In this document: piece by piece, positions 1 through 56,988 of the stretch
How positions within the stretch are numbered: position 1 is the first letter of the stretch
Layout: each line of letters opens with the position of its first letter
Source of the DNA: Rhodocyclaceae bacterium
GTDB taxonomy: Bacteria; Pseudomonadota; Gammaproteobacteria; Burkholderiales; Rhodocyclaceae
Direction of reading: 5' to 3'
Length of the DNA stretch: 56,988 nucleotides
NCBI GenBank assembly: GCA_011391215.1
Contig: JAABQX010000070.1
Span: 1 to 56,988 of the forward strand
Position numbers and translations under genes: made by a program
Notes under the pieces: model-generated
What the model saw: only the letters and a program-made list of their open reading frames with translations
What the model was told of the DNA's origin: nothing
The model's database searches: none

Positions 1-516
1 TGGCTGGTGGAGGAGCAATCCGGCAAACCCTTGGCCCTGCTGCAAAGCCAGGGGAAAGATGCTTTGCTTCCCGAACGCATCAGCCGGCGCTGGAACGCGG
101 CGCTGGCCGATGTGCAGGGCGTTATGGCAGCTGACTGCACGGCGCTGCAGGCTTGGGTGGCGCGGGCGGCGTTGCCATCCGTACTCTGGGTCGAGCGACT
201 GCCGCATGGCGCCGGTCGCGTGCTGGATGCTCAGGGCGTACCGGACGGGCGCGAGTTACCCGCTGCTGACTTTCCCGAGCAGTTGCTGGGAGAACCGGAC
301 GGCGCCGCTGCAATGCATTACGCACGCTACTGTGCATGGCTGGCGCCGCGGCTGTTGATGTTGCCCTTGTCGGACGCTGTGCGGACCCGCCTGGAAATCA
401 CTGCGGCCGCGCAAGCCGGCGAAACCGCGCATTTCTACCCGCTCTACCCGAAAGTGATGGACCCGGTATTGCTCAATGCTGTCCGGGTACAGGCGCAGTT
501 GATGGCGGCTGCTTAG
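1..516 (+). CDS. Unknown protein, C-terminal part, open at the window edge
   Basis: The frame is open from base 1 to a TAG at 514-516, so the 5' end lies outside the window; an internal GTG at 7 is probably not the start. About 171 residues are visible. They are rich in Ala, Leu and Arg, with no membrane segment, metal motif or nucleotide motif that I recognise. The C-terminus is a run of hydrophobic and helical residues. The gene converges on hpnE, whose stop codon begins at the very next base, so there is no room for a terminator between them. Family and function are not recognised. Confidence 0.6.
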   Translation, partial: WLVEEQSGKPLALLQSQGKDALLPERISRRWNAALADVQGVMAADCTALQAWVARAALPSVLWVERLPHGAGRVLDAQGVPDGRELPAADFPEQLLGEPDGAAAMHYARYCAWLAPRLLMLPLSDAVRTRLEITAAAQAGETAHFYPLYPKVMDPVLLNAVRVQAQLMAAA

Positions 517-1860
517 TTACGCTGCGTGCCCAAGTACGCTGCGTGCCGCAAGCACGGCGCGGGCGGCAATCACGGCGCGTGCCGCCGCGACGCCGCTGCG
601 CACGGCGCCTTCGAGGGTGGATGGGTAATCACCCGCCACAAAGTCGCCGGCCAGCCAGACATTTGGGCAAGCGGTCGCCGTGGGCGGCCGGGCGAGGTTT
701 GGCGTACAGGCAAATGTGGCGCGTTTGTCCTCGATCACCCAGTGACGGGTCGGCGGTTTCAGGCCGGGAAGCAACACAGCAATTTCGGCGTGGATGGCCT
801 GCGCCAATTCGGTATGACTTAGCTCCTGCCAGGGGCCGGCGCCGCTGATGACTGCCGCGATGAGGCCGTGCTGGCCGCACAATGCGCCGCGGTCGAACAG
901 CCATTGGGCATAGCGGCCATCAACGCCGGACATCGCAAAGGGCAGGCGCACGGAGGCCGGGTAGGCGAGATAGGCGGTGGCGATCGGCTGCCATTGCACG
1001 CCGTTGAGTTGCCCGCTGAGGGTGTTAAATTCAGGATGCGGGGCGATCAGGAGCGGCAGATGGTAGGGCGCGGTGGCCAGCACGAGTTGGTCGTAGGGGC
1101 CGTGGCTTTCTTTTGCGTGTGCCGTCCAGCCAGTCCCACAGGGATTCCCTTCGGTCACGCCGACTTTTTTCAATTGTCCGATGCGTGTCGCGCGGATGAC
1201 TTGTCCGCCATGCGCGGCGATGTAACGCGCCGCTGGCTCGGGAAACAGCTGCGAAAAATCGGTAACCGGCAGCAGCAGGTCGGATGCAGCGCGATCGGCG
1301 GCGAGGCTGTCGCGCAGCACGTTGAGAAACACCTGCGCCGAGGCGATGGCTACCGGTGTATTCAGTGCCGCCAGACAGAGCGGCTCCCAGAGGAAGCGGC
1401 GCAGGCGCGGTGGCTGGTTGGCGATCAGCTGCCTGGCGGTGATGTCGCGCGGCAAGCGGAAGCGGGCCTTTTTGAGCGCGCGCATGAAGCGGATGGCGGC
1501 GAACTTTTCTGAAAATGTCAGGCCTTCTGCTGTAAGCAGCGCCCAGACCAGATGCCAGGGGGCCGGTAGACGAGGCGCGACCAGTTTCATGTGCCCGGGA
1601 AATTCAAGGTGCAATGGCTGGCGTTTTAGTGCCGTCTGGCCAGCACCGACTTTTTCCATCAGCCGCAGGGTTTCCCGATACGCACCGACGAGAATGTGGG
1701 CGCCGTTGTCGACGGTCATGCCATCAAGCTCGACGGCGCGTGCCCGTCCGCCCAGCGTGCGCGAAGCTTCAAAAACATCCACCGCGACGCCTGCGTCGGC
1801 CAGTTCGACGGCGGCGGCCAGTCCTGCGTAGCCAGCGCCAATGATCGCAACACGACTCAT
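517..1860 (-). CDS. hpnE: Hydroxysqualene dehydroxylase HpnE (squalene-associated FAD-dependent desaturase)
   Basis: This flavoprotein reduces hydroxysqualene to squalene, the last step of the three-enzyme HpnCDE route from farnesyl diphosphate. The 447-residue product opens with a Rossmann FAD motif, GAGYAG at residues 8-13, followed by an acidic residue at the end of the second strand (VFEAS). The C-terminal FAD signature WLAGDFVAGDYPSTLEGAVR is characteristic of amine-oxidase-like desaturases. Its ATG overlaps the hpnD stop by four bases, so the three genes form one translationally coupled operon. The last 25 residues are an imperfect Ala/Arg/Val repeat (ARAVIAARAVLAARSVL), matching a direct repeat in the DNA, and look like a lineage-specific extension. 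The family assignment is firm. Confidence 0.93.
   Translation of the reverse strand: MSRVAIIGAGYAGLAAAVELADAGVAVDVFEASRTLGGRARAVELDGMTVDNGAHILVGAYRETLRLMEKVGAGQTALKRQPLHLEFPGHMKLVAPRLPAPWHLVWALLTAEGLTFSEKFAAIRFMRALKKARFRLPRDITARQLIANQPPRLRRFLWEPLCLAALNTPVAIASAQVFLNVLRDSLAADRAASDLLLPVTDFSQLFPEPAARYIAAHGGQVIRATRIGQLKKVGVTEGNPCGTGWTAHAKESHGPYDQLVLATAPYHLPLLIAPHPEFNTLSGQLNGVQWQPIATAYLAYPASVRLPFAMSGVDGRYAQWLFDRGALCGQHGLIAAVISGAGPWQELSHTELAQAIHAEIAVLLPGLKPPTRHWVIEDKRATFACTPNLARPPTATACPNVWLAGDFVAGDYPSTLEGAVRSGVAAARAVIAARAVLAARSVLGHAA
518..547. repeat. 13-bp direct repeat in the hpnE 3' end
   Basis: TACGCTGCGTGCC occurs at 518-530 and again at 535-547. It sits inside the final codons of hpnE and helps to encode its Ala/Arg-rich tail. 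It probably arose by local slippage duplication. Confidence 0.6.
1120..1170 (+). repeat. Interrupted copy of the dispersed 25-bp motif
   Basis: The left arm TGCCGTCCAGCCA lies at 1120-1132 and the right arm CCGACTTTTTT at 1160-1170. They are separated by 27 bases instead of the usual three. The extra 24 bases keep the hpnE reading frame. This is either an expanded copy or a chance pairing of two half-sites. Confidence 0.35.
1630..1655 (+). repeat. Dispersed 25-bp motif, copy 1 (inside hpnE)
   Basis: Left arm TGCCGTCTGGCCA, spacer GCA, right arm CCGACTTTTT. It lies in the coding region of hpnE, antisense to the gene. Confidence 0.6.
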
Positions 1861-2690
1861 GTGTTGAACCAGGTTTTGAGTGCCAGCCAGAGCTTGCGCG
1901 GTGGCGTCAGCGACGTGCGGCGATCCAGCACCAGGAAGTCGTCTTTCTCGATCTCGTCGAGCAGCGACTGGTAGATGGCCGCCATGATGAGTCCCGCGCG
2001 TTGCGCCTTGCGGTCGGTGGCGGGCAATTGGTCGAAGGCGCGCGCGTAGTGCGCACGCGCCCGCTTGGCCTGGAAGCGCATCAGGGCGACGAATGGCTCG
2101 CTGTGCCGGCTGTTCAGGATGTCATGTTCGCTGACGCCGAAGCGTGCGAGTTCTTCCAGTGGCAGATAAATGCGTCCCCGCCGGGCATCCTCGCCGACAT
2201 CGCGGATGATATTTGTGAGTTGGAAGGCGAGCCCGAGGGTGTGGGCATATTTCAGGGTATGGCGCTCGCTATAGCCGAAGATTTCGGCGGCCAGCAGGCC
2301 GACCACGCCGGCGGCGCGGTGGCAATACAGCTGCAGTTCCTTGAAGCTGGCATAGCGCGTCTGGTCGAGATCCATCTGCATGCCGTCAATGATTTCTGTC
2401 AGTTCCTCAACGGGCAGGGCGAAGCGTTGGCGCGCGGTAGCGAGGGATTGCGTGACCGGGTGGCTGGGCTGGCCGCCGTCGAGTGTGCCTAGTTCGGCGC
2501 GCCACCAGTCGAGCTTGGCGCGGGCAATGGCGGGATCGCGGCACTCGTCGACCACATCGTCGACTTCACGGCAGAAGGCGTAGAGCGCAGTAATGGCCTG
2601 GCGGCGCTGCGCGGTAAGGAAGCGAAAGCTCAGGATGAAGCTTGAGCCGCTTGCCTTAGCTTTTTGGGTGCAGTAGGCATCTGGGCTCAT
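1857..2690 (-). CDS. hpnD: Presqualene diphosphate synthase HpnD
   Basis: This enzyme condenses two farnesyl diphosphates into presqualene diphosphate, the first step of HpnCDE squalene synthesis. The 277-residue all-alpha prenyl synthase has both Asp-rich magnesium/diphosphate-binding motifs: DDVVDE at residues 44-49 and DVGED at 164-168, the latter followed by GRIYLP, typical of the squalene/phytoene synthase family. Its length fits the family. The start overlaps the hpnC stop and the end overlaps the hpnE start, each by four bases. HpnC and HpnD are paralogues; I call this one HpnD from its position and its phytoene-synthase-like sequence. Confidence 0.92.
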   Translation of the reverse strand: MSPDAYCTQKAKASGSSFILSFRFLTAQRRQAITALYAFCREVDDVVDECRDPAIARAKLDWWRAELGTLDGGQPSHPVTQSLATARQRFALPVEELTEIIDGMQMDLDQTRYASFKELQLYCHRAAGVVGLLAAEIFGYSERHTLKYAHTLGLAFQLTNIIRDVGEDARRGRIYLPLEELARFGVSEHDILNSRHSEPFVALMRFQAKRARAHYARAFDQLPATDRKAQRAGLIMAAIYQSLLDEIEKDDFLVLDRRTSLTPPRKLWLALKTWFNT

Positions 2691-3505
2691 GGCAATGCGG
2701 CCTTCAGCAGGATGCGTGGCCAGTCGAACGCGCCGAGCACCGGACGATGGTTGAACACGTCGTAATCGACGGCCTCGATCTTGTCGAGAATGCGCAGCCC
2801 GCCGGCAACGATGGCGCGGATTTCCAAGCCGATACGGCCGGGCAGGTCGTGACCGAGCGAAGCGCCGGAAAGCATCAGGTTGCGAGCGCGGTCGACCTGA
2901 AAACGCATCAGTTCGCGAAAGTCGGCGCTGGCGGGATGGCTCTTCAATGTGTCGTCAGAGATGCTGAAGCGCGCCATTTCGTCCTGAGGCAGGTAGATGC
3001 GTCCATTTTGTCCCTTGGCAAGGTCGATGTCGACATCCTGCCAGTGATTGATGAGTTGCAGGGCGGAGCAGATGGCATCCGAACGTTGCAGATTGTCCGG
3101 CGTGGCGGCGTCGAAGAGGTGTAGCAGCAGGCGGCCGACAGGATTAGCAGAGCGCCGGCAGTAGTCCATCAACTCGTCAAAGCTGGCATAGCGATCTTTC
3201 ACCACATCCTGGGAGAAAGCGTCGAGCAGGTCACGGAACAGCTCCAGCGGCAGTTGATGCGCTGCAATATGTGGGCCCAGGCGTTGAAAGATCGGCTGAT
3301 CGGTCGGTTCACCGCGCTCGATGCGGTCAAGTTCGAGTTGGTATTCCGCCAGGAGGCGCTGGCGTTCGGCGGCTGGCAAGTCGCCCTCGTCGGCGAAATC
3401 ATCCGCCGAACGGGCAAACGCATAGATGGCGGCCACCGCCGGACGCAGCGGCGCCGGCAACAAGATCGAGGCAACGGGGAAGTTCTCGTAGTGATCGACA
3501 GCCAT
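2687..3505 (-). CDS. hpnC: Hydroxysqualene synthase HpnC
   Basis: This enzyme converts presqualene diphosphate to hydroxysqualene. The 272-residue product belongs to the squalene/phytoene synthase family. It has DDFADE at residues 35-40 and DVDID at 157-161, the second within the HpnC-like stretch NHWQDVDIDLAKGQNGRIYLP. It is the first gene of the hpnC-hpnD-hpnE operon, transcribed away from tRNA-Leu. No squalene-hopene cyclase lies in the window, so the later hopanoid steps must be encoded elsewhere if present. Confidence 0.92.
   Translation of the reverse strand: MAVDHYENFPVASILLPAPLRPAVAAIYAFARSADDFADEGDLPAAERQRLLAEYQLELDRIERGEPTDQPIFQRLGPHIAAHQLPLELFRDLLDAFSQDVVKDRYASFDELMDYCRRSANPVGRLLLHLFDAATPDNLQRSDAICSALQLINHWQDVDIDLAKGQNGRIYLPQDEMARFSISDDTLKSHPASADFRELMRFQVDRARNLMLSGASLGHDLPGRIGLEIRAIVAGGLRILDKIEAVDYDVFNHRPVLGAFDWPRILLKAALP
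2916..2940 (-). repeat. Dispersed 25-bp motif, copy 2 (inside hpnC)
   Basis: Read on the minus strand: left arm GCCATCCCGCCA, spacer GCG, right arm CCGACTTTCG. It lies on the coding strand of hpnC and encodes SHPASADFRE. Confidence 0.55.
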
Positions 3506-3585
3506 CGGGCGGCAGTATAGGTGCGATTCCGCTAAAATCCGCGATCACTCGCGCGAGCTGAATCTTACCGTCAGGCTGCGCAAGT

Positions 3586-3670
3586 GCCCGGGTGGCGAAA
3601 TTGGTAGACGCACCAGATTTAGGTTCTGGCGCCGCAAGGTGTGGGGGTTCGAGTCCCTTCCCGGGCACCA
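3586..3670 (+). tRNA. tRNA-Leu (anticodon UAG)
   Basis: An 85-base cloverleaf with acceptor arms GCCCGGG and CCCGGGC, encoded CCA at 3668-3670, a long variable arm as expected for class II tRNA-Leu, and TAG in the anticodon loop between CCAGA and TCTGG. It lies between the divergent hpnC and hisG genes. Confidence 0.97.
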
Positions 3671-3713
3671 CATTGATTTTCAATTACTTCTGAAGTTTCG
3701 CGAACTTACGACT

Positions 3714-4595
3714 ATGACCGCGCCACATAAATTACGTTTGGGCATCCCGAAGGGTAGCCTGCAGGATACAACCCAGAAACTTTTCGACCTTGCCGGCTTC
3801 GACCTGCGCATTTCGGGTCGCTCTTATTATCCGGGCATCGATGATCCCGAGATCGAATGCATCCTGATTCGTCCCCAGGAAATGGCCCGCTATGTGGGGC
3901 AGGGGATTCTGGACTGCGCCATCACCGGGTTGGACTGGATATTGGAGACCGGCGCCGATGTGGCGGAACTGGCTGATCTGCGCGCACCCTGGCCCAACTA
4001 TGGCGTGGTGCGCTGGGTGATGGCGGCGAAGGAGGAATCGCCCTTCCAGTCTGTGAAGGATCTGCAAGGCAAGCGTATTGCCACCGAAACGGTCGGCATG
4101 ACCCGGCGTTTTCTGGAACAGCATGGCGTGACCGCCGAGGTAGAGTTTTCCTGGGGCGCCACGGAGGTCAAGCCGCCGATTCTGGCGGATGCCATCGTTG
4201 ACGTTTCCGAGACGGGCTCTTCCCTGCGCGCCAATAACCTCAAGGTGCTACATGTGGTGCTGGAAAGTACTCCGCGTTTCATCGCCAATCACCAGTCGCT
4301 GACCGATGCATGGAAACAGGGCAAGACCGACCGCCTGCTGATGTTGCTCAAGGGGGCGATTGCTGCCGCGACTCGCGTCCTGTTGTCGATGAATGTACCG
4401 CGTGCGAGTCTGGACGAAGTGCTGAAAATCCTGCCGGCGCTGGCCGCTCCGACGCTTTCTACCCTGGCAGACCCCGATTGGGTGGAACTCAGCACGGTGG
4501 TGGAAGAAAAGCTCGTGCGCGAACTGATTCCCCGACTTTACCAAGCCGGCGCGCGCGGCATCATTGAATTGCCCATCAACAAGATCGTCGAATAA
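3714..4595 (+). CDS. hisG: ATP phosphoribosyltransferase, long form
   Basis: This enzyme joins ATP and PRPP in the first committed step of histidine synthesis. I choose the ATG at 3714, which gives 293 residues starting MTAPHKLRLGIPKGSLQ; the frame extends further upstream into the tRNA but without a credible start. The N-terminal catalytic region carries the PKGSL substrate motif, and a PRPP-loop-like segment (DVSETGSSLRANNL) follows. The last 75 or so residues form the HisG C-terminal regulatory domain. Most betaproteobacteria use a short HisG of about 215 residues plus HisZ, and no hisZ or other his gene is adjacent. The protein resembles long forms from other phyla, which suggests transfer. 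Confidence 0.9.
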   Translation: MTAPHKLRLGIPKGSLQDTTQKLFDLAGFDLRISGRSYYPGIDDPEIECILIRPQEMARYVGQGILDCAITGLDWILETGADVAELADLRAPWPNYGVVRWVMAAKEESPFQSVKDLQGKRIATETVGMTRRFLEQHGVTAEVEFSWGATEVKPPILADAIVDVSETGSSLRANNLKVLHVVLESTPRFIANHQSLTDAWKQGKTDRLLMLLKGAIAAATRVLLSMNVPRASLDEVLKILPALAAPTLSTLADPDWVELSTVVEEKLVRELIPRLYQAGARGIIELPINKIVE

Positions 4596-4792
4596 TCTTC
4601 AGAAACGGGTTCTGAAAGCATCAGAAAGCCACGTTTTCCTTTTCTCACTAACATTTCGGCTGGTTTTACGGTGATAAAATTCATTTTCCGCAAGCGAGAA
4701 TGAACCACGAGGCAAGGCTTCAGGCTTTGCTCGTCAGGTATCCAGGCAACCACCACCCCGATTTTAATTTAGCTTCATTTCAAGGATTTTTC

Positions 4793-6126
4793 ATGGAAAC
4801 GACTCAGGAAACCGCCGTTACTCAGACCACTACTGAGGCCGCTCCCCCCAGTGCATTGGAACGCCGCATCGAAATGACCGTGGCGCTGTCCGATATCGAA
4901 CGCGAGGTGGAACAGCAACTTAAGCGGATGGCCAAGAGCACCAAGGTGGCGGGGTTCCGTCCCGGCAAAGTGCCCATGAAAATGGTGGCGCAGATGTATG
5001 GCCAGCAGGCACGCTCCGAAGCCATCGGCGCGGCAATCGAAAAATCCTTCGGTCAGACAGTACGCGAACAGAATCTGCGCGTGGCCGGTCAGCCGCGTAT
5101 CGAACCCAAGCCTGCCGGCACCGAAGGCCAGATGGATTTCACCGCCATTTTCGAGGTTTTCCCGGAGTTCAAGGTTGCTGACATTGGTGGTCGCGCGATC
5201 GAAAAACCCGTATTGTCAGTCGGCGATGCCGAGGTCGATAAGACCATCGAAGTCTTGCGCAAGCAGCGCACTACCTATTCCGTCGTCACGCGTGCCGCCG
5301 AGACGGGCGATCGTCTGGTGATCGACTTTACCGGCCGTCGCAATGGCGAGGCTTTCGATGGCGGAACTGCAAAAGATTATCCTGTCTTCGTCGGCGGCGG
5401 CATGATGCTGCCAGATTTCGAGGTGGCCCTGCAAGGCGTTACCGCCGGCCAGGAAAAAGTTTTCGATGTGGTTTTTCCTGATGACTATCACGCCAAGGAT
5501 CTGGCGGGTAACACGGTGCAATTCACCGTCCAGGTCAAGTCTGTCGAAGCGCCGCAACTCCCGGCGGTCGATGCCGACTTCGCCCGTTCGCTGGGGATTG
5601 CCGACGGTGATACCGGCAAGATGCTCGCCGAAGTGCGCAGTAATCTCGAGCGTGAAGTCGCCAAGCGCCTGCGCGCGCGCATCAAGGAGCAGGCGATGGA
5701 TGCGCTGCTCGAAACCAATCCGATCGACGTACCCAAGGCCATGGTGGAGGTCGAGGCGCAGCAGATGGCTGACAAAGCCCGCCAGGATCTGGAAGGGCGC
5801 GGCGCGCAGATGAAGAATATTCCCGTCGATGCCAGCTGGTTCACCGATCAGGCAGCGAAGCGCGTACGCCTCGGTTTGATCGTTGCCGAACTCGTCAAAG
5901 ACAAGGACCTGCATGTGAAGCCTGAGCAGGTGCGTGCCGTGGTCGATGATTTTGCCGCCACCTTCGAAGATCCGAAGGAAGTGGTTCGTTGGTATTACAG
6001 CCAGCCCCAGCGCCTCGCCGAGGCCGAAGCGCTGGCCATGGAAAACAATGTTGTCGACTGGGTGCTGGCTAACGCCAAGGTCACCGACAAAGACGTTGCT
6101 TTTGACGAACTGATGGGAAATCAGGC

Positions 6127-6130
<4 letters not shown>
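4793..6130 (+). CDS. tig: Trigger factor
   Basis: This ribosome-bound chaperone and peptidyl-prolyl isomerase meets nascent chains at the exit tunnel. I choose the ATG at 4793 (445 residues) because AAGGA sits just upstream; the frame is open further back without a ribosome site. The ribosome-binding signature GFRPGKVP is at residues 54-61 in the N-terminal domain. An FKBP-like domain follows ([29 protein letters not shown]) and then the helical C-terminal chaperone domain. Its stop overlaps the first candidate clpP start (ATGA), consistent with the conserved tig-clpP-clpX-lon arrangement. Confidence 0.97.
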
Positions 6131-6777
<647 letters not shown>

Positions 6778-6838
6778 GCGTCGGGATCCGCAGCAACCTG
6801 TACTAAACGGTAACTGGAAGAGACTAAAGAGGCGAACG

Positions 6839-8104
6839 ATGGCGGAAAAGAAAAGCGGCCCCGAAAAAATGCTCTATTGCTCTTTCTGTGGCAAGAGCCA
6901 GCATGAGGTTAAAAAGCTTATTGCCGGCCCGTCAGTGTTCATTTGTGACGAGTGTATCGACCTGTGCAACGACATCATCCGTGATGATGGCACCCTGGAA
7001 GAGCCGGGCAAGGCGACGCGCGATCTCCCCATCCCGACCGAGATTCGCGATGTTCTCGATCAATATGTGATCGGTCAGGAGCAGGCGAAGAAAATTCTCT
7101 CGGTTGCCGTCTATAACCACTACAAGCGTCTGCGCAACGAGCCCAAAGGCAAGGATGATGTCGAGCTCTCCAAGAGCAATATCCTGCTGGTCGGGCCGAC
7201 CGGTTGCGGCAAGACACTTCTGGCCCAGACGCTGGCACGTCTGCTGAATGTACCTTTCGTGATTGCCGATGCCACGACACTTACCGAAGCCGGCTACGTC
7301 GGCGAGGATGTCGAAAACATCATTGCGAAGCTCCTGCAAACCTGCGATTACGAAGCCGAAAAGGCACAGCAAGGCATCATCTATATCGACGAAATCGACA
7401 AGATTTCCCGCCGCAGCGAAAACCGCTCGATTACCCGTGATGTGTCCGGTGAAGGCGTGCAGCAGGCGCTGCTCAAACTGGTCGAAGGCACCATTGCTTC
7501 TGTGCCGCCCCAAGGCGGACGCAAACATCCCAACCAGGACTTCATCCAGGTCAATACCGCGAACATTCTTTTCATTTGCGGTGGCGCATTTGATGGTCTG
7601 GACAAGATCATCCAGGAGCGTTCCGAAAGGTCCGGTATTGGCTTTGGCGCCCAGGTCAAGAGCAAGGTTAACACCAGTGTTGGTGAAACCCTGGCGCTGG
7701 TTGAGCCGGATGATTTGGTCAAGTATGGCCTGATTCCCGAGCTGATCGGCCGGCTACCCGTGGTGGCCAATCTCACTGAGCTTGATGAGGTCGCCCTCGT
7801 GCAGATCCTCATTGAACCGAAGAACGCGCTGATCAAGCAGTATCAGAAACTGTTTGCGATGGAGGGTGTCGAACTGGAAGTGCGGCCCTCGGCGTTGCAG
7901 GCAATCGCCAGGAAAGCTGTCAAGCGCAAGACCGGTGCGCGTGGTTTGCGTTCGATCATGGAAAACGCGCTGCTCGATACCATGTTCGAATTGCCCAGCC
8001 TGTCCAGCGTGACAAAAGTGGTCATTGATGAGGGTATGATCGAATCGGGGACGCGGCCGCTCTTGATCTACGCCGACCAACCCAAAGTGTCCGGCTCCAA
8101 CTAA
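6839..8104 (+). CDS. clpX: ATP-dependent Clp protease ATP-binding subunit ClpX
   Basis: This AAA+ unfoldase recognises tagged substrates and threads them into ClpP. Its 421 residues begin with the C4 zinc-binding domain (Cys14, Cys17, Cys36, Cys39). The Walker A motif GPTGCGKT is near residues 119-126, Walker B is in [10 protein letters not shown], and the pore-loop and sensor regions of the family follow. The ATG at 6839 has GAGG eight bases upstream. It sits between clpP and lon, as in most proteobacteria. Confidence 0.98.
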
Positions 8105-8211
8105 ACTGATCGTTGCCTCCGTCACGCCGTTGCAGTACAACGGCGGCGGCTTGAATCCCCTGTCCGTGCCCCCATGTGGGAAAACGAGACTAACCATGAG
8201 AGGATGCGTCC

Positions 8212-10638
8212 ATGTCTGACGAACTCGATCTTTCCAAAGAAAATAACATGTTGCCACTCCTGCCCTTGCGGGACGTGGTGGTTTTCCCCCACATGGTCAT
8301 CCCGCTGTTCGTCGGGCGCCCGAAATCCATCAAGGCGCTTGAAACCGCCATGGAAGCCGGCAAGAGCATCCTGTTGGTTGCACAAAAATCTGCCGCCAAG
8401 GATGAACCCGATACTGCCGATCTATATGGGATAGGTTGCATCGCCAATATTCTGCAGATGCTGAAACTGCCCGACGGCACCGTCAAGGTTCTGGTTGAGG
8501 GTACGCAGCGCGCGCACATCGACCGGGTCGAAGACCGCAAGACATTGTTTGTTGCCGGGGTCACGCCGGTGGCGCTCAATGAGCGTGGCAGCCATGAAAT
8601 CGAAGCGATGCGCCGCACTATCCTGGCGCAGTTTGACCAGTATGTGAAACTGAACAAGAAGATTCCGCCGGAAATCCTCACTTCATTGGCGGGAATCGAG
8701 GAGGCCGGTCGTCTGGCCGATACCATCGCCGCCCATTTGCCGATGAAGCTCGAGCTCAAGCAGGAAATCCTCGAGATGTTCAGCGTCGATGATCGCCTCG
8801 ACAAGCTATTGGGACAACTCGAAACCGAACTCGACATTCTCCAGGTGGAAAAGCGCATCCGTGGCCGGGTCAAACGGCAGATGGAAAAGAGCCAGCGCGA
8901 GTACTACCTCAATGAGCAGGTCAAGGCTATACAGAAGGAACTCGGTGAAGGCGAAGAGGGTGCCGACATCGAGGAGATGGAAAAGAAAATCAAGGCTGCC
9001 GGCATGAGTAAGGAGGCGTTGACCAAAGCCAACGCCGAAATGAAGAAGCTCAAGCTGATGTCGCCCATGTCGGCCGAGGCAACCGTAGTACGCAACTTCA
9101 TTGATGCGCTACTCGGATTGCCCTGGAAGAAAAAATCACGGATCTCCAAAGATCTTTCTGCTGCGGAGAAGATTCTCGACAAGGATCACTACGGCCTCGA
9201 AAAAGTCAAAGAGCGCATTGTCGAATACCTTGCCGTGCAGCAGCGTGTCGACAAGGTCAAGGCGCCGATCCTTTGCCTGGTTGGCCCTCCAGGTGTCGGC
9301 AAGACCTCGTTGGGTCAGTCGATTGCGCGGGCGACCAATCGCAAATTCGTGCGTATGGCCCTGGGCGGCGTGCGTGACGAAGCCGAGATTCGCGGTCATC
9401 GCCGCACTTACATTGGTTCGATGCCTGGCAAGATCCTGCAGAATATGACCAAGGTGGGTGTCAAAAACCCATTGTTCCTGCTTGACGAAGTCGACAAGCT
9501 GGGCATGGATTTTCGTGGCGATCCGTCGTCTGCGCTGCTCGAAGTGCTCGACCCGGAACAGAATCACACCTTCCAGGATCATTACATCGAAGTCGATTTC
9601 GACTTGTCGGATGTGATGTTCGTTGCCACGGCCAATTCGCTCAATATCCCGGCTGCGCTGCTCGATCGCCTCGAAGTGATTCGCCTGGCTGGCTACACCG
9701 AAGACGAAAAGGTGAATATTGCCCTGCGCTATCTGCTGCCGAAGCAGATGAAAAACAACGGTGTGAAGCGTGAAGAATTGTCTGTGACCGACGATGCGCT
9801 CCGCGATATTGTGCGCTATTTCACCCGCGAGGCTGGCGTGCGCGCGCTGGAACGTGAAATCTCGAAGATCTGCCGCAAGGTGGTCAAGTCGCTGGTGATG
9901 CGCCAGCGCAAGAACAAGATCATCGTCAACGACAAGAACCTCGACAAATTTCTGGGCGTGCGCCGTTACAGCTTTGGCATGGCGGAAAAAGAGAATCAGG
10001 TTGGTCAGGTTACCGGGCTGGCCTGGACCGAGGTTGGTGGCGAGCTACTGACGATTGAGTCCGTCGCTGTCCCCGGTAAGGGCAAGACCATGACGACCGG
10101 CAAGCTGGGTGAAGTCATGCAGGAGTCGATTCAGGCTGCCCTTACCGTAGTGCGGCGTCGCTCCAAGCAATTGGGAATTCCCGAAGACTTTTATCAGAAA
10201 AACGACTTGCACATTCACTTGCCTGAAGGTGCGACGCCGAAGGATGGTCCTTCCGCCGGCATCGCTATCTGCACGGCCATCGTTTCGGTGTTGACGGGAA
10301 TCCCGGTGCGTGCCGACATCGCCATGACCGGTGAAATTACCTTGCGTGGTGAAGTGCTGCCGATCGGCGGACTGAAAGAAAAGCTTCTCGCTGCCGTGCG
10401 CGGTGGTATCCGGCTTGCGCTGATCCCTGAGGAAAACGTCAAGGATCTGGCGGAGATTCCCGACACGATCAAGAACCGCATCGAGATTCTGCCCGTCAAG
10501 TGGATCGACAAAGTACTCGAGCTGGCACTTGAGCGTATGCCTCAACCGCTGCCTGAATCTCCGGTTGTCGAAGCTCAACCGACGGTTCTGCCAGTGGCTG
10601 ATGCAGAACCTGTCGCGGCCGCTTTAATCAAGCACTGA
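8212..10638 (+). CDS. lon: Lon protease
   Basis: This ATP-dependent serine protease degrades misfolded and regulatory proteins. The 808-residue product has the N-terminal substrate-binding domain (starting LPLLPLRDVVVFPHMV), a central coiled region, the AAA+ module with Walker A GPPGVGKTS near residue 358, and the S16 protease domain. The catalytic dyad is Ser681 in KDGPSAGIAI and Lys724 in GGLKEKLLAA. The ATG at 8212 has GAGGA upstream. The tail of about 30 residues after the protease domain is Pro/Val/Ala-rich and not conserved. The hupB gene that often follows lon is absent; tRNA-Val follows instead. Confidence 0.98.
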   Translation: MSDELDLSKENNMLPLLPLRDVVVFPHMVIPLFVGRPKSIKALETAMEAGKSILLVAQKSAAKDEPDTADLYGIGCIANILQMLKLPDGTVKVLVEGTQRAHIDRVEDRKTLFVAGVTPVALNERGSHEIEAMRRTILAQFDQYVKLNKKIPPEILTSLAGIEEAGRLADTIAAHLPMKLELKQEILEMFSVDDRLDKLLGQLETELDILQVEKRIRGRVKRQMEKSQREYYLNEQVKAIQKELGEGEEGADIEEMEKKIKAAGMSKEALTKANAEMKKLKLMSPMSAEATVVRNFIDALLGLPWKKKSRISKDLSAAEKILDKDHYGLEKVKERIVEYLAVQQRVDKVKAPILCLVGPPGVGKTSLGQSIARATNRKFVRMALGGVRDEAEIRGHRRTYIGSMPGKILQNMTKVGVKNPLFLLDEVDKLGMDFRGDPSSALLEVLDPEQNHTFQDHYIEVDFDLSDVMFVATANSLNIPAALLDRLEVIRLAGYTEDEKVNIALRYLLPKQMKNNGVKREELSVTDDALRDIVRYFTREAGVRALEREISKICRKVVKSLVMRQRKNKIIVNDKNLDKFLGVRRYSFGMAEKENQVGQVTGLAWTEVGGELLTIESVAVPGKGKTMTTGKLGEVMQESIQAALTVVRRRSKQLGIPEDFYQKNDLHIHLPEGATPKDGPSAGIAICTAIVSVLTGIPVRADIAMTGEITLRGEVLPIGGLKEKLLAAVRGGIRLALIPEENVKDLAEIPDTIKNRIEILPVKWIDKVLELALERMPQPLPESPVVEAQPTVLPVADAEPVAAALIKH

Positions 10639-10732
10639 AACGGAAGGCTTTGGTAAAATGCTTGTCAGTTTTTTTGCTTTGATGGCTCCAGTAAGTATTC
10701 TGCTCAACATGCAGGATAGCTACTGAGGTCGA

Positions 10733-10808
10733 GGGTCGTTAGCTCAGTTGGTAGAGCGTCTGCCTTACACGCAGAATGTCGGCGGTTCGAGCCCGTCACG
10801 ACCCACCA
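10733..10808 (+). tRNA. tRNA-Val (anticodon UAC)
   Basis: A 76-base cloverleaf with acceptor arms GGGTCGT and ACGACCC, a D arm in TTAGCTCAGTTGGTAGAGC, anticodon TAC in the loop CTTACAC, a T arm with GGTTCGAGCC, and encoded CCA at 10806-10808. Confidence 0.97.
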
Positions 10809-10844
10809 AGTATCCCTCCAAAGAAGTCTCAAGAAGTCCTGAAA

Positions 10845-10866
10845 CCCCGCAGGAGCGGGGCTTTTC
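10845..10866 (+). terminator. Rho-independent terminator after tRNA-Val
   Basis: CCCCGC pairs with GCGGGG across the loop AGGA, followed by CTTTTC. It is well placed to end the tRNA-Val transcript. Confidence 0.75.
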
Positions 10867-10898
10867 TGTCCAATACCGTCCAAACCGATTCGAAAAAA

Positions 10899-10918
10899 TA
10901 CCGTCATTGTTGACGGTA
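10899..10918. repeat. Inverted repeat TACCGTCA/TGACGGTA downstream of tRNA-Val
   Basis: A perfect 8-base inverted repeat with loop TTGT. Related half-sites lie close by: TACCGTCC from about 10874 and AACGGTAT from about 10923. Clusters like this next to a tRNA 3' end are often integrase or excisionase binding arms, so it may be the scar of an excised element. That reading is inference only. Confidence 0.5.
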
Positions 10919-10959
10919 CATTTAACGGTATATGTCTAATAATTCAGGGGCGATTCACC

Positions 10960-11307
10960 ATGAAATTACTGCTTCTCTGGCTGATCAACGCAGTGTCATT
11001 GCTGGCCGTCGCGTACCTGATGCCCTCAATCGTAGTGAATAGCTTTACGACGGCGTTGATCGCCGCCTTAATTCTCGGCTTGGTGAATACGGTCATTCGG
11101 CCAGTGCTGATCCTTTTGACGCTACCGGTAACCCTGCTGACGCTCGGCCTGTTTATCTTCGTGATCAACGGATTTCTGTTCTGGTTTGTCGGGTCGTTTA
11201 TCGACGGATTTACTGTCTTGGGATTCTGGGCAGGCTTCTGGGGTGCAATGGCTTACAGCGTGATCTCGTGGTTGCTGGCAGGGATCATTGTGTCAGGCAA
11301 AGACTAA
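10960..11307 (+). CDS. Small membrane protein of the phage holin 4-2 (YvlD-like) superfamily
   Basis: The 115 residues are almost entirely hydrophobic and form four predicted transmembrane helices with short loops. The family signature VNTVIRPVLILLTLPVTLLT is visible in the middle. Despite the family name, most bacterial members are chromosomal genes of unknown role in the inner membrane and are not phage lysis proteins. The gene stands alone between tRNA-Val and the convergent DUF4124-like gene. The ATG at 10960 has AGGGG about 10 bases upstream. Confidence 0.8.
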   Translation: MKLLLLWLINAVSLLAVAYLMPSIVVNSFTTALIAALILGLVNTVIRPVLILLTLPVTLLTLGLFIFVINGFLFWFVGSFIDGFTVLGFWAGFWGAMAYSVISWLLAGIIVSGKD

Positions 11308-11349
11308 TCCAAGTTTTTACCGGCAACCCCCCGGGCCGCAATTGTTGAT

Positions 11350-11865
11350 CTACCTGTGTGGTCGAGGGCGATGCGGTGGTGACAGGAATATGGGAGCCCT
11401 TTGCGCTGCGGCTTCTTCGGCTTCGGTTGCTTTGATGTTGGTTTCGCGCGCAATCCGTTCTGCTTCGATCGCGCGCTGTTCCGCTCTTGCTGCCCGATCT
11501 AGGGCTTCCTGGACAGCCTGCTGTTCTTTCTGTTTTTTGCGTTCTTCTTCCTGGCGCTTGTAGGTCACCTTGTATTTTTCATACTCTTCCTCGGTCATGT
11601 ACTCCTCCGGGCGGTAGGTTCCCGGATGCCGGCGCTCGAACTGGCGCTTGCCCTCTTTTGCGGATTCCTCGCGCTCCCTTAATTCATAGGGGCTGACGGT
11701 TGCATAGTTGCCGATTTCCTTGCCGGATTGGCAGGGAAAGTCCTGGCCGGTCTTCTTGCCGGTTTTGGGATCCTGGCAAACGTAATATCCAGCGGAGTAG
11801 GTGTTCAGTGAAATGAACATGCCGAGCAGCAACACAAGGTTTTTGTGGTTACAGAAAGGATTCAT
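11350..11865 (-). CDS. DUF4124-like secreted protein with a charged coiled-coil
   Basis: Starting at the ATG at 11865 gives 171 residues; an in-frame ATG further upstream (11892) would overlap lplT and lacks a ribosome site. Residues 1-25 form a signal peptide (LVLLLGMFISLNTYSA). Next comes a DUF4124-type segment, YYVCQDPKTGKKTGQDFPC, with two cysteines likely to form a disulfide. After that is a long Glu/Lys/Arg-rich helix, probably coiled-coil, and a His/Pro/Arg-rich C-terminus. It is likely periplasmic, and its role is unknown. It follows lplT directly on the same strand and may share its transcript. Confidence 0.65.
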   Translation of the reverse strand: MNPFCNHKNLVLLLGMFISLNTYSAGYYVCQDPKTGKKTGQDFPCQSGKEIGNYATVSPYELREREESAKEGKRQFERRHPGTYRPEEYMTEEEYEKYKVTYKRQEEERKKQKEQQAVQEALDRAARAEQRAIEAERIARETNIKATEAEEAAAQRAPIFLSPPHRPRPHR

Positions 11866-11872
11866 TTTTACA

Positions 11873-13135
11873 TCAGTGCTGCACATCCTCAAGCTGGCTG
11901 ACCGAATCGTGGATGCGTTGGTTGGCTTCGTGGTGGCGTTTGACCAGCCACATCATGCTGGCAACAAAAAGTCCGAACAGCACGATCACCCAATAGATAT
12001 GAAGACCGGCCTTGAGGAGAAGCGCATAAATACCCGTCATGAAGAGAATCGATAGGTTCTCATTGAAATTTTGCACGGCGATGGAGTGACCGGCCCCCAT
12101 CAGGATATGTCCGCGGTGCTGCAACAAAGCATTCATCGGCACAACGAAATATCCGGACAGGATGCCGATGATGACAAGCAACGGTACGGCCAGCCAGGTG
12201 TCGCGTACGGCAATCATGCTGATCACAACCAGACCCATCGCGATGCCGAGGGGAATGACACGCACCGCCTTTCGCAGCGTGATCATTTTCGCCGCCAAAG
12301 CGGCGCCGATGGCCACACCGATGGCCACAACGCCTTGCAACATGCTGGCTTTGGACAGGCCAAGATTCAGGGCGGATTTTGCCCACTCGATGACGATGAA
12401 TTGCAGCGTGGCGCCTGCTCCCCAGAACAACGTGGTGACCGCCAGAGAAATCTGACCCAGTTTGTCGCGCCACAGCAGCATCAGGCAGTGGTTGAATTCA
12501 TGCAGCAAGTAGATGGGATTTTTCTTCAGCGGCTTGTGATCGACGCCGGTGTCAGGAATGTAAAGGTTGAACAGCGCGGCGATGAGGTACAAAACGCCGA
12601 TGATCAGCAGATAAATCTCTGGTGGCGTATCAATGCCGGTGTCGATCAGCGGGAAATCGAATGAAAGCAGGTGGGCGGACGTGGCCGGCTGGATGAGCAT
12701 GCCACCCAGGACAACACCCAGAATGATCGCGATGACCGTCAGCCCTTCGATCCAGCCGTTGGCAACAACGAGCAAACGGTGGGGCAGATACTCGGTCAGG
12801 ATGCCGTATTTGGCCGGCGAATAGGCGGCGGCACCGAGGCCGACCACGGCATAGGCAAGCAGCGGATGCACGCTGAAGAACATCATTCCACAGCCGAAAA
12901 TCTTGATGCCGTTGCTGATAAACATGACGCGCCATTTGTGCATCGAGTCGGCGAAGGCGCCAACGAATGCGGCAAGGACGACGTAAGAAAGCGTGAAGAA
13001 AGTTTTCAGCAGCGGCTCGTATTGAGCCGGCGCCTGCATGTCGCGCAGAATAGCTATCGCGGCAATCAGGAGGGCGTTGTCGGCGAGCGCGGAAAAGAAT
13101 TGCGCCGCCATGATGATGTAAAACCCGAGGCTCAT
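11873..13135 (-). CDS. lplT: Lysophospholipid transporter LplT (MFS family)
   Basis: This inner-membrane flippase imports lysophospholipids for re-acylation. The 420-residue product has about twelve transmembrane segments and an LplT-like N-terminus (GFYIIMAAQFFSALADNALLIAA) with the GAAAYSPAKYGILTE motif. In enterobacteria lplT sits next to the acyltransferase gene aas; no aas is visible here. The gene is divergent from the LysR-type regulator at 13286, with 150 bases between them that must hold both promoters. Confidence 0.85.
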   Translation of the reverse strand: MSLGFYIIMAAQFFSALADNALLIAAIAILRDMQAPAQYEPLLKTFFTLSYVVLAAFVGAFADSMHKWRVMFISNGIKIFGCGMMFFSVHPLLAYAVVGLGAAAYSPAKYGILTEYLPHRLLVVANGWIEGLTVIAIILGVVLGGMLIQPATSAHLLSFDFPLIDTGIDTPPEIYLLIIGVLYLIAALFNLYIPDTGVDHKPLKKNPIYLLHEFNHCLMLLWRDKLGQISLAVTTLFWGAGATLQFIVIEWAKSALNLGLSKASMLQGVVAIGVAIGAALAAKMITLRKAVRVIPLGIAMGLVVISMIAVRDTWLAVPLLVIIGILSGYFVVPMNALLQHRGHILMGAGHSIAVQNFNENLSILFMTGIYALLLKAGLHIYWVIVLFGLFVASMMWLVKRHHEANQRIHDSVSQLEDVQH

Positions 13136-13285
13136 GGCCGACGGTTTATAGCATGAAAGTGTTTAGGCAAATTTGCTGCACCACGCTGATGGATCGGTAG
13201 GCCTGAAAAAACTGGTTATCAGGCTTTCTTATGCGTTGAATTTGTGATTGAATAGAAATCATAACCTAATAAGAGGGGAGCATTC

Positions 13286-14191
13286 ATGGCAGATCGCAGG
13301 CTTCAGGTCTTCCACGCCGTTGCGCGGCAGTTGTCGTTTACCAAGGCAGCCGAAGTGCTGTTCATGACACAGCCGGCAGTGACCTTTCAGATCAAACAGC
13401 TTGAAGAGCACTTTAATACACGCCTGTTCGATCGTGGGCACGGTCGCATTTCGCTGACACCGGCGGGGGAACTTGTCCTCGTCTATGCCGAAAAGATTCT
13501 CGGTCTGGCGGGTGAGATGGATGTGCGCTTGGCCGAAATGACCGGCGAAGTGGGGGGGTCGCTATTGGTCGGTGCCAGTACCACCATCGCCGAATTTCTC
13601 TTGCCGCGCATCCTTGGCGAATTCAAGTCCAAGTTTCCCAATGTGCGTCCGCGGCTGATCGTCGCCAATTCCGAGAGCATCGAAACCCGTGTCGCCGAGC
13701 ATACGATCGACATCGGTTTTATCGAATCGCCCTCGCATCAGCCAAACCTGCAAACCGAGATTTGCTGCGAGGATGAGCTGCAGGTCATCTGCAGCCCGAA
13801 ACATCCACTCGCCCGTCTCAAGGAAATTGCACCTCAGCATCTGGCAGAGCACTCCTTCGTCTCGCGCGAACCCGGTTCCGGCACGCGTGAGTGCACCGAG
13901 GTTTATCTGCGCAAGGCGGGCATCGATATCGATCACATGCAGCCGGTGATGGAACTGGGTAGCCCCGTGGCCCTGCTGGAAGTGGTTGAAACCGGTCTCG
14001 GCTATTCCATCGTCTCGCGTACCTCGGTGATGAAGGCTCTGCGCCTCGGCGACCTGGTCTCCATTCCGCTCAAGCCACGCCTGACGCGTAAGCTTTCGAT
14101 GGTTTATCCCAAGGAAAAATTCCGCTCGCGTCTCGTCACGGCCTTCGTCGATTACGCGAGCGAAAGGCTCAAGGAGTGCAAGAACAAGTAG
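13286..14191 (+). CDS. LysR-family transcriptional regulator
   Basis: This 301-residue DNA-binding regulator has the typical N-terminal winged helix-turn-helix (residues 1-60; AVARQLSFTKAAEVLFMTQPAVTFQIKQLE) and a C-terminal periplasmic-binding-protein-like effector domain from about residue 90. The ATG at 13286 is preceded by GAGGGGAG. Its effector cannot be read from the sequence. The ligand domain resembles the CysL/CbbR-like branch, but I am not sure of this. It is divergent from lplT, its most likely regulatory neighbour, and lies just before alr. Confidence 0.88.
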   Translation: MADRRLQVFHAVARQLSFTKAAEVLFMTQPAVTFQIKQLEEHFNTRLFDRGHGRISLTPAGELVLVYAEKILGLAGEMDVRLAEMTGEVGGSLLVGASTTIAEFLLPRILGEFKSKFPNVRPRLIVANSESIETRVAEHTIDIGFIESPSHQPNLQTEICCEDELQVICSPKHPLARLKEIAPQHLAEHSFVSREPGSGTRECTEVYLRKAGIDIDHMQPVMELGSPVALLEVVETGLGYSIVSRTSVMKALRLGDLVSIPLKPRLTRKLSMVYPKEKFRSRLVTAFVDYASERLKECKNK

Positions 14192-14240
14192 TCACTTGAG
14201 CAATTTTGGCGCCGGCCACGCCATGTCTGTCATGTCCGCC

Positions 14241-15341
14241 ATGTCACGTCCTATTCGCGCCACCATCAACCTTGCCGCACTGCGGCACAATTTCGGCATT
14301 GCCCGCCTTCACGCCGGTGCGGCAAAGCTCTGGAGCGTTGTCAAGGCGAATGCCTATGGCCACGGTCTTGAGCGTGTTGTGCATGCCCTGGCTGATATTA
14401 CCGATGGGTTTGCACTCATCGAGGTGGAGCGCGCCGTGCAGTTGCGCCAGGCAGGCCTTGACGTGCCGATCCTGATGCTCGAAGGCTTTTACGCGCCCAA
14501 CGAATTGCCGCTGTTCATCGCGCATCGCCTGATTCCCGTGCTGCACCGGATCGACCAGGTGCAACAACTGCTCGGGGCTGGTTGGCCGACAGACCTTCCT
14601 GTCTATTTGAAGCTCGATAGCGGCATGCATCGGCTGGGCTTCGATGTTGTCGGACTCAAGGCAGCCAGAACCGCACTGACGGGCAAGGTGGCGAAGCCAA
14701 CCCTTATGACCCATTTTGCCGATGCTGACGGGCCGCGCGGTGTGGATTGGCAACTGGAACGCCTGGCTGCCATGACTGCCGGCATGGACGATCCGCGCTC
14801 GCTGGCCAATTCGGCGGCCTTGTTGCGCTATCCGCATGCCATCGGTGACTGGGCGCGCCCCGGCATCATGCTCTATGGCGGGTCGCCGTTTCCGAAAATG
14901 CGTTCAGCTCCTGAGCTTGACCTCCAGCCGGTGATGACGCTGCAAAGCGAAATCATCGCCGTGCAATCGCTTGATACCGGTGAAAGCGTCGGCTATGGCT
15001 GCACTTTTACTGCGGATCGGCCGATGCGGGTCGGCGTGGTGGCCTGTGGTTACGCTGACGGATATCCGCGCCATGCGCCGACCGGCACGCCGGTGCTGTT
15101 GGATGGGCAACGCAGCCGACTCCTTGGCCGTGTTTCGATGGACAAGTTATGCGTCGATCTCACGCATCTGCCGCAAAAAGTCGGCGTTGGCGGGACGGCG
15201 ACCCTGTGGGGCCGGGCGGTGGCGGGTGAGGGGAGGGATAGCGTCTTGCCAGCCGACGAAGTGGCTACGGCGGCCGGCACGATCAGTTATGAACTTTTCT
15301 GCGCGCTGTCATCGCGCGTACCGGTCAGCGAGATTCACTGA
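14241..15341 (+). CDS. alr: Alanine racemase
   Basis: This PLP enzyme interconverts L- and D-alanine for peptidoglycan. I choose the ATG at 14241 (366 residues, starting MSRPIRATINLAALRHN) because homologues start this way. In-frame ATGs at 14223 and 14232 are also possible, and no start has a strong ribosome site. The PLP lysine is Lys35 in WSVVKANAYGHG; the catalytic tyrosine lies in the GYGCTF segment and the PLP phosphate-binding region is near CGYADGYPR. It ends two bases before radA and is probably co-transcribed with it. The coding region contains a copy of the dispersed motif at 15174-15199. Confidence 0.95.
   Translation: MSRPIRATINLAALRHNFGIARLHAGAAKLWSVVKANAYGHGLERVVHALADITDGFALIEVERAVQLRQAGLDVPILMLEGFYAPNELPLFIAHRLIPVLHRIDQVQQLLGAGWPTDLPVYLKLDSGMHRLGFDVVGLKAARTALTGKVAKPTLMTHFADADGPRGVDWQLERLAAMTAGMDDPRSLANSAALLRYPHAIGDWARPGIMLYGGSPFPKMRSAPELDLQPVMTLQSEIIAVQSLDTGESVGYGCTFTADRPMRVGVVACGYADGYPRHAPTGTPVLLDGQRSRLLGRVSMDKLCVDLTHLPQKVGVGGTATLWGRAVAGEGRDSVLPADEVATAAGTISYELFCALSSRVPVSEIH
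15174..15199 (-). repeat. Dispersed 25-bp motif, copy 3 (inside alr)
   Basis: Read on the minus strand: left arm GCCGTCCCGCCA, spacer ACG, right arm CCGACTTTTTG. It is antisense to alr. Confidence 0.6.
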
Positions 15342-15343
15342 AT

Positions 15344-16723
15344 ATGGCCAAGGCGAAATCGTTTTATTCCTGTACCGAATGTGGTGCGAGCGCGCCCAAG
15401 TGGCAGGGGCAATGCCCCGGTTGTGGTCAGTGGAACACTCTGGTGGAAGCCGCGGCTGAAGTCGCCACCGCGGGTAGCCAGCGCTTTGGCGCAAATTTTG
15501 CTCCGCTTGCCGGCAGTAGCAAGCCGCAGGACCTGTCCATGATCAAGCCGCGCGATGAGCCCCGCCTGCCGACCGGTGTGGAGGAGTTCGATCGCGTCCT
15601 CGGTGGTGGGCTGGTGGCCGGTGGCGTGGTGTTGATCGGCGGCGATCCGGGTATCGGAAAATCCACGCTGCTGCTGCAGGCCTTGGCGCGGCTGGCGGAA
15701 ACCGGCCAGCCGGTGCTGTATGTGTCGGGGGAGGAGTCTGCGGAACAAGTGGCCTTGCGCGCCCACCGCTTGCAATTGCCGACCGCCGGTTTGCGTCTGC
15801 TGCCCGAGATCAACCTCGAAAAAATCATTGCCACGCTGCAAAACGAAAAGCCGCTGGTCACGGTCCTCGATTCGATCCAGACGCTCTGGTCGGATGCCCT
15901 GCAGTCAGCTCCCGGCTCCGTCGCGCAGGTGCGCGAGTGCGCGGCGCAACTGACGCGCTTCGCCAAGCAGACGGGTACCTGCGTGATTCTCGTTGGCCAT
16001 GTGACGAAGGAGGGCGCGCTGGCCGGGCCGCGCGTACTCGAACATATTGTCGATACCGTGCTGTATTTCGAAGGTGACACGCATTCGAGCTTCCGTCTGG
16101 TGCGTGCTGTAAAGAATCGTTTCGGTGCGGTCAATGAACTGGGCGTGTTCGCCATGACCGACAAGGGACTGAAGGGGGTGTCGAATCCTTCGGCCTTGTT
16201 CCTTTCGCAACATGCGCAGGATGTTGCCGGTAGTTGCGTGCTGGTCACGCAGGAAGGCACGCGCCCGTTGCTGGTGGAAATCCAGGCGCTGGTCGACTCC
16301 GCGATGGGTGGCAATCCACGGCGTCTGACCGTAGGACTCGACCCGCAGCGTCTCGCCATGCTGCTGGCAGTGCTGCACCGCCATGCCGGGGTGATGTGCG
16401 GGGATCAGGATGTCTTCGTGAATGCCGTCGGGGGCGTGCGCATCCAGGAACCGGCCGCCGATCTGGCGGTGCTGCTCGCCATCGTGTCGAGCCTGCGCAA
16501 CAAGCCATTGCCCGGCAAGTGGGTCGCGTTCGGCGAGATCGGTCTGGCCGGCGAAATTCGTCCCGCACCGCGCGGGCAGGAACGCTTGAAGGAGGCCGCA
16601 AAGTTGGGTTTTACCCATGCACTGATTCCCAAGGCGAATGCCCCGAAGCAGCCGATCAAGGGCATCGAGATCGTTGCGCTCGAACGCGTCGAGCAGGCGA
16701 TCGAGCAGATGCGGGGGTGGTGA
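15344..16723 (+). CDS. radA: DNA repair protein RadA (Sms)
   Basis: This RecA-like ATPase helps branch migration and processing of recombination intermediates. The 459-residue product starts with a C4 zinc finger (Cys10, Cys13, Cys24, Cys27). Next come the RecA-fold core with Walker A GGDPGIGKST near residue 100, the KNRFG signature of RadA proteins, and a C-terminal Lon-protease-like domain. The TGA stop overlaps the ATG of the downstream permease (TGATG), so the two are translationally coupled. Confidence 0.97.
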   Translation: MAKAKSFYSCTECGASAPKWQGQCPGCGQWNTLVEAAAEVATAGSQRFGANFAPLAGSSKPQDLSMIKPRDEPRLPTGVEEFDRVLGGGLVAGGVVLIGGDPGIGKSTLLLQALARLAETGQPVLYVSGEESAEQVALRAHRLQLPTAGLRLLPEINLEKIIATLQNEKPLVTVLDSIQTLWSDALQSAPGSVAQVRECAAQLTRFAKQTGTCVILVGHVTKEGALAGPRVLEHIVDTVLYFEGDTHSSFRLVRAVKNRFGAVNELGVFAMTDKGLKGVSNPSALFLSQHAQDVAGSCVLVTQEGTRPLLVEIQALVDSAMGGNPRRLTVGLDPQRLAMLLAVLHRHAGVMCGDQDVFVNAVGGVRIQEPAADLAVLLAIVSSLRNKPLPGKWVAFGEIGLAGEIRPAPRGQERLKEAAKLGFTHALIPKANAPKQPIKGIEIVALERVEQAIEQMRGW

Positions 16724-19209
16724 TGCGTCTGACATTGCGCATGTTGTTGCGCGACTTACGTGCCGGCGACTTGACCGTGCTCGGTTTGGCGCTGGTGCTG
16801 GCGGTGGCGGCGCTTACCAGCGTCGGTTTTCTGGCCGACCGTGTCGAACGGGCTGTGGCGCATGAGGCGCACCAGCTGCTCGGCGGCGATCTGCTGCTGA
16901 CGGCGGATCATCCCTGGCCGGACAGTTATCGCGAGGCTGCCAGGGAACAGGGATTGCGGCTCGCGGAAAGCGTCAGTTTCCCCAGCATGGTGGCCAGCGC
17001 GGCAGACAATGGCGGTGTGCATCTGGCCGAAATCAAGGCGGTTTCGGCAGGTTATCCGTTGCGTGGGACGATGCGTACTGCGCCCCGGCTAAATGTCGGC
17101 GATGGCGAGACGGCAACCGTGCCTGCGCAGGGAACGGTCTGGCCCGATGAGCGTCTCGCGACAACGCTCGCTGCCGACAGTGGCGCACGGTTGCGACTCG
17201 GGGAACTGACGGCGGATGTGGCGGCGATCATCACGCTGGAGCCGGATCGCGGTATCAATCCATTTGCTCTGGCACCCCGGCTCATCATCAACCTGGCGGA
17301 TCTGCCGACGACGCGCCTGATCCAGCCGGGCAGCCGCGTCAGTTGGCGCCTGCATGTGGCGGGCGAAAGCCCCGCGGTCGAGGCGTTCCGCCAATGGGTG
17401 AGCGCCCGTTTGGGCCGCGGCGAAAAGCTCGAAAGCCTGGACAATGCCCGTCCGGAAATCCGCAACATTATCGAGCGCGCGCAGCGCTTTCTGCGCCTCG
17501 CGGCCTTGCTGACCGGGGTGCTGGCCGCCGTAGCGGTCGGCATGGCGGCGCGCCGTTACATGCAGACGCATCTCGATGCCTGCGCCGTGATGCGTTGCCT
17601 GGGGGCGAGCGAGCGGCAGATTCTGTTCATTCACGGTGGGGAATTCATCCTGCTGGGGTTGGCGGCGACACTGGCCGGCGGCGTGCTCGGCTATCTCGGC
17701 CAGGCGGGCCTGCACAAGATGCTGGCCGGCTTGCTGGCCGAACAATTGCCTGCACCGGGGGGCATGCCCTGGGTGCACGGGTTCGCCGTGGGGGTGGTGC
17801 TGGTAGCGGGTTTCGTGCTCCCGCCGCTGTTGCGCCTCAAGGCGGTGCCGACGGTACGTGTACTGCGGCGTGAGTGGGGCGGGGTGGCGCCCCTGTCTGT
17901 TGTTTCATACCTGATTGGCCTGGGTTGCCTGGCTGGGCTGATATTGTGGATGGCCGGCGATATTCGTCTGGGCAGCGTGGTGTTGGGCGGCTTCATGGTC
18001 GCGGTCGCCGTTTTTGCACTGGTGGGTCAGGGGCTGCTGACACTCACGGGGCGCTTGCCATCGAGCCTGCTGTCTGGCGGCTGGCGTATCGGCCTGGCCA
18101 ACTTGCGGCGCCACTCCGGTACCACGCTGGTGCAGGTCGTGGCACTGGCGCTCGGCCTGACCTCGTTACTGATCCTTTCTCTGGCGAGGAATGATCTGCT
18201 GTTGGCCTGGCAGGCAAAAGTACCGGCTGACGCCCCCAACCGTTTTCTCATCAATATCCAGCCCGAACAGCGTCCCGCCATCGCCGACTTTTTTGTGCAA
18301 CGGGGATTGCCCGCGCCGCGTCTCGAGCCCATGGTGCGCGGCCGCCTGACGAGTGTGAATGGCCGTAAGGTGAATCCGCAAGACTTTGTCGAAGAGCGCG
18401 CCCAACGTCTGGTCGATCGCGAATTCAATCTGTCGAGTCGCGATGACCTGCCTGCCGGCAACCAGGTGATTGCCGGTCGCTGGCCTGCATCCGGCGGCGG
18501 TGTGCAGTTTTCGGTGGAAAAGGGGCTGGCGGAAACGCTCAACCTGCACGTCGGCGACGAGTTGCTATTCGATATTGCCGGCCAGCCCCTGGTTGCCCGC
18601 ATCACCTCGTTGCGCAAGCTCGAATGGGATTCGATGCGCGTCAATTTCTTCGTCATTGCGCCGGCCGGCAGCATGGATGAACAGCCGACCAGTTTCATTA
18701 CCAGTTTTCACCTGCCCCCCGGCCAGGAGACGACCATCAGTGATCTGGTGCGGCAGTTCCCGAACCTCACCGTGATCGACGTGGCGGCACTGGTGCGGCA
18801 ACTTCAGACCACGCTCGACCAGGTGGCGCGTGCCGTGCAACTGGTTTTCGGTTTTTCCTTGCTGGCCGGCCTGGTGGTGCTGTATGCGGCTTTGCAGGCG
18901 AGTGCCGGAGAACGCAACCATGAACTGGCGGTGTTGCGTGCCCTCGGGGGGCGGCGGCGTCAGTTGCATCAGGCGCTGTTTGCGGAATTCGCCACGCTCG
19001 GCGCGATCGCCGGCCTGCTCGCTGGTCTTTGCGCCACGGCCATCGGCACGGCGCTGGCGCGCTGGGTATTCGATCTTGATTACCTGCCGACCCCTGATTT
19101 GCTGCTGGTCGGCGTGCTTGCCGGATTGGCGGGGGTGGCACTGGCGGGACTGGCGGCAACACGCCAGGCGCTCTCAGGCCGGGTGATCGAAGCTCTGCAG
19201 GGAGGGTGA
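16723..19209 (+). CDS. ABC transporter permease of the FtsX/YbbP family
   Basis: The open frame runs back inside radA, but the ATG at 16723, coupled to the radA stop, gives 828 residues starting MRLTLRMLLRDLRAG. That matches the family N-terminus. The architecture is one N-terminal transmembrane helix, a large periplasmic domain, two FtsX-type membrane blocks (near residues 260-430 and 700-820) and a second periplasmic domain between them. Relatives work with a YbbA-type ATPase in lipoprotein or lipid-linked export. No ATPase gene is adjacent, so the partner must be encoded elsewhere. The coding region holds a copy of the dispersed motif at 18269-18294. Confidence 0.85.
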   Translation: MRLTLRMLLRDLRAGDLTVLGLALVLAVAALTSVGFLADRVERAVAHEAHQLLGGDLLLTADHPWPDSYREAAREQGLRLAESVSFPSMVASAADNGGVHLAEIKAVSAGYPLRGTMRTAPRLNVGDGETATVPAQGTVWPDERLATTLAADSGARLRLGELTADVAAIITLEPDRGINPFALAPRLIINLADLPTTRLIQPGSRVSWRLHVAGESPAVEAFRQWVSARLGRGEKLESLDNARPEIRNIIERAQRFLRLAALLTGVLAAVAVGMAARRYMQTHLDACAVMRCLGASERQILFIHGGEFILLGLAATLAGGVLGYLGQAGLHKMLAGLLAEQLPAPGGMPWVHGFAVGVVLVAGFVLPPLLRLKAVPTVRVLRREWGGVAPLSVVSYLIGLGCLAGLILWMAGDIRLGSVVLGGFMVAVAVFALVGQGLLTLTGRLPSSLLSGGWRIGLANLRRHSGTTLVQVVALALGLTSLLILSLARNDLLLAWQAKVPADAPNRFLINIQPEQRPAIADFFVQRGLPAPRLEPMVRGRLTSVNGRKVNPQDFVEERAQRLVDREFNLSSRDDLPAGNQVIAGRWPASGGGVQFSVEKGLAETLNLHVGDELLFDIAGQPLVARITSLRKLEWDSMRVNFFVIAPAGSMDEQPTSFITSFHLPPGQETTISDLVRQFPNLTVIDVAALVRQLQTTLDQVARAVQLVFGFSLLAGLVVLYAALQASAGERNHELAVLRALGGRRRQLHQALFAEFATLGAIAGLLAGLCATAIGTALARWVFDLDYLPTPDLLLVGVLAGLAGVALAGLAATRQALSGRVIEALQGG
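18269..18294 (+). repeat. Dispersed 25-bp motif, copy 4 (inside the permease gene)
   Basis: Left arm AGCGTCCCGCCA, spacer TCG, right arm CCGACTTTTTT, on the coding strand; it encodes RPAIADFF. Confidence 0.55.
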
Positions 19210-19242
19210 TCCAAGGCAATTGTTACAGGTCATAATGCGCAC

Positions 19243-21060
19243 ATGAAATCCGCTCCATCAGCCTCTCGAGAGAGTCCCGGCAGGGCGACAACCGGTTCCC
19301 AACCAGTGCTCGATCGCTACAGGGGCACGTTGGCTGCGATTTATGTGGCGTCGGCGCTTTTCTTTCTGACTCTGGGCGCTTTCGAATGGCAACGGGTGGG
19401 AGAAAATATCGACTCCATTGCGGAAGAGCGCGGTCGTGTCGTCTTCAACCTGATCGAATTGACGCGCGACTGGAATGCGCGGCATGGCGGCGTCTATGTA
19501 CCAGTGACCGAGATCACGCAGTCCAACCCGTATCTGGAACATCCCCAACGCGACGTGAAGACGGTCGATGGGCGGGAGTTGACGATGATCAATCCGGCCT
19601 TCATGACCCGGCAGTTTGCCGAATTGGCGGAAAAAACCACTGGGGTGCGTTTCCACATCACCAGCCTGAAGCCGATCCGTCCGGCGAATGTCGCCGATGC
19701 CTGGGAAAAGGCAAGCCTCAAGTTGTTCGAGGAAGGCAAGCAGAAGGAGCGCACCGAATTCTTCAGTGAATTCGCTTTCAGCGATCGAACGCATCCTGCA
19801 CATCGTTACATGGCGCCGCTGCATGTCACGCCACCCTGCCTCAAGTGCCATGAGAAGCAGGGGTACAAGGTTGGCGATGTTCGCGGCGGCATTTCGGTCA
19901 CCATGCCGGCGGAAGAACTGCTTGCCGTGCGCGACCAGCGCCGCCAGAGTAGCCTGCTCATCGTGCTCGGTGGCTTTATCATCACTACCGCACTGATGCA
20001 TTTGCTCGTCGGGAGGGTGCGTCGCCATTACCTTGAGTTGCAGGAACTGACCTATGCGCAAGAAGCCACTATCGCGGAACGCACGCGTGAGCTTGAGGAA
20101 CGCAACAGCGACCTGCAGCAGGAAATTGCCGAGCGGCGGAGGCGCGAGCACGAGTTGCGCATTGCCGGCGCCGTGTTCGAGAGCGCCGCCGAGGCGATCA
20201 TTGTTACCGATGCAGAGAATAAAATCGTGCGCGTCAATCCCGCGTTTACCGCGATCACCGGCTATACGCCGCAAGAGGTGATGGGGCGCGATCCCAGTTT
20301 GCTGAAGTCAGGGCGCCACAACGCAATGTTCTATACGGAGTTGTGGGGAACGTTGAACGAGCGGGGGCATTGGGAAGGTGAAATCTGGAACCGTCACAAG
20401 AATGGGGACATCCATGTCGAGTGGCTGTCGATTGCCAAGCTCGATGATGGGGATGGTGTCGGCCAGCATGTGGGGGTACTTCACGACATCACCCGCCGCA
20501 AGGAGGCAGAGGAATTACTACGCTACAAGGCGAATCACGATGTGCTGACCGATCTGCCCAACCGACACCTGTTCAACGACCGCTTGCAGGCGGCATTCAA
20601 TCAGGCCAGACGCCATCACCGAATTTTCGCCCTGCTGGTGGTTGACCTCGATCGCTTCAAGGAAGTGAATGACACTCTGGGACATCCGGCCGGTGACCAG
20701 TTGCTGGTCGAGGCGGCGCGGCGTATGAGCAGTTGCGTGCGCGAGTCAGATACCGTGGCGCGGCTGGGCGGCGACGAATTCGCCATCATCCTCACTGAGA
20801 TGACCGCCGAGAACGAGGCTGAAGTGATCGCACAGCGCGCGGTGCGCCTGCTGGGCGAACCCTATCACCTGGATGCGGGTACCGCCAATATTTCCGGTTG
20901 TATCGGCATCGCCCTTTACCCGCAACACGGTCAGGATAGCGAACAACTCCAGCGTAATGCCGATATGGCGATGTATGGGGCCAAGTCAGGTGGACGTAAC
21001 GCCTACCGGATTTACTCGCCACTCCAGCGCGGCGATAAATTGCAGGGCGATCTGCTTTAG
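19243..21060 (+). CDS. Membrane diguanylate cyclase with Tll0287-like haem domain and PAS domain
   Basis: The 605-residue product has a transmembrane helix near residues 30-48, then a periplasmic Tll0287-like (DUF3365) domain with a c-type haem motif CLKCH at Cys199-Cys202-His203. A second transmembrane helix lies near 232-252, followed by a short coiled linker, a PAS domain near 300-415 and a C-terminal GGDEF domain. The active-site GGDEF is intact at residues 509-513 and the inhibitory I-site RESD lies five residues before it, so an active, feedback-regulated c-di-GMP synthase is expected. By analogy with the family, the periplasmic haem domain should sense redox state or a gas; the actual signal is unknown. 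There is no EAL domain. Confidence 0.88.
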   Translation: MKSAPSASRESPGRATTGSQPVLDRYRGTLAAIYVASALFFLTLGAFEWQRVGENIDSIAEERGRVVFNLIELTRDWNARHGGVYVPVTEITQSNPYLEHPQRDVKTVDGRELTMINPAFMTRQFAELAEKTTGVRFHITSLKPIRPANVADAWEKASLKLFEEGKQKERTEFFSEFAFSDRTHPAHRYMAPLHVTPPCLKCHEKQGYKVGDVRGGISVTMPAEELLAVRDQRRQSSLLIVLGGFIITTALMHLLVGRVRRHYLELQELTYAQEATIAERTRELEERNSDLQQEIAERRRREHELRIAGAVFESAAEAIIVTDAENKIVRVNPAFTAITGYTPQEVMGRDPSLLKSGRHNAMFYTELWGTLNERGHWEGEIWNRHKNGDIHVEWLSIAKLDDGDGVGQHVGVLHDITRRKEAEELLRYKANHDVLTDLPNRHLFNDRLQAAFNQARRHHRIFALLVVDLDRFKEVNDTLGHPAGDQLLVEAARRMSSCVRESDTVARLGGDEFAIILTEMTAENEAEVIAQRAVRLLGEPYHLDAGTANISGCIGIALYPQHGQDSEQLQRNADMAMYGAKSGGRNAYRIYSPLQRGDKLQGDLL

Positions 21061-21088
21061 AATCGGGCGTCAATTTATGGAGAAGCCA

Positions 21089-21583
21089 ATGCTCCAAGCA
21101 GGACAAGCCGCACCGACTTTCAGCCTGCCCGATGCGGACATGGAAATGTTCGATTTCGCCTCCCTGCACGGCAAGCAGCATGCCGTGCTGTTTTTCTATC
21201 CGAAGGACGGTACGCCCTACTGCACGCTCGAGGCCATCGACTTTTCCGACCACGAAAGCGAATTCAACCGGCTCGGTTGCGCCGTAATCGGTATTTCGCG
21301 CGACGATTGCCTCGCTCATGCCGATTTTCGCGACAAGCACGGTCTGTCGATCCGCTTGCTTGCAGATGTGGAGAGCGAGGTCTGCCGCAAGTACGGTGTG
21401 ATGCACTTCCGGGAGCACGATGGTCACAAGAAGTTGTACCTGATCCGCTCCACCTTTATCATCGACAAGCACGGCATCATCCGCCATGCCCTTTACGACG
21501 TGATGCCGAAGGGACACGCCGCAGAGGTTTTCCAACTCGTCAAGCAACTCGCCCCTCACAAGCCGGGCAACCATTCAAAATAG
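21089..21583 (+). CDS. Peroxiredoxin (AhpC/TSA fold, Bcp/PrxQ type)
   Basis: This thiol peroxidase has 164 residues from the ATG at 21089; GGAGAA lies seven bases upstream and decides the start over an in-frame ATG at 21077. The peroxidatic cysteine is Cys45 in the loop KDGTPYCTLEA. The usual Bcp resolving cysteine five residues later is missing. Cys64, Cys74 and Cys99 are the only other cysteines and could serve instead. It is probably co-transcribed with the slyD-like gene, which starts nine bases after the stop. Confidence 0.85.
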   Translation: MLQAGQAAPTFSLPDADMEMFDFASLHGKQHAVLFFYPKDGTPYCTLEAIDFSDHESEFNRLGCAVIGISRDDCLAHADFRDKHGLSIRLLADVESEVCRKYGVMHFREHDGHKKLYLIRSTFIIDKHGIIRHALYDVMPKGHAAEVFQLVKQLAPHKPGNHSK

Positions 21584-21592
21584 GAGTTCCGC

Positions 21593-22081
21593 ATGCAGAT
21601 CGACCAGGATACCGTTGTCACACTTGCCTACAGCGTCACGGACAGCGATGGCAACCTTATCGATGCGGGCGAACGTCCGCTTATCTATCTGCACGGTGGC
21701 TACGGCGGAATCTTCGAAAAGATCGAAGAAGAACTGCTCGGGCAGGCGGCGGGTTTCCAGAAGGATATCCGCCTGCAGCCGGAAGAGGCCTTTGGCGAGT
21801 ATGACGCAGAACTTGTGATGATCGAACCTCGCGACCTGTTCCCTGAGGAAATCGAGGTCGGCATGCAGTTTGAGCGCGCTGCCGAAGATGACGATGAAGA
21901 AGACATGCTCTACACCATTACCGACATCGCCGAAGGCAAGGTCGTGGTCGATGGCAATCACCCGCTGGCCGGTATTGCCTTGGTGTTTTCTTGCACTGTG
22001 AATAGCGTGCGCGCCGCTACACCGGAAGAAATCACCCACGGCCATGTGCATGGCGAGGGCGAGGGCGGGCATCTGCATTGA
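21593..22081 (+). CDS. slyD: SlyD-type FKBP peptidyl-prolyl cis-trans isomerase
   Basis: The 162-residue product has the two-part FKBP fold (start QDTVVTLAYSVTDSDGNLID; later PEEAFGEYDAELV) interrupted by the insert-in-flap chaperone domain, followed by the family's NHPLAG signature. The C-terminus is short but metal-binding in character (HGHVHGEGEGGHLH), a reduced form of the long His-rich tail of E. coli SlyD that handles nickel. It acts in the cytoplasm. The peroxiredoxin gene is immediately upstream. Confidence 0.9.
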   Translation: MQIDQDTVVTLAYSVTDSDGNLIDAGERPLIYLHGGYGGIFEKIEEELLGQAAGFQKDIRLQPEEAFGEYDAELVMIEPRDLFPEEIEVGMQFERAAEDDDEEDMLYTITDIAEGKVVVDGNHPLAGIALVFSCTVNSVRAATPEEITHGHVHGEGEGGHLH

Positions 22082-22132
22082 TGCTTTGCCGGGCCTGATG
22101 GTCTCGCTCAGGCTCCTGCTGCAATAAATCTT

Positions 22133-23014
22133 ATGCCCTTTTCAGAACGCTGGCGCGGCGTTCCGTGGATTGTGCTTTCCGCGGCCGGTTTTGGCGCCAT
22201 GGCGATTTTTGCCAAACTGGCCTATCGCGACGGCGTGGATTTGCCGACCATGTTGTTCCTGCGCTTTGCCATCGCCGGTGTGCTGCTCGCTGCCTGGGGC
22301 AGCGCACAAGGCATGCGCTGGCCGCGCGGGCGGAATTTGCTGTGGCTGCTGGCGATGGGTGGCGTGGGCTACGTCGGTCAGGCCTACTGTTATTTCGCCG
22401 CCCTGCAACATGCCAGCGCGGGCCTGGTCGCCTTGTTGCTTTACCTGTATCCGGCGCTTGTCACAATTTTTTCTGCGCTGCTGTTACGCCGGCAGATTGG
22501 CGTGGGGCGCGGCTGGGCGGTGGCCGCAGCGCTGGCGGGAACAGCGTTGACCATCGGCGGTGACCTGCACAGCCAGCCGCTCGGCGTATGGCTCGGGGTG
22601 GGCGCCGCAATGATTTATTCGGTCTATATTCTGGTGGGCGAGGGGGTGATCACCCGCACCGGTCCGCTGCCCGGGGCTACCGTCGTGATGTTGGCGGCCG
22701 CCGGCGTTTTCGGTGGCGCTGCCTTCACCTCCGGATTGAGTTTGCCGGCGACGGCGACAGGATGGCTTGCCGTCCTGGCCATTGCCGTGTTTTCAACCTT
22801 GCTGGCGATACTCGGTTTCTTCAAGGGTCTGGAAAAGCTCGGTGCTGCCGATGCTTCGACACTCTCTACGCTGGAACCGCTGATCACGTTGGTGCTGGCA
22901 GCCCTGGTGCTGGGCGAAGTCATCAGTAACCTGCAACTGTTCGGTGGTCTGCTGATCCTGGCGGCGGTGGTGTATCTCGCCCGCCACGGGATCAAGCAGA
23001 CTACCGACGCCTGA
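22133..23014 (+). CDS. EamA-family (DMT superfamily) transporter
   Basis: The 293-residue inner-membrane protein has two EamA repeats of about five transmembrane helices each. The start is IVLSAAGFGAMAIFAKLAYRDG; the second repeat begins near residue 148. The C-terminal half has the family sequence STLEPLITLVLAALVLGE. These proteins export small metabolites or amino acids, but the substrate cannot be told from sequence. The gene stands alone. Confidence 0.85.
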   Translation: MPFSERWRGVPWIVLSAAGFGAMAIFAKLAYRDGVDLPTMLFLRFAIAGVLLAAWGSAQGMRWPRGRNLLWLLAMGGVGYVGQAYCYFAALQHASAGLVALLLYLYPALVTIFSALLLRRQIGVGRGWAVAAALAGTALTIGGDLHSQPLGVWLGVGAAMIYSVYILVGEGVITRTGPLPGATVVMLAAAGVFGGAAFTSGLSLPATATGWLAVLAIAVFSTLLAILGFFKGLEKLGAADASTLSTLEPLITLVLAALVLGEVISNLQLFGGLLILAAVVYLARHGIKQTTDA

Positions 23015-23023
23015 TGTTATGCG

Positions 23024-23314
23024 TCAGAGCGTATTGCAGTCCAGATATTTCAACCTGTCGGTTAAGTGATTCTTTAGTTTCGCCACTGCCCACTTCACCC
23101 CGCAATTCCAGTATTCATGGTGTTGGTTGGCATCGAATACTGCCAGACGATTGGCGTCCAGCTGTGCGGCGCACTCCTGGATAATCAGTTCGGCAAACCT
23201 TTCGAGGTCTGTCTCGCTTGCCGAGTACTCACTGCCATTCTCATCTCCAGGGATGCCCTGCGATTTATGTATTTCTGCCTGTTCGATCAAGTCCAGAATT
23301 CTTTGTTTTTTCAT
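23024..23314 (-). CDS. Small hypothetical protein, phage-like
   Basis: The 96-residue soluble product starts MKKQRILDLIEQAEIHKSQG and includes the segment LERFAELIIQECAAQLD. A stretch of the form KFAELIV-ECA recurs in small phage-encoded proteins of unknown function, so a phage origin is plausible. The gene looks more AT-rich than its neighbours and has only a weak ribosome site. It is flanked by the DMT transporter (converging) and murI (same strand). Confidence 0.55.
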   Translation of the reverse strand: MKKQRILDLIEQAEIHKSQGIPGDENGSEYSASETDLERFAELIIQECAAQLDANRLAVFDANQHHEYWNCGVKWAVAKLKNHLTDRLKYLDCNTL

Positions 23315-23359
23315 TCTTCAAATCCCAATGGTAAAAATAGTTAATTGACGGTAGTAGTT

Positions 23360-24139
23360 TCATAAATTGACTTGCAATGCGGCACCGGCACGGTTGGCCA
23401 GTTCATGCAGGCCGAGCGCGGGAAGCGCAGCGCGCAGGCGTTCAGGATATGCAGTGGCCTGCAAATGCAGCTTGGCATGGCCTGCGCGCTCGCCACCTAG
23501 GCGCACGACCTGACGGGCGATGGCTGCCGAAACATCGATCAGTTCGGCGTGCCCGGCCAGCAGCGGTACGATGACCGGCGTGAGGAAGGCGTAGTGGGTG
23601 CAACCGAGTACGATGCGATCAGCGCCGGCGGCGAGCAGTGCTTCGATCTTGCCGGTGATTTCTGCACGAAATGCTGGCGTTTCAGGTTGCAGTGTTTCAA
23701 TGTGGGTGGCCCAGCCGGGGCAGGGCACGATATCCACCTGTGTGCCGTCGGCATGGTGTTCGACCAATTGCCTGAGACGCTGGCTGCGGGCGGTCGCTTC
23801 GGTGACCAGCACGGCGATGTGGCGCGCCAGTGAAGACTGTGCCGCCGGCTTGATTCCAGGTTCCACACCGACCACCGGTATGTGAGGGAGGTGGTCGCGC
23901 AGCGTCTGGATGGCTGTCATCGTGGCGGTATTGCAGGCAACCACCAACAGATCGCACCCTAATGACGCAAGATGGCGGCCGATGGTCAGAACCCGTCCGG
24001 TGATGAAACTATCCGGCTTGTCGCCATACGGCACATGGGCGCTGTCGGCCAGATAGACGAGGTCGGCACGCGGCAGAGCATGGGTGATCGTGGCAAGCAC
24101 TGACAGGCCGCCGAGGCCCGAGTCAAAAACCCCAATCAT
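23360..24139 (-). CDS. murI: Glutamate racemase
   Basis: This cofactor-independent racemase supplies D-glutamate for peptidoglycan. The frame is open further upstream into fumA, but homologues begin MIGVFDSGLGG, so I choose the ATG at 24139 (259 residues). Both catalytic cysteines are present, in VVACNTATMTA and VLGCTHYAFL. No Shine-Dalgarno sequence precedes the ATG. The whole gap between the fumA stop and this start is filled by a copy of the dispersed motif. Co-transcription with fumA is likely. Confidence 0.93.
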   Translation of the reverse strand: MIGVFDSGLGGLSVLATITHALPRADLVYLADSAHVPYGDKPDSFITGRVLTIGRHLASLGCDLLVVACNTATMTAIQTLRDHLPHIPVVGVEPGIKPAAQSSLARHIAVLVTEATARSQRLRQLVEHHADGTQVDIVPCPGWATHIETLQPETPAFRAEITGKIEALLAAGADRIVLGCTHYAFLTPVIVPLLAGHAELIDVSAAIARQVVRLGGERAGHAKLHLQATAYPERLRAALPALGLHELANRAGAALQVNL

Positions 24140-24140
24140 G

Positions 24141-24165
24141 AAAAGTCGGCGCTGGCGGGACGGCA
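24141..24165 (-). repeat. Dispersed 25-bp motif, copy 5 (fumA-murI spacer)
   Basis: Read on the minus strand: left arm TGCCGTCCCGCCA, spacer GCG, right arm CCGACTTTT. It begins two bases after the fumA stop codon and ends one base before the murI ATG, so it is effectively the whole intergenic spacer. Confidence 0.65.
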
Positions 24166-24167
24166 CA

Positions 24168-25703
24168 TCAGGCGACGATGACAGGAATCTTGCCGATTCT
24201 TGCCTGCCATTCCTTTGGCCCGGTGTTGTGCACCGAGATGCCGCTGGAATCGACAGCAACGGTGACCGGCATGTCCTTGACGTCGAATTCGTAGATGGCC
24301 TCCATGCCCAGATCGGCGAAGCCGACCACTTTCGCGCTCTTGATCGCTTTGGCGACCAGGTAGGCTGCGCCACCGACCGCCATCAGGTAGGCCGACTGGT
24401 GCTTCCTGATTGCCTCGATGGCCGTGGGGCCACGCTCGGCCTTGCCGACCATGGAAATCAGGCCGGTCTGCGCCAGCATCATTTCGGTGAACTTGTCCAT
24501 GCGTGTCGCGGTAGTAGGGCCAGCGGGGCCGACAGCTTCGTCGCGCACCGGATCGACCGGGCCGACGTAGTAGATGACGCGGTTGGTGAAATCGACCGGC
24601 AACTTCTCGCCCTTGGCCAGCATGTCCTGGATGCGCTTGTGCGCGGCATCGCGACCGGTGAGCATCTTGCCGTTCAGGAGCAGGGTCTGGCCCGGCTTCC
24701 AGGCGGCGACCTCGGCAGGCGTCAGCGTGTCGAGATTGACGCGTGTGGATGTCTCGGTATTCCGTGCCCAGGCGACCTGCGGCCACTGGTCGAGGCTGGG
24801 TGGCTCGAGTTTGGCCGGGCCGGAACCGTCGAGATGAAAATGCACGTGACGTGTCGCAGCGCAGTTCGGGATCATCGCCACCGGCAGGCTGGCGGCATGG
24901 GTCGGGTAGTCCATGATCTTGACATCGAGCACGGTGGTGAGGCCGCCCAATCCTTGCGCGCCGATACCCAGCGCATTGACCTTTTCGTAAAGTTCGAGGC
25001 GCAGTTCCTCAACGCGCGAAGAGGGTCCACGGGCAATCAATTCATCAATGTCGACCGGGGCCATCAGTGACTCCTTGGCCAGCAGCATCGCCTTCTCGGG
25101 CGTGCCGCCAATGCCAATGCCGAGAATACCCGGCGGGCACCAGCCGGCGCCCATGGTCGGCACGGTCTTCAGCACCCAATCAACAATGGAATCGGAAGGA
25201 TTGAGCGCGTAGAACTTCGACTTGTTTTCCGAGCCACCGCCCTTGGCTGCGCAGATCACCTCGACGTGGTCTCCGGCGACCATTTCGTAATGGATTACCG
25301 CCGGCGTGTTGTCCTTGCTGTTGGTGCGCTTGCCGGCCGGATCGAGTAGCACCGAGGCGCGCAGCTTGTTGTCCGGATGCAGGTAGGCGCGACGCACACC
25401 TTCGTTCACCATTTCTTGGATTGTGAGCTTGGCATCCCATTTTGCGTACATGCCGATCTTGAGGAAAACGACGGCGATCCCGGTGTCCTGGCAGATCGGT
25501 CGCTTGCCCTCGGCGCACATGCGGCTATTGGTGAGGATCTGCGCGATGGCGTCCTTGGCTGCCGGGCTTTGTTCGCGCTCGTAGGCGCGGCCCAGGGCCT
25601 GGATGTAGTCGAGCGGGTGGTAGTAACTGATGAACTGGAAGGCGTCGTAGATTGACTGGATGAAGTCGTCCTGGTGAATCGGCGCTGATTGAGCTATAGA
25701 CAT
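24168..25703 (-). CDS. Fumarate hydratase class I (iron-sulfur)
   Basis: This TCA-cycle enzyme interconverts fumarate and malate using an oxygen-sensitive [4Fe-4S] cluster. The 511-residue single-chain form contains both the alpha and beta domains. Likely cluster ligands are the cysteines in KRPICQDTG, AGWCPPGILG and PNCAATRHVH. The C-terminal beta domain is recognisable by TTATRMDKFTEMML and VGFADLGMEAIYEF. The ATG at 25703 has a strong GGAGG seven bases upstream. It runs into murI with a 28-base spacer. Confidence 0.93.
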   Translation of the reverse strand: MSIAQSAPIHQDDFIQSIYDAFQFISYYHPLDYIQALGRAYEREQSPAAKDAIAQILTNSRMCAEGKRPICQDTGIAVVFLKIGMYAKWDAKLTIQEMVNEGVRRAYLHPDNKLRASVLLDPAGKRTNSKDNTPAVIHYEMVAGDHVEVICAAKGGGSENKSKFYALNPSDSIVDWVLKTVPTMGAGWCPPGILGIGIGGTPEKAMLLAKESLMAPVDIDELIARGPSSRVEELRLELYEKVNALGIGAQGLGGLTTVLDVKIMDYPTHAASLPVAMIPNCAATRHVHFHLDGSGPAKLEPPSLDQWPQVAWARNTETSTRVNLDTLTPAEVAAWKPGQTLLLNGKMLTGRDAAHKRIQDMLAKGEKLPVDFTNRVIYYVGPVDPVRDEAVGPAGPTTATRMDKFTEMMLAQTGLISMVGKAERGPTAIEAIRKHQSAYLMAVGGAAYLVAKAIKSAKVVGFADLGMEAIYEFDVKDMPVTVAVDSSGISVHNTGPKEWQARIGKIPVIVA

Positions 25704-25731
25704 GGCGGTTTTCCTCCGGACTGGTGTTATG

Positions 25732-26259
25732 TCAGTGCGGCGTACGGTGGCTGAGTGCCAGCGATTGCATCATGATCTTGTCGGTCCAGGCGACCGCGAT
25801 TGCAGAAACCAGGAAGGAGGCATGAATGGCGATCTGGATATAGACGACGCGATCTTCCATCTGGGCGGCGTTGATGAACGTGCGCAGCAGGTGAATCGAG
25901 GAAATGCTGATCAGGGCTACGGCCAGTTTGACCTTGAGCACGCCGGCATTGACGTGGGATAGCCATTCGGGCTGGTCGGGATTGCCTTCGAGATCCAGCT
26001 TTGAAACAAAGGTTTCGTAACCGCCGATGATGACCATGATGAGCAGGTTTGCGATCATCACCACGTCGATAAGGCCCAGCACGATCAGCATCACCTGGGT
26101 TTCGGTCAGGTCGCGCGCCGTGGTAATCAAATGCACCAGTTCGTGCATGAAATGATAGACATACACCCCTTGGGCAAAGATCAGGCCGACGTAAAGCGGC
26201 GCTTGCAGCCAGCGGCTCCAGAAGATCAGGTTTTCCAGGGCTTTGATGGATTTATGCAT
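25732..26259 (-). CDS. UPF0114 (YqhA/TIGR00645) family membrane protein
   Basis: I choose the ATG at 26259 (175 residues, MHKSIKALENLIFWSRWLQAP), which matches the family start; the longer open frame upstream lacks homology and a ribosome site. The protein has three or four transmembrane helices and the conserved segments PLYVGLIFAQ and GGYETFVSK. Its function is unknown. It lies upstream of fumA on the same strand, 28 bases away, so the two may share a transcript, and it is divergent from acs. Confidence 0.85.
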   Translation of the reverse strand: MHKSIKALENLIFWSRWLQAPLYVGLIFAQGVYVYHFMHELVHLITTARDLTETQVMLIVLGLIDVVMIANLLIMVIIGGYETFVSKLDLEGNPDQPEWLSHVNAGVLKVKLAVALISISSIHLLRTFINAAQMEDRVVYIQIAIHASFLVSAIAVAWTDKIMMQSLALSHRTPH

Positions 26260-26518
26260 GGTGTACCTGCAGAAAGGGGTGAAAGCAAATTGGGGGCAAA
26301 TTCTACACGGTGGCCATGCGTGAGCCAGCATGATGGAAAGTGATTGCGTAAGGTTCGCTGGGTCAAATAATGGGCTAGAATTCGCGCCACAAAAAAGATC
26401 GGAAATTCCGTGAGGATGCGGTAGACCGACACCCATCAAGCACTAAAAATACTGCCAGCCAGTGTGAAGTGTGGCTGGTTTTGGTTTTACAACGTCATTG
26501 CGAGAGGAGAAAATCTCA

Positions 26519-28501
26519 ATGAGCGCCATCGAATCGACCATGCAGGAAAGCCGCATCTTTCCGCCCTCCGAAGCAACTATCAAAAAAGCCACCATTTCCG
26601 GCATGGCCGCCTACGACGCCCTGTGCAAGGAAGCCGATCAGGACTACGCCGGCTACTGGGGCCGTCTGGCCAAAGAGCATGTGGTCTGGAAAGAGCCCTT
26701 CACCAAGGTGCTCGACGAATCGGATGCCCCTTTTTATAAGTGGTTTGCCGACGGTAAGCTGAACGTTTCCTACAACTGTCTCGACAAGAACGTCGAAGCC
26801 GGTCTGGGTGACAAGGTCGCCATCATTTTCGAAGCGGATAACGGCCAGGTCACCAAGGTGACTTACAAGGAAATGTTGTCGAAAGTTTCCAAGTTCGCCA
26901 ATGCGCTACGCGCGCAGGGTATCAAAAAGGGCGACCGTGTCCTGATTTACATGGCCATGTCGGTCGAAGGCGTTGCTGCCATGCAAGCTTGCGCCCGTAT
27001 CGGTGCCATCCACTCTGTCGTATTCGGTGGCTTTTCCGCCAAGTCACTCGAGGAACGCATTCTCGATGCCGGTGCCGTAGCGGTCATCACCGCCGACGAG
27101 CAGTGTCGTAACGGCAAAAACATTCCCCTCAAGCCTGCAGTCGATGAGGCGCTCACTCTGGCGACCGGCCATCAGGTCAAGAGCGTGGTTGTCGTCAAGC
27201 GTACCGGCGGCCCCTGCAACATGGTGGCAGGCCGCGATGTCTGGTATCACGAAATCGTTGCCGACCAGCCTGAGGCTTGCGAGCCGGAGTGGGTTGATGC
27301 CGAGCATCCGCTGTTCCTGCTCTACACCTCCGGTTCCACCGGCAAACCGAAGGGCGTTCAGCACAGCACCGGCGGCTACCTGCTGCATGCGATCCTGACG
27401 ATGCGCTGGACCTTCGATATCAAGAAGGATGATGTGTTCTGGTGCACCGCCGATATCGGCTGGGTTACCGGCCACACCTACATTACCTATGGCCCGCTCG
27501 CCTGCGGCGCCACAGAGATTGTGTTTGAGAGCGTGCCGACCTATCCGGACGCCGGGCGTTTCTGGAAGGTCATTCAGGATCACAAGGTTTCTGTGTTCTA
27601 CACCGCACCGACGGCAATCCGTTCGCTGATCAAGGCCAACGAAGGCACCCCGACAACGCATCCGCGCAACTACGATCTCAAGTCGCTGCGCATCCTGGGT
27701 TCGGTCGGCGAGCCGATCAACCCCGAGGCCTGGATGTGGTACTACGAAAATGTCGGCGGCAGCCGTTGCCCGATCGTCGATACCTTCTGGCAAACCGAAA
27801 CCGGTGGCCACATGATTACCCCGCTGCCGGGCGTCACGCCGCTTGTGCCGGGTTCCTGCACGCTGCCTTTCCCGGGCATCCAGGCTGCCATCGTCGATGA
27901 GACCGGCAACGACGTGCCTTGGGGCAACGGCGGTTTCCTCGTCGTCAAGAAGCCATGGCCGTCGATGATCCGCACCATCTGGGGCGATCCCGAGCGCTAC
28001 AAGAAGTCTTACTACCCAGTCGATTTTGGTGGAAAACTTTACCTGGCCGGCGACGGTGCGGTGCGCGATGCGAAGACCGGCTACTTCACCATCATGGGAC
28101 GTATCGACGACGTGCTGAACGTCTCCGGTCACCGCATGGGCACGATGGAAATCGAATCGGCGCTGGTGGCTAACCCGCTGGTGGCCGAAGCTGCCGTGGT
28201 GGGTCGTCCTGACGATCTGACCGGCGAGGCCATCTGCGCCTTCGTTGTGCTGAAGCAGAGCCGTCCCTCGGCCGAGGAAGCCAAGAAGATTGCCAACGAT
28301 TTGCGTAACTGGGTCGGCAAGGAAATCGGCCCGATCGCCAAGCCCAAGGACATCCGTTTTGGCGAGAATCTGCCGAAGACGCGTTCCGGCAAAATCATGC
28401 GCCGGCTGCTACGTTCGCTCGCCAAGGGTGAGGAAATCACGCAAGACATTTCAACGCTGGAAAATCCGGCGATTCTGGATCAGCTCAAACAGGGCATCTA
28501 A
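26519..28501 (+). CDS. acs: Acetyl-coenzyme A synthetase
   Basis: This enzyme activates acetate to acetyl-CoA through acetyl-AMP. The ATG at 26519 (660 residues) is preceded by GAGGAG; the frame is open upstream but without a better start. The ATP-binding motif [11 protein letters not shown] and the acyl-activation segment ([15 protein letters not shown]) are present. The C-terminal Lys in TRSGKIMRR, normally controlled by acetylation, is also intact. The ribosome site lies in a short potential hairpin (GAGA with TCTC at 26503-26518). A strong terminator follows. Confidence 0.96.
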
Positions 28502-28532
28502 TCCGGAATCCGGACCGGAGGGGGAATGAAAC

Positions 28533-28567
28533 GGGCGTCCGCCACAAGCGGACGCCCTTTCTTTTTG
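28533..28567 (+). terminator. Rho-independent terminator after acs
   Basis: A perfect 10-bp stem, GGGCGTCCGC with GCGGACGCCC, around the loop CACAA, followed by TTTCTTTTT. Confidence 0.95.
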
Positions 28568-28584
28568 TGTTTTCAGGGAGATGG

Positions 28585-28610
28585 CGCCGTCTCGCCACCA
28601 CCGACTTTTT
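28585..28610 (+). repeat. Dispersed 25-bp motif, copy 6 (intergenic)
   Basis: Left arm CGCCGTCTCGCCA, spacer CCA, right arm CCGACTTTTT. It lies 17 bases after the acs terminator and outside any gene I can support. Confidence 0.6.
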
Positions 28611-28750
28611 GTTACGGCTATACGGTTGTGAAACTTGAGAATGCATGATCAGCAAGCAGCGGGAGTTTTCCCTGCATTCTTCACCTTGAGACTGACCCGC
28701 AGGCGGCGCAGGATACGTCCGTATTCAACGAAGCAGTCTTGAGGTAAATC

Positions 28751-28969
28751 ATGATCATCCAGTCAGTCGAGCTGGTGGCGTTGCCCGATGCGCCCACCTA
28801 TCAGGAAAAGATCTACCGTGCCCACATGGATAGCGGTGAGGATGTCGATTTGTTCCAGCAGCACTGGGACGTGCCTTTGCCGCCGGAGTCTTTGGTCGGG
28901 TTGACGCCTGAAGAGGCGCGGCGCAAACGAGCCGAAAAAATGCTCGCCCTGGCGGTCGGTTTGCATTGA
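28751..28969 (+). CDS. Small hypothetical protein
   Basis: A 72-residue acidic soluble product, starting MIIQSVELVALPDAPTYQEK and containing LTPEEARRKRAEKMLALAVG, a helical C-terminal part. The ATG is preceded by GAGG at good spacing. No family is recognised. It lies alone between the acs terminator and another small unknown gene on the same strand, with 81 bases between them. Confidence 0.55.
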   Translation: MIIQSVELVALPDAPTYQEKIYRAHMDSGEDVDLFQQHWDVPLPPESLVGLTPEEARRKRAEKMLALAVGLH

Positions 28970-29050
28970 ACCGGACTGTCATTGATTCCCTCAAGCTCTT
29001 GTCCGCGCAGTCGTTAGGGCTTTATTCGCAGGCTTAGCAAGGGGAGTGTT

Positions 29051-29326
29051 GTGGTCGTTACCAATACACAAAGAAGCACCGCCATCGTCATTCGCAACGA
29101 TGGCCACAAGGTCACTCTGGTGCCGATGAAAAGTGGCAAGCTTTCCGCCCGCACCTTGAGTTTTGCCGAATTTCGCAGCGAATGGCAGGAAACGGGATAC
29201 GCACTGTCTCTCGCGTTGACCACTTTCCTGTCACATATCATGAAGTGGGGGGCTTCGCTCGAAGCTGCCCGTGGCCTGGAAAAACTGGCCGCCCGCGACC
29301 GTTTCGTGATTGCCAGCCTGTTCTGA
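29051..29326 (+). CDS. Small hypothetical protein with GTG start
   Basis: The 91-residue basic product starts at GTG 29051 with GGGGAG about seven bases upstream. The first half is predicted beta-rich (STAIVIRNDGHKVTLVPMKSG) and the second helical (LEAARGLEKLAARDRFVIASLF). No family is recognised. It sits with 28751 and 29458 in a run of small unknown genes just left of the tRNA-Asn island. Confidence 0.5.
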   Translation: MVVTNTQRSTAIVIRNDGHKVTLVPMKSGKLSARTLSFAEFRSEWQETGYALSLALTTFLSHIMKWGASLEAARGLEKLAARDRFVIASLF

Positions 29327-29419
29327 CGATCCCCCGCTGCCGGCTTTGCAGCGACCGCGCTGCGCATCAATGAAGAGCTGTCCGGATTTACGCCGGCTGG
29401 CTGGATTGCTGCTACACGT

Positions 29420-29444
29420 CGCTGTCCCGCCAGTGCCGACTTTA
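29420..29444 (+). repeat. Dispersed 25-bp motif, copy 7 (intergenic)
   Basis: Left arm CGCTGTCCCGCCA, spacer GTG, right arm CCGACTTTA. It lies between two converging small genes. Confidence 0.55.
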
Positions 29445-29457
29445 TTGGCTGTCCCCG

Positions 29458-29685
29458 CTATATCTGGCCGTTCTGTCCACTCTCAGCCAGTCGTGTCATA
29501 CCGCGCATCAATCCAAAAGATTCTGCTGCCTTCAGGGCACAGCCGGTTTCATCCAGACGGGAAAGCACTTCATAGCGGGTAATGCGCGCATCGGTCATGT
29601 TGATACCAAACATTTCGATCAGCGCCCTGTCAAACTCATTGATGATTCTGAGGCTCTCGAACTTGCCTACTTGGCTCATGTTCAT
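29458..29685 (-). CDS. Small hypothetical protein
   Basis: The 75-residue product, starting MNMSQVGKFESLRIINEFDR, is mostly helical, with FDRALIEMFGINMTDARITRYEVLSRLDE in its middle part split over two predicted helices. The ATG has AAGG upstream on the minus strand. No family is recognised. The 225 bases between it and tRNA-Asn are AT-rich and hold the tRNA promoter but no other gene that I can see. Confidence 0.5.
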   Translation of the reverse strand: MNMSQVGKFESLRIINEFDRALIEMFGINMTDARITRYEVLSRLDETGCALKAAESFGLMRGMTRLAESGQNGQI

Positions 29686-29867
29686 GGCTTTACCTTTTTC
29701 TCTGTGCGGTGCAATAAGTCTCTATGTTTAATAACGGAACGGCAACCTTTAAGTTGAGCTGATAGCCATACACCTAAAGGAACTGCGAGAATATAAGTCA
29801 CGCATTATATAGTATATTGCAGTGCATCAAAAGCGTTTAAGACACGACTCATTCCTCGTGATCTGTG

Positions 29868-29896
29868 TTGACGCAATAGGGGAATATGACTATGAT
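29868..29896 (+). promoter_or_regulatory. Sigma-70 promoter of tRNA-Asn
   Basis: The -35 box TTGACG at 29868-29873 and -10 box TATGAT at 29891-29896 are 17 bases apart, placing the start of transcription a few bases before the tRNA at 29911. Confidence 0.8.
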
Positions 29897-29910
29897 CCGC
29901 AACCTTCAAT

Positions 29911-29986
29911 TCCTCGATAGCTCAGTCGGTAGAGCGCCGGACTGTTAATCCGTAGGTCCCTGGTTCGAGCCCAGGTCGGGGAGCCA
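29911..29986 (+). tRNA. tRNA-Asn (anticodon GUU)
   Basis: A 76-base cloverleaf with acceptor arms TCCTCGA and TCGGGGA (one T-G pair), anticodon GTT in CTGTTAA, a T arm with GGTTCGAGCC, discriminator G and encoded CCA at 29984-29986. It marks the left edge of the accessory region, and its 3' end is a plausible integration target. Confidence 0.97.
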
Positions 29987-29994
29987 TATACAGC

Positions 29995-30036
29995 AAGGCC
30001 CCGCAGGTTTTACGACTTGCGGGGCCTTCTTCTTTT
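29995..30036 (+). terminator. Rho-independent terminator after tRNA-Asn
   Basis: AAGGCCCCGCA at 29995-30005 pairs perfectly with TGCGGGGCCTT at 30018-30028 around a 12-base loop, followed by CTTCTTTTC. Confidence 0.92.
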
Positions 30037-30468
30037 CTGGCCCATGTAACCACTTTGTGACTAGATTTCATCAATGTCGCCCCCTCGGTGGCATCGACGA
30101 TCTGCGTCTGCGCGGCCAGCGCCAGGGTCTCGGCGCACGAAAATAACAGTATCTGCAACTTGCAATAGATTTCGCTTGACATTCTCCGCCCCGTGCGTGG
30201 CACATTTATGTCCGCGTAGGTGCTGACCCGCATTAACGCTGTAACGGCCACAGTCAATGAGCCCAGCAGCGAGCCGCCCAAAGGTGGCATGGCAACATGG
30301 TTTCTGGCAATAAGCGACAAGCGGTAGTGAGCCAGGGACATAACGCCAGACAGGAGAGTCTGGCTAGCCAGCGGAGATCGACCAGGTAACACCCGAGAGC
30401 CAAAGGGCGCACCCGGCAGGAATACTGCTGCCTCTACCGCGCGGCGACTGTTTTGGAGAAGTCGCCAC
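30037..30468. other. Stretch without a supported gene at the island's left end
   Basis: Between the tRNA-Asn terminator and the AlpA-like gene I find no gene I can defend. A minus-strand frame is open across most of it, with an ATG at 30341, but it runs on through the terminator and the tRNA, lacks a ribosome site and matches nothing I know. In this position satellites and prophages usually carry the left attachment site and excision control, so regulatory content is likely. Confidence 0.4.
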
Positions 30469-30675
30469 ATGAAAACCACTGAATTTGCCGATGGTATCGG
30501 CATTCAATCGACATCGATACATCGCCGCGTCTGCATGACCGGTTCGTATTTCGGAGTCCGCCCATCGAAGTTGCCGAACGGCCGCCTGATCTGGCCGGCC
30601 GATGCCATCGAACAACTGATGGCACAAGGAGCGAAGGGCGTTACGAAGGAGGCCGCTCATGGGGGTGCGCTGTGA
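30469..30675 (+). CDS. AlpA/excisionase-like helix-turn-helix protein
   Basis: The 68-residue product starts MKTTEFADGIGIQSTSIHRRV and contains a winged HTH-like pattern ending RLIWPADAIEQLMAQG, as in small phage and satellite regulators that activate excision or early genes. GGAG lies upstream of the ATG. The next gene overlaps it by four bases (start GTG at 30672), so they form the head of an operon running to 34351. Confidence 0.65.
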   Translation: MKTTEFADGIGIQSTSIHRRVCMTGSYFGVRPSKLPNGRLIWPADAIEQLMAQGAKGVTKEAAHGGAL

Positions 30676-31439
30676 CTGCGCTAACCCGATACAACGCCGC
30701 GAGAACGGCACTGGCCGAAGCGCATGCCGTCGATGAAGTCAAGGATATCCGCGACAAAGCCGAAGCGATGGCCGCATACGCTAGGCAAGCGCACGACACC
30801 GAGATGATCGAGTGGGTGACTGAGATCAAGGTGCGTGCCGAACGGCGTGCGGGAGAACTTTTGGCCGAGATGGAAAAGGCCAGGGGCGTGCGCATGAATG
30901 GCGGAAACACCGGCGGTCCTACGATGTTACCGCCGGTAAATGCGCCAAAACTGGCCGATCTTGGTATCAGCAAGAATGAATCGAGCCGCTGGAAAAAACT
31001 CGCCGCCGTCCCGGAAGACAAGTTCGAGCAGGCCGTTTCCGCGGCCAAGGAAATAGCCGGCGAGGTAACGACTGCAGCGATGCTTCGTGCCGCGAAGGAA
31101 ATCCAGCCTCAGAAAGCTGCTGTCCAGGCGCCAGCCATTGAACCAGATCAGGAACCCGAAGACGATTTACTCGCCGAGTACGAGCGAGAAGTCGCAGAAA
31201 ACCGCGCCTTGCAGGAGCGCATCGACACCCTGACTAAGGATGACACGGCGGCCGAACAGGACAAGTGGGTACAGAAATTCCACCAACTTGAGGGCCGCCT
31301 CGGGCAAGCGATCACGACCGGAAACGAAGCGGCCAAAAAGGCGCAGCGTCAGGGAAAACTGCTGAAGCAGATCCGCGAGTACCTGAATGTTGAGCGTGAC
31401 GCAGCGATTCTGCCGAAACTGAAAGGCAGTGCGAAATGA
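30672..31439 (+). CDS. ParB-like/phage replication-associated coiled protein
   Basis: The 255-residue product has an N-terminal segment (DKAEAMAAYARQAHDTEMIEW, AERRAGELLAEME) shared by many plasmid and phage proteins of unknown function. A segment resembling an HTH follows (LADLGISKNESSRWKKLAAVPEDKFE), then a Gln/Glu-rich coiled-coil C-terminus. It probably binds DNA. The GTG start overlaps the AlpA-like gene by four bases and its stop overlaps the helicase start by four, so translation is coupled. Confidence 0.65.
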   Translation: MTALTRYNAARTALAEAHAVDEVKDIRDKAEAMAAYARQAHDTEMIEWVTEIKVRAERRAGELLAEMEKARGVRMNGGNTGGPTMLPPVNAPKLADLGISKNESSRWKKLAAVPEDKFEQAVSAAKEIAGEVTTAAMLRAAKEIQPQKAAVQAPAIEPDQEPEDDLLAEYEREVAENRALQERIDTLTKDDTAAEQDKWVQKFHQLEGRLGQAITTGNEAAKKAQRQGKLLKQIREYLNVERDAAILPKLKGSAK

Positions 31440-32914
31440 GCATCGACCTTCGCGATTATCAAGATGACGCAGTTGAATTCCTACGCAACAACATTCGCTC
31501 CGGCATCAAGAATCAGATCCTTTGCATGGGAACGGGTAGCGGCAAAAAGGTTGTGGCCGCCTATCTGGCTGACGAGTGTAACCAGCGGGCACGGCGCCTG
31601 GTGTTCGTTGTGGATCGTGTCGCGCTGATCGAGCAGACGAGTGAAACGCTCGACAAGTACGGAATACCGCACGGTGTTATTCAGGCGCAGCACTGGCGCT
31701 ATCGCCCTTGGGAGCGCATCCAGGTAGCCAGCATCCAAACCCTTGCACGCCGGAAGTGGCCAGATGCCGACCTGATTGTTCTCGATGAATGCCACGGCAT
31801 TCACAAAGCTGTAGTCGATCGCATTGGCAAGCGTGACGCTGTGGTAATCGGCCTGACAGCCACACCATTCACCAAGGGGCTGGGCAAGCATTACCAACGC
31901 GTTGTCAGCGTTATTACGACCAATGGACTGATCGCTGATAAGCACCTGGTCCCCTTTCGCGTGTTCGCGGCATCGGAACCGGACATGACGGGCGCAAAGG
32001 TGGTGGCCGGGGAATGGACTGACAAAGACGCGGCCGAGCGCTCCATGCCTATCGTCGGCGACTGTGTTGCCGAGTACCTCAAGCACGGCGAAGAGCGCAA
32101 ATTCATCGCCTTCGGGGCGAACGTGGCGCACTGCGCAGAGATCCAGCGATAGTTCCTGGCAGCCGGTGTGCTCGTTGAACTATATATCCACCTCACTGGC
32201 GACGAAGCCCGCAAAGACATGGTTACGGAGTTTAGGAAACCGGATTCGACTATTCGCGGATTGATCAGTGTTGCCGCTCTCTCCAAGGGTTTCGACGTTT
32301 CCGATGTGGGCTGCGTCATCATGGCGAGGCCGCTCAAGTCCAGCCTGGCTGAACACATTCAGATCCTTGGCCGTGGCCTGCGCAAGCACCCGGGCAAGTC
32401 AGACTGCCTCGTTCTGGATCACTCCGGAAACTGCGTCAGGTTCTGGGATGCCATGCAGGACTTTTTCGCGAGCGGCACGGTTGAGCTCGACGACGGTACG
32501 CGCCCGGAGAAAAAGCCAGCAAAGCCAAAGGAGAAGAAATCCGCGAAGTGCCCGCAGTGCCACTGTGTGCATGATGCCGCGCCATCCTGTCCAGAGTGCG
32601 GGTTTGCCTACCCTCCGAAGCCCAGCCAGGTTCAGCACGTGCCAGGAACGCTGAAGGAGTTAATTGCCGCTGGCGATCGCGCAGCCATCACGCGAAACCT
32701 TTGGCCGCAGATCGTCGGCCTGACGCACGAACTCGGCAAGGATCGCAAGTGGGCTTTGGCGCAGTACATGAACATTACGGGCGCTTGGCCTGTGTGGGAT
32801 TTTGAGCGGACGCGCCCCGAGCCGCCATCACCAGCCGTTCGAAACAAGGTAAAGGCACTGCGTATCGCCTGGGCGAAGGGGCGCGAAAAAGGCGAACGGA
32901 GGTCCGCGGCATGA
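31436..32914 (+). pseudogene. Phage-type SF2 DEAD/DEAH helicase interrupted by an amber codon
   Basis: The first part (31436-32152) has the helicase N-terminal lobe: Walker A-like GTGSGKKVVAA, Walker B LIVLDECHG (DECH box) and the motif III-like GLTATPF. It stops at TAG 32150-32152. The second part, in the same frame to 32914, continues the C-terminal lobe (VSVAALSKGFDVSDVG, HIQILGRGLRKH) and a C4 zinc-like cluster (CPQCHCVHDAAPSCPECG). Relatives have Gln at the stop position (RQFLAAG), so one C-to-T change explains the break. Restored length would be 492 residues. The Walker A Thr is replaced by Lys-Val, so activity is doubtful even with readthrough. Confidence 0.8.
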
Positions 32915-33873
32915 TGACCTTCGATAACTTCTGCGTCTCCATCGGCCTGCTTCCGCGCGCCATCGATCCGGACGGGCGGTGGCATCGATGCCCGACTGAA
33001 TCACACCCGCACTCAAGAAATGGCGCTTACAAGCTGGCGCTTGATGGCGGTATCGGTTTCGCAATGAACTGGTCGGTTCATCCCGAGCCGCTGACCTGGC
33101 GGCCGGATAGTGATGTCAATCTTCAGCCGGTCGACCGCAGTGCCATCGAGCGGCGGAAGGCGGAAGAGCGCAGGAGGATCGCTGCGGCCGTCAAGTCTGC
33201 AAAGGATTACTTTGACGCATGCCGGCCGTTGCGCGATGGCCATCCGTACCTTGCGGGAAAGCACCTCGACATGGCCGGCTGCTTCGGCCTGCGTGTCGAT
33301 GAGGCTGGCTGGCTTGTGGTGCCGATGATCATCAATGGGGCATTCGCCTCGGTGCAGCGCATCAGCCCAGAGGGTGAAAAGTTGTTCTGGCTTGGCGCAT
33401 CAACGCGGGCGGCCAGCTACACGATCCAGCGCCGCGATTCATCTCTGACCGTGATCTGTGAGGGGCTGGCAACCGGGCTTGCCATCTATGCCGCCACGCC
33501 TACCGCGCGCGTTGTCGTGGCCTTCAACGCAGGCAACCTGCCGCGCGTAGCCGATGCATTACCCCGGCGCGGTATGGCCGTGGTGGCTGCTGATAACGAT
33601 ATTGGGACCGAGGCGAAGACTGGCATCAATCTCGGCGTCAAGGCGGCTCAGGAGGCGGCCGGCATCCTTGGGTGCGGAATTGCCGTGCCGGCTGGCATCA
33701 CAGGAACCGACTGGCTGGATTACCGCAACGAGAAGATTGAAGAGCGGCGGCAGGCATACCAGCGCGGCCGTGGTGTCTCGGATAGCAGCATCCGGCGTGC
33801 CGTCGACGCAGAGATCAGCGCGGCAATGCTGCGCAATTCAAAACTAATCGGGGGGCCGAGTAATAGGCATTGA
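32911..33873 (+). CDS. Phage/plasmid Toprim-domain primase-like protein
   Basis: The 320-residue product overlaps the helicase stop by four bases. The N-terminal part has Cys and His residues suited to a primase zinc site (RWHRCPTESHPHS). The C-terminal half is a Toprim domain with the acidic motifs ICEGLATGLAIYAA and VVAADND, as in P4-like primase-helicases and conjugative-element primases. No helicase domain is fused; the neighbouring SF2 helicase would have supplied it. It probably primes replication of the element. Confidence 0.78.
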   Translation: MMTFDNFCVSIGLLPRAIDPDGRWHRCPTESHPHSRNGAYKLALDGGIGFAMNWSVHPEPLTWRPDSDVNLQPVDRSAIERRKAEERRRIAAAVKSAKDYFDACRPLRDGHPYLAGKHLDMAGCFGLRVDEAGWLVVPMIINGAFASVQRISPEGEKLFWLGASTRAASYTIQRRDSSLTVICEGLATGLAIYAATPTARVVVAFNAGNLPRVADALPRRGMAVVAADNDIGTEAKTGINLGVKAAQEAAGILGCGIAVPAGITGTDWLDYRNEKIEERRQAYQRGRGVSDSSIRRAVDAEISAAMLRNSKLIGGPSNRH

Positions 33874-33883
33874 CCAAAACGAA

Positions 33884-34351
33884 GTGCGGCGTCAGCGTGC
33901 GGTGGACCGCCCAAAGCTATCAAGCAAGCATCCCTATGCAGCCATTGAGCATCGCGTTATCGATAGTCCCGCATATGCAGACCTTACCTTTTCAGCACAG
34001 GCACTACTGGTGGTGCTCGCTCGGCAACTGACCAAAGACAACAACGGGCACTTGCAGGCGACCTACAAATATCTGCAGCCTCGCGGGTACGATAGCGAAC
34101 ACACAGTAAGCCGTGCCATCAATGACCTGGTGGCGCACGGCATGATCTATCGGACGCGATCTGGCGGATTCCACCAGGGCGCGGCGCAGTACGCGGTCAC
34201 CTGGCTACCAATCACAAAGAAAGGCGGCCTATTCCTGCAGGGTTTCAAGCCGTGCGCCTGGCGTGATTGGCAACCAGAAATGAAAAAAACACGCCCCCCA
34301 AAAGTGCAGTCTAGTAGCTGCATAAATGATATTTGTCGGGCAGTTGGTTGA
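33884..34351 (+). CDS. Phage winged-helix replication-type protein
   Basis: The 155-residue product starts at GTG 33884; no ATG is available and the ribosome site is weak. The segment DSPAYADLTFSAQALLVVLARQL followed by SEHTVSRAINDLVAHGMIYR reads as a winged HTH, typical of phage proteins next to primases. The C-terminus (RDWQPEMKKTRPPKVQ) is basic. It ends the satellite-like operon; no structural, packaging or conjugation genes follow. Confidence 0.6.
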   Translation: MRRQRAVDRPKLSSKHPYAAIEHRVIDSPAYADLTFSAQALLVVLARQLTKDNNGHLQATYKYLQPRGYDSEHTVSRAINDLVAHGMIYRTRSGGFHQGAAQYAVTWLPITKKGGLFLQGFKPCAWRDWQPEMKKTRPPKVQSSSCINDICRAVG

Positions 34352-34358
34352 AATGTGC

Positions 34359-34373
34359 ATATCAGAATGATAT
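34359..34373. promoter_or_regulatory. Probable HigBA operator palindrome
   Basis: ATATCA and TGATAT flank the centre GAA, a perfect inverted repeat just before higB. Related half-sites lie at TGATAT (34328-34333) and GCATATCA overlapping the higB start (34385 on). Antitoxin HTH proteins of this family repress their own operon at such sites. Confidence 0.6.
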
Positions 34374-34382
34374 ATTGCACCC

Positions 34383-34685
34383 ATGCATATCATCTCACTC
34401 AAGATGCTGCGAGACTTCTGGAAGAAACACCCAGAGGCCGAGCAGCCGTTGCGGAACTGGCACACCGTTGCGGAGCATTCACGATTTACTGACTTGGCTG
34501 ATCTGAAACGAAGCTTCGGGAGTGCGGATTATGTGCCGCCCTATACGGTATTCGATGTCGGCGGCAACAACTTTCGAGTCGTTGTCATCGTTCGCTACCG
34601 TGACGGCAAGATGTTTGTGCGCCGGGTGATGACCCACCGGGAATACGACGATTGGTGCAAGCTCTACAGGAAAGGCAAGGTGTGA
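34383..34685 (+). CDS. higB: HigB-family toxin (mRNA interferase)
   Basis: The 100-residue RelE-superfamily toxin of the HigB type is expected to cleave ribosome-bound mRNA. Family features are the start MHIISLKMLRDFWKKHPEAEQPLRNW, split here by the usual helices, the strand DVGGNNFRVVVIVRY and the C-terminal basic-aromatic segment VMTHREYDDWCKLY. The toxin gene precedes the antitoxin gene, as usual for higBA, with two bases between them. Confidence 0.9.
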   Translation: MHIISLKMLRDFWKKHPEAEQPLRNWHTVAEHSRFTDLADLKRSFGSADYVPPYTVFDVGGNNFRVVVIVRYRDGKMFVRRVMTHREYDDWCKLYRKGKV

Positions 34686-34687
34686 CC

Positions 34688-35116
34688 ATGGGTGCTGTGG
34701 CAGAAAATTTCGATATCAAGGCGCTTCAGAAAACCTGGATGGCTTTTGATCGCCTTGCGCATCTGCGACCGATTCGCAACGATGAAGAATATGACCGTAC
34801 CGTTGCCTTGATGAACAATTTGCTCGATATCGTCGGGGACGATGAGAATCATGCCCTTTCCAGCCTGCTCGACTTGGTCAGCGAACTGGTGGAAGACTAC
34901 GATGCCGAGCATTTCGTCATTGAGGCCGCGGAGCCCAAGGAAGTTCTGCGCTACCTGATTGAGACGCGGGGCCTGAAACAGGGCGATCTGGCCGAGGTTG
35001 TGCCGCAGAGCAACCTGTCAGCCATCCTTGCCGGCAAACGCAAGATCAGCGCGACGCTGGCCGGCAAGCTGGCGAAGTTTTTCAACATCAGTTCGGCCGT
35101 TTTCGTGCCGACATAA
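34688..35116 (+). CDS. higA: HigA-family antitoxin
   Basis: This 142-residue antitoxin starts at the ATG at 34688, just after the higB stop; a longer frame from inside higB is not needed. The N-terminal part resembles the acidic toxin-neutralising region of the family (NDEEYDRTVALMNNLLD). The C-terminal half is an XRE-type HTH (YLIETRGLKQGDLAEVV, SNLSAILAGKRKIS). It should bind HigB and repress the operon. The pair probably stabilises the island. Confidence 0.9.
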   Translation: MGAVAENFDIKALQKTWMAFDRLAHLRPIRNDEEYDRTVALMNNLLDIVGDDENHALSSLLDLVSELVEDYDAEHFVIEAAEPKEVLRYLIETRGLKQGDLAEVVPQSNLSAILAGKRKISATLAGKLAKFFNISSAVFVPT

Positions 35117-35133
35117 GTCAAAGGAGTCGTACG

Positions 35134-35381
35134 ATGAAGCCAAAAATCAAACCACGGAATCCCCTCGTGGCCCTCGCCAAGTTCCGCAAGGCGGGTTCTC
35201 ACGAGAAACCGGCGAAATCCTTCGCCGGCATGAAAAGCAAGTTTTGGCGAAGACCGCCAAGCAGTCGTCGGAGTCATGGCACAAGTGCATTTCCACCGAG
35301 TGCGCTTCTGCCATGGCTCTGACAGGCAAGGTCGATTTTTCCAACGTACTGCTGTCGCCGATCGGCGAGGTTCGCGCATGA
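35134..35381 (+). pseudogene. Small basic hypothetical gene with a frameshift
   Basis: The ATG at 35134 opens a basic product, KPRNPLVALAKFRKAGSHEKPAK. This opening recurs in small proteins I have seen near toxin-antitoxin genes. At about 35215-35220 (AAATCC) the sense moves to another frame, which reads LRRHEKQVLAKTAKQSSESWHK and ends with TGA at 35379-35381. One missing base would explain it. The original frame instead gives a 62-residue product with an implausible tail. The ancestral function is unknown. Confidence 0.5.
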
Positions 35382-35406
35382 CGCAGCGCAGCGCACCGAA
35401 CGCGAG

Positions 35407-35559
35407 ATGACGGCAATCCTGGCCAAATTCGATGAGCAGCTTGGGCGGTTGGATACCTGGTCGAATGCTGCCCTGGAAAAGCTCCACGAGTGGCTCGGTG
35501 ATGTCGAGCGCCGCAGAATGGAACACGATCCGGAGCTCCACTGCAACTGTGAAGATTGA
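35407..35559 (+). CDS. Small hypothetical protein (50 residues)
   Basis: A short acidic, helical product, starting MTAILAKFDEQLGRLDTW and ending HDPELHCNCED with two adjacent cysteines. The ATG at 35407 follows CGCGAG, a poor ribosome site. It lies between the frameshifted small gene and a stretch without clear genes. No family is recognised, and it may be part of the same decayed locus. Confidence 0.35.
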   Translation: MTAILAKFDEQLGRLDTWSNAALEKLHEWLGDVERRRMEHDPELHCNCED

Positions 35560-36115
35560 TCTCGGCAGCGCAGTGGGTTTGAGGTGTGTTGTTCTCCTGC
35601 GACAAATGCTAAAAAAATAATTCGCCGCAGATAACGTCCCCTGCCGTCCCGGTCATTATCTATACACAAATGGTTGTCACGAGTGCTCGGAGAGCCTACC
35701 GAAACTCTGCTTGACACCCGATTTCCAGGCCGATATCGTTCGTTCCATCAACAGTGACGCGTAACGCCTCGCTGCCAAAGTGGTAGCCGGCCACGCAAAA
35801 CAAACAGCATTCAAGAGTGGCGTTATCGGGTTTCCGATGCGTCACATTTTCAAACGGTAGCTGACATCGGCTCCCGTCGGATCGCAATGGATCAAAACGC
35901 CCTCTGGAGCGAGCACGCTACCGCGCCGCCGGCGAGGATTACCTCTTTGGCCTCGCCCCCAACCGCTTTTTCGAACACCGCGCCGACCGGTTGCAGGAGG
36001 GCGACACCGCTTTTCGGTGACGGATGGGCCACAAGGGCCACAAGGGCCGGTCGGCGTTGATCGGGATGATCGCACGCAAGCCTGAAACCGCAAACTGAAC
36101 ACAAGGAACGAACTG
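35560..36115. other. Stretch with gene remnants but no supported gene
   Basis: No convincing gene spans these 556 bases. On the plus strand one frame ending near 36020 reads RPLERARYRAAGEDYLFGLA and then NRFFEHRADRLQEGDTAFR before a stop, which looks like the end of a real but truncated protein. On the minus strand a 63-residue frame (35887-35696) is also open. Both could be remnants of an older mobile gene. The last bases before 36116 supply the gloA ribosome site (AAGGAACG). Confidence 0.35.
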
Positions 36116-36502
36116 ATGCGACTCCTTCACACCATGCTCCGCACCGGCGACCTCGACCGGTCAATCGATTTCTACACCCAGGTCCTTGGCATGAAGCTCC
36201 TCCGCCGCAAGGATTACCCTGAGGGCAAATTCACCCTGGCTTTCATTGGCTATGGCAATGAAAGCGACAACACCGTCATCGAACTCACCTACAACTGGGG
36301 CGTCGACAAGTACGAGACCGGTACTGGTTATGGGCACATTGCCCTCGAAGTCGATGACGTCTATGCTGCCTGCGAAGCCATCAAGCAAAAGGGTGGCAAG
36401 ATCATTCGCGAAGCCGGCCCCATGAACGCCGGAACCACCATCATCGCCTTCGTCGCCGACCCGGACGGGTATTACATCGAACTGATCGGCAAACGGCACT
36501 GA
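36116..36502 (+). CDS. gloA: Lactoylglutathione lyase (glyoxalase I)
   Basis: This enzyme converts the hemithioacetal of methylglyoxal and glutathione to lactoylglutathione. The 128-residue product is a two-module VOC-fold protein with the expected metal ligands: His5 (LLHTML), the Glu of IELTYNWG, His in [11 protein letters not shown], and Glu in the C-terminal YYIELIG. The length and sequence are close to those of proteobacterial nickel-type GloA. It is the first gene of a long same-strand block reaching 43058. Confidence 0.95.
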
Positions 36503-36518
36503 CCCGCAAAGACGCGCT

Positions 36519-37205
36519 ATGGAACCCACTGGCCCCCTTACCGACGAAGAACTCGAAGAACTCGATCAATTCCTCCTGTCCGATGCCACGAATGAAGAAG
36601 CCATGGACATCTCTATGCTCGACGGATTCCTCACCGCGCTCGCTATTGGCCCCAATTCCCTGCCACCCAGCCAGTGGATGCCCGTCATCTGGGGCGGCCC
36701 CATGACCTGGGAATCCAAGGCACAGGCTGAACGCATCATGGGATACGTATTCCGGCACGCCAACGACATCCTGTTCTACCTGCGCGAAGATCCCGAAACC
36801 TTCGAACCCCTGCTGTACGAACGGGAGCACGAAGGAAAGAAGATTCCCATCATCGACGAATGGTGCACAGGCTTCGTCAAGGGCATGGCGCTCGATGAGC
36901 CGGGCTGGCGCCCACTGATGGAAACGGAGGAAGGGGACGACATGCTCTTTCCAATCATGCTCTATGGCACGGAGGCGGGATGGGATCAGCTGCGCGACAA
37001 CCCCACCCTGGAAGATCGCCATGAGGAATTCGCTGCCTCACTTGGTGACTGTGTAATGGCCATCATGGAATGGTGCCTACCCGTCAGGAAATCCAAGTCC
37101 ACGGTCCGTCGCGAAGAACCCAAGGTCGGCCGCAACGAACCCTGTCCCTGCGGCAGCGGCAAGAAGTTCAAACAATGCTGCGGCGGGCAGAAGGTGCTGC
37201 ACTGA
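36519..37205 (+). CDS. UPF0149 (YecA-like) protein with C-terminal SEC-C zinc motif
   Basis: The 228-residue product has a UPF0149 domain ([29 protein letters not shown]) and ends with a SEC-C zinc-binding motif, [20 protein letters not shown], like the tail of SecA. Proteins of this kind bind zinc and may contact ribosomes or SecB; no exact role is established. It is separated from gloA by 16 bases and its stop abuts the next gene's GTG start. Confidence 0.88.
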
Positions 37206-38081
37206 GTGGAAACCTTTGTCGCCGATGACGGCGAACGCCTCCACCTACGCATCTCCGGGAGTGGTTCGCCCCTGATCCTGCTGCATGGCTGGACTGCCAG
37301 CCATGCCATCTGGAACCCACTGCCCGAAACGCTTCAGCAGCATCACCTTGTCATCTGTCCCGATGCACGCGGCCACGGTAGCCATCCCCTGACCATCATG
37401 CAACCCCCCGACATTGCGCGACTGGCTCGTGATGTGCTTAATCTGTTGGACCATTATGGTCTGGAGCAGGCCGCCATTGCTGGTCATTCGATGGGCGCCT
37501 TGACACTCTGGCAGTTCATCCGCGACTACGGCTGCGAACGGTTGTCACATCTCTGCATCGTCGATCAGTCGCCGAAACTGATGACCGATGCGTCCTGGCC
37601 GAACGGTATCTATGGGGATTTCGATGGAGCTCGTTCGCAGCAACTGATCGATGATCTAAAAACAGATTTCGCCGAAGCGGTGACACGCCTGATTGCCATT
37701 GGCCTGAACGCCAAAGCTCGCGAGACTTACGAACGCGACAGTCGCGGCTGGCAGCAAACACGACAGAACCTGCGCAAACTCGATCCTGACCCCCTTATTG
37801 CCATCTGGAAATCACTGGTGGCGGCCGACTATCGTGATGTTTTGTCGCGCATTGACATACCGACCCTGCTGGTATGGGGTACCGAGAGCAATTTCTATAC
37901 GCCAGCCACGGCGCAGTTTCTGCTCAATCATATTCCCGCAGCAACGCTCGAAAGCTACGATGGAGCGGACCATTGCCCTCAGTTACAGCAACCGGAGCGG
38001 TTCACGAGCGAGCTTGCAGCGTTCATCTCTCAGAAGAAAAAGCCACGGAGCACTATTCAGAAAGCATCTGATCATGCTTGA
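37206..38081 (+). CDS. Alpha/beta hydrolase
   Basis: The 291-residue product starts at GTG 37206, immediately after the previous stop. It has the alpha/beta hydrolase fold with the oxyanion region LILLHGWTASHAIW and the nucleophile elbow GHSMGAL (Ser). The acid probably follows LLVWGTES, and the catalytic His is in DGADHCPQL. Substrates of this large family (esters, lactones, peroxidation) cannot be predicted. The last 8 bases overlap the next gene. Confidence 0.85.
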   Translation: METFVADDGERLHLRISGSGSPLILLHGWTASHAIWNPLPETLQQHHLVICPDARGHGSHPLTIMQPPDIARLARDVLNLLDHYGLEQAAIAGHSMGALTLWQFIRDYGCERLSHLCIVDQSPKLMTDASWPNGIYGDFDGARSQQLIDDLKTDFAEAVTRLIAIGLNAKARETYERDSRGWQQTRQNLRKLDPDPLIAIWKSLVAADYRDVLSRIDIPTLLVWGTESNFYTPATAQFLLNHIPAATLESYDGADHCPQLQQPERFTSELAAFISQKKKPRSTIQKASDHA

Positions 38082-38337
38082 CCCGAACACCACCGCCTTG
38101 CTCAATCAACTGGGATTCGATGCCGGTCTCTTGGAGTCAATGCTGTCAAGCGCAATCTGGCTCACCGTCCTGGCCGTCGTGACGGCCATCCCGACCGGCA
38201 TCATTGCCAAGCGGAAAGGGCGTTCCAGGACGTTATGGCTATTGTTTGCCCTGTCGATCCCGGTGGTTCCGCTGCTGCTGATCTGGCTGCTGCCGGCAGT
38301 CCCTGGTGAAGGTCCTCAACAAGGGAGCCAAGAATGA
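38074..38337 (+). CDS. Small two-helix membrane protein
   Basis: The 87-residue product from the ATG at 38074 has two hydrophobic helices (SSAIWLTVLAVVTAIPTGII and TLWLLFALSIPVVPLLLIWLL) separated by a basic loop, AKRKGRSR. No family is recognised. It overlaps the hydrolase end by eight bases and the next start by four, so it belongs to the same operon. Confidence 0.6.
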   Translation: MLDPNTTALLNQLGFDAGLLESMLSSAIWLTVLAVVTAIPTGIIAKRKGRSRTLWLLFALSIPVVPLLLIWLLPAVPGEGPQQGSQE

Positions 38338-38696
38338 GCCATACAAAATCGCAGGAAGCCGTTCTCGCCATCAGGATCACAGAAGATCTGCTCAAGGCGC
38401 TCGATGCGTTGCGCGCTGCCTGGAAGCAGGATGCCCACTCGATTCCCAAAGGCCTGTCCTGTTCGGAGTCCAAGGAAGGACAGTTCGTCCTGATGGCAGC
38501 CGAAGCGGCCTTCGTCACCCTCCCCGGTGCCTGCGTCATCAAGGGTTTGGGGGCGGTCGAACTGGTCGGTGCCGAACCCGCCTTCGAAGAAGGAGCGAGT
38601 TCGAAGACGTTGGTGTTGAGGGACACCCCAGAGGGTTGGAAGTTTTCTGTAAAGTTTGTGCCACCCATCGTCCGCGAGAGAAATTCGAAAAAATAG
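38334..38696 (+). CDS. Hypothetical protein
   Basis: A 120-residue soluble product, starting MSHTKSQEAVLAIRITEDLL. It has mixed alpha/beta character and one Cys pair candidate (LSCSES, GACVIKG). Its ATG overlaps the upstream stop by four bases. No family is recognised, and its job in this block is unknown. Confidence 0.6.
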   Translation: MSHTKSQEAVLAIRITEDLLKALDALRAAWKQDAHSIPKGLSCSESKEGQFVLMAAEAAFVTLPGACVIKGLGAVELVGAEPAFEEGASSKTLVLRDTPEGWKFSVKFVPPIVRERNSKK

Positions 38697-38700
38697 TCCG

Positions 38701-38934
38701 ATGGATCCCCAACCCAACAATCCTCTCCATGGCATCACCCTGGAAAAGCTTCTGAATGAACTGGTGACGTATTTCGGCTGGCATGACTTGGGACGGCAGA
38801 TCGACATCCGCTGCTTTACCCACGACCCCAGTATTGCCCCGAGCCTCAAGTTTCTCCGTCGCACCCCGTGGGCAAGGGTGCGCGTGGAATCGTTGTATGT
38901 CGACATGCTGACGCATGGCAAGCAGGTCATCTGA
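38701..38934 (+). CDS. VF530 (DUF2132) family DNA-binding protein
   Basis: The 77-residue product from the ATG at 38701 has the complete VF530 domain (NNPLHGITLEKLLNELV, LGRQIDIRCFTHDPSIAPSL, LRRTPWARVRVE). This small helical fold was described from Vibrio fischeri and is reported to bind DNA. It follows the previous gene by four bases and precedes a DUF3820 gene; both are short, widely transferred families. Confidence 0.9.
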   Translation: MDPQPNNPLHGITLEKLLNELVTYFGWHDLGRQIDIRCFTHDPSIAPSLKFLRRTPWARVRVESLYVDMLTHGKQVI

Positions 38935-38939
38935 GCCAG

Positions 38940-39158
38940 ATGCGTCCCGAGGATCTTGAACTTCTCGTTACCCGCGAAATGCCGTTCGGCAAGCACAAGG
39001 GCACGTTGATCGCCGATCTTCCTGGAACTTACCTCAACTGGTTTGCCCGGGAAGGTTTCCCCAGGGGAGAGATCGGCCGCCTGCTGGCATTGATGCAGAA
39101 GTTGGATCACAACGGCTTACGACCACTGCTCAATCCACTGCGGAAGAGTCCTCAATGA
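38940..39158 (+). CDS. DUF3820 family protein
   Basis: The 72-residue product has the family core MPFGKHKGTLIADLPGTYLNWF. DUF3820 domains have been linked by annotation to quorum-regulated virulence factors and to nuclease-associated modules, but the function is not established. It is six bases after VF530 and overlaps the hslR start by four bases. Confidence 0.85.
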   Translation: MRPEDLELLVTREMPFGKHKGTLIADLPGTYLNWFAREGFPRGEIGRLLALMQKLDHNGLRPLLNPLRKSPQ

Positions 39159-39538
39159 GCGACAACGACCGCATGCGTATCGACAAATGGCTCTGGGTGG
39201 CTCGCTTCTTCAAGACGCGCAGTATTGCCGCTACCGCGATTGCCAGCCACAAGATTAAGTGCAACGGCGAGCACATCAAGCCTGCGCGCGAACTGAAAGT
39301 CGGCGACGAGCTTGAAGTTACCATTGGCCAAACGGTGTTCGTTGTCATCGTCCAAGGCATGGCCCAGCAGCGCCGCCCGGCATCCGAGGCACGATTGCTC
39401 TTTCAGGAAACGCCGGAAAGCGAAGCCAGACGGGTGCGTGAACAGGAACTCAGAAAACTGGCGCCCGTGCCCGGATCTGAACTTAAGGGGCGTCCGACCA
39501 AACGGGAAGGCAGATTGATTCGAGGCATCAATGGATGA
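39155..39538 (+). CDS. hslR: Heat shock protein 15, S4-domain RNA-binding protein
   Basis: Hsp15 binds free 50S subunits that carry a nascent chain and helps rescue them. The 127-residue product has the S4 RNA-binding domain at its N-terminus (MRIDKWLWVARFFKTRS) and a basic C-terminal tail (GRPTKREGRLIRGING). It overlaps DUF3820 upstream and a 50-residue membrane protein downstream. It may cooperate with ArfB, encoded 1.5 kb downstream, which also rescues ribosomes. Confidence 0.92.
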   Translation: MSDNDRMRIDKWLWVARFFKTRSIAATAIASHKIKCNGEHIKPARELKVGDELEVTIGQTVFVVIVQGMAQQRRPASEARLLFQETPESEARRVREQELRKLAPVPGSELKGRPTKREGRLIRGING

Positions 39539-39683
39539 CTTGAAATCAATTCTTCTCGAATACCGGCGCCCATGGAAGATCATGACATTCCTGATTGGCC
39601 TCGGCTTGCAGATCGTTGGCTCCTTTATCTTCCTGTCGGCGAAAGCAGGTAAACCTGATCCTTCCGTAAAAATGAGAAGATGA
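39531..39683 (+). CDS. Single-pass membrane small protein (50 residues)
   Basis: The ATG at 39531 overlaps the hslR stop, which suggests coupled translation. The product has a basic N-terminus (LEYRRPWKIM) and then one transmembrane helix, TFLIGLGLQIVGSFIFLSA, with a short basic tail. No family is recognised. Confidence 0.5.
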   Translation: MDDLKSILLEYRRPWKIMTFLIGLGLQIVGSFIFLSAKAGKPDPSVKMRR

Positions 39684-39714
39684 ATTTTGATTATCGCCCC
39701 CACGTGCCAGAAAA

Positions 39715-40182
39715 ATGAACTCCACCTCAAGATATCTCTGGGTGATTGGCCTGCTGCTGATCTTCTTAACTGCCAAAGCCGAAACCATCGGCTGCGTCAC
39801 TACCGCCTGGAAGCTCATCGGCGCCAACCACAAGGTCTGTGTCGAAGCCTTCCATGATCCGAGGGTACCTGGAGTCACCTGCCACGTCAGCCAAGCGAGG
39901 ACGGGCGGGGTATCCGGATCGTTTGGTCTTGCGCAGGATCCTTCGCAGTTTTCCCTGGCCTGTCGCCAGACTGGCCCGATCGTCCTACCGGCTAAGCTAC
40001 CCAAGGACGAAACCGTTTTCTCCGAGGACACCTCGATTCTCTTCAAGGAAACCCGCATCGTACGCATGTGGGACGAGGCCAATCGAACCCTCGTCTATGT
40101 CGCCGTCAGCCGCAAGTTGATCGATGGTGCCCCGGCAAACAGCATTTCCACCGTACCGGTCATGCCGTGGGGTGGCCGATAG
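39715..40182 (+). CDS. creA: CreA family protein
   Basis: The 155-residue product has a signal peptide (residues 1-22, LWVIGLLLIFLTAKAE) and the CreA domain (DPRVPGVTCHVSQARTGG, LAQDPSQFSLACRQTGPI). It should be periplasmic. CreA sits beside the creBCD genes in enterobacteria, but its function is unknown and no creBCD genes are here. The conserved cysteines may form disulfides. Confidence 0.88.
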   Translation: MNSTSRYLWVIGLLLIFLTAKAETIGCVTTAWKLIGANHKVCVEAFHDPRVPGVTCHVSQARTGGVSGSFGLAQDPSQFSLACRQTGPIVLPAKLPKDETVFSEDTSILFKETRIVRMWDEANRTLVYVAVSRKLIDGAPANSISTVPVMPWGGR

Positions 40183-40306
40183 GTGTCGTGATGGATTGCC
40201 ATCAGTGAGCCGCAGCGGGAGTATCTGTGGGTGTCAGTTGGAAGTGACCGCACATGGAACGGGTCAATGAAGAGCCATCATTACAGTTGATCACGCCTTT
40301 GAGAGA

Positions 40307-41020
40307 ATGAACATGAATATTGCCGATCCTACCAACGATCTTCTGTGCGACGAATTCGATGTCATCGTTGCCGAACTGCCTCTCCAGAATGCAACGGTGC
40401 TGGAACTCGGCTGCGGCAAGGCCGAGAAAACCCGCAGAATTGCCACCTATGGCAAGGTGGCCTCCATCGTGGCCATGGAGGTGGATGAGATCCAGCATGA
40501 CAAGAATCTCCAGGTAACCGACCTGCCCAACGTCACGTTCTGTCAGGGAGCCGCCGAAGCGATCCACGCCGATGACTTATCCTTCGACATCGTGATGATG
40601 TTCAAGTCGCTGCATCATGTCCCGACAGACAAGATGGACCGAACGTTCAGCGAGATTCACCGGGTTCTCAAGCCCGGAGGGTTGGCCTGGATTTCGGAGC
40701 CGGTCTATGCCGGCGCGTTCAACGAGGTGCTCAGGCTATTTCATGATGAAAAGGACGCACGGGAAGCCGCTTTCGCCGCCACGCAACGGGCAGTCGCCGA
40801 CGGTCGCTTCCAACTCGTTCACCAACGGTTCTTCTCTGTTGTTAGCCATTACCGTGATTTCGATCAGTTCGAAGAGCAGGTCATCCGGGTTACGCACATG
40901 GATCATCGACTGTCGCCGGAATTAAACGAAACCGTTCGGCAGAAATTCGAGGCACACTTGACTTCCTCTGGTGCGCATTTTCACAATCCCTTGCGCGTCG
41001 ACATCCTGCGCCGACCTTGA
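40307..41020 (+). CDS. Class I SAM-dependent methyltransferase
   Basis: The 237-residue product has the SAM-binding motif [16 protein letters not shown], a motif II/III region ([14 protein letters not shown]) and the [14 protein letters not shown] segment common to methyltransferase-11-type enzymes. The substrate is unknown. Two ATGs (40307 and 40313) are possible starts. The 124 bases upstream of it hold no gene. It is followed at once by arfB. Confidence 0.85.
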
Positions 41021-41028
41021 TCATCGTG

Positions 41029-41433
41029 ATGAGTCCCCGTTTCGCGATTCCCGATCACGAAATCGAGATTTCGGCGATCCGTGCCCAAGGTTCCGGCGGC
41101 CAGAACGTCAATAAGGTCTCGAATGCCGTTCATCTGCGTTTTGACATCAACGCATCCTCATTGCCTGAGGTTATCCGTGAGCGGCTCCTGAAACTCGGCG
41201 ATCAACGCATCAGCAAGGACGGCGTAATTATCATCAAGGCACAGGAATTCCGCAGCCTTGAGGGAAATCGTGCTGAAGCGCTTCGGCGCTTGCATGACAT
41301 GATTGACAGTATTGCCGTTCTGCCCAAACGGCGCCGCCCCACCAAACCCACCCGGGGATCCGTCGCGCAGCGCCTGGAAAGCAAGACCCGACGAGCATCG
41401 GTCAAGGCAGGAAGAGGAAAAGTCAGTGAGTAA
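41029..41433 (+). CDS. arfB: Alternative ribosome-rescue factor B (peptidyl-tRNA hydrolase)
   Basis: ArfB (YaeJ) releases peptides from ribosomes stalled without a stop codon. The 134-residue product from the ATG at 41029 has the catalytic GGQ in [14 protein letters not shown] and a basic C-terminal tail ([26 protein letters not shown]) that inserts into the mRNA channel. It begins after the methyltransferase stop with an eight-base gap; a TTG at 41017 is less likely. Confidence 0.93.
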
Positions 41434-41488
41434 TGAAGGCCGATTCCAGAATCGCACGCATTCGTCAGGTACGTTGTCTGTCGTGCGG

Positions 41489-41809
41489 ATGCAAATGCAA
41501 TCACGTTTCTCGATGCTGTTGGCTGTGCTCATGCTGCTTGGTTGCACGTCAGCACAGATCGAAACAGAAGCCGCCGGCGAGCGCCGGGTTAGTTTTGTTT
41601 GTGGCAACGGAGACAACGTGGAAATGCGCTTCTTCCCCCTGCGAAGGGAAGCCGTCCTGGTCCGGCATGGCGAGGCCATAAAACTCCAGCAGCAACCGTC
41701 GGGATCCGGATTCATCTACAGCAACGGCCCGAATACGGTTCGCGGCAAAGGGGAAGAAATCATGATCGAGATTGGCCGCATGGTGCCGATCAAATGCCAG
41801 GCGCGCTAG
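41489..41809 (+). CDS. MliC-like lipoprotein (C-type lysozyme inhibitor family)
   Basis: The 106-residue product from the ATG at 41489 has a lipoprotein signal (MLLAVLMLLGCTS, lipobox LLGC). The MliC-type domain follows (VSFVCGNGDNVEMRFFP, IKLQQQPSGSGFIYSNG, MVPIKCQ) with a conserved Cys pair. Members sit in the outer membrane and block host or environmental lysozyme. The ribosome site is poor, so an earlier start cannot be excluded. Confidence 0.75.
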   Translation: MQMQSRFSMLLAVLMLLGCTSAQIETEAAGERRVSFVCGNGDNVEMRFFPLRREAVLVRHGEAIKLQQQPSGSGFIYSNGPNTVRGKGEEIMIEIGRMVPIKCQAR

Positions 41810-41825
41810 CCGGAATCCATCAATT

Positions 41826-41935
41826 TCATCGGTGCTGCTCGATTTCTCCGAAGCAAGGGCTGTAGCGTTATGGCACCCGATCAACGATGGTGTGATGGGT
41901 GCCGTCTCGCCAGAGCCGACTTATTGCCCTGACCA
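41826..41935 (+). pseudogene. Remnant of a CIA30-like gene N-terminus
   Basis: A plus-strand frame here reads SSVLLDFSEARAVALWHPINDG and then VMGAVS. This is close to the start of CIA30-family proteins, which typically read LDF, a variable stretch, and NDGVMGGVS. Similarity ends at once and is replaced by a copy of the dispersed motif and unrelated sequence. No start codon or full domain remains, so I call a truncated remnant. The frame stays open for another 180 bases without family similarity. Confidence 0.5.
41900..41924 (+). repeat. Dispersed 25-bp motif, copy 8 (in the CIA30-like remnant)
   Basis: Left arm TGCCGTCTCGCCA, spacer GAG, right arm CCGACTTAT. It lies exactly where similarity to CIA30 stops. 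Confidence 0.55.
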
Positions 41936-42013
41936 TCATGGCTTGGTTGATGCTGCGCTGCGTCGATCGAGCGTCGTGAAAAATTCGAACGAACCAATCA
42001 CAAACAAGAAAAC

Positions 42014-42766
42014 ATGGAAATCTATCTCGCCGGCCCTGACGTCTTTCGTCCCGATGTCCTCGAGTGGGCCGAATCGGCCCGTGAAACCTGCCGTCGTTAC
42101 GGCTACGAACCCCTGATCCCCATCGACCATGGTGAAACTGAGGCACACCGGATCTTCCAGGCCAACCTCGACCTGATCCTCAAGGCGCAGATCGTCGTCG
42201 CCAACTTGAACCCGTTTCGCGGAGCCGAGCCGGATTCGGGAACCTGCTTTGAGCTGGGATACGCCCTGGCGCTGGACAAGAAAGTCTGCGGGTACGTCGA
42301 TCGGTTGGAGACGCTCCAGTCGCGGGTCAATCGTATTGAGGGTGGTGATCCGGCAAGAACCCATGATAACCACGGCATGCTCATCGAGAACTTCAACCTG
42401 CCCCTGAACCTGATGCTGGCCGTGCCGACCATGATCGTCGAGGGTTGTCTTGAGGTGTGTCTGAAGAACTTGCGGGGTGAGTCTAGGGAAACTTCGGTAC
42501 CGAGAACGAATCTGCCCGAAAATACAGTCGCCAGGAACTGTATCGAGTCAGCGATCCGCTACCTGCGCTGGGTGGCCGACGGAAAGATTACCGATGCGAA
42601 CCCCGTTGCCAGCGTAGCCGATCAATACAAAGTCAGGGAAGAGACCGTGCGGGCGTGGATCGATGCCTGGTCAGGCATTTCGCTGGCATCGCACGCCGAT
42701 TACCGGTCTGACGACGTTGCACACCAGATGAAAATCAGCGGCCGGCAGTTCAGAAGCCTCAGTTAA
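42014..42766 (+). CDS. Nucleoside 2-deoxyribosyltransferase with an extra C-terminal helical domain
   Basis: Residues 1-150 are a nucleoside 2-deoxyribosyltransferase domain (MEIYLAGPDVFRPDVLEWAE; FRGAEPDSGTCFELGYALAL with the probable catalytic Glu). Members swap bases between deoxynucleosides or hydrolyse modified nucleotides. About 100 more residues follow, including CIESAIRYLRWVADGK and ASVADQYKVREETVRAWIDAW. This part looks like an HTH and is not part of the normal 150-residue enzyme. The fusion may couple nucleoside chemistry to DNA binding, which is inference. The ATG has no strong ribosome site. Confidence 0.75.
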   Translation: MEIYLAGPDVFRPDVLEWAESARETCRRYGYEPLIPIDHGETEAHRIFQANLDLILKAQIVVANLNPFRGAEPDSGTCFELGYALALDKKVCGYVDRLETLQSRVNRIEGGDPARTHDNHGMLIENFNLPLNLMLAVPTMIVEGCLEVCLKNLRGESRETSVPRTNLPENTVARNCIESAIRYLRWVADGKITDANPVASVADQYKVREETVRAWIDAWSGISLASHADYRSDDVAHQMKISGRQFRSLS

Positions 42767-42833
42767 GCGAAGCCAGCCGGGGACTCGAGAAGCGGTAGCA
42801 TATAGCCATCATTTGCACGTTCCAAAATCCATC

Positions 42834-43058
42834 ATGATTACTGTCGTTATCGCCCTCATCCTCTTGGTCGTCGCCGTCGGCGCCATTTATCTGATCCTCA
42901 AGAACATGGGAGAAGAGGGCGTCGAAGTGGCCGCCCCGGGAAGCTGCAAGAGCGGGCGATGTGGGGTACGCTCCTCTCCCGTGACCGAAGCGCATGACTA
43001 CCAAGAAGATGAACCGCTTGATAACGATGAAGCGGTCAAGCGCAAGGAAACCGTTTGA
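42834..43058 (+). CDS. Small membrane protein with a Cys-containing tail
   Basis: The 74-residue product from the ATG at 42834 has one N-terminal transmembrane helix (ITVVIALILLVVAVGAIYLI). A short cytoplasmic or periplasmic segment follows with CKSGRC and an acidic tail. Small proteins of this layout accompany metal or redox systems in some genomes, but I do not recognise a family. It closes the same-strand block. Confidence 0.55.
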   Translation: MITVVIALILLVVAVGAIYLILKNMGEEGVEVAAPGSCKSGRCGVRSSPVTEAHDYQEDEPLDNDEAVKRKETV

Positions 43059-43228
43059 ACGGTTGGGTCATTTCCAGCAACAGGGCGGCCATCGCGACCT
43101 GCAACGAGAAAGTCCCGGTGGTGGTGCTGGCGATGCCAGGTTCGATGAACTGGTCGCTTCTCCAATTGTTGGAGTATCAGGACATGTTTCGATACTCACC
43201 CTTGTCGATTATTGCTAGTGTTGTGTAA
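43055..43228 (+). CDS. Possible 57-residue ORF coupled to the membrane protein
   Basis: A TTG at 43055 overlaps the previous stop by four bases and opens a frame containing NGWVISSNRAAIATCNEK and VPVVVLAMPGSMNWSLLQ, ending at TAA 43226-43228. The composition looks protein-like. However, the start is weak, and the tRNA-His promoter -10 box begins at the stop codon. It could be a remnant and not an expressed gene. Confidence 0.3.
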   Translation: MNGWVISSNRAAIATCNEKVPVVVLAMPGSMNWSLLQLLEYQDMFRYSPLSIIASVV

Positions 43229-43231
43229 AAT
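43202..43231 (+). promoter_or_regulatory. Probable promoter of tRNA-His
   Basis: The -35 box TTGTCG at 43202-43207 and -10 box TAAAAT at 43226-43231 are 18 bases apart, 33 bases before the tRNA. Confidence 0.6.
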
Positions 43232-43263
43232 GAGCGTTCGTTGTGTAGCAATGTTTGGGCAGT

Positions 43264-43340
43264 GGTGGCTGTAGCTCAGTTGGTAGAGTCCGGGATTGTG
43301 ATTCCCGTTGTCGTGGGTTCGAGCCCCATCAGCCACCCCA
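43264..43340 (+). tRNA. tRNA-His (anticodon GUG)
   Basis: The cloverleaf has acceptor arms GTGGCTG and CAGCCAC, the extra G(-1) at 43264 opposite C73 that marks tRNA-His, anticodon GTG in TTGTGAT, and encoded CCA at 43338-43340. An integrase gene begins 88 bases downstream in the usual tRNA-element arrangement. Confidence 0.97.
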
Positions 43341-43427
43341 AAAATTTTCAGTCTAGTCAAATAGTTACGACTGGCGAGACTTCTCTGAAGTCTTTATTTA
43401 CACACTTCTTACACAGAGAGGTGTTGT

Positions 43428-44172
43428 ATGGCTTCAATTCAACGTAGGAAGTCCGGCTACCAAGTTCAGGTGCGTCGGCAAGGTTTCCCTGTTGCTTCTG
43501 GCATGTTCGAGTCCCGTAAAGAGGCTGAAGCATGGGCTAGGGAAATCGAGTCCGAGATGGATCGGGGTATCCACGTATCCCGCAAGGAGGCAGAGAGTAC
43601 AACGCTGCTCGAAGCCCTTGATCGGTACGAGATCGAGATCACCAGTACCAAGCGGGGCGCACCACGAGAACGGTATCGGATCGCCCACTGGCGCAAGCAA
43701 CCACTGGCATGCCGCTACTTGGCCTCTATACGCTCTCAGGACGTTGCACAGTACCGAGATGGGAGGGGTTGGCTCAGGTCGGCTCAACTCAGACGGTACG
43801 GCTTGAATTGGGGCTGCTGTCACACGTATTCACCATCGCCATCAAGGAATGGGGCATGGAAGGGCTGCGAAATCCGGTTGCCTCGATCCGTCTGCCCAAG
43901 CCACCCCTTGGCCGTGACAGGCGCATCCATGCAGGTCGAGAGGTCGAGCCAGACGAACTGGAAGCCATCATCGCCTCAACCTCATCAACGCAGCTGCCGG
44001 CCATCATTCGGCTGGCTGTCGAGACTGCCATGCGACGGAGTGAAATCATCAGGTTGACATGGGATCAAGTCGACTTGAATCGCCGGATGGTGATGCTGCA
44101 TCAAACGAAAAACGGGGATCGGCGTATCGTCCCGCTCACGACTCGTGCGGTCGAAATCTTTCGGGGCATTCC
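43428..44172 (+). pseudogene. Tyrosine integrase, frameshifted and cut off by an IS3 element
   Basis: The N-terminal arm-binding part (ASIQRRKSGYQVQVRRQGFP, FESRKEAEAWAREIESEMDRG) is in one frame. Near 43755-43770 the sense moves to another frame, continuing LAQVGSTQTVRLELGLLSHVF and the catalytic domain with the first Arg box (AVETAMRRSEIIRLTWDQVDL). The gene ends at the left terminus of the IS (VEIFRGIPESP), so the HxxR and Tyr boxes are lost. It lies 88 bases after tRNA-His and once served an element inserted there. Confidence 0.85.
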
Positions 44173-44222
44173 TGAATCGCCCCGGGATTTGAGGAGGCTC
44201 CTTAATCTGAGAAGATGGAGCC

Positions 44223-44542
44223 ATGAACAAATTGAACCGTTTTTCCCCTGAAGTACGCGCTCGCGCAGTGCGCATGGTGCAAGAGCAGCGCAAAGATCAC
44301 CGTTCCCTGTGGGCAGCCATCGAATCGATAGCGCCGAAGATTGGCTGTGCTGCCCAGACCCTGCATGAATGGGTACGCAAACACGAAATTGACAGTGGTA
44401 TGCGAGACGGCATCAGCGGTGAAGAGCGTGATCGCATCAAGGCGCTGGAACGCGAGGTCAAGGAACTGCGCAAGGCCAACGAAATTCTGAAGCTGGCGAG
44501 CGCGTTTTTTGCCCAAGCGGAGCTCGACCGCCGGCTCAAGTC

Positions 44543-44546
<4 letters not shown>
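44223..44546 (+). CDS. IS3-family transposase OrfA
   Basis: A 107-residue HTH_Tnp_1-type protein that binds the IS ends. It has the HTH near residues 10-50 ([30 protein letters not shown]) followed by a leucine-zipper-like helix ([21 protein letters not shown]). Its end overlaps the orfB ATG by four bases. A run of six T's near 44505-44511, within the segment encoding ASAFFAQ, could be the slippery site for the OrfAB frameshift usual in this family. Confidence 0.9.
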
Positions 44547-45457
<911 letters not shown>

Positions 45458-45525
45458 ACTGTATAGCCTCCACGAAACCCGGGGCGATTCATACAGGCTG
45501 TCTGTGAAGTGGGCTGGACCGTTTT

Positions 45526-46414
45526 TCACAGCCACGCCCTCCCGACGCTCTCGCGCAACGAATCGATGTTCTGGTGGCTGTAGCGCAGCGCCATGCTCAT
45601 CGTTTTGTGATTTAAGGCCTGCATGATCGTGATGGTGCTGGCGCCGCTCTGGGCAAGCACGGAGGCGGCGATATGGCGACAATGGTGGAAGGTCCAGTCG
45701 GTCGGTAGATCCGCCAGCTTGAGCGCGTTATGAAAAGCCACCTTGGCAGCCATTACCGAAGACCAGATCGCCTGCCTCAGCGCGTTCTGGCTTGATCCTG
45801 CGCAGTTCGTCGGCAACCCAAGACAGCAGCGGCGTGCGGTGTGGCGTGCCGTTCTTGGTGCGCTGGGTGTCGGCGAAGCCTTCCTTGAGGTTCAACTGTC
45901 CCCAGGTCAAGCCTTGCAGAGTGCCGCGCCGCCATCCTGTGGTGCAGGCCATCGCCACCAGTGCGGCCAGCTTGCGATTGCGCGAGATGCGACAAGCAGC
46001 CGCCAACCGGCGCACATCGCCGACGGTCACGGTCAAGGTGCGTCCTTCGCCCTCCTCCATGCGAATGACGCCACGCAACGGACTGACGAATCCACGGGGC
46101 AGTTTTCTGGCCTTCCTCAGTTCGCGGATGATGCTGCCAAAATTGGTGATGTAGCGATTGACGGTGCCCGGCGTGATCGGCTTGCCTGACGGGATGCGGA
46201 CAATGCCGTTCTTGGTGGTCAGGATGTTTTCTTTTGGCTTGGCGGCCAGGTCATCGAAGGCATCCTCGATATCCTCGGTCGTAATGTCGGTGATATCCCG
46301 ATCGCCGAAGCGTTCGATCCAGAAACGGGACCGTGCGGCGAATGCGTTGTCGCGATCATTGCGGGACGCGAGAATACCCTCAGCCAACAATCTGAAATTA
46401 CGTGTTGTTTCCAT
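45526..46414 (-). pseudogene. Second tyrosine integrase, frameshifted
   Basis: Read on the minus strand from the ATG at 46414: the N-terminal core-binding domain (RSRFWIERFGDRDITDITTEDIEDAF, here in two helices) and the first catalytic Arg (CTTGWRRGTLQGLTW). Near 45745 the frame ends as GNGCQGGFS. The other frame continues FHNALKLADLPTDWTFHHCRH with the HxxR box and the nucleophile in MALRYSHQN, ending at 45526. One base explains the shift. It starts 87 bases from the 3' end of tRNA-Arg and reads away from it, so it served a different element inserted at tRNA-Arg. Confidence 0.85.
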
Positions 46415-46444
46415 CTTCGTATCTCCTAAAACACCTCAGAAGGA

Positions 46445-46466
46445 ACCGATGGTTTTGTCCATCGGT
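46445..46466. repeat. Perfect inverted repeat between integrase and tRNA-Arg
   Basis: ACCGATGG and CCATCGGT flank a 6-base loop, TTTTGT. There is no T-run on either side, so it is not a typical terminator. Its place between the integrase and the tRNA 3' end suits an attachment-site arm or processing signal. Confidence 0.55.
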
Positions 46467-46500
46467 ACTTTCCGTCGGAAACGGTGTTCCTGGTTGATAC

Positions 46501-46577
46501 TGGTCCGCCCGGCGAGACTCGAACTCACAACCCCCGGCTTAGAAGGCCGGTGCTCTATCCGGTTGAGCTACGGGCGG
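46501..46577 (-). tRNA. tRNA-Arg (anticodon UCU)
   Basis: A 77-base cloverleaf on the minus strand with acceptor arms CCGCCCG and CGGGCGG, anticodon TCT in CTTCTAA between CCGGC and GCCGG, a T loop in GAGTTCGAGTCTC, and encoded CCA at the 46501 end. Its 3' end faces the frameshifted integrase. Confidence 0.96.
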
Positions 46578-46608
46578 CCCGTCAAGCGGTTTCGGCGATG
46601 CAGGCGTC

Positions 46609-46685
46609 TGGTCGGGGTGAAAGGATTCGAACCTTCGACATCTTGCTCCCAAAGCAAGCGCGCTACCGGGCTGCGCTACACCCCG
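46609..46685 (-). tRNA. tRNA-Pro (anticodon UGG)
   Basis: A 77-base cloverleaf on the minus strand with acceptor arms CGGGGTG and CACCCCG, anticodon TGG in TTTGGGA between CTTGC and GCAAG, GGTTCGAATCC in the T arm, and encoded CCA. It lies 31 bases upstream of tRNA-Arg and is probably co-transcribed with it. Confidence 0.96.
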
Positions 46686-46797
46686 AAGGGAAGGCATTCT
46701 ACTGATCGGATATTTCGCGGTCAATGACAAGCTGTAAAAACTTGCGGCATCCTCCTGTTTCGTTTATAACGTCGTCTTTTTGCCGAGCGGATAAAAG

Positions 46798-47223
46798 ATG
46801 GCTGAACAACTTCTGCACAAGCATTTCCCTCCCTATGCTCCAAAGAAAGGGGAGGAGTACATGAGCGCTAAACAACTCGCGCACTTCCGAAAAATTCTGG
46901 ATGCTCTCAAACTCGAACTGGCTGACGACATCGACAGAACCGTGCATACCATGCAGGATGAAGCAACAGTATTTGCCGATCCTAATGATCGTGCAAGTCA
47001 GGAATCCGACATTGCTTTGGAACTGCGCAACCGCGATCGTGAACGCAAGTTGATCAAGAAAATCGACGAGTCGATTGCGCGGATTGAAAACGGTGAATAT
47101 GGCTATTGTGACAGTTGCGGCGTCGAAATTGGTCTCAAGCGCCTGGAAGCTCGCCCCACTGCGACTCTGTGTATCGACTGCAAGGAACTTGAGGAACGCC
47201 GCGAAAAGCAAATCGCTAAATAA
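46798..47223 (+). CDS. dksA: RNA polymerase-binding transcription factor DksA
   Basis: DksA enters the RNA polymerase secondary channel and works with ppGpp in the stringent response. The 141-residue product has the coiled-coil tip with the acidic residues of [11 protein letters not shown] and a C4 zinc finger (CDSCGVEIG and CIDCKELEE). A strong GGGGAGGAG lies before an in-frame ATG at 46861, but it encodes the conserved KKGEEYM, so I keep the ATG at 46798, which aligns with homologues. Confidence 0.95.
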
Positions 47224-47247
47224 GCTCCTTTCTCAAAAGAAAACAAC

Positions 47248-47276
47248 AAAAAAGGACGCCTGAGCGTCCTTTTTTG
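47248..47276. terminator. Bidirectional terminator between dksA and pnp
   Basis: GGACGC and GCGTCC pair around CTGA, with six or more A's before and T's after, so it can stop transcripts from both converging genes. Confidence 0.93.
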
Positions 47277-47294
47277 ATTGAGACAAAGCCGTGA

Positions 47295-49409
47295 TTACTG
47301 GGCAGCGCCCTCGCCGGCAGGTGTTTCCACCAGGAGAGCTTTCATCGACAGCCGTACGCGTCCCTTGTCGTCGGTTTCGATGACCTTGACACGCACGACC
47401 TGGCCTTCCTTCAGTCGATCGGAAACCGCATTGACGCGCTCGTTGGCGATCTGGGAGATATGCAGCAAACCATCCTTGCCGGGAAGAATTTGGACGATGG
47501 CGCCAAAATCCAGCAGACGCAGCACTGTGCCTTCGTAAACCTTGCCCACTTCAACTTCTGCGGTGATGTCCTCGATGCGTTTTTTCGCTACCTGAGCAGC
47601 ATCAGAGTTGACCGAGGAGATTGTCACGGTACCGTCATCTTCGATATCGATCACGCAACCGGTTTCTTCGGTTAGCCCACGGATCGTGGCGCCACCCTTG
47701 CCGATCACATCACGAATTTTCTCGGGATTGATCTTGAGGGTAAGCATCCGCGGAGCATAGTCGGAAACTCCCTGACGGGCTCCGGACATCGAGGCCTCCA
47801 TGATGCCGAGGATGTGCATGCGCGCTTCCTTGGCCTGCGCCAGGGCAACCTGCATGATCTCCTTGGTGATGCCCTGGATCTTGATGTCCATCTGCAGGGC
47901 AGTCACGCCGCTGTTCGTTCCCGCGACCTTGAAATCCATATCGCCGAGATGATCTTCGTCTCCCAGAATATCGGTCAGTACGGCAAAACGGTTGCCATCC
48001 TTGATGAGGCCCATGGCGATACCTGCCACATGAGCCTTCAGCGGAACGCCGGCATCCATCAGGGCAAGCGAGCCACCGCAGACGGAAGCCATCGAAGAAG
48101 AACCGTTCGATTCGGTAATTTCCGAAACCACGCGCATCGAGTAGCCGAAGTCTTCGGCGGAAGGCAGCGCGGCGATCAGCGCCCGCTTGGCGAGACGGCC
48201 GTGACCAATTTCACGACGCTTCGGGCTGCCGACACGACCGGTTTCGCCGGTGGCAAAGGGGGGCATGTTGTAGTGGAGCATGAAGCGATCACGATGCTCA
48301 CCCTGCAGGGCATCGATGATCTGCTCGTCGCGGCCGGTACCCAGCGTGGCAATGACCAGCGCCTGGGTTTCGCCACGCGTGAAAAGGGCGGAACCGTGGG
48401 TGCGCGGCAGCACACCTGAACGAATCGTAATCGGGCGCACGGTACGCGTATCGCGGCCATCGATGCGCGGCTCACCATTGAGAATCTGGCTACGCACGAT
48501 CTTGGCTTCTATTTCAAAAATCAGGTTGTTGACAGTCGTCGCATCGGGAGCACCTTCACCGGTACACAGTGCATCGATAGTCTTCTTCGATACTTCACGG
48601 CACTTTTGCGTGCGCGCCTGCTTGCTGGTAGTGCGATAGGCTTCACGCAGATCGGCTTCGGCCAGGGCAGCAACCTTGGCGATCAGTGCCTCGTCCTTGG
48701 CTGGCGGCTGCCAGTTCCATTCGGGCTTGCCGGCAAGTTCGACCAGTTCATTGATGACCTTGATGGCAGTCTGCATCTGGTCGTGACCAAACACCACGGC
48801 ACCGAGCATGATTTCTTCGGACAATTGCTGCGCTTCCGACTCGACCATCAACACGGCCGATGCGGTACCGGCAACCACGAGGTTAAGTTGGCTATCAACC
48901 AGTTGGCTGAAGGTGGGGTTGAGAATGTACTGGCCGTCGATGTAGCCGACACGGGCAGCGCCAATCGGGCCATCGAAGGGAATACCGGAGATCGCCAGTG
49001 CGGCAGAAGCGCCAAGCATCGCGGGAATATCGGGATCGACTTCCGGGTTGCTCGAGAGCACGTGAATGATGACCTGGACTTCGTTGTAGAAGCCTTCCGG
49101 AAACAGCGGGCGGATCGGGCGGTCGATCAGGCGCGAGGTCAAAATTTCCTTTTCGGAGGGGCGACCTTCACGTTTGAAAAAGCCACCGGGGATGCGGCCT
49201 GCTGCATAGACTTTTTCTACGTAATCGACTGTCAGGGGGAAAAAGTCCTGACCCGCCTTGGCATCATCCTTGGCAACCACGGTTGCCAGTATCACGGTGT
49301 CATCGACGTTAACCATCACGGCGCCGGTTGACTGGCGGGCGATCTCGGCAGTTTCCAGCGTCACAGTATGCGCGCCGTAGGCAAAGCTTTTCTTGATGGG
49401 TGTTAGCAC
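47295..49409 (-). CDS. pnp: Polyribonucleotide nucleotidyltransferase (PNPase)
   Basis: PNPase degrades RNA 3' to 5' using phosphate and forms the core of the RNA degradosome. The 704-residue product has two RNase PH domains separated by a helical domain (the second contains [29 protein letters not shown] in its core), followed by KH ([20 protein letters not shown]) and S1 ([20 protein letters not shown]) RNA-binding domains at the C-terminus. It is the last gene of the rimP-to-pnp cluster and follows rpsO, with a hairpin between the two. Confidence 0.97.
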
Positions 49410-49423
49410 AACGGATTCCTCTC

Positions 49424-49458
49424 AAAAGAAAACCGGCACAACCTTGGGCTGAGCCGGC
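49424..49458 (-). terminator. Hairpin between rpsO and pnp
   Basis: On the minus strand GCCGGC pairs with GCCGGT around a 15-base loop, followed by TTTCTTTT. In other bacteria the rpsO-pnp gap holds a leaky terminator and an RNase III/RNase E processing site; this hairpin fits that role. Confidence 0.65.
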
Positions 49459-49497
49459 ATAGCAGTCGGTATACGCGCACGGCGCGATCCGGCAGTA

Positions 49498-49767
49498 TTA
49501 CTTGCGCAGCCCAAGACGCTCGATCAGCGCACGGTAGCTGTCGATGTTCCTGCTCTTAAGATAGTCGAGCATCTTGCGACGCTGACTCACCATCTTGAGC
49601 AGCCCACGGCGGGAATGGTGGTCTTTGACGTGTTCTTTGAAATGACCTGTCAGGTCATTGATGCGTGCGGTGAGCAATGCAACTTGCACCTCGGGGGAAC
49701 CGGTATCGCCCTGGGCACGTTGGTAATCGGTAACAATTTTCGCCTTGGCGGCGGTGGATATGGCCAT
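49498..49767 (-). CDS. rpsO: 30S ribosomal protein S15
   Basis: S15 binds the central domain of 16S rRNA and helps to form a bridge to 50S. The 89-residue product from the ATG at 49767 ([12 protein letters not shown]) has the family signature [21 protein letters not shown] and ends [10 protein letters not shown] longer frame starting five residues earlier is not needed. It has its own promoter upstream and precedes pnp. Confidence 0.97.
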
Positions 49768-49872
49768 ATGACTTTCTTTCAAACGCTAATTGGAAAACAG
49801 GCGCCGCCCCGGTTTGATAGAGCAATGCGCCTACGGAAGAAAACCTCTCGCCGCTTGGCAACGAGGGGGCGG

Positions 49873-49902
49873 ATTATACCCTCCACCACCCGAATTACTC
49901 AA
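49873..49902 (-). promoter_or_regulatory. Sigma-70 promoter for rpsO-pnp
   Basis: On the minus strand the -35 box TTGAGT (49902-49897) and a perfect -10 box TATAAT (49878-49873) are 18 bases apart. The -35 box overlaps the truB stop codon. The leader to rpsO is about 95 bases, long enough for S15 feedback control. Confidence 0.85.
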
Positions 49903-50840
49903 TCAGCAATCGCTGTATTTGCTACCCTCTCGGAGGCAGAAACCGTTGCGAGGAGACGCTTGGGGTACAACCACCCATCGCTGGATATTTCACCGAGACC
50001 GATGAAACCTTGCGGGCCGGCAAGCCGGCAACGGAGCACCCCCTCATCCGCGCGGCGAATGGCTTGGCCGAGCATGACGCGCGCGACCTCCTCATCGTTC
50101 AGTTCGACAAGCGGTACGTTGGCCAGCAAACCATCGGGGGGCATCAGCAGGATATCCCGCTGGTGTGGTGCAAACGCCTCGATGTGATCGAGCGTCAACG
50201 CACTGGAAACATTCAGCGTACCGACGCGAGTGCGCCGAAGCGCAGCCAAATGTGCACCACATCCCAGGGCTTCACCAATATCGGCGGCCAGGGTACGAAT
50301 ATAGGTCCCCTTGCTACAGGAGACTGTTAGATCAAAACGGTCACCCGCCCAGGCACTGAATTCGAGCGCGTGGATGGTAATTTCCCTCGGGCTGCGCTCA
50401 ACTTCGATGCCCTGCCGCGCCAACTCATAAAGCGGCCGTCCGTCACGCTTGAGTGCCGAATACATCGGCGGCACCTGTTGCTGGACGCCGAGGAAGCGCG
50501 GCAAGAGGGAGCGCACCTCGGCTTCTCCGGACGTGACCGGACGGGTAGCCAACACTTGGCCTTCAGCATCCGCCGTGTCGGTGACAATACCCAAGCGCAG
50601 CGTGGCAAGATAAGCCTTGTCGGCATCGAGTAATTCCCCGGCAAACTTGGTCGCCTCACCGAAACACAAAGGCAGCAGACCAGTCGCCAAGGGATCAAGC
50701 GTACCTGTATGGCCAGCCTTGGCAGCATTGAACAAGCGTCGCGCCTGCTGCAGGGCGGCATTCGACGACATGCCAAGCGGCTTATCCAGCAGCAACACGC
50801 CATCGACCTTGCGGCGTGGCGGGCGTCTTGGTGCGTTCAT
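49899..50840 (-). CDS. truB: tRNA pseudouridine(55) synthase
   Basis: TruB makes pseudouridine 55 in the T loop of all elongator tRNAs. The 313-residue product has the N-terminal LLLDKPLGMSSNAALQ, the catalytic Asp49 in AGHTGTLDPLATGLLP, and the family's GTYIRTLAADIGEALG and C-terminal PUA-like region. Its start overlaps the rbfA stop by four bases. Confidence 0.96.
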   Translation of the reverse strand: MNAPRRPPRRKVDGVLLLDKPLGMSSNAALQQARRLFNAAKAGHTGTLDPLATGLLPLCFGEATKFAGELLDADKAYLATLRLGIVTDTADAEGQVLATRPVTSGEAEVRSLLPRFLGVQQQVPPMYSALKRDGRPLYELARQGIEVERSPREITIHALEFSAWAGDRFDLTVSCSKGTYIRTLAADIGEALGCGAHLAALRRTRVGTLNVSSALTLDHIEAFAPHQRDILLMPPDGLLANVPLVELNDEEVARVMLGQAIRRADEGVLRCRLAGPQGFIGLGEISSDGWLYPKRLLATVSASERVANTAIAD

Positions 50841-51241
50841 TGCTCCCGGTTGTCGGCCACCGCGTCGGCAGCCACAACCTCATCGATCAGGCGCGACAGG
50901 CGTGTGCCGCGCTCGACGGAGGCATCGAAAGTAAAGTGCAGCTCGGGGATATGATGAATGCGCAAGCGCCGGCCAAGTTCTCGCCGCAAAAAGCCGGCGG
51001 CTTGCTTCAGTCCCTTGGCAATTTCTGCTGCGCGATCCGCTTCCGCAAGCGATGTGTAAAAAACCTTGGCGTGGGTGTAATCGGCGGTAATTTCCACGTC
51101 CGTGATGGTCACAAGCGGCAACAAATGCGCCACGCGCGGATCTTTCACCTGCCGCAGCAATTCCGAGAGATCGCGACGGATCTGCTCGGTAATGCGGTCG
51201 GTACGCGCAAAGCCATGCGCGCTGGATTGCCGTGTCGCCAT
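50837..51241 (-). CDS. rbfA: 30S ribosome-binding factor A
   Basis: This is a late 30S maturation factor and cold-shock protein with a KH-like fold. The 134-residue product contains RTDRITEQIRRDLSELL, VTITDVEITADYTHAKVFYT and the AAGFLRRELGRRLRIHHIPELHF stretch typical of the family, here spread over two helices and a strand. The ATG lies inside a copy of the dispersed motif (51227-51252) and no clear Shine-Dalgarno sequence precedes it. The gene is 21 bases after infB and overlaps truB. Confidence 0.95.
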   Translation of the reverse strand: MATRQSSAHGFARTDRITEQIRRDLSELLRQVKDPRVAHLLPLVTITDVEITADYTHAKVFYTSLAEADRAAEIAKGLKQAAGFLRRELGRRLRIHHIPELHFTFDASVERGTRLSRLIDEVVAADAVADNREQ

Positions 51242-51252
51242 CGCCGACTTTT
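51227..51252 (+). repeat. Dispersed 25-bp motif, copy 9 (rbfA start region)
   Basis: Left arm TTGCCGTGTCGCCA, spacer TCG, right arm CCGACTTTT, followed by TACC. It covers the rbfA start codon and the infB-rbfA spacer. Confidence 0.6.
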
Positions 51253-51262
51253 TACCAATTCA

Positions 51263-53971
51263 TCACAGGGAGCGGGCGACTTCCTGAATCTCGAATACTT
51301 CGAGTTGGTCGCCTTCATTGATGTCGTTGAAATTCTTCAATGACAGACCGCACTCGAAACCTTCCCGCACCTCGCGTGCATCATCCTTGAAGCGTTTGAG
51401 TGACTCAAGTTCGCCGCTGTGGATGACGACGTTGTCGCGCAGCAATCGCACATGGGCACCGCGCTTGACGACGCCGGACAACACCATGCAGCCGGCTACC
51501 GCACCCACCTTGGGAACACGGAAAACCTGACGAATCTCGACCGTACCGAGCATGTTCTCGCGCTTTTCGGGCGTCAGCATGCCGGACATGGCCGCTTTCA
51601 CCTCATCTACGGCTTCATAGATGATGGTGTAGTAGCGAATATCGACACCGAAGTTCTCGGCCGCCTTGCGGGCACCGGCATCAGCGCGCGTGTTGAAAGC
51701 GATGATGACCGCCTTGGATGCCTGCGCCAGATTGACGTCTGACTCAGAAATGCCACCAACGCCCGCGTGAATCACATTGACCTTGACCTCGCTGGTCGAC
51801 AGCTTGGTGAGCGATTGCGCCAGGGCTTCCTGCGAACCCTGCACGTCGGCCTTGATGATGAGCGGCAGCATCTTCGTCTCGCCCTCGCCCATCTGTTCGA
51901 ACATGTTCTCGAGTTTTGCCGCCTGTTGCTTGGCCAGCCGTACATCACGGAACTTGCCTTGCCGGAACAGCGCAATCTCCCGCGCCTTGCGTTCGTCCGC
52001 CAGCGCCATCGCCTCGTCACCGGCAGCGGGCACATCCGACAGACCCTGAATCTCGACAGGGATCGACGGGCCGGCCTCATCCACCGGACGGCCGGTTGCG
52101 TCAAGCATCGCCCGCACGCGACCGAACACCTGACCGCACAACAGCACGTCACCACGTTTCAGCGTACCCGACTGCACCAGTACGGTCGCTACCGGGCCCT
52201 TGCCCTTGTCGAGTCGCGCCTCGATGACGAGACCCTTTGCCAGCGTATCTTTGGGCGCTTTGAGCTCAAGCACCTCCGCCTGCAAGAGAAGATTTTCCAG
52301 CAAGGTATCGATACCCTGCCCTGTTTTGGCTGAAACGGCGACGAAAGGCACGTCACCACCGAACTCCTCGGGTACGACGCCTTCGACGACCAACTCCTGA
52401 CGCAGGCGCTCCGGGTTGGCATCCGGCTTGTCGATCTTGTTCATCGCCACCACCAGCGGCACATTGGCCGCCTTGGCATGATGGATGGCTTCTTTCGTCT
52501 GGGGCATCACGCCGTCATCAGCCGCTACCACCAGAATCACGATGTCGGTCGCCTTGGCACCGCGTGCGCGCATCGCCGTGAAGGCCGCGTGGCCAGGCGT
52601 ATCGAGGAATGTCACCATGCCGCGCGGCGTTTCGACGTGGTAGGCACCAATGTGCTGGGTAATGCCGCCCGCCTCGCCGGCAGCAACCTTGGCACGGCGG
52701 ATATAGTCAAGCAGGGAAGTCTTGCCGTGGTCTACGTGACCCATGACAGTAACTACGGGCGCACGTGGCAGGAACTCGACATCCCGCTGTTCGGGGCCCT
52801 CAACATCAAGGAAAGCGTCAGGGTCGTCAAGCTTGGCGGCATGCGCCTTATGGCCCAGTTCTTCGACAACGATCATCGCCGTTTCCTGGTCCAGATGTTG
52901 GTTGATGGTGACCATCATGCCCATCTTCATCAAGGTCTTGATGACCTCGGTGGCCTTGACCGACATCTTATGAGCCAGATCGGCAACAGAAATGGTTTCG
53001 GGCACATGCACTTCACGCACTACCTGTTCAACGGGTTGCGGTGCGGCACGCTCCTCTACATGATGGCGGCCATGGCGGCCACCCTGCTTCGGTCCGCCAC
53101 GCCATCCGGCCGTCCCGCCACCGGTATCGCCACGTGTCTTGATACCGCCACGGCGGTTGCGGTCAGCCTCGCTCTTCAATCCGGCAGCCGGCTTGGCATC
53201 AGTTTTTTTATCACCTTTGCGGGCCGATTCCCCTGGCTTGCCGGTCGGCTTGTGCAAAGTACCAGAAACACCCGCACCAGCGGCATCAGCGGACGCCGGC
53301 ATGGTACCAGCCTGAACAGCTGCCGCTTCGGTTTGCGCCTGTTGCTGGATTAAACGGGTCTCCGCCTCGGCACGGGCACGAGCTTCCCGTTCCTGCCTTG
53401 CCACTTTTTCCTTCAGTTCGGCAGCCTGAATGTCCGAAAGCCTGGCATGGCGACGCGCTTCTTGCTCACGGATAGCGGTCTGCGCCGCATCGACAACAGG
53501 CACAGCGATTCTTGGCACTGCCGGCGCCTCAATTTCGACCGGCACTTCGACCACCGTTTCGACTGGAGTGACGATGACGGGCTCGACCGGTACTTCCACC
53601 ACCGTTTCGACCGGTACTTCAACGACCGGCTCCACTATCGGCTCAGGGGGAATCTCCACTGCCGCGTCGGCATCACGCTTGACGAAAGTACGTTTCTTGC
53701 GGACCTCGACTTGAATAGTGCGCGCTTTGCCGGAGGAGTCGGCAGACTTGATCTCCGAGGTCTGCTTGCGGGTCAGCGTTATCTTGGCCTTAGGCACCGT
53801 CTCGCCATGCGACTTGCGCAAAAATTCAAGCAGGCGAGTTTTATCCTGTTCGGTCAGCGTATCGTTACTTGCCTGCTTGGCCACACCGGCCTTGGCAAGC
53901 TGCTCGATCAACGCCAGCGGAGGCATTTTCAGCTCCGCGGCAAATTGTGCAACGCTCATTTGGGCTGACAT
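51263..53971 (-). CDS. infB: Translation initiation factor IF-2
   Basis: IF-2 is a GTPase that places fMet-tRNA on the 30S subunit. The 902-residue product has IF2_N domains at the N-terminus ([19 protein letters not shown]; a second near residue 320), a long low-complexity linker, then the G domain with [17 protein letters not shown] and NKIDKPDA, followed by domains II to IV. The linker near residues 105-150 repeats a Pro-Val-Glu-Thr/Glu-Val unit ([11 protein letters not shown]) several times. It follows nusA by nine bases. Confidence 0.97.
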
Positions 53972-53980
53972 ATCGCCTCC

Positions 53981-55465
53981 TTACTGATTTTCTTCGGCGA
54001 ACCAGTGAGCACGCGCGACCGTAATCAATGCCTTGGCCCGCTCCTCGTCGATATTCGTCAATTCCATCAATTCATCCACGGCCAAGTCGGCCAGACCTTC
54101 GCGATCGATAATCTCGTGCCTGGCGAGTTTCGCAGCCAACGGCCGGTCCATGCCGTCGAGATTGAGCAGATCGTCTGCAACCTTTTCCAGTTCCTCTTCA
54201 TTGACGATCGCTTCAGTCAATAAAATATTCCGGGCACGATCACGCAACTCATTGACCGTTGCCTCGTCGAAAGATTCTATTTCGAGCATTTCGGCAAGCG
54301 GCACGTAGGCAATTTCCTCGAGCGTCGAGAAACCTTCCTGAACAAGAATTTCGGCGACCTCCTCGTCCACATCCAGCTTTTCCATGAACAACTGGCGGGA
54401 ACTTGCAGTCTCCTTCTGCTGTTTCTCCTGCGACTCGTCAACCGTCATCAGGTTGATCGTCCAACCCGTCAGTTCGGAGGCAAGACGCACGTTCTGGCCA
54501 CTACGGCCGATGGCAATGGCGAGATTGGCCTCATCCACCACCACGTCCATGCTGTGCTTTTCTTCATCGACAACAATGGAATTCACCTCCGCCGGCGCCA
54601 GCGCGCCGATCACGAATTGGGCCGGATCGGCCGACCAAAGCACGATATCGACTCGCTCTCCGGACAGTTCGTTGGTCACGGCCGTCACGCGGGAGCCGCG
54701 CATGCCGACACAAGTACCAATCGGATCGACACGCGGGTCGTTCGATTTGACGCCAATCTTGGCGCGCACGCCGGGATCGCGGGCGGCACATTTGATCTCG
54801 AGCAACCCATCTTCAATTTCAGGTACTTCGAGCTCGAACAATTTCATGATGAACTGCGGTGCGGTACGCGACAGGATCAGTTGCGGACCACGGGCACTGC
54901 GGTCAATTTTCATCAACCAGGCGCGTACACGGTCGCCGGGGCGCAGATTCTCCTTCGGGATCATCTGGTCGCGGGGCAGCAACGCCTCGATGCGTCCGGC
55001 TTCGACGATAGCGTTGCCGCGCTCCATGCGCTTGATGGTGCCGGTAACCAGATGCTCCTTGCGCTCCAAAAAATCGTTCAGTATTTGTTCCCGTTCGGCG
55101 TCGCGAATCTTTTGCAGGATCACCTGCTTGGCGGCCTGGGCGCCGATGCGGCCAAAGTCGATCGGCTCGAGTGCTTCCTCGATATATTCGTCGAGCTGCA
55201 CATCGGCTACCTGCTCGCGGGCCTCGGTCAGGCCGATTTGCTGGGCAGGAATCTCCACCTCTTCGTCGTCGAGTACCAGCCAGCGGCGAAACGCTTCATG
55301 TATTCCGGTTTCGCGGTCGATCTCGACGCGCACATCGGCTTCGTCGTGGATGCGCTTCTTGGTCGCCGAGGCAAGCGCGAGTTCGAGGGCACCAAAAACG
55401 ATGTCCTTGTCGACGTTCTTTTCCCGCGCCAGAGCATCGACTAACAGCAGCAATTCGCGACTCAT
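53981..55465 (-). CDS. nusA: Transcription termination/antitermination protein NusA
   Basis: NusA controls pausing, termination and antitermination by RNA polymerase. The 494-residue product has an N-terminal polymerase-binding domain ([20 protein letters not shown]), an S1 domain ([18 protein letters not shown]), two KH domains (around [15 protein letters not shown] and [12 protein letters not shown]) and two acidic C-terminal repeats, as in other proteobacteria. It sits between rimP and infB in the conserved order. Confidence 0.97.
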
Positions 55466-55495
55466 TTCAATCTCCCGCTTAGATATTCGTTGAAA

Positions 55496-55975
55496 TCATT
55501 TGGAAAACTTCGGCACCAGGCGTGCCTTTTCAATATTTTCGAGCGCAAATTCACGCTCGTCCTCCCCCACCTTGAGGCGCAAGGTATCTTCGGCCACTCC
55601 GAGGATCACACCGGAAAAGTTACGCTGCGTTCCCTCTGGAATACGCAACTTCATCTGCAACTCATGGCCGACGAAGCGTTGGTAATCTGTAGGCTTTTTT
55701 AGTGGGCGATCCATGCCGGGCGAGGAAACCTCGAGCCGGTCATAGTCGATATTCTCGACGGTGAAAACCCGTGTCAATTGATGGCTGACCGTAGCGCAAT
55801 CCTCTACCGTCACGGCGCTGACAGTCTCAGTTGCCAGTACTTCATCTGCTACAGGCACTGGCAATCGGTCGATAAAGACCCGCAGCAGGCGCGCACGCGG
55901 GCTCGTCTCGAAATCTACGAGCTCATATCCCAACCCTGTCACCGTCTGCTCGATCACTGCCTGAAGATTCGCCAT
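55496..55975 (-). CDS. rimP: Ribosome maturation factor RimP
   Basis: RimP is needed for 30S assembly. The 159-residue product has the two-domain fold: an N-terminal alpha/beta domain (GYELVDFETSPRARLLRVFID, VTVEDCATVSHQLTRVFTVE in two segments) and a C-terminal SH3-like domain. The conserved LEVSSPGMDRPLKKP lies at the junction. It is the first gene of the cluster and precedes nusA by 30 bases. Confidence 0.95.
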   Translation of the reverse strand: MANLQAVIEQTVTGLGYELVDFETSPRARLLRVFIDRLPVPVADEVLATETVSAVTVEDCATVSHQLTRVFTVENIDYDRLEVSSPGMDRPLKKPTDYQRFVGHELQMKLRIPEGTQRNFSGVILGVAEDTLRLKVGEDEREFALENIEKARLVPKFSK

Positions 55976-56012
55976 ACGCCCAATTGTTTTCGTTTCAACC
56001 TATCCGACGCCA

Positions 56013-56041
56013 CAAATAAAAAATGGGCAAACTGCCCATTT
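56013..56041 (-). terminator. Terminator downstream of rluB
   Basis: On the minus strand AAATGGGCA pairs with TGCCCATTT around a 3-base loop, followed by a T-rich run. It lies between rluB and rimP and should end the rluB transcript. Confidence 0.8.
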
Positions 56042-56155
56042 CTTTTGCTTCTAGCCCGAATCTCCACGGCCAAACCCGCAAACATCCGGAAAGCCGATGA
56101 TTATATAGGAGATAGCAGTGCGAAGTAAACCGCCAAACGAGTCCGCGCGTCAGGC

Positions 56156-56988
56156 TCAGGCCGCCGACTTCGGGCCCTCCTCCTCACCCTTCAGGCTTTT
56201 CAGGAGCAGCTTGACCTCATCCGGTGTCAATTCGAGGTTCTGCCCGCGTTTCAGACTGGGCGGCAACACAATGGGGCCATAACGGACGCGCATCAGACGG
56301 CTGACCGTGACACCGACCGCTTCAAACATGCGTCGCACTTCACGGTTGCGCCCTTCATCGAGGGTAACGTTGTACCAATGGTTGGCCCCCTCCCCGCCGG
56401 CCGGCCGCATGCGGATGAACTTTGCCGGACCATCCTCGAGTTCGATGCCCTCGGTAAGTTGACGGACAGCAGCCTCGTTCACCTCGCCCAGGACACGGAC
56501 TGCGTATTCACGGTCAATGCCGTAGCGCGGATGCATCAGCCGGTTGGCCAGGGCGCCTTCGGTCGTAAACAGCAGAAGACCACAGGAATTGAAGTCAAGA
56601 CGGCCAATGGCGATCCAGCGCCCACCGCGCAGACGTGGCAACGCATTGAAAACACTAGGCCTTCCCTGTGGATCATCGCGCGAGACAATCTCACCCTCGG
56701 GCTTGTGGTAGAGCAGGACACGTGGCACGCGCTCGGAAAAATGGAGATTCACGAGACGGCCACCCACTTTGACTTTGTCGGTAGCAACGATGCGCTGCCC
56801 CAGATGTGCCGACTCGCCATTCACGATCACACGCCCCTGGGCAATCCACTCCTCGATTTCGCGACGGGAAGCCAATCCGGCATCGGCCAGAGCCTTTTGC
56901 AGCTTGACGCTGGGCAGCGCCTCCAGGGAGGGTGCGTGGCGGGCGGCCGGTTTCTCAGGCCGCGTTGGCACCCGAAAAGGCGTCGCTT
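56156..56988 (-). CDS. rluB: 23S rRNA pseudouridine synthase RluB, 5' end outside the window
   Basis: RluB-type enzymes modify U2605 of 23S rRNA. About 277 residues are visible: an S4 domain ([20 protein letters not shown]) and the RsuA/RluB catalytic domain with the Asp of [18 protein letters not shown], followed by [21 protein letters not shown] at 56971 could be a start, but the frame stays open to the window edge. Many RluB proteins carry an N-terminal extension, so I treat the gene as partial. RluB and RluE/F paralogues are similar; the length and S4 domain favour RluB. Confidence 0.88.

Follow-up and report, generated by a model that had tools for sequence, protein, structure and literature searches.

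According to a 2025 paper, selection of self DNA at the uptake step is known from two bacterial families only, the Neisseriaceae and the Pasteurellaceae (PMC12616744), and known uptake sequences are given there as ca. 9-12 nt long, with a GCGG core within AAGTGCGGT or ACAAGCGGT for the Pasteurellaceae USS. The neisserial uptake sequence (DUS) has been described as having dialects, as lying in permissive locations and as becoming established by way of recombination (PMC3630211; PMC2397512). The same work on dialects reports 2245-5918 copies for them, a 5'-CTG-3' core in all of them, and the occurrence of inverted DUS pairs (PMC3630211). No description of an uptake sequence in the Rhodocyclaceae was found in the open-licence PMC literature. 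The dispersed motif that we describe here from a Rhodocyclaceae genome is, judging from its sequence and distribution, probably a third, undescribed system of this kind, whose reader would be a type IV minor pilin and whose spread would be due to biased transformation. It is also fairly likely that self-DNA recognition occurs in a third bacterial family, with a bipartite tag of 24-25 bp in about five dialects and ten genera, and with a putative pilin as its reader.

The window, i.e. the whole stretch of 56,988 nucleotides that was analysed, contains 10 matches to TGCCGTCYCGCCANNNCCGACTTTT when scanned with up to three mismatches (Table 1), while 100 dinucleotide-preserving shuffles of it gave a mean of 0.00 matches and a maximum of 0. 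The initial annotation had listed nine copies and judged them to be beyond chance; all nine are real, with starts 0-2 bases off, and a tenth at 17091 (-) had been overlooked. By our ad hoc gene calls, five copies fall in four genes, four are intergenic and one lies at a gene edge (51228+, overlapping the beginning of the ORF called next to it), confirming the earlier view of copies in four genes and in spacers on both strands. An alignment of 30 exact copies with 40 bases of flank revealed no conservation outside the motif, except that T, followed by C, is weakly favoured directly after the T run; this bears out the size of 25 bp, and a longer element can be rejected since the flanks are not conserved. 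The three bases that had been called variable favour GCG (26, 24 and 26 of the 30 copies). The information content of the motif is 25-33 bits in five genomes, and no inverted repeat was found inside it.

Table 1. Motif copies in the window and genes around them.
Feature	Position	Strand	Remarks
Motif copy	1630..1654	+	1 mismatch; within amine-oxidase-like gene 517-1860 (-), Pfam PF01593
Motif copy	2917..2941	-	3 mismatches; within squalene/phytoene synthase gene 2687-3505 (-), PF00494
Motif copy	15176..15200	-	1 mismatch; within alanine racemase gene 14196-15341 (+)
FtsX-type permease gene	16717-19209	+	Ad hoc gene call; PF02687; holds two motif copies
Motif copy	17091..17115	-	1 mismatch; within FtsX-type permease gene (PF02687)
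Motif copy	18268..18292	+	3 mismatches; second copy within FtsX-type permease gene
Motif copy	24141..24165	-	0 mismatches; short spacer between fumarase gene and next racemase gene
Fumarase gene	24168-25703	-	PF05681; neighbour of the 24141- copy
Racemase gene			PF01177, murI-like; neighbour of the 24141- copy
Acetyl-CoA synthetase-like gene	26471-28501	+	PF16177/PF00501
Motif copy	28585..28609	+	1 mismatch; downstream of acetyl-CoA synthetase-like gene
Motif copy	29420..29444	+	3 mismatches; intergenic by gene calls
Motif copy	41900..41924	+	1 mismatch; spacer in low-coding stretch, ~30-47 kb
Motif copy	51228..51252	+	1 mismatch; gene edge, just downstream of IF-2 gene
IF-2 gene	51263-53971	-	IF-2 domains

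Beyond the window, the source genome (G000; 2,330,469 bases, 76% complete) holds 523 copies at up to three mismatches, 280 on one strand and 243 on the other, against 0 for the same pattern read backwards. Within the genus, 101-715 copies are present in 18 of 19 genomes, the source genome included; with a degenerate form of the motif, at least 50 copies were counted in 23 of 150 genomes of the family, spread over ten genera. The maximum among 386 genomes from other families of the order was 7 copies per genome. The motif scan of genome contigs yielded at least 80 loci (80 listed of 113 stretches), among them an exact copy in Sulfurisoma sediminicola BSN1. The one congener without tags, G006, was searched for a replacement motif over 136 kb, and no word stood well above simulated sequence. 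Stray exact copies are present in some genomes of untagged genera. The original observation is thus confirmed by the counts in the genome and in its relatives, and is larger in extent than first noted. The tagged bacteria are environmental and mostly uncultured.

About five clearly distinct spellings were found, all built on one common skeleton of 24-25 bp. The common spelling, GCCGTNYCGCCAGCGCCGACTTTT, is that of G000, with slight variants in the sampled genomes of genera g2, g25, g54, g62 and g80, and GCCGCCYCGCCAGCGCCGAGTTTY is that of G016 (also g1). The spelling of g27, GCCGTSCCGCCGGGACTGACTTTT, is alike in both of its genomes, which are set apart in the Lon tree, while GCCGTMTCSCCAGCGTCGACTTTT (G078, g61) and GGCGTGTCGCCACGGCTGACTTTT (G099, g82) each come from one genome. 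A rule of one spelling per genus is ruled out, nearly one spelling being common to six genera and several occurring within g1. CTG occupies no constant position across the spellings.

Placement was studied in a sample of the complete congener G017, consisting of twenty 20-kb stretches (about 400-420 kb, ~15% of the genome), with genes called by an ad hoc hexamer caller. The sample holds 86 copies, or 79 once those less than 200 bp apart are merged, and they are divided 45/41 between the strands, with a Poisson-like dispersion index of 0.95 over the twenty stretches. Sixty-one copies are genic, five lie at gene edges and 20 are wholly intergenic, the last being a 2.7-fold enrichment over the 7.4 expected (18/79 after merging). 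Nineteen of the intergenic copies have a called gene on either side; 8 of these are flanked by convergent genes (~4.2 expected) and 1 by divergent genes (~3.7 expected). Two of the twenty stretches are free of copies, and their contents, rpoB/rpoC and a phage terminase, were noted post hoc as very constrained DNA and foreign DNA, respectively. The genic copies use all six reading frames and encode different peptides, so that a shared protein domain is rejected, as had been argued from the window; the most used frame gives a K[VIL]GAGxTA-like peptide that flexible loops tolerate. Relative to the gene, 24 copies have the same and 37 the opposite orientation, a difference that is not significant in this sample; an orientation bias in reading frames has been reported for known uptake sequences. 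The strand and replichore bias that the initial annotation had suggested testing for was absent from the sample: the two parts gave 17/18 and 20/19 (p = 1.0), with stretches 0 and 1 left out and with stretch 14, the phage terminase stretch of opposite skew sign, included.

Orthologous sites carry the complete motif, a graded form of it or none, and mostly show no length change of the insertion type. Orthologues of the alr site (15176-), compared in 18 congeners, carry graded motifs at constant length, and the second FtsX-type site (18268+) has graded forms in relatives, ungapped in 13 of 13 aligned. The fumarase/racemase spacer is tagged in G002, G003, G004, G007, G013, G014 and G017 among the matches listed, and has no tag in G006. 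The whole motif is gapped in 2 of 665 alignment rows, both at one gene junction, and some gap occurs in 293 of them, a large part of it being noise in the alignment of spacers; rows were counted where a site had two or more aligned relatives, and they are non-independent, the same site being queried from several genomes. At that junction the motif lies inside extra spacer DNA in some relatives and the lengths of tagged spacers vary, and therefore not every site is one of pure substitution. The tags arose in place at most sites examined, this junction excepted, and the precise insertion that had been considered earlier is contradicted at most of them. It had also been considered that relatives might keep the same bases for the sake of the protein. 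At alr this does not hold: the four-fold sites (79/93 versus 1420/2935) are kept in relatives beyond the protein's demand, and the motif site is under synonymous constraint; for the FtsX-type gene the two proportions differ weakly (53/86 versus 2627/5147, p = 0.06).

The abundance of the motif, its dispersal, its lack of polarity in the sample, its intergenic enrichment, its in-place origin at most sites examined and its several spellings are properties that an uptake sequence would be expected to have. In the proposed mechanism, a type IV minor pilin would bind tagged double-stranded DNA, the pilus would pull it inside, ComEC would pass one strand, and the homologous stretch would be replaced through recombination. 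Since tagged fragments would be taken up preferentially, alleles that gain or improve a tag would spread by biased gene conversion, and tags would consequently accumulate in place by point changes, evenly and on either strand, at places where neither protein nor regulation stands in the way. Drift of the receptor would be followed by drift of the tag, leading to lineage-specific dialects. Regarding the machinery, ComEC is present in 119 of 121 family genomes (G006 lies outside this set), and of 30 genomes, both tagged and untagged, 28 have a minor pilin of the ComP_DUS type; the untagged G006 carries this pilin, and no match was found in tagged G000 (76% complete) and G078 (98%). The mean net charge of the pilins is 1.7 over 15 tagged rows and 0.3 over 15 untagged ones, which include two second copies, and the ranges overlap. 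Because ComEC and the ComP_DUS pilin are equally common in untagged genera and the charges overlap, no receptor is singled out; the N-methyl pilins of G017 and G006 and the Pfam assignments of eight pilins did not single one out either. Candidate minor pilins are those of the ComP_DUS type and the GspH/FimT-type ones in the pilE-like cluster.

Of the roles offered by the initial annotation, the uptake signal fits best, and a protein-binding site is its main rival, in the form of a chromosomal site that a nucleoid, segregation or division protein needs every few kilobases, the spellings then reflecting drift of that protein. An uptake sequence is itself a protein-binding site. The even, Poisson-like spacing in G017 is consistent with such a chromosomal site, and so is the long, well-specified motif, whose 25-33 bits would suit high-affinity binding. 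However, neither strand or replichore polarity nor gross clustering is seen in the 400-kb sample, the lack of the motif in G006 with no replacement in 136 kb is surprising for an essential system, and genic copies in all frames require a spreading force; we therefore regard this explanation as unlikely. A polar segregation signal, another of the roles offered, is not supported, the strands being even and replichore bias lacking in the same sample. A recombination or replication signal of the Chi or KOPS type would account for a motif over-represented throughout the chromosome, but the sample shows no replication-linked orientation bias. Chi and KOPS signals are also far shorter than a motif of 24-25 bp, and a role of this type is highly improbable.

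The remaining alternatives are best weighed with the five composites of the G017 sample, in which the motif is joined by an inverted partial copy with a period of 54-56 bp; they make up 5 of the 79 copy clusters, three of them lying in called genes and only two touching called spacers. A miniature mobile or repeat element (MITE, REP-like or RPE-like) inserting about 25 bp could explain these composites, the dispersal of copies through genes and spacers, and the extra motif-bearing spacer at the one gene junction. It is nonetheless improbable, and is contradicted at most sites examined, where length is constant and flanks are not shared: the motif has no inverted repeat, graded forms occur without change of length at the alr and FtsX-type sites, and the whole-motif gaps in the non-independent rows are confined to that junction. 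Strong hairpins are formed by two of the composites when folded (-41.6 and -38.9 kcal/mol; z -4.5 and -4.8), and these, together with the T run that follows a GC-rich stretch at the motif end, might point to transcription terminators or another RNA element. Two single copies from the window, however, are no more stably folded than shuffled sequence (z 0.66 and -0.35), ruling out an RNA hairpin for single copies as far as these two are concerned; moreover, 61 of the 86 sampled copies are genic, on either strand, as are three of the five composites, and the terminator reading is likewise improbable. Chance, codon usage or a conserved peptide, for which the loop-tolerated peptide of the commonest frame might speak, deserves practically no credence, given the six frames with differing peptides and the intergenic enrichment; chance or composition is refuted by controls of zero, both for the reversed pattern in G000 and for the window shuffles.

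If the motif is an uptake sequence, it would constitute a third system, in environmental bacteria, and would indicate a wider evolution of sequence-gated bacterial sex. A longer motif would become available for work on DNA recognition by pilins, along with a set of naturally occurring spellings and an untagged member of the genus (G006). The stray exact copies in untagged genera might label transferred DNA.

Among known short chromosome-wide motifs, Chi, KOPS, matS and parS resemble the present one in being distributed over the chromosome. They are shorter, and clustered or strand-polarised, whereas no clustering or polarity of the motif is found in the G017 sample. Hin-USS has a core extended by A/T tracts. 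The Pasteurellaceae USS is likewise a genome-wide uptake tag with few types, and the other strand of our motif starts with AAAAGTCGG, superficially resembling AAGTGCGGT; the motif, in contrast, has no GCGG core in a USS context, is GC-rich and belongs to an unrelated family. The G017 composites recall the inverted DUS pairs at terminators, both folded ones forming hairpins, but they differ from those pairs and from REP/BIME in numbering 5 among the 79 clusters of the one genome sampled, with three located in called genes, and in that single copies are not palindromic. The closest likeness is to the neisserial DUS, which is likewise scattered in large numbers through genes and spacers, exists in several dialects and, as described for that family, is missing from some members (PMC3630211), and which also belongs to a betaproteobacterial lineage. 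The present tag differs from it in family, in length (24-25 bp and bipartite, versus ca. 9-12 nt for DUS and USS), in being rarer (hundreds of copies versus 2245-5918), in lacking a CTG core of constant position, and in having candidate pilins only where DUS has the ComP receptor. TGCCGTC is common to our motif and AT-DUS. Speculatively, this shared element would allow an old common origin of both betaproteobacterial systems.

The excess over chance proposed for the window by the initial annotation holds genome-wide, since the window's own genome, G000 (2,330,469 bases, 76% complete), carries 280 forward and 243 reverse copies of the motif against 0 for the control. In the 57-kb window, TGCCGTCYCGCCANNNCCGACTTTT with at most three mismatches gives 10 matches, and none in any of 100 dinucleotide-preserving shuffles. 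All nine copies listed in the initial annotation are present, with starts shifted by 0–2 bases, but its total of nine was one short (see the table for the tenth). When 30 exact copies were aligned with 40 bases of flank, the conserved columns were confined to the motif, apart from a weak T-then-C preference directly after it; the variable gap prefers GCG, and the Y position is C in 23 of the 30. Since the flanks lack conservation, the motif is a 24–25 bp unit, and its being the edge of a longer element is ruled out. Position weight matrices from five genomes hold about 25–33 bits in two conserved blocks, GCCGTCYCGCCA and CCGACTTTT, on either side of a looser three-base gap, and an internal palindrome is absent.

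Among the genomes of the genus, 18 of 19 (own included) have 101–715 copies, the exception being G006 with 1 copy. A slightly looser pattern, run on 395 family genomes, reached 100 copies or more in the majority of genomes sampled from genera g1, g2, g25, g54, g62 and g80, and a few others gave tens of copies; several of the low counts represent other spellings. With the degenerate skeleton GNCGYNYCNCCRNNRYYGASTTTT, which covers variant spellings with one mismatch allowed, 23 of 150 family genomes have 50 copies or more; they belong to ten genera (the same six plus g27, g39, g61 and g82; in g39 one of two genomes, 55 versus 3 copies). Counts are at most 15 in the remaining 127 and at most 3 per genome in controls. 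The largest count in other families of the order is 7 (386 genomes), and in a class-wide draw of 369 genomes a stricter pattern exceeded 2 copies in the own genome only. The repeat is real, it extends over the whole genome, and its distribution has phylogenetic structure.

Spellings were read from samples of eleven genomes, and for G099 (g82) from its listed places. G000 has GCCGTCYCGCCAGCGCCGACTTTT; G102 (g2), G071 (g54), G133 (g62), G145 (g80) and G042 (g25) are near this form, differing at the sixth base, the gap or the T run, and in the complete congener G017 (g1) the seventh base and the last one are less strict. Others are GCCGCCYCGCCAGCGCCGAGTTTY in G016 (g1), GGGACTGACTTTT in the right half in both g27 genomes, a form with GCGTCGACTTTT in G078 (g61) and GGCGTGTCGCCACGGCTGACTTTT in G099. 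These about five clearly distinct spellings appear to track lineages in part, and a rule of one per genus does not hold.

Database records with exact copies, at least 80 loci listed of 113 stretches, are mostly labelled Rhodocyclaceae or Rhodocyclales, Sulfuritalea, Sulfurisoma, Rugosibacter and one Propionivibrio MAG, and a few Thiobacillus, Azonexus, Tepidiphilus, Burkholderiaceae, Gammaproteobacteria or something less specific. Exact copies also occur in small numbers in untagged genera (G841, G935, G640, G610, G052, G089, G050, G160 and others), in some genomes several on one contig; they may reflect DNA transferred from tagged donors, or MAG binning errors. Fifty IMG/VR viral contig stretches (L038–L087) contain exact copies, three of them two, and may come from prophages in tagged hosts or from host sequence binned as viral.

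A single-gene tree (Lon, 29 genomes) places the tagged genera mainly in two supported clades, both nested in a weakly supported larger clade that includes untagged G020 and G055, with g27 outside it. This would be read as an old gain with losses, or as more than one gain. G006 suggests a loss, because it groups with tagged G017 and still has a pilin of the ComP_DUS type as well as a pilE-type cluster.

Placement was checked in 420 kb of G017, a one-contig genome, using ad hoc gene calls. The sample holds 86 copies (strands 45/41; 0 in the reversed sequence), or 79 clusters after merging copies less than 200 bp apart, with a dispersion index of 0.95 over twenty evenly spaced 20-kb stretches. 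Strand counts do not differ with the sign of GC skew: 17/18 in stretches 2–9 (mostly positive) and 20/19 in stretches 10–19 (mostly negative). Genes contain 61 copies and gene edges 5, and 20 are intergenic versus 7.4 expected (p = 3.6e-5), an excess that persists after merging (18 of 79 clusters, p = 1.1e-4). For 19 intergenic copies, two of them from one composite, the genes on both sides were called; the spacers are convergent for 8, tandem for 10 and divergent for 1 (expected about 4.2, 11.1 and 3.7). Within genes all six frames are used, unequally, most commonly giving KVGAGGTA- or AVPPAPTF-like peptides, and orientation (24 same versus 37 opposite) is not significantly biased. Two of the 20 stretches are copy-free, one with rpoB and rpoC and the other with a phage terminase large subunit (gpA); seen post hoc, they are very constrained and foreign DNA. 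The latter, with 0 copies versus a mean of 4 per stretch, is a single case that fits absence of the tag from foreign DNA.

Some further arrangements were observed. In prepilin-like genes of G017 and G000 the motif occupies the leader-peptide coding part, just 5′ of the GFTLTE region. G017 also contains composites, in which a motif and an inverted partial motif repeat with a 54–56 bp period; three of five lie in called genes and two at or in spacers, two that were folded gave hairpins of -41.6 and -38.9 kcal/mol, and the G000 sample showed no such composite. In the window, a stretch that scores low for coding and includes helicase and Toprim domains and one motif copy is perhaps a decaying integrated element.

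Coordinates of the features
Feature	Sequence	Position	Remark
Tenth copy	window	17091-17115 (-)	
alr site	window	15176-15200	
Ungapped site	window	18268	
Low-coding stretch	window	about 30000-46700	
tRNA-Asn	window	29911	border
Phage-integrase-type gene	window	45728-46414 (-)	border; adjoins tRNA-Arg
Composite	L247	14258-14390	
Composite	L253	2254-2333	
Composite	L255	3086-3166	
Composite	L257	16345-16477	
Composite	L259	13642-13720	
Terminase stretch	L254	G017:C1:1916111-1936110	
Prepilin-like gene	L310	G017:C1 near 2361818	AVPPAPTF
Prepilin-like gene	L008 (G000)		

At orthologous sites the motif is mostly met in place. In alr, the motif or a dialect form occupies the same codons in 14 of 18 congeners; at unchanged length G002 has 7 mismatches and G017 has 6, and no recognisable motif is present in G004 and G006. 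An extra in-frame stretch adjoins the motif in G009, G015 and G016, a few congeners differ by two codons, and none of the 18 lacks exactly the 25 bases. At site 18268, none of the 13 aligned relatives has a gap and their forms are graded, e.g. CAGCGTCCGGCCATCGCCGACTTTT, CAGCGCAGCGCCATCGGCGACTTTT and CAGCGCGCGGCCGTGACCGAATTCC, and the fumarase/racemase spacer is tagged in 7 of 8 aligned relatives and untagged in G006. Altogether, of 665 non-independent ortholog rows, 280 have the motif, 90 lack it without any gap, 293 are gapped over part of it and 2 over all of it. The last two represent one gene junction, where the spacers are unequal in length in tagged relatives and absent in others, a real exception to a pure-substitution picture. 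Protein conservation, which the initial annotation named as a refuting explanation, falls short in alr, where the base is kept in 79/93 comparisons at four-fold degenerate sites in the motif versus 1420/2935 elsewhere (p = 7e-13), and less clearly in an FtsX-type gene (53/86 versus 2627/5147, p = 0.06), these p-values being indicative only because the relatives share ancestry.

Taken together, the genomic pattern supports a DNA uptake sequence best, and the motif probably is one, the rival reading being a chromosome-protein binding site. Biased uptake with recombination would yield its abundance, dispersal and both orientations. It would also account for copies being tolerated in genes and enriched between them, for growth of the motif in place and for spellings that go with lineage. 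ComEC is found in 119 of 121 family genomes, and a pilE-type cluster of G017 encodes two pilins, a minor one of the ComP_DUS family (42.8 bits against a cut-off of 27.3) and one of the GspH/FimT type. Tagged and untagged genomes alike have ComP_DUS pilins (28 of 30 in total), so their presence alone proves nothing; specificity would reside in the sequence of these candidate pilins.

We found no description of an uptake sequence for Rhodocyclaceae in the open-licence papers searched. Known uptake sequences are described as 9–12 nt long (PMC12616744), and their orientation in reading frames is reported to be biased (PMC2346458). The motif's pattern matches the published picture of the neisserial DUS, whose dialects are described as agreeing with the core-genome tree, with some family members having none, copies in permissive locations and inverted pairs at terminators (PMC3630211), and for which establishment through recombination is described (PMC2397512). 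The motif has neither the fixed CTG core of the DUS nor the GCGG core, in its context, of the Pasteurellaceae USS. By analogy, the motif would work like both, as an uptake sequence belonging to neither family.
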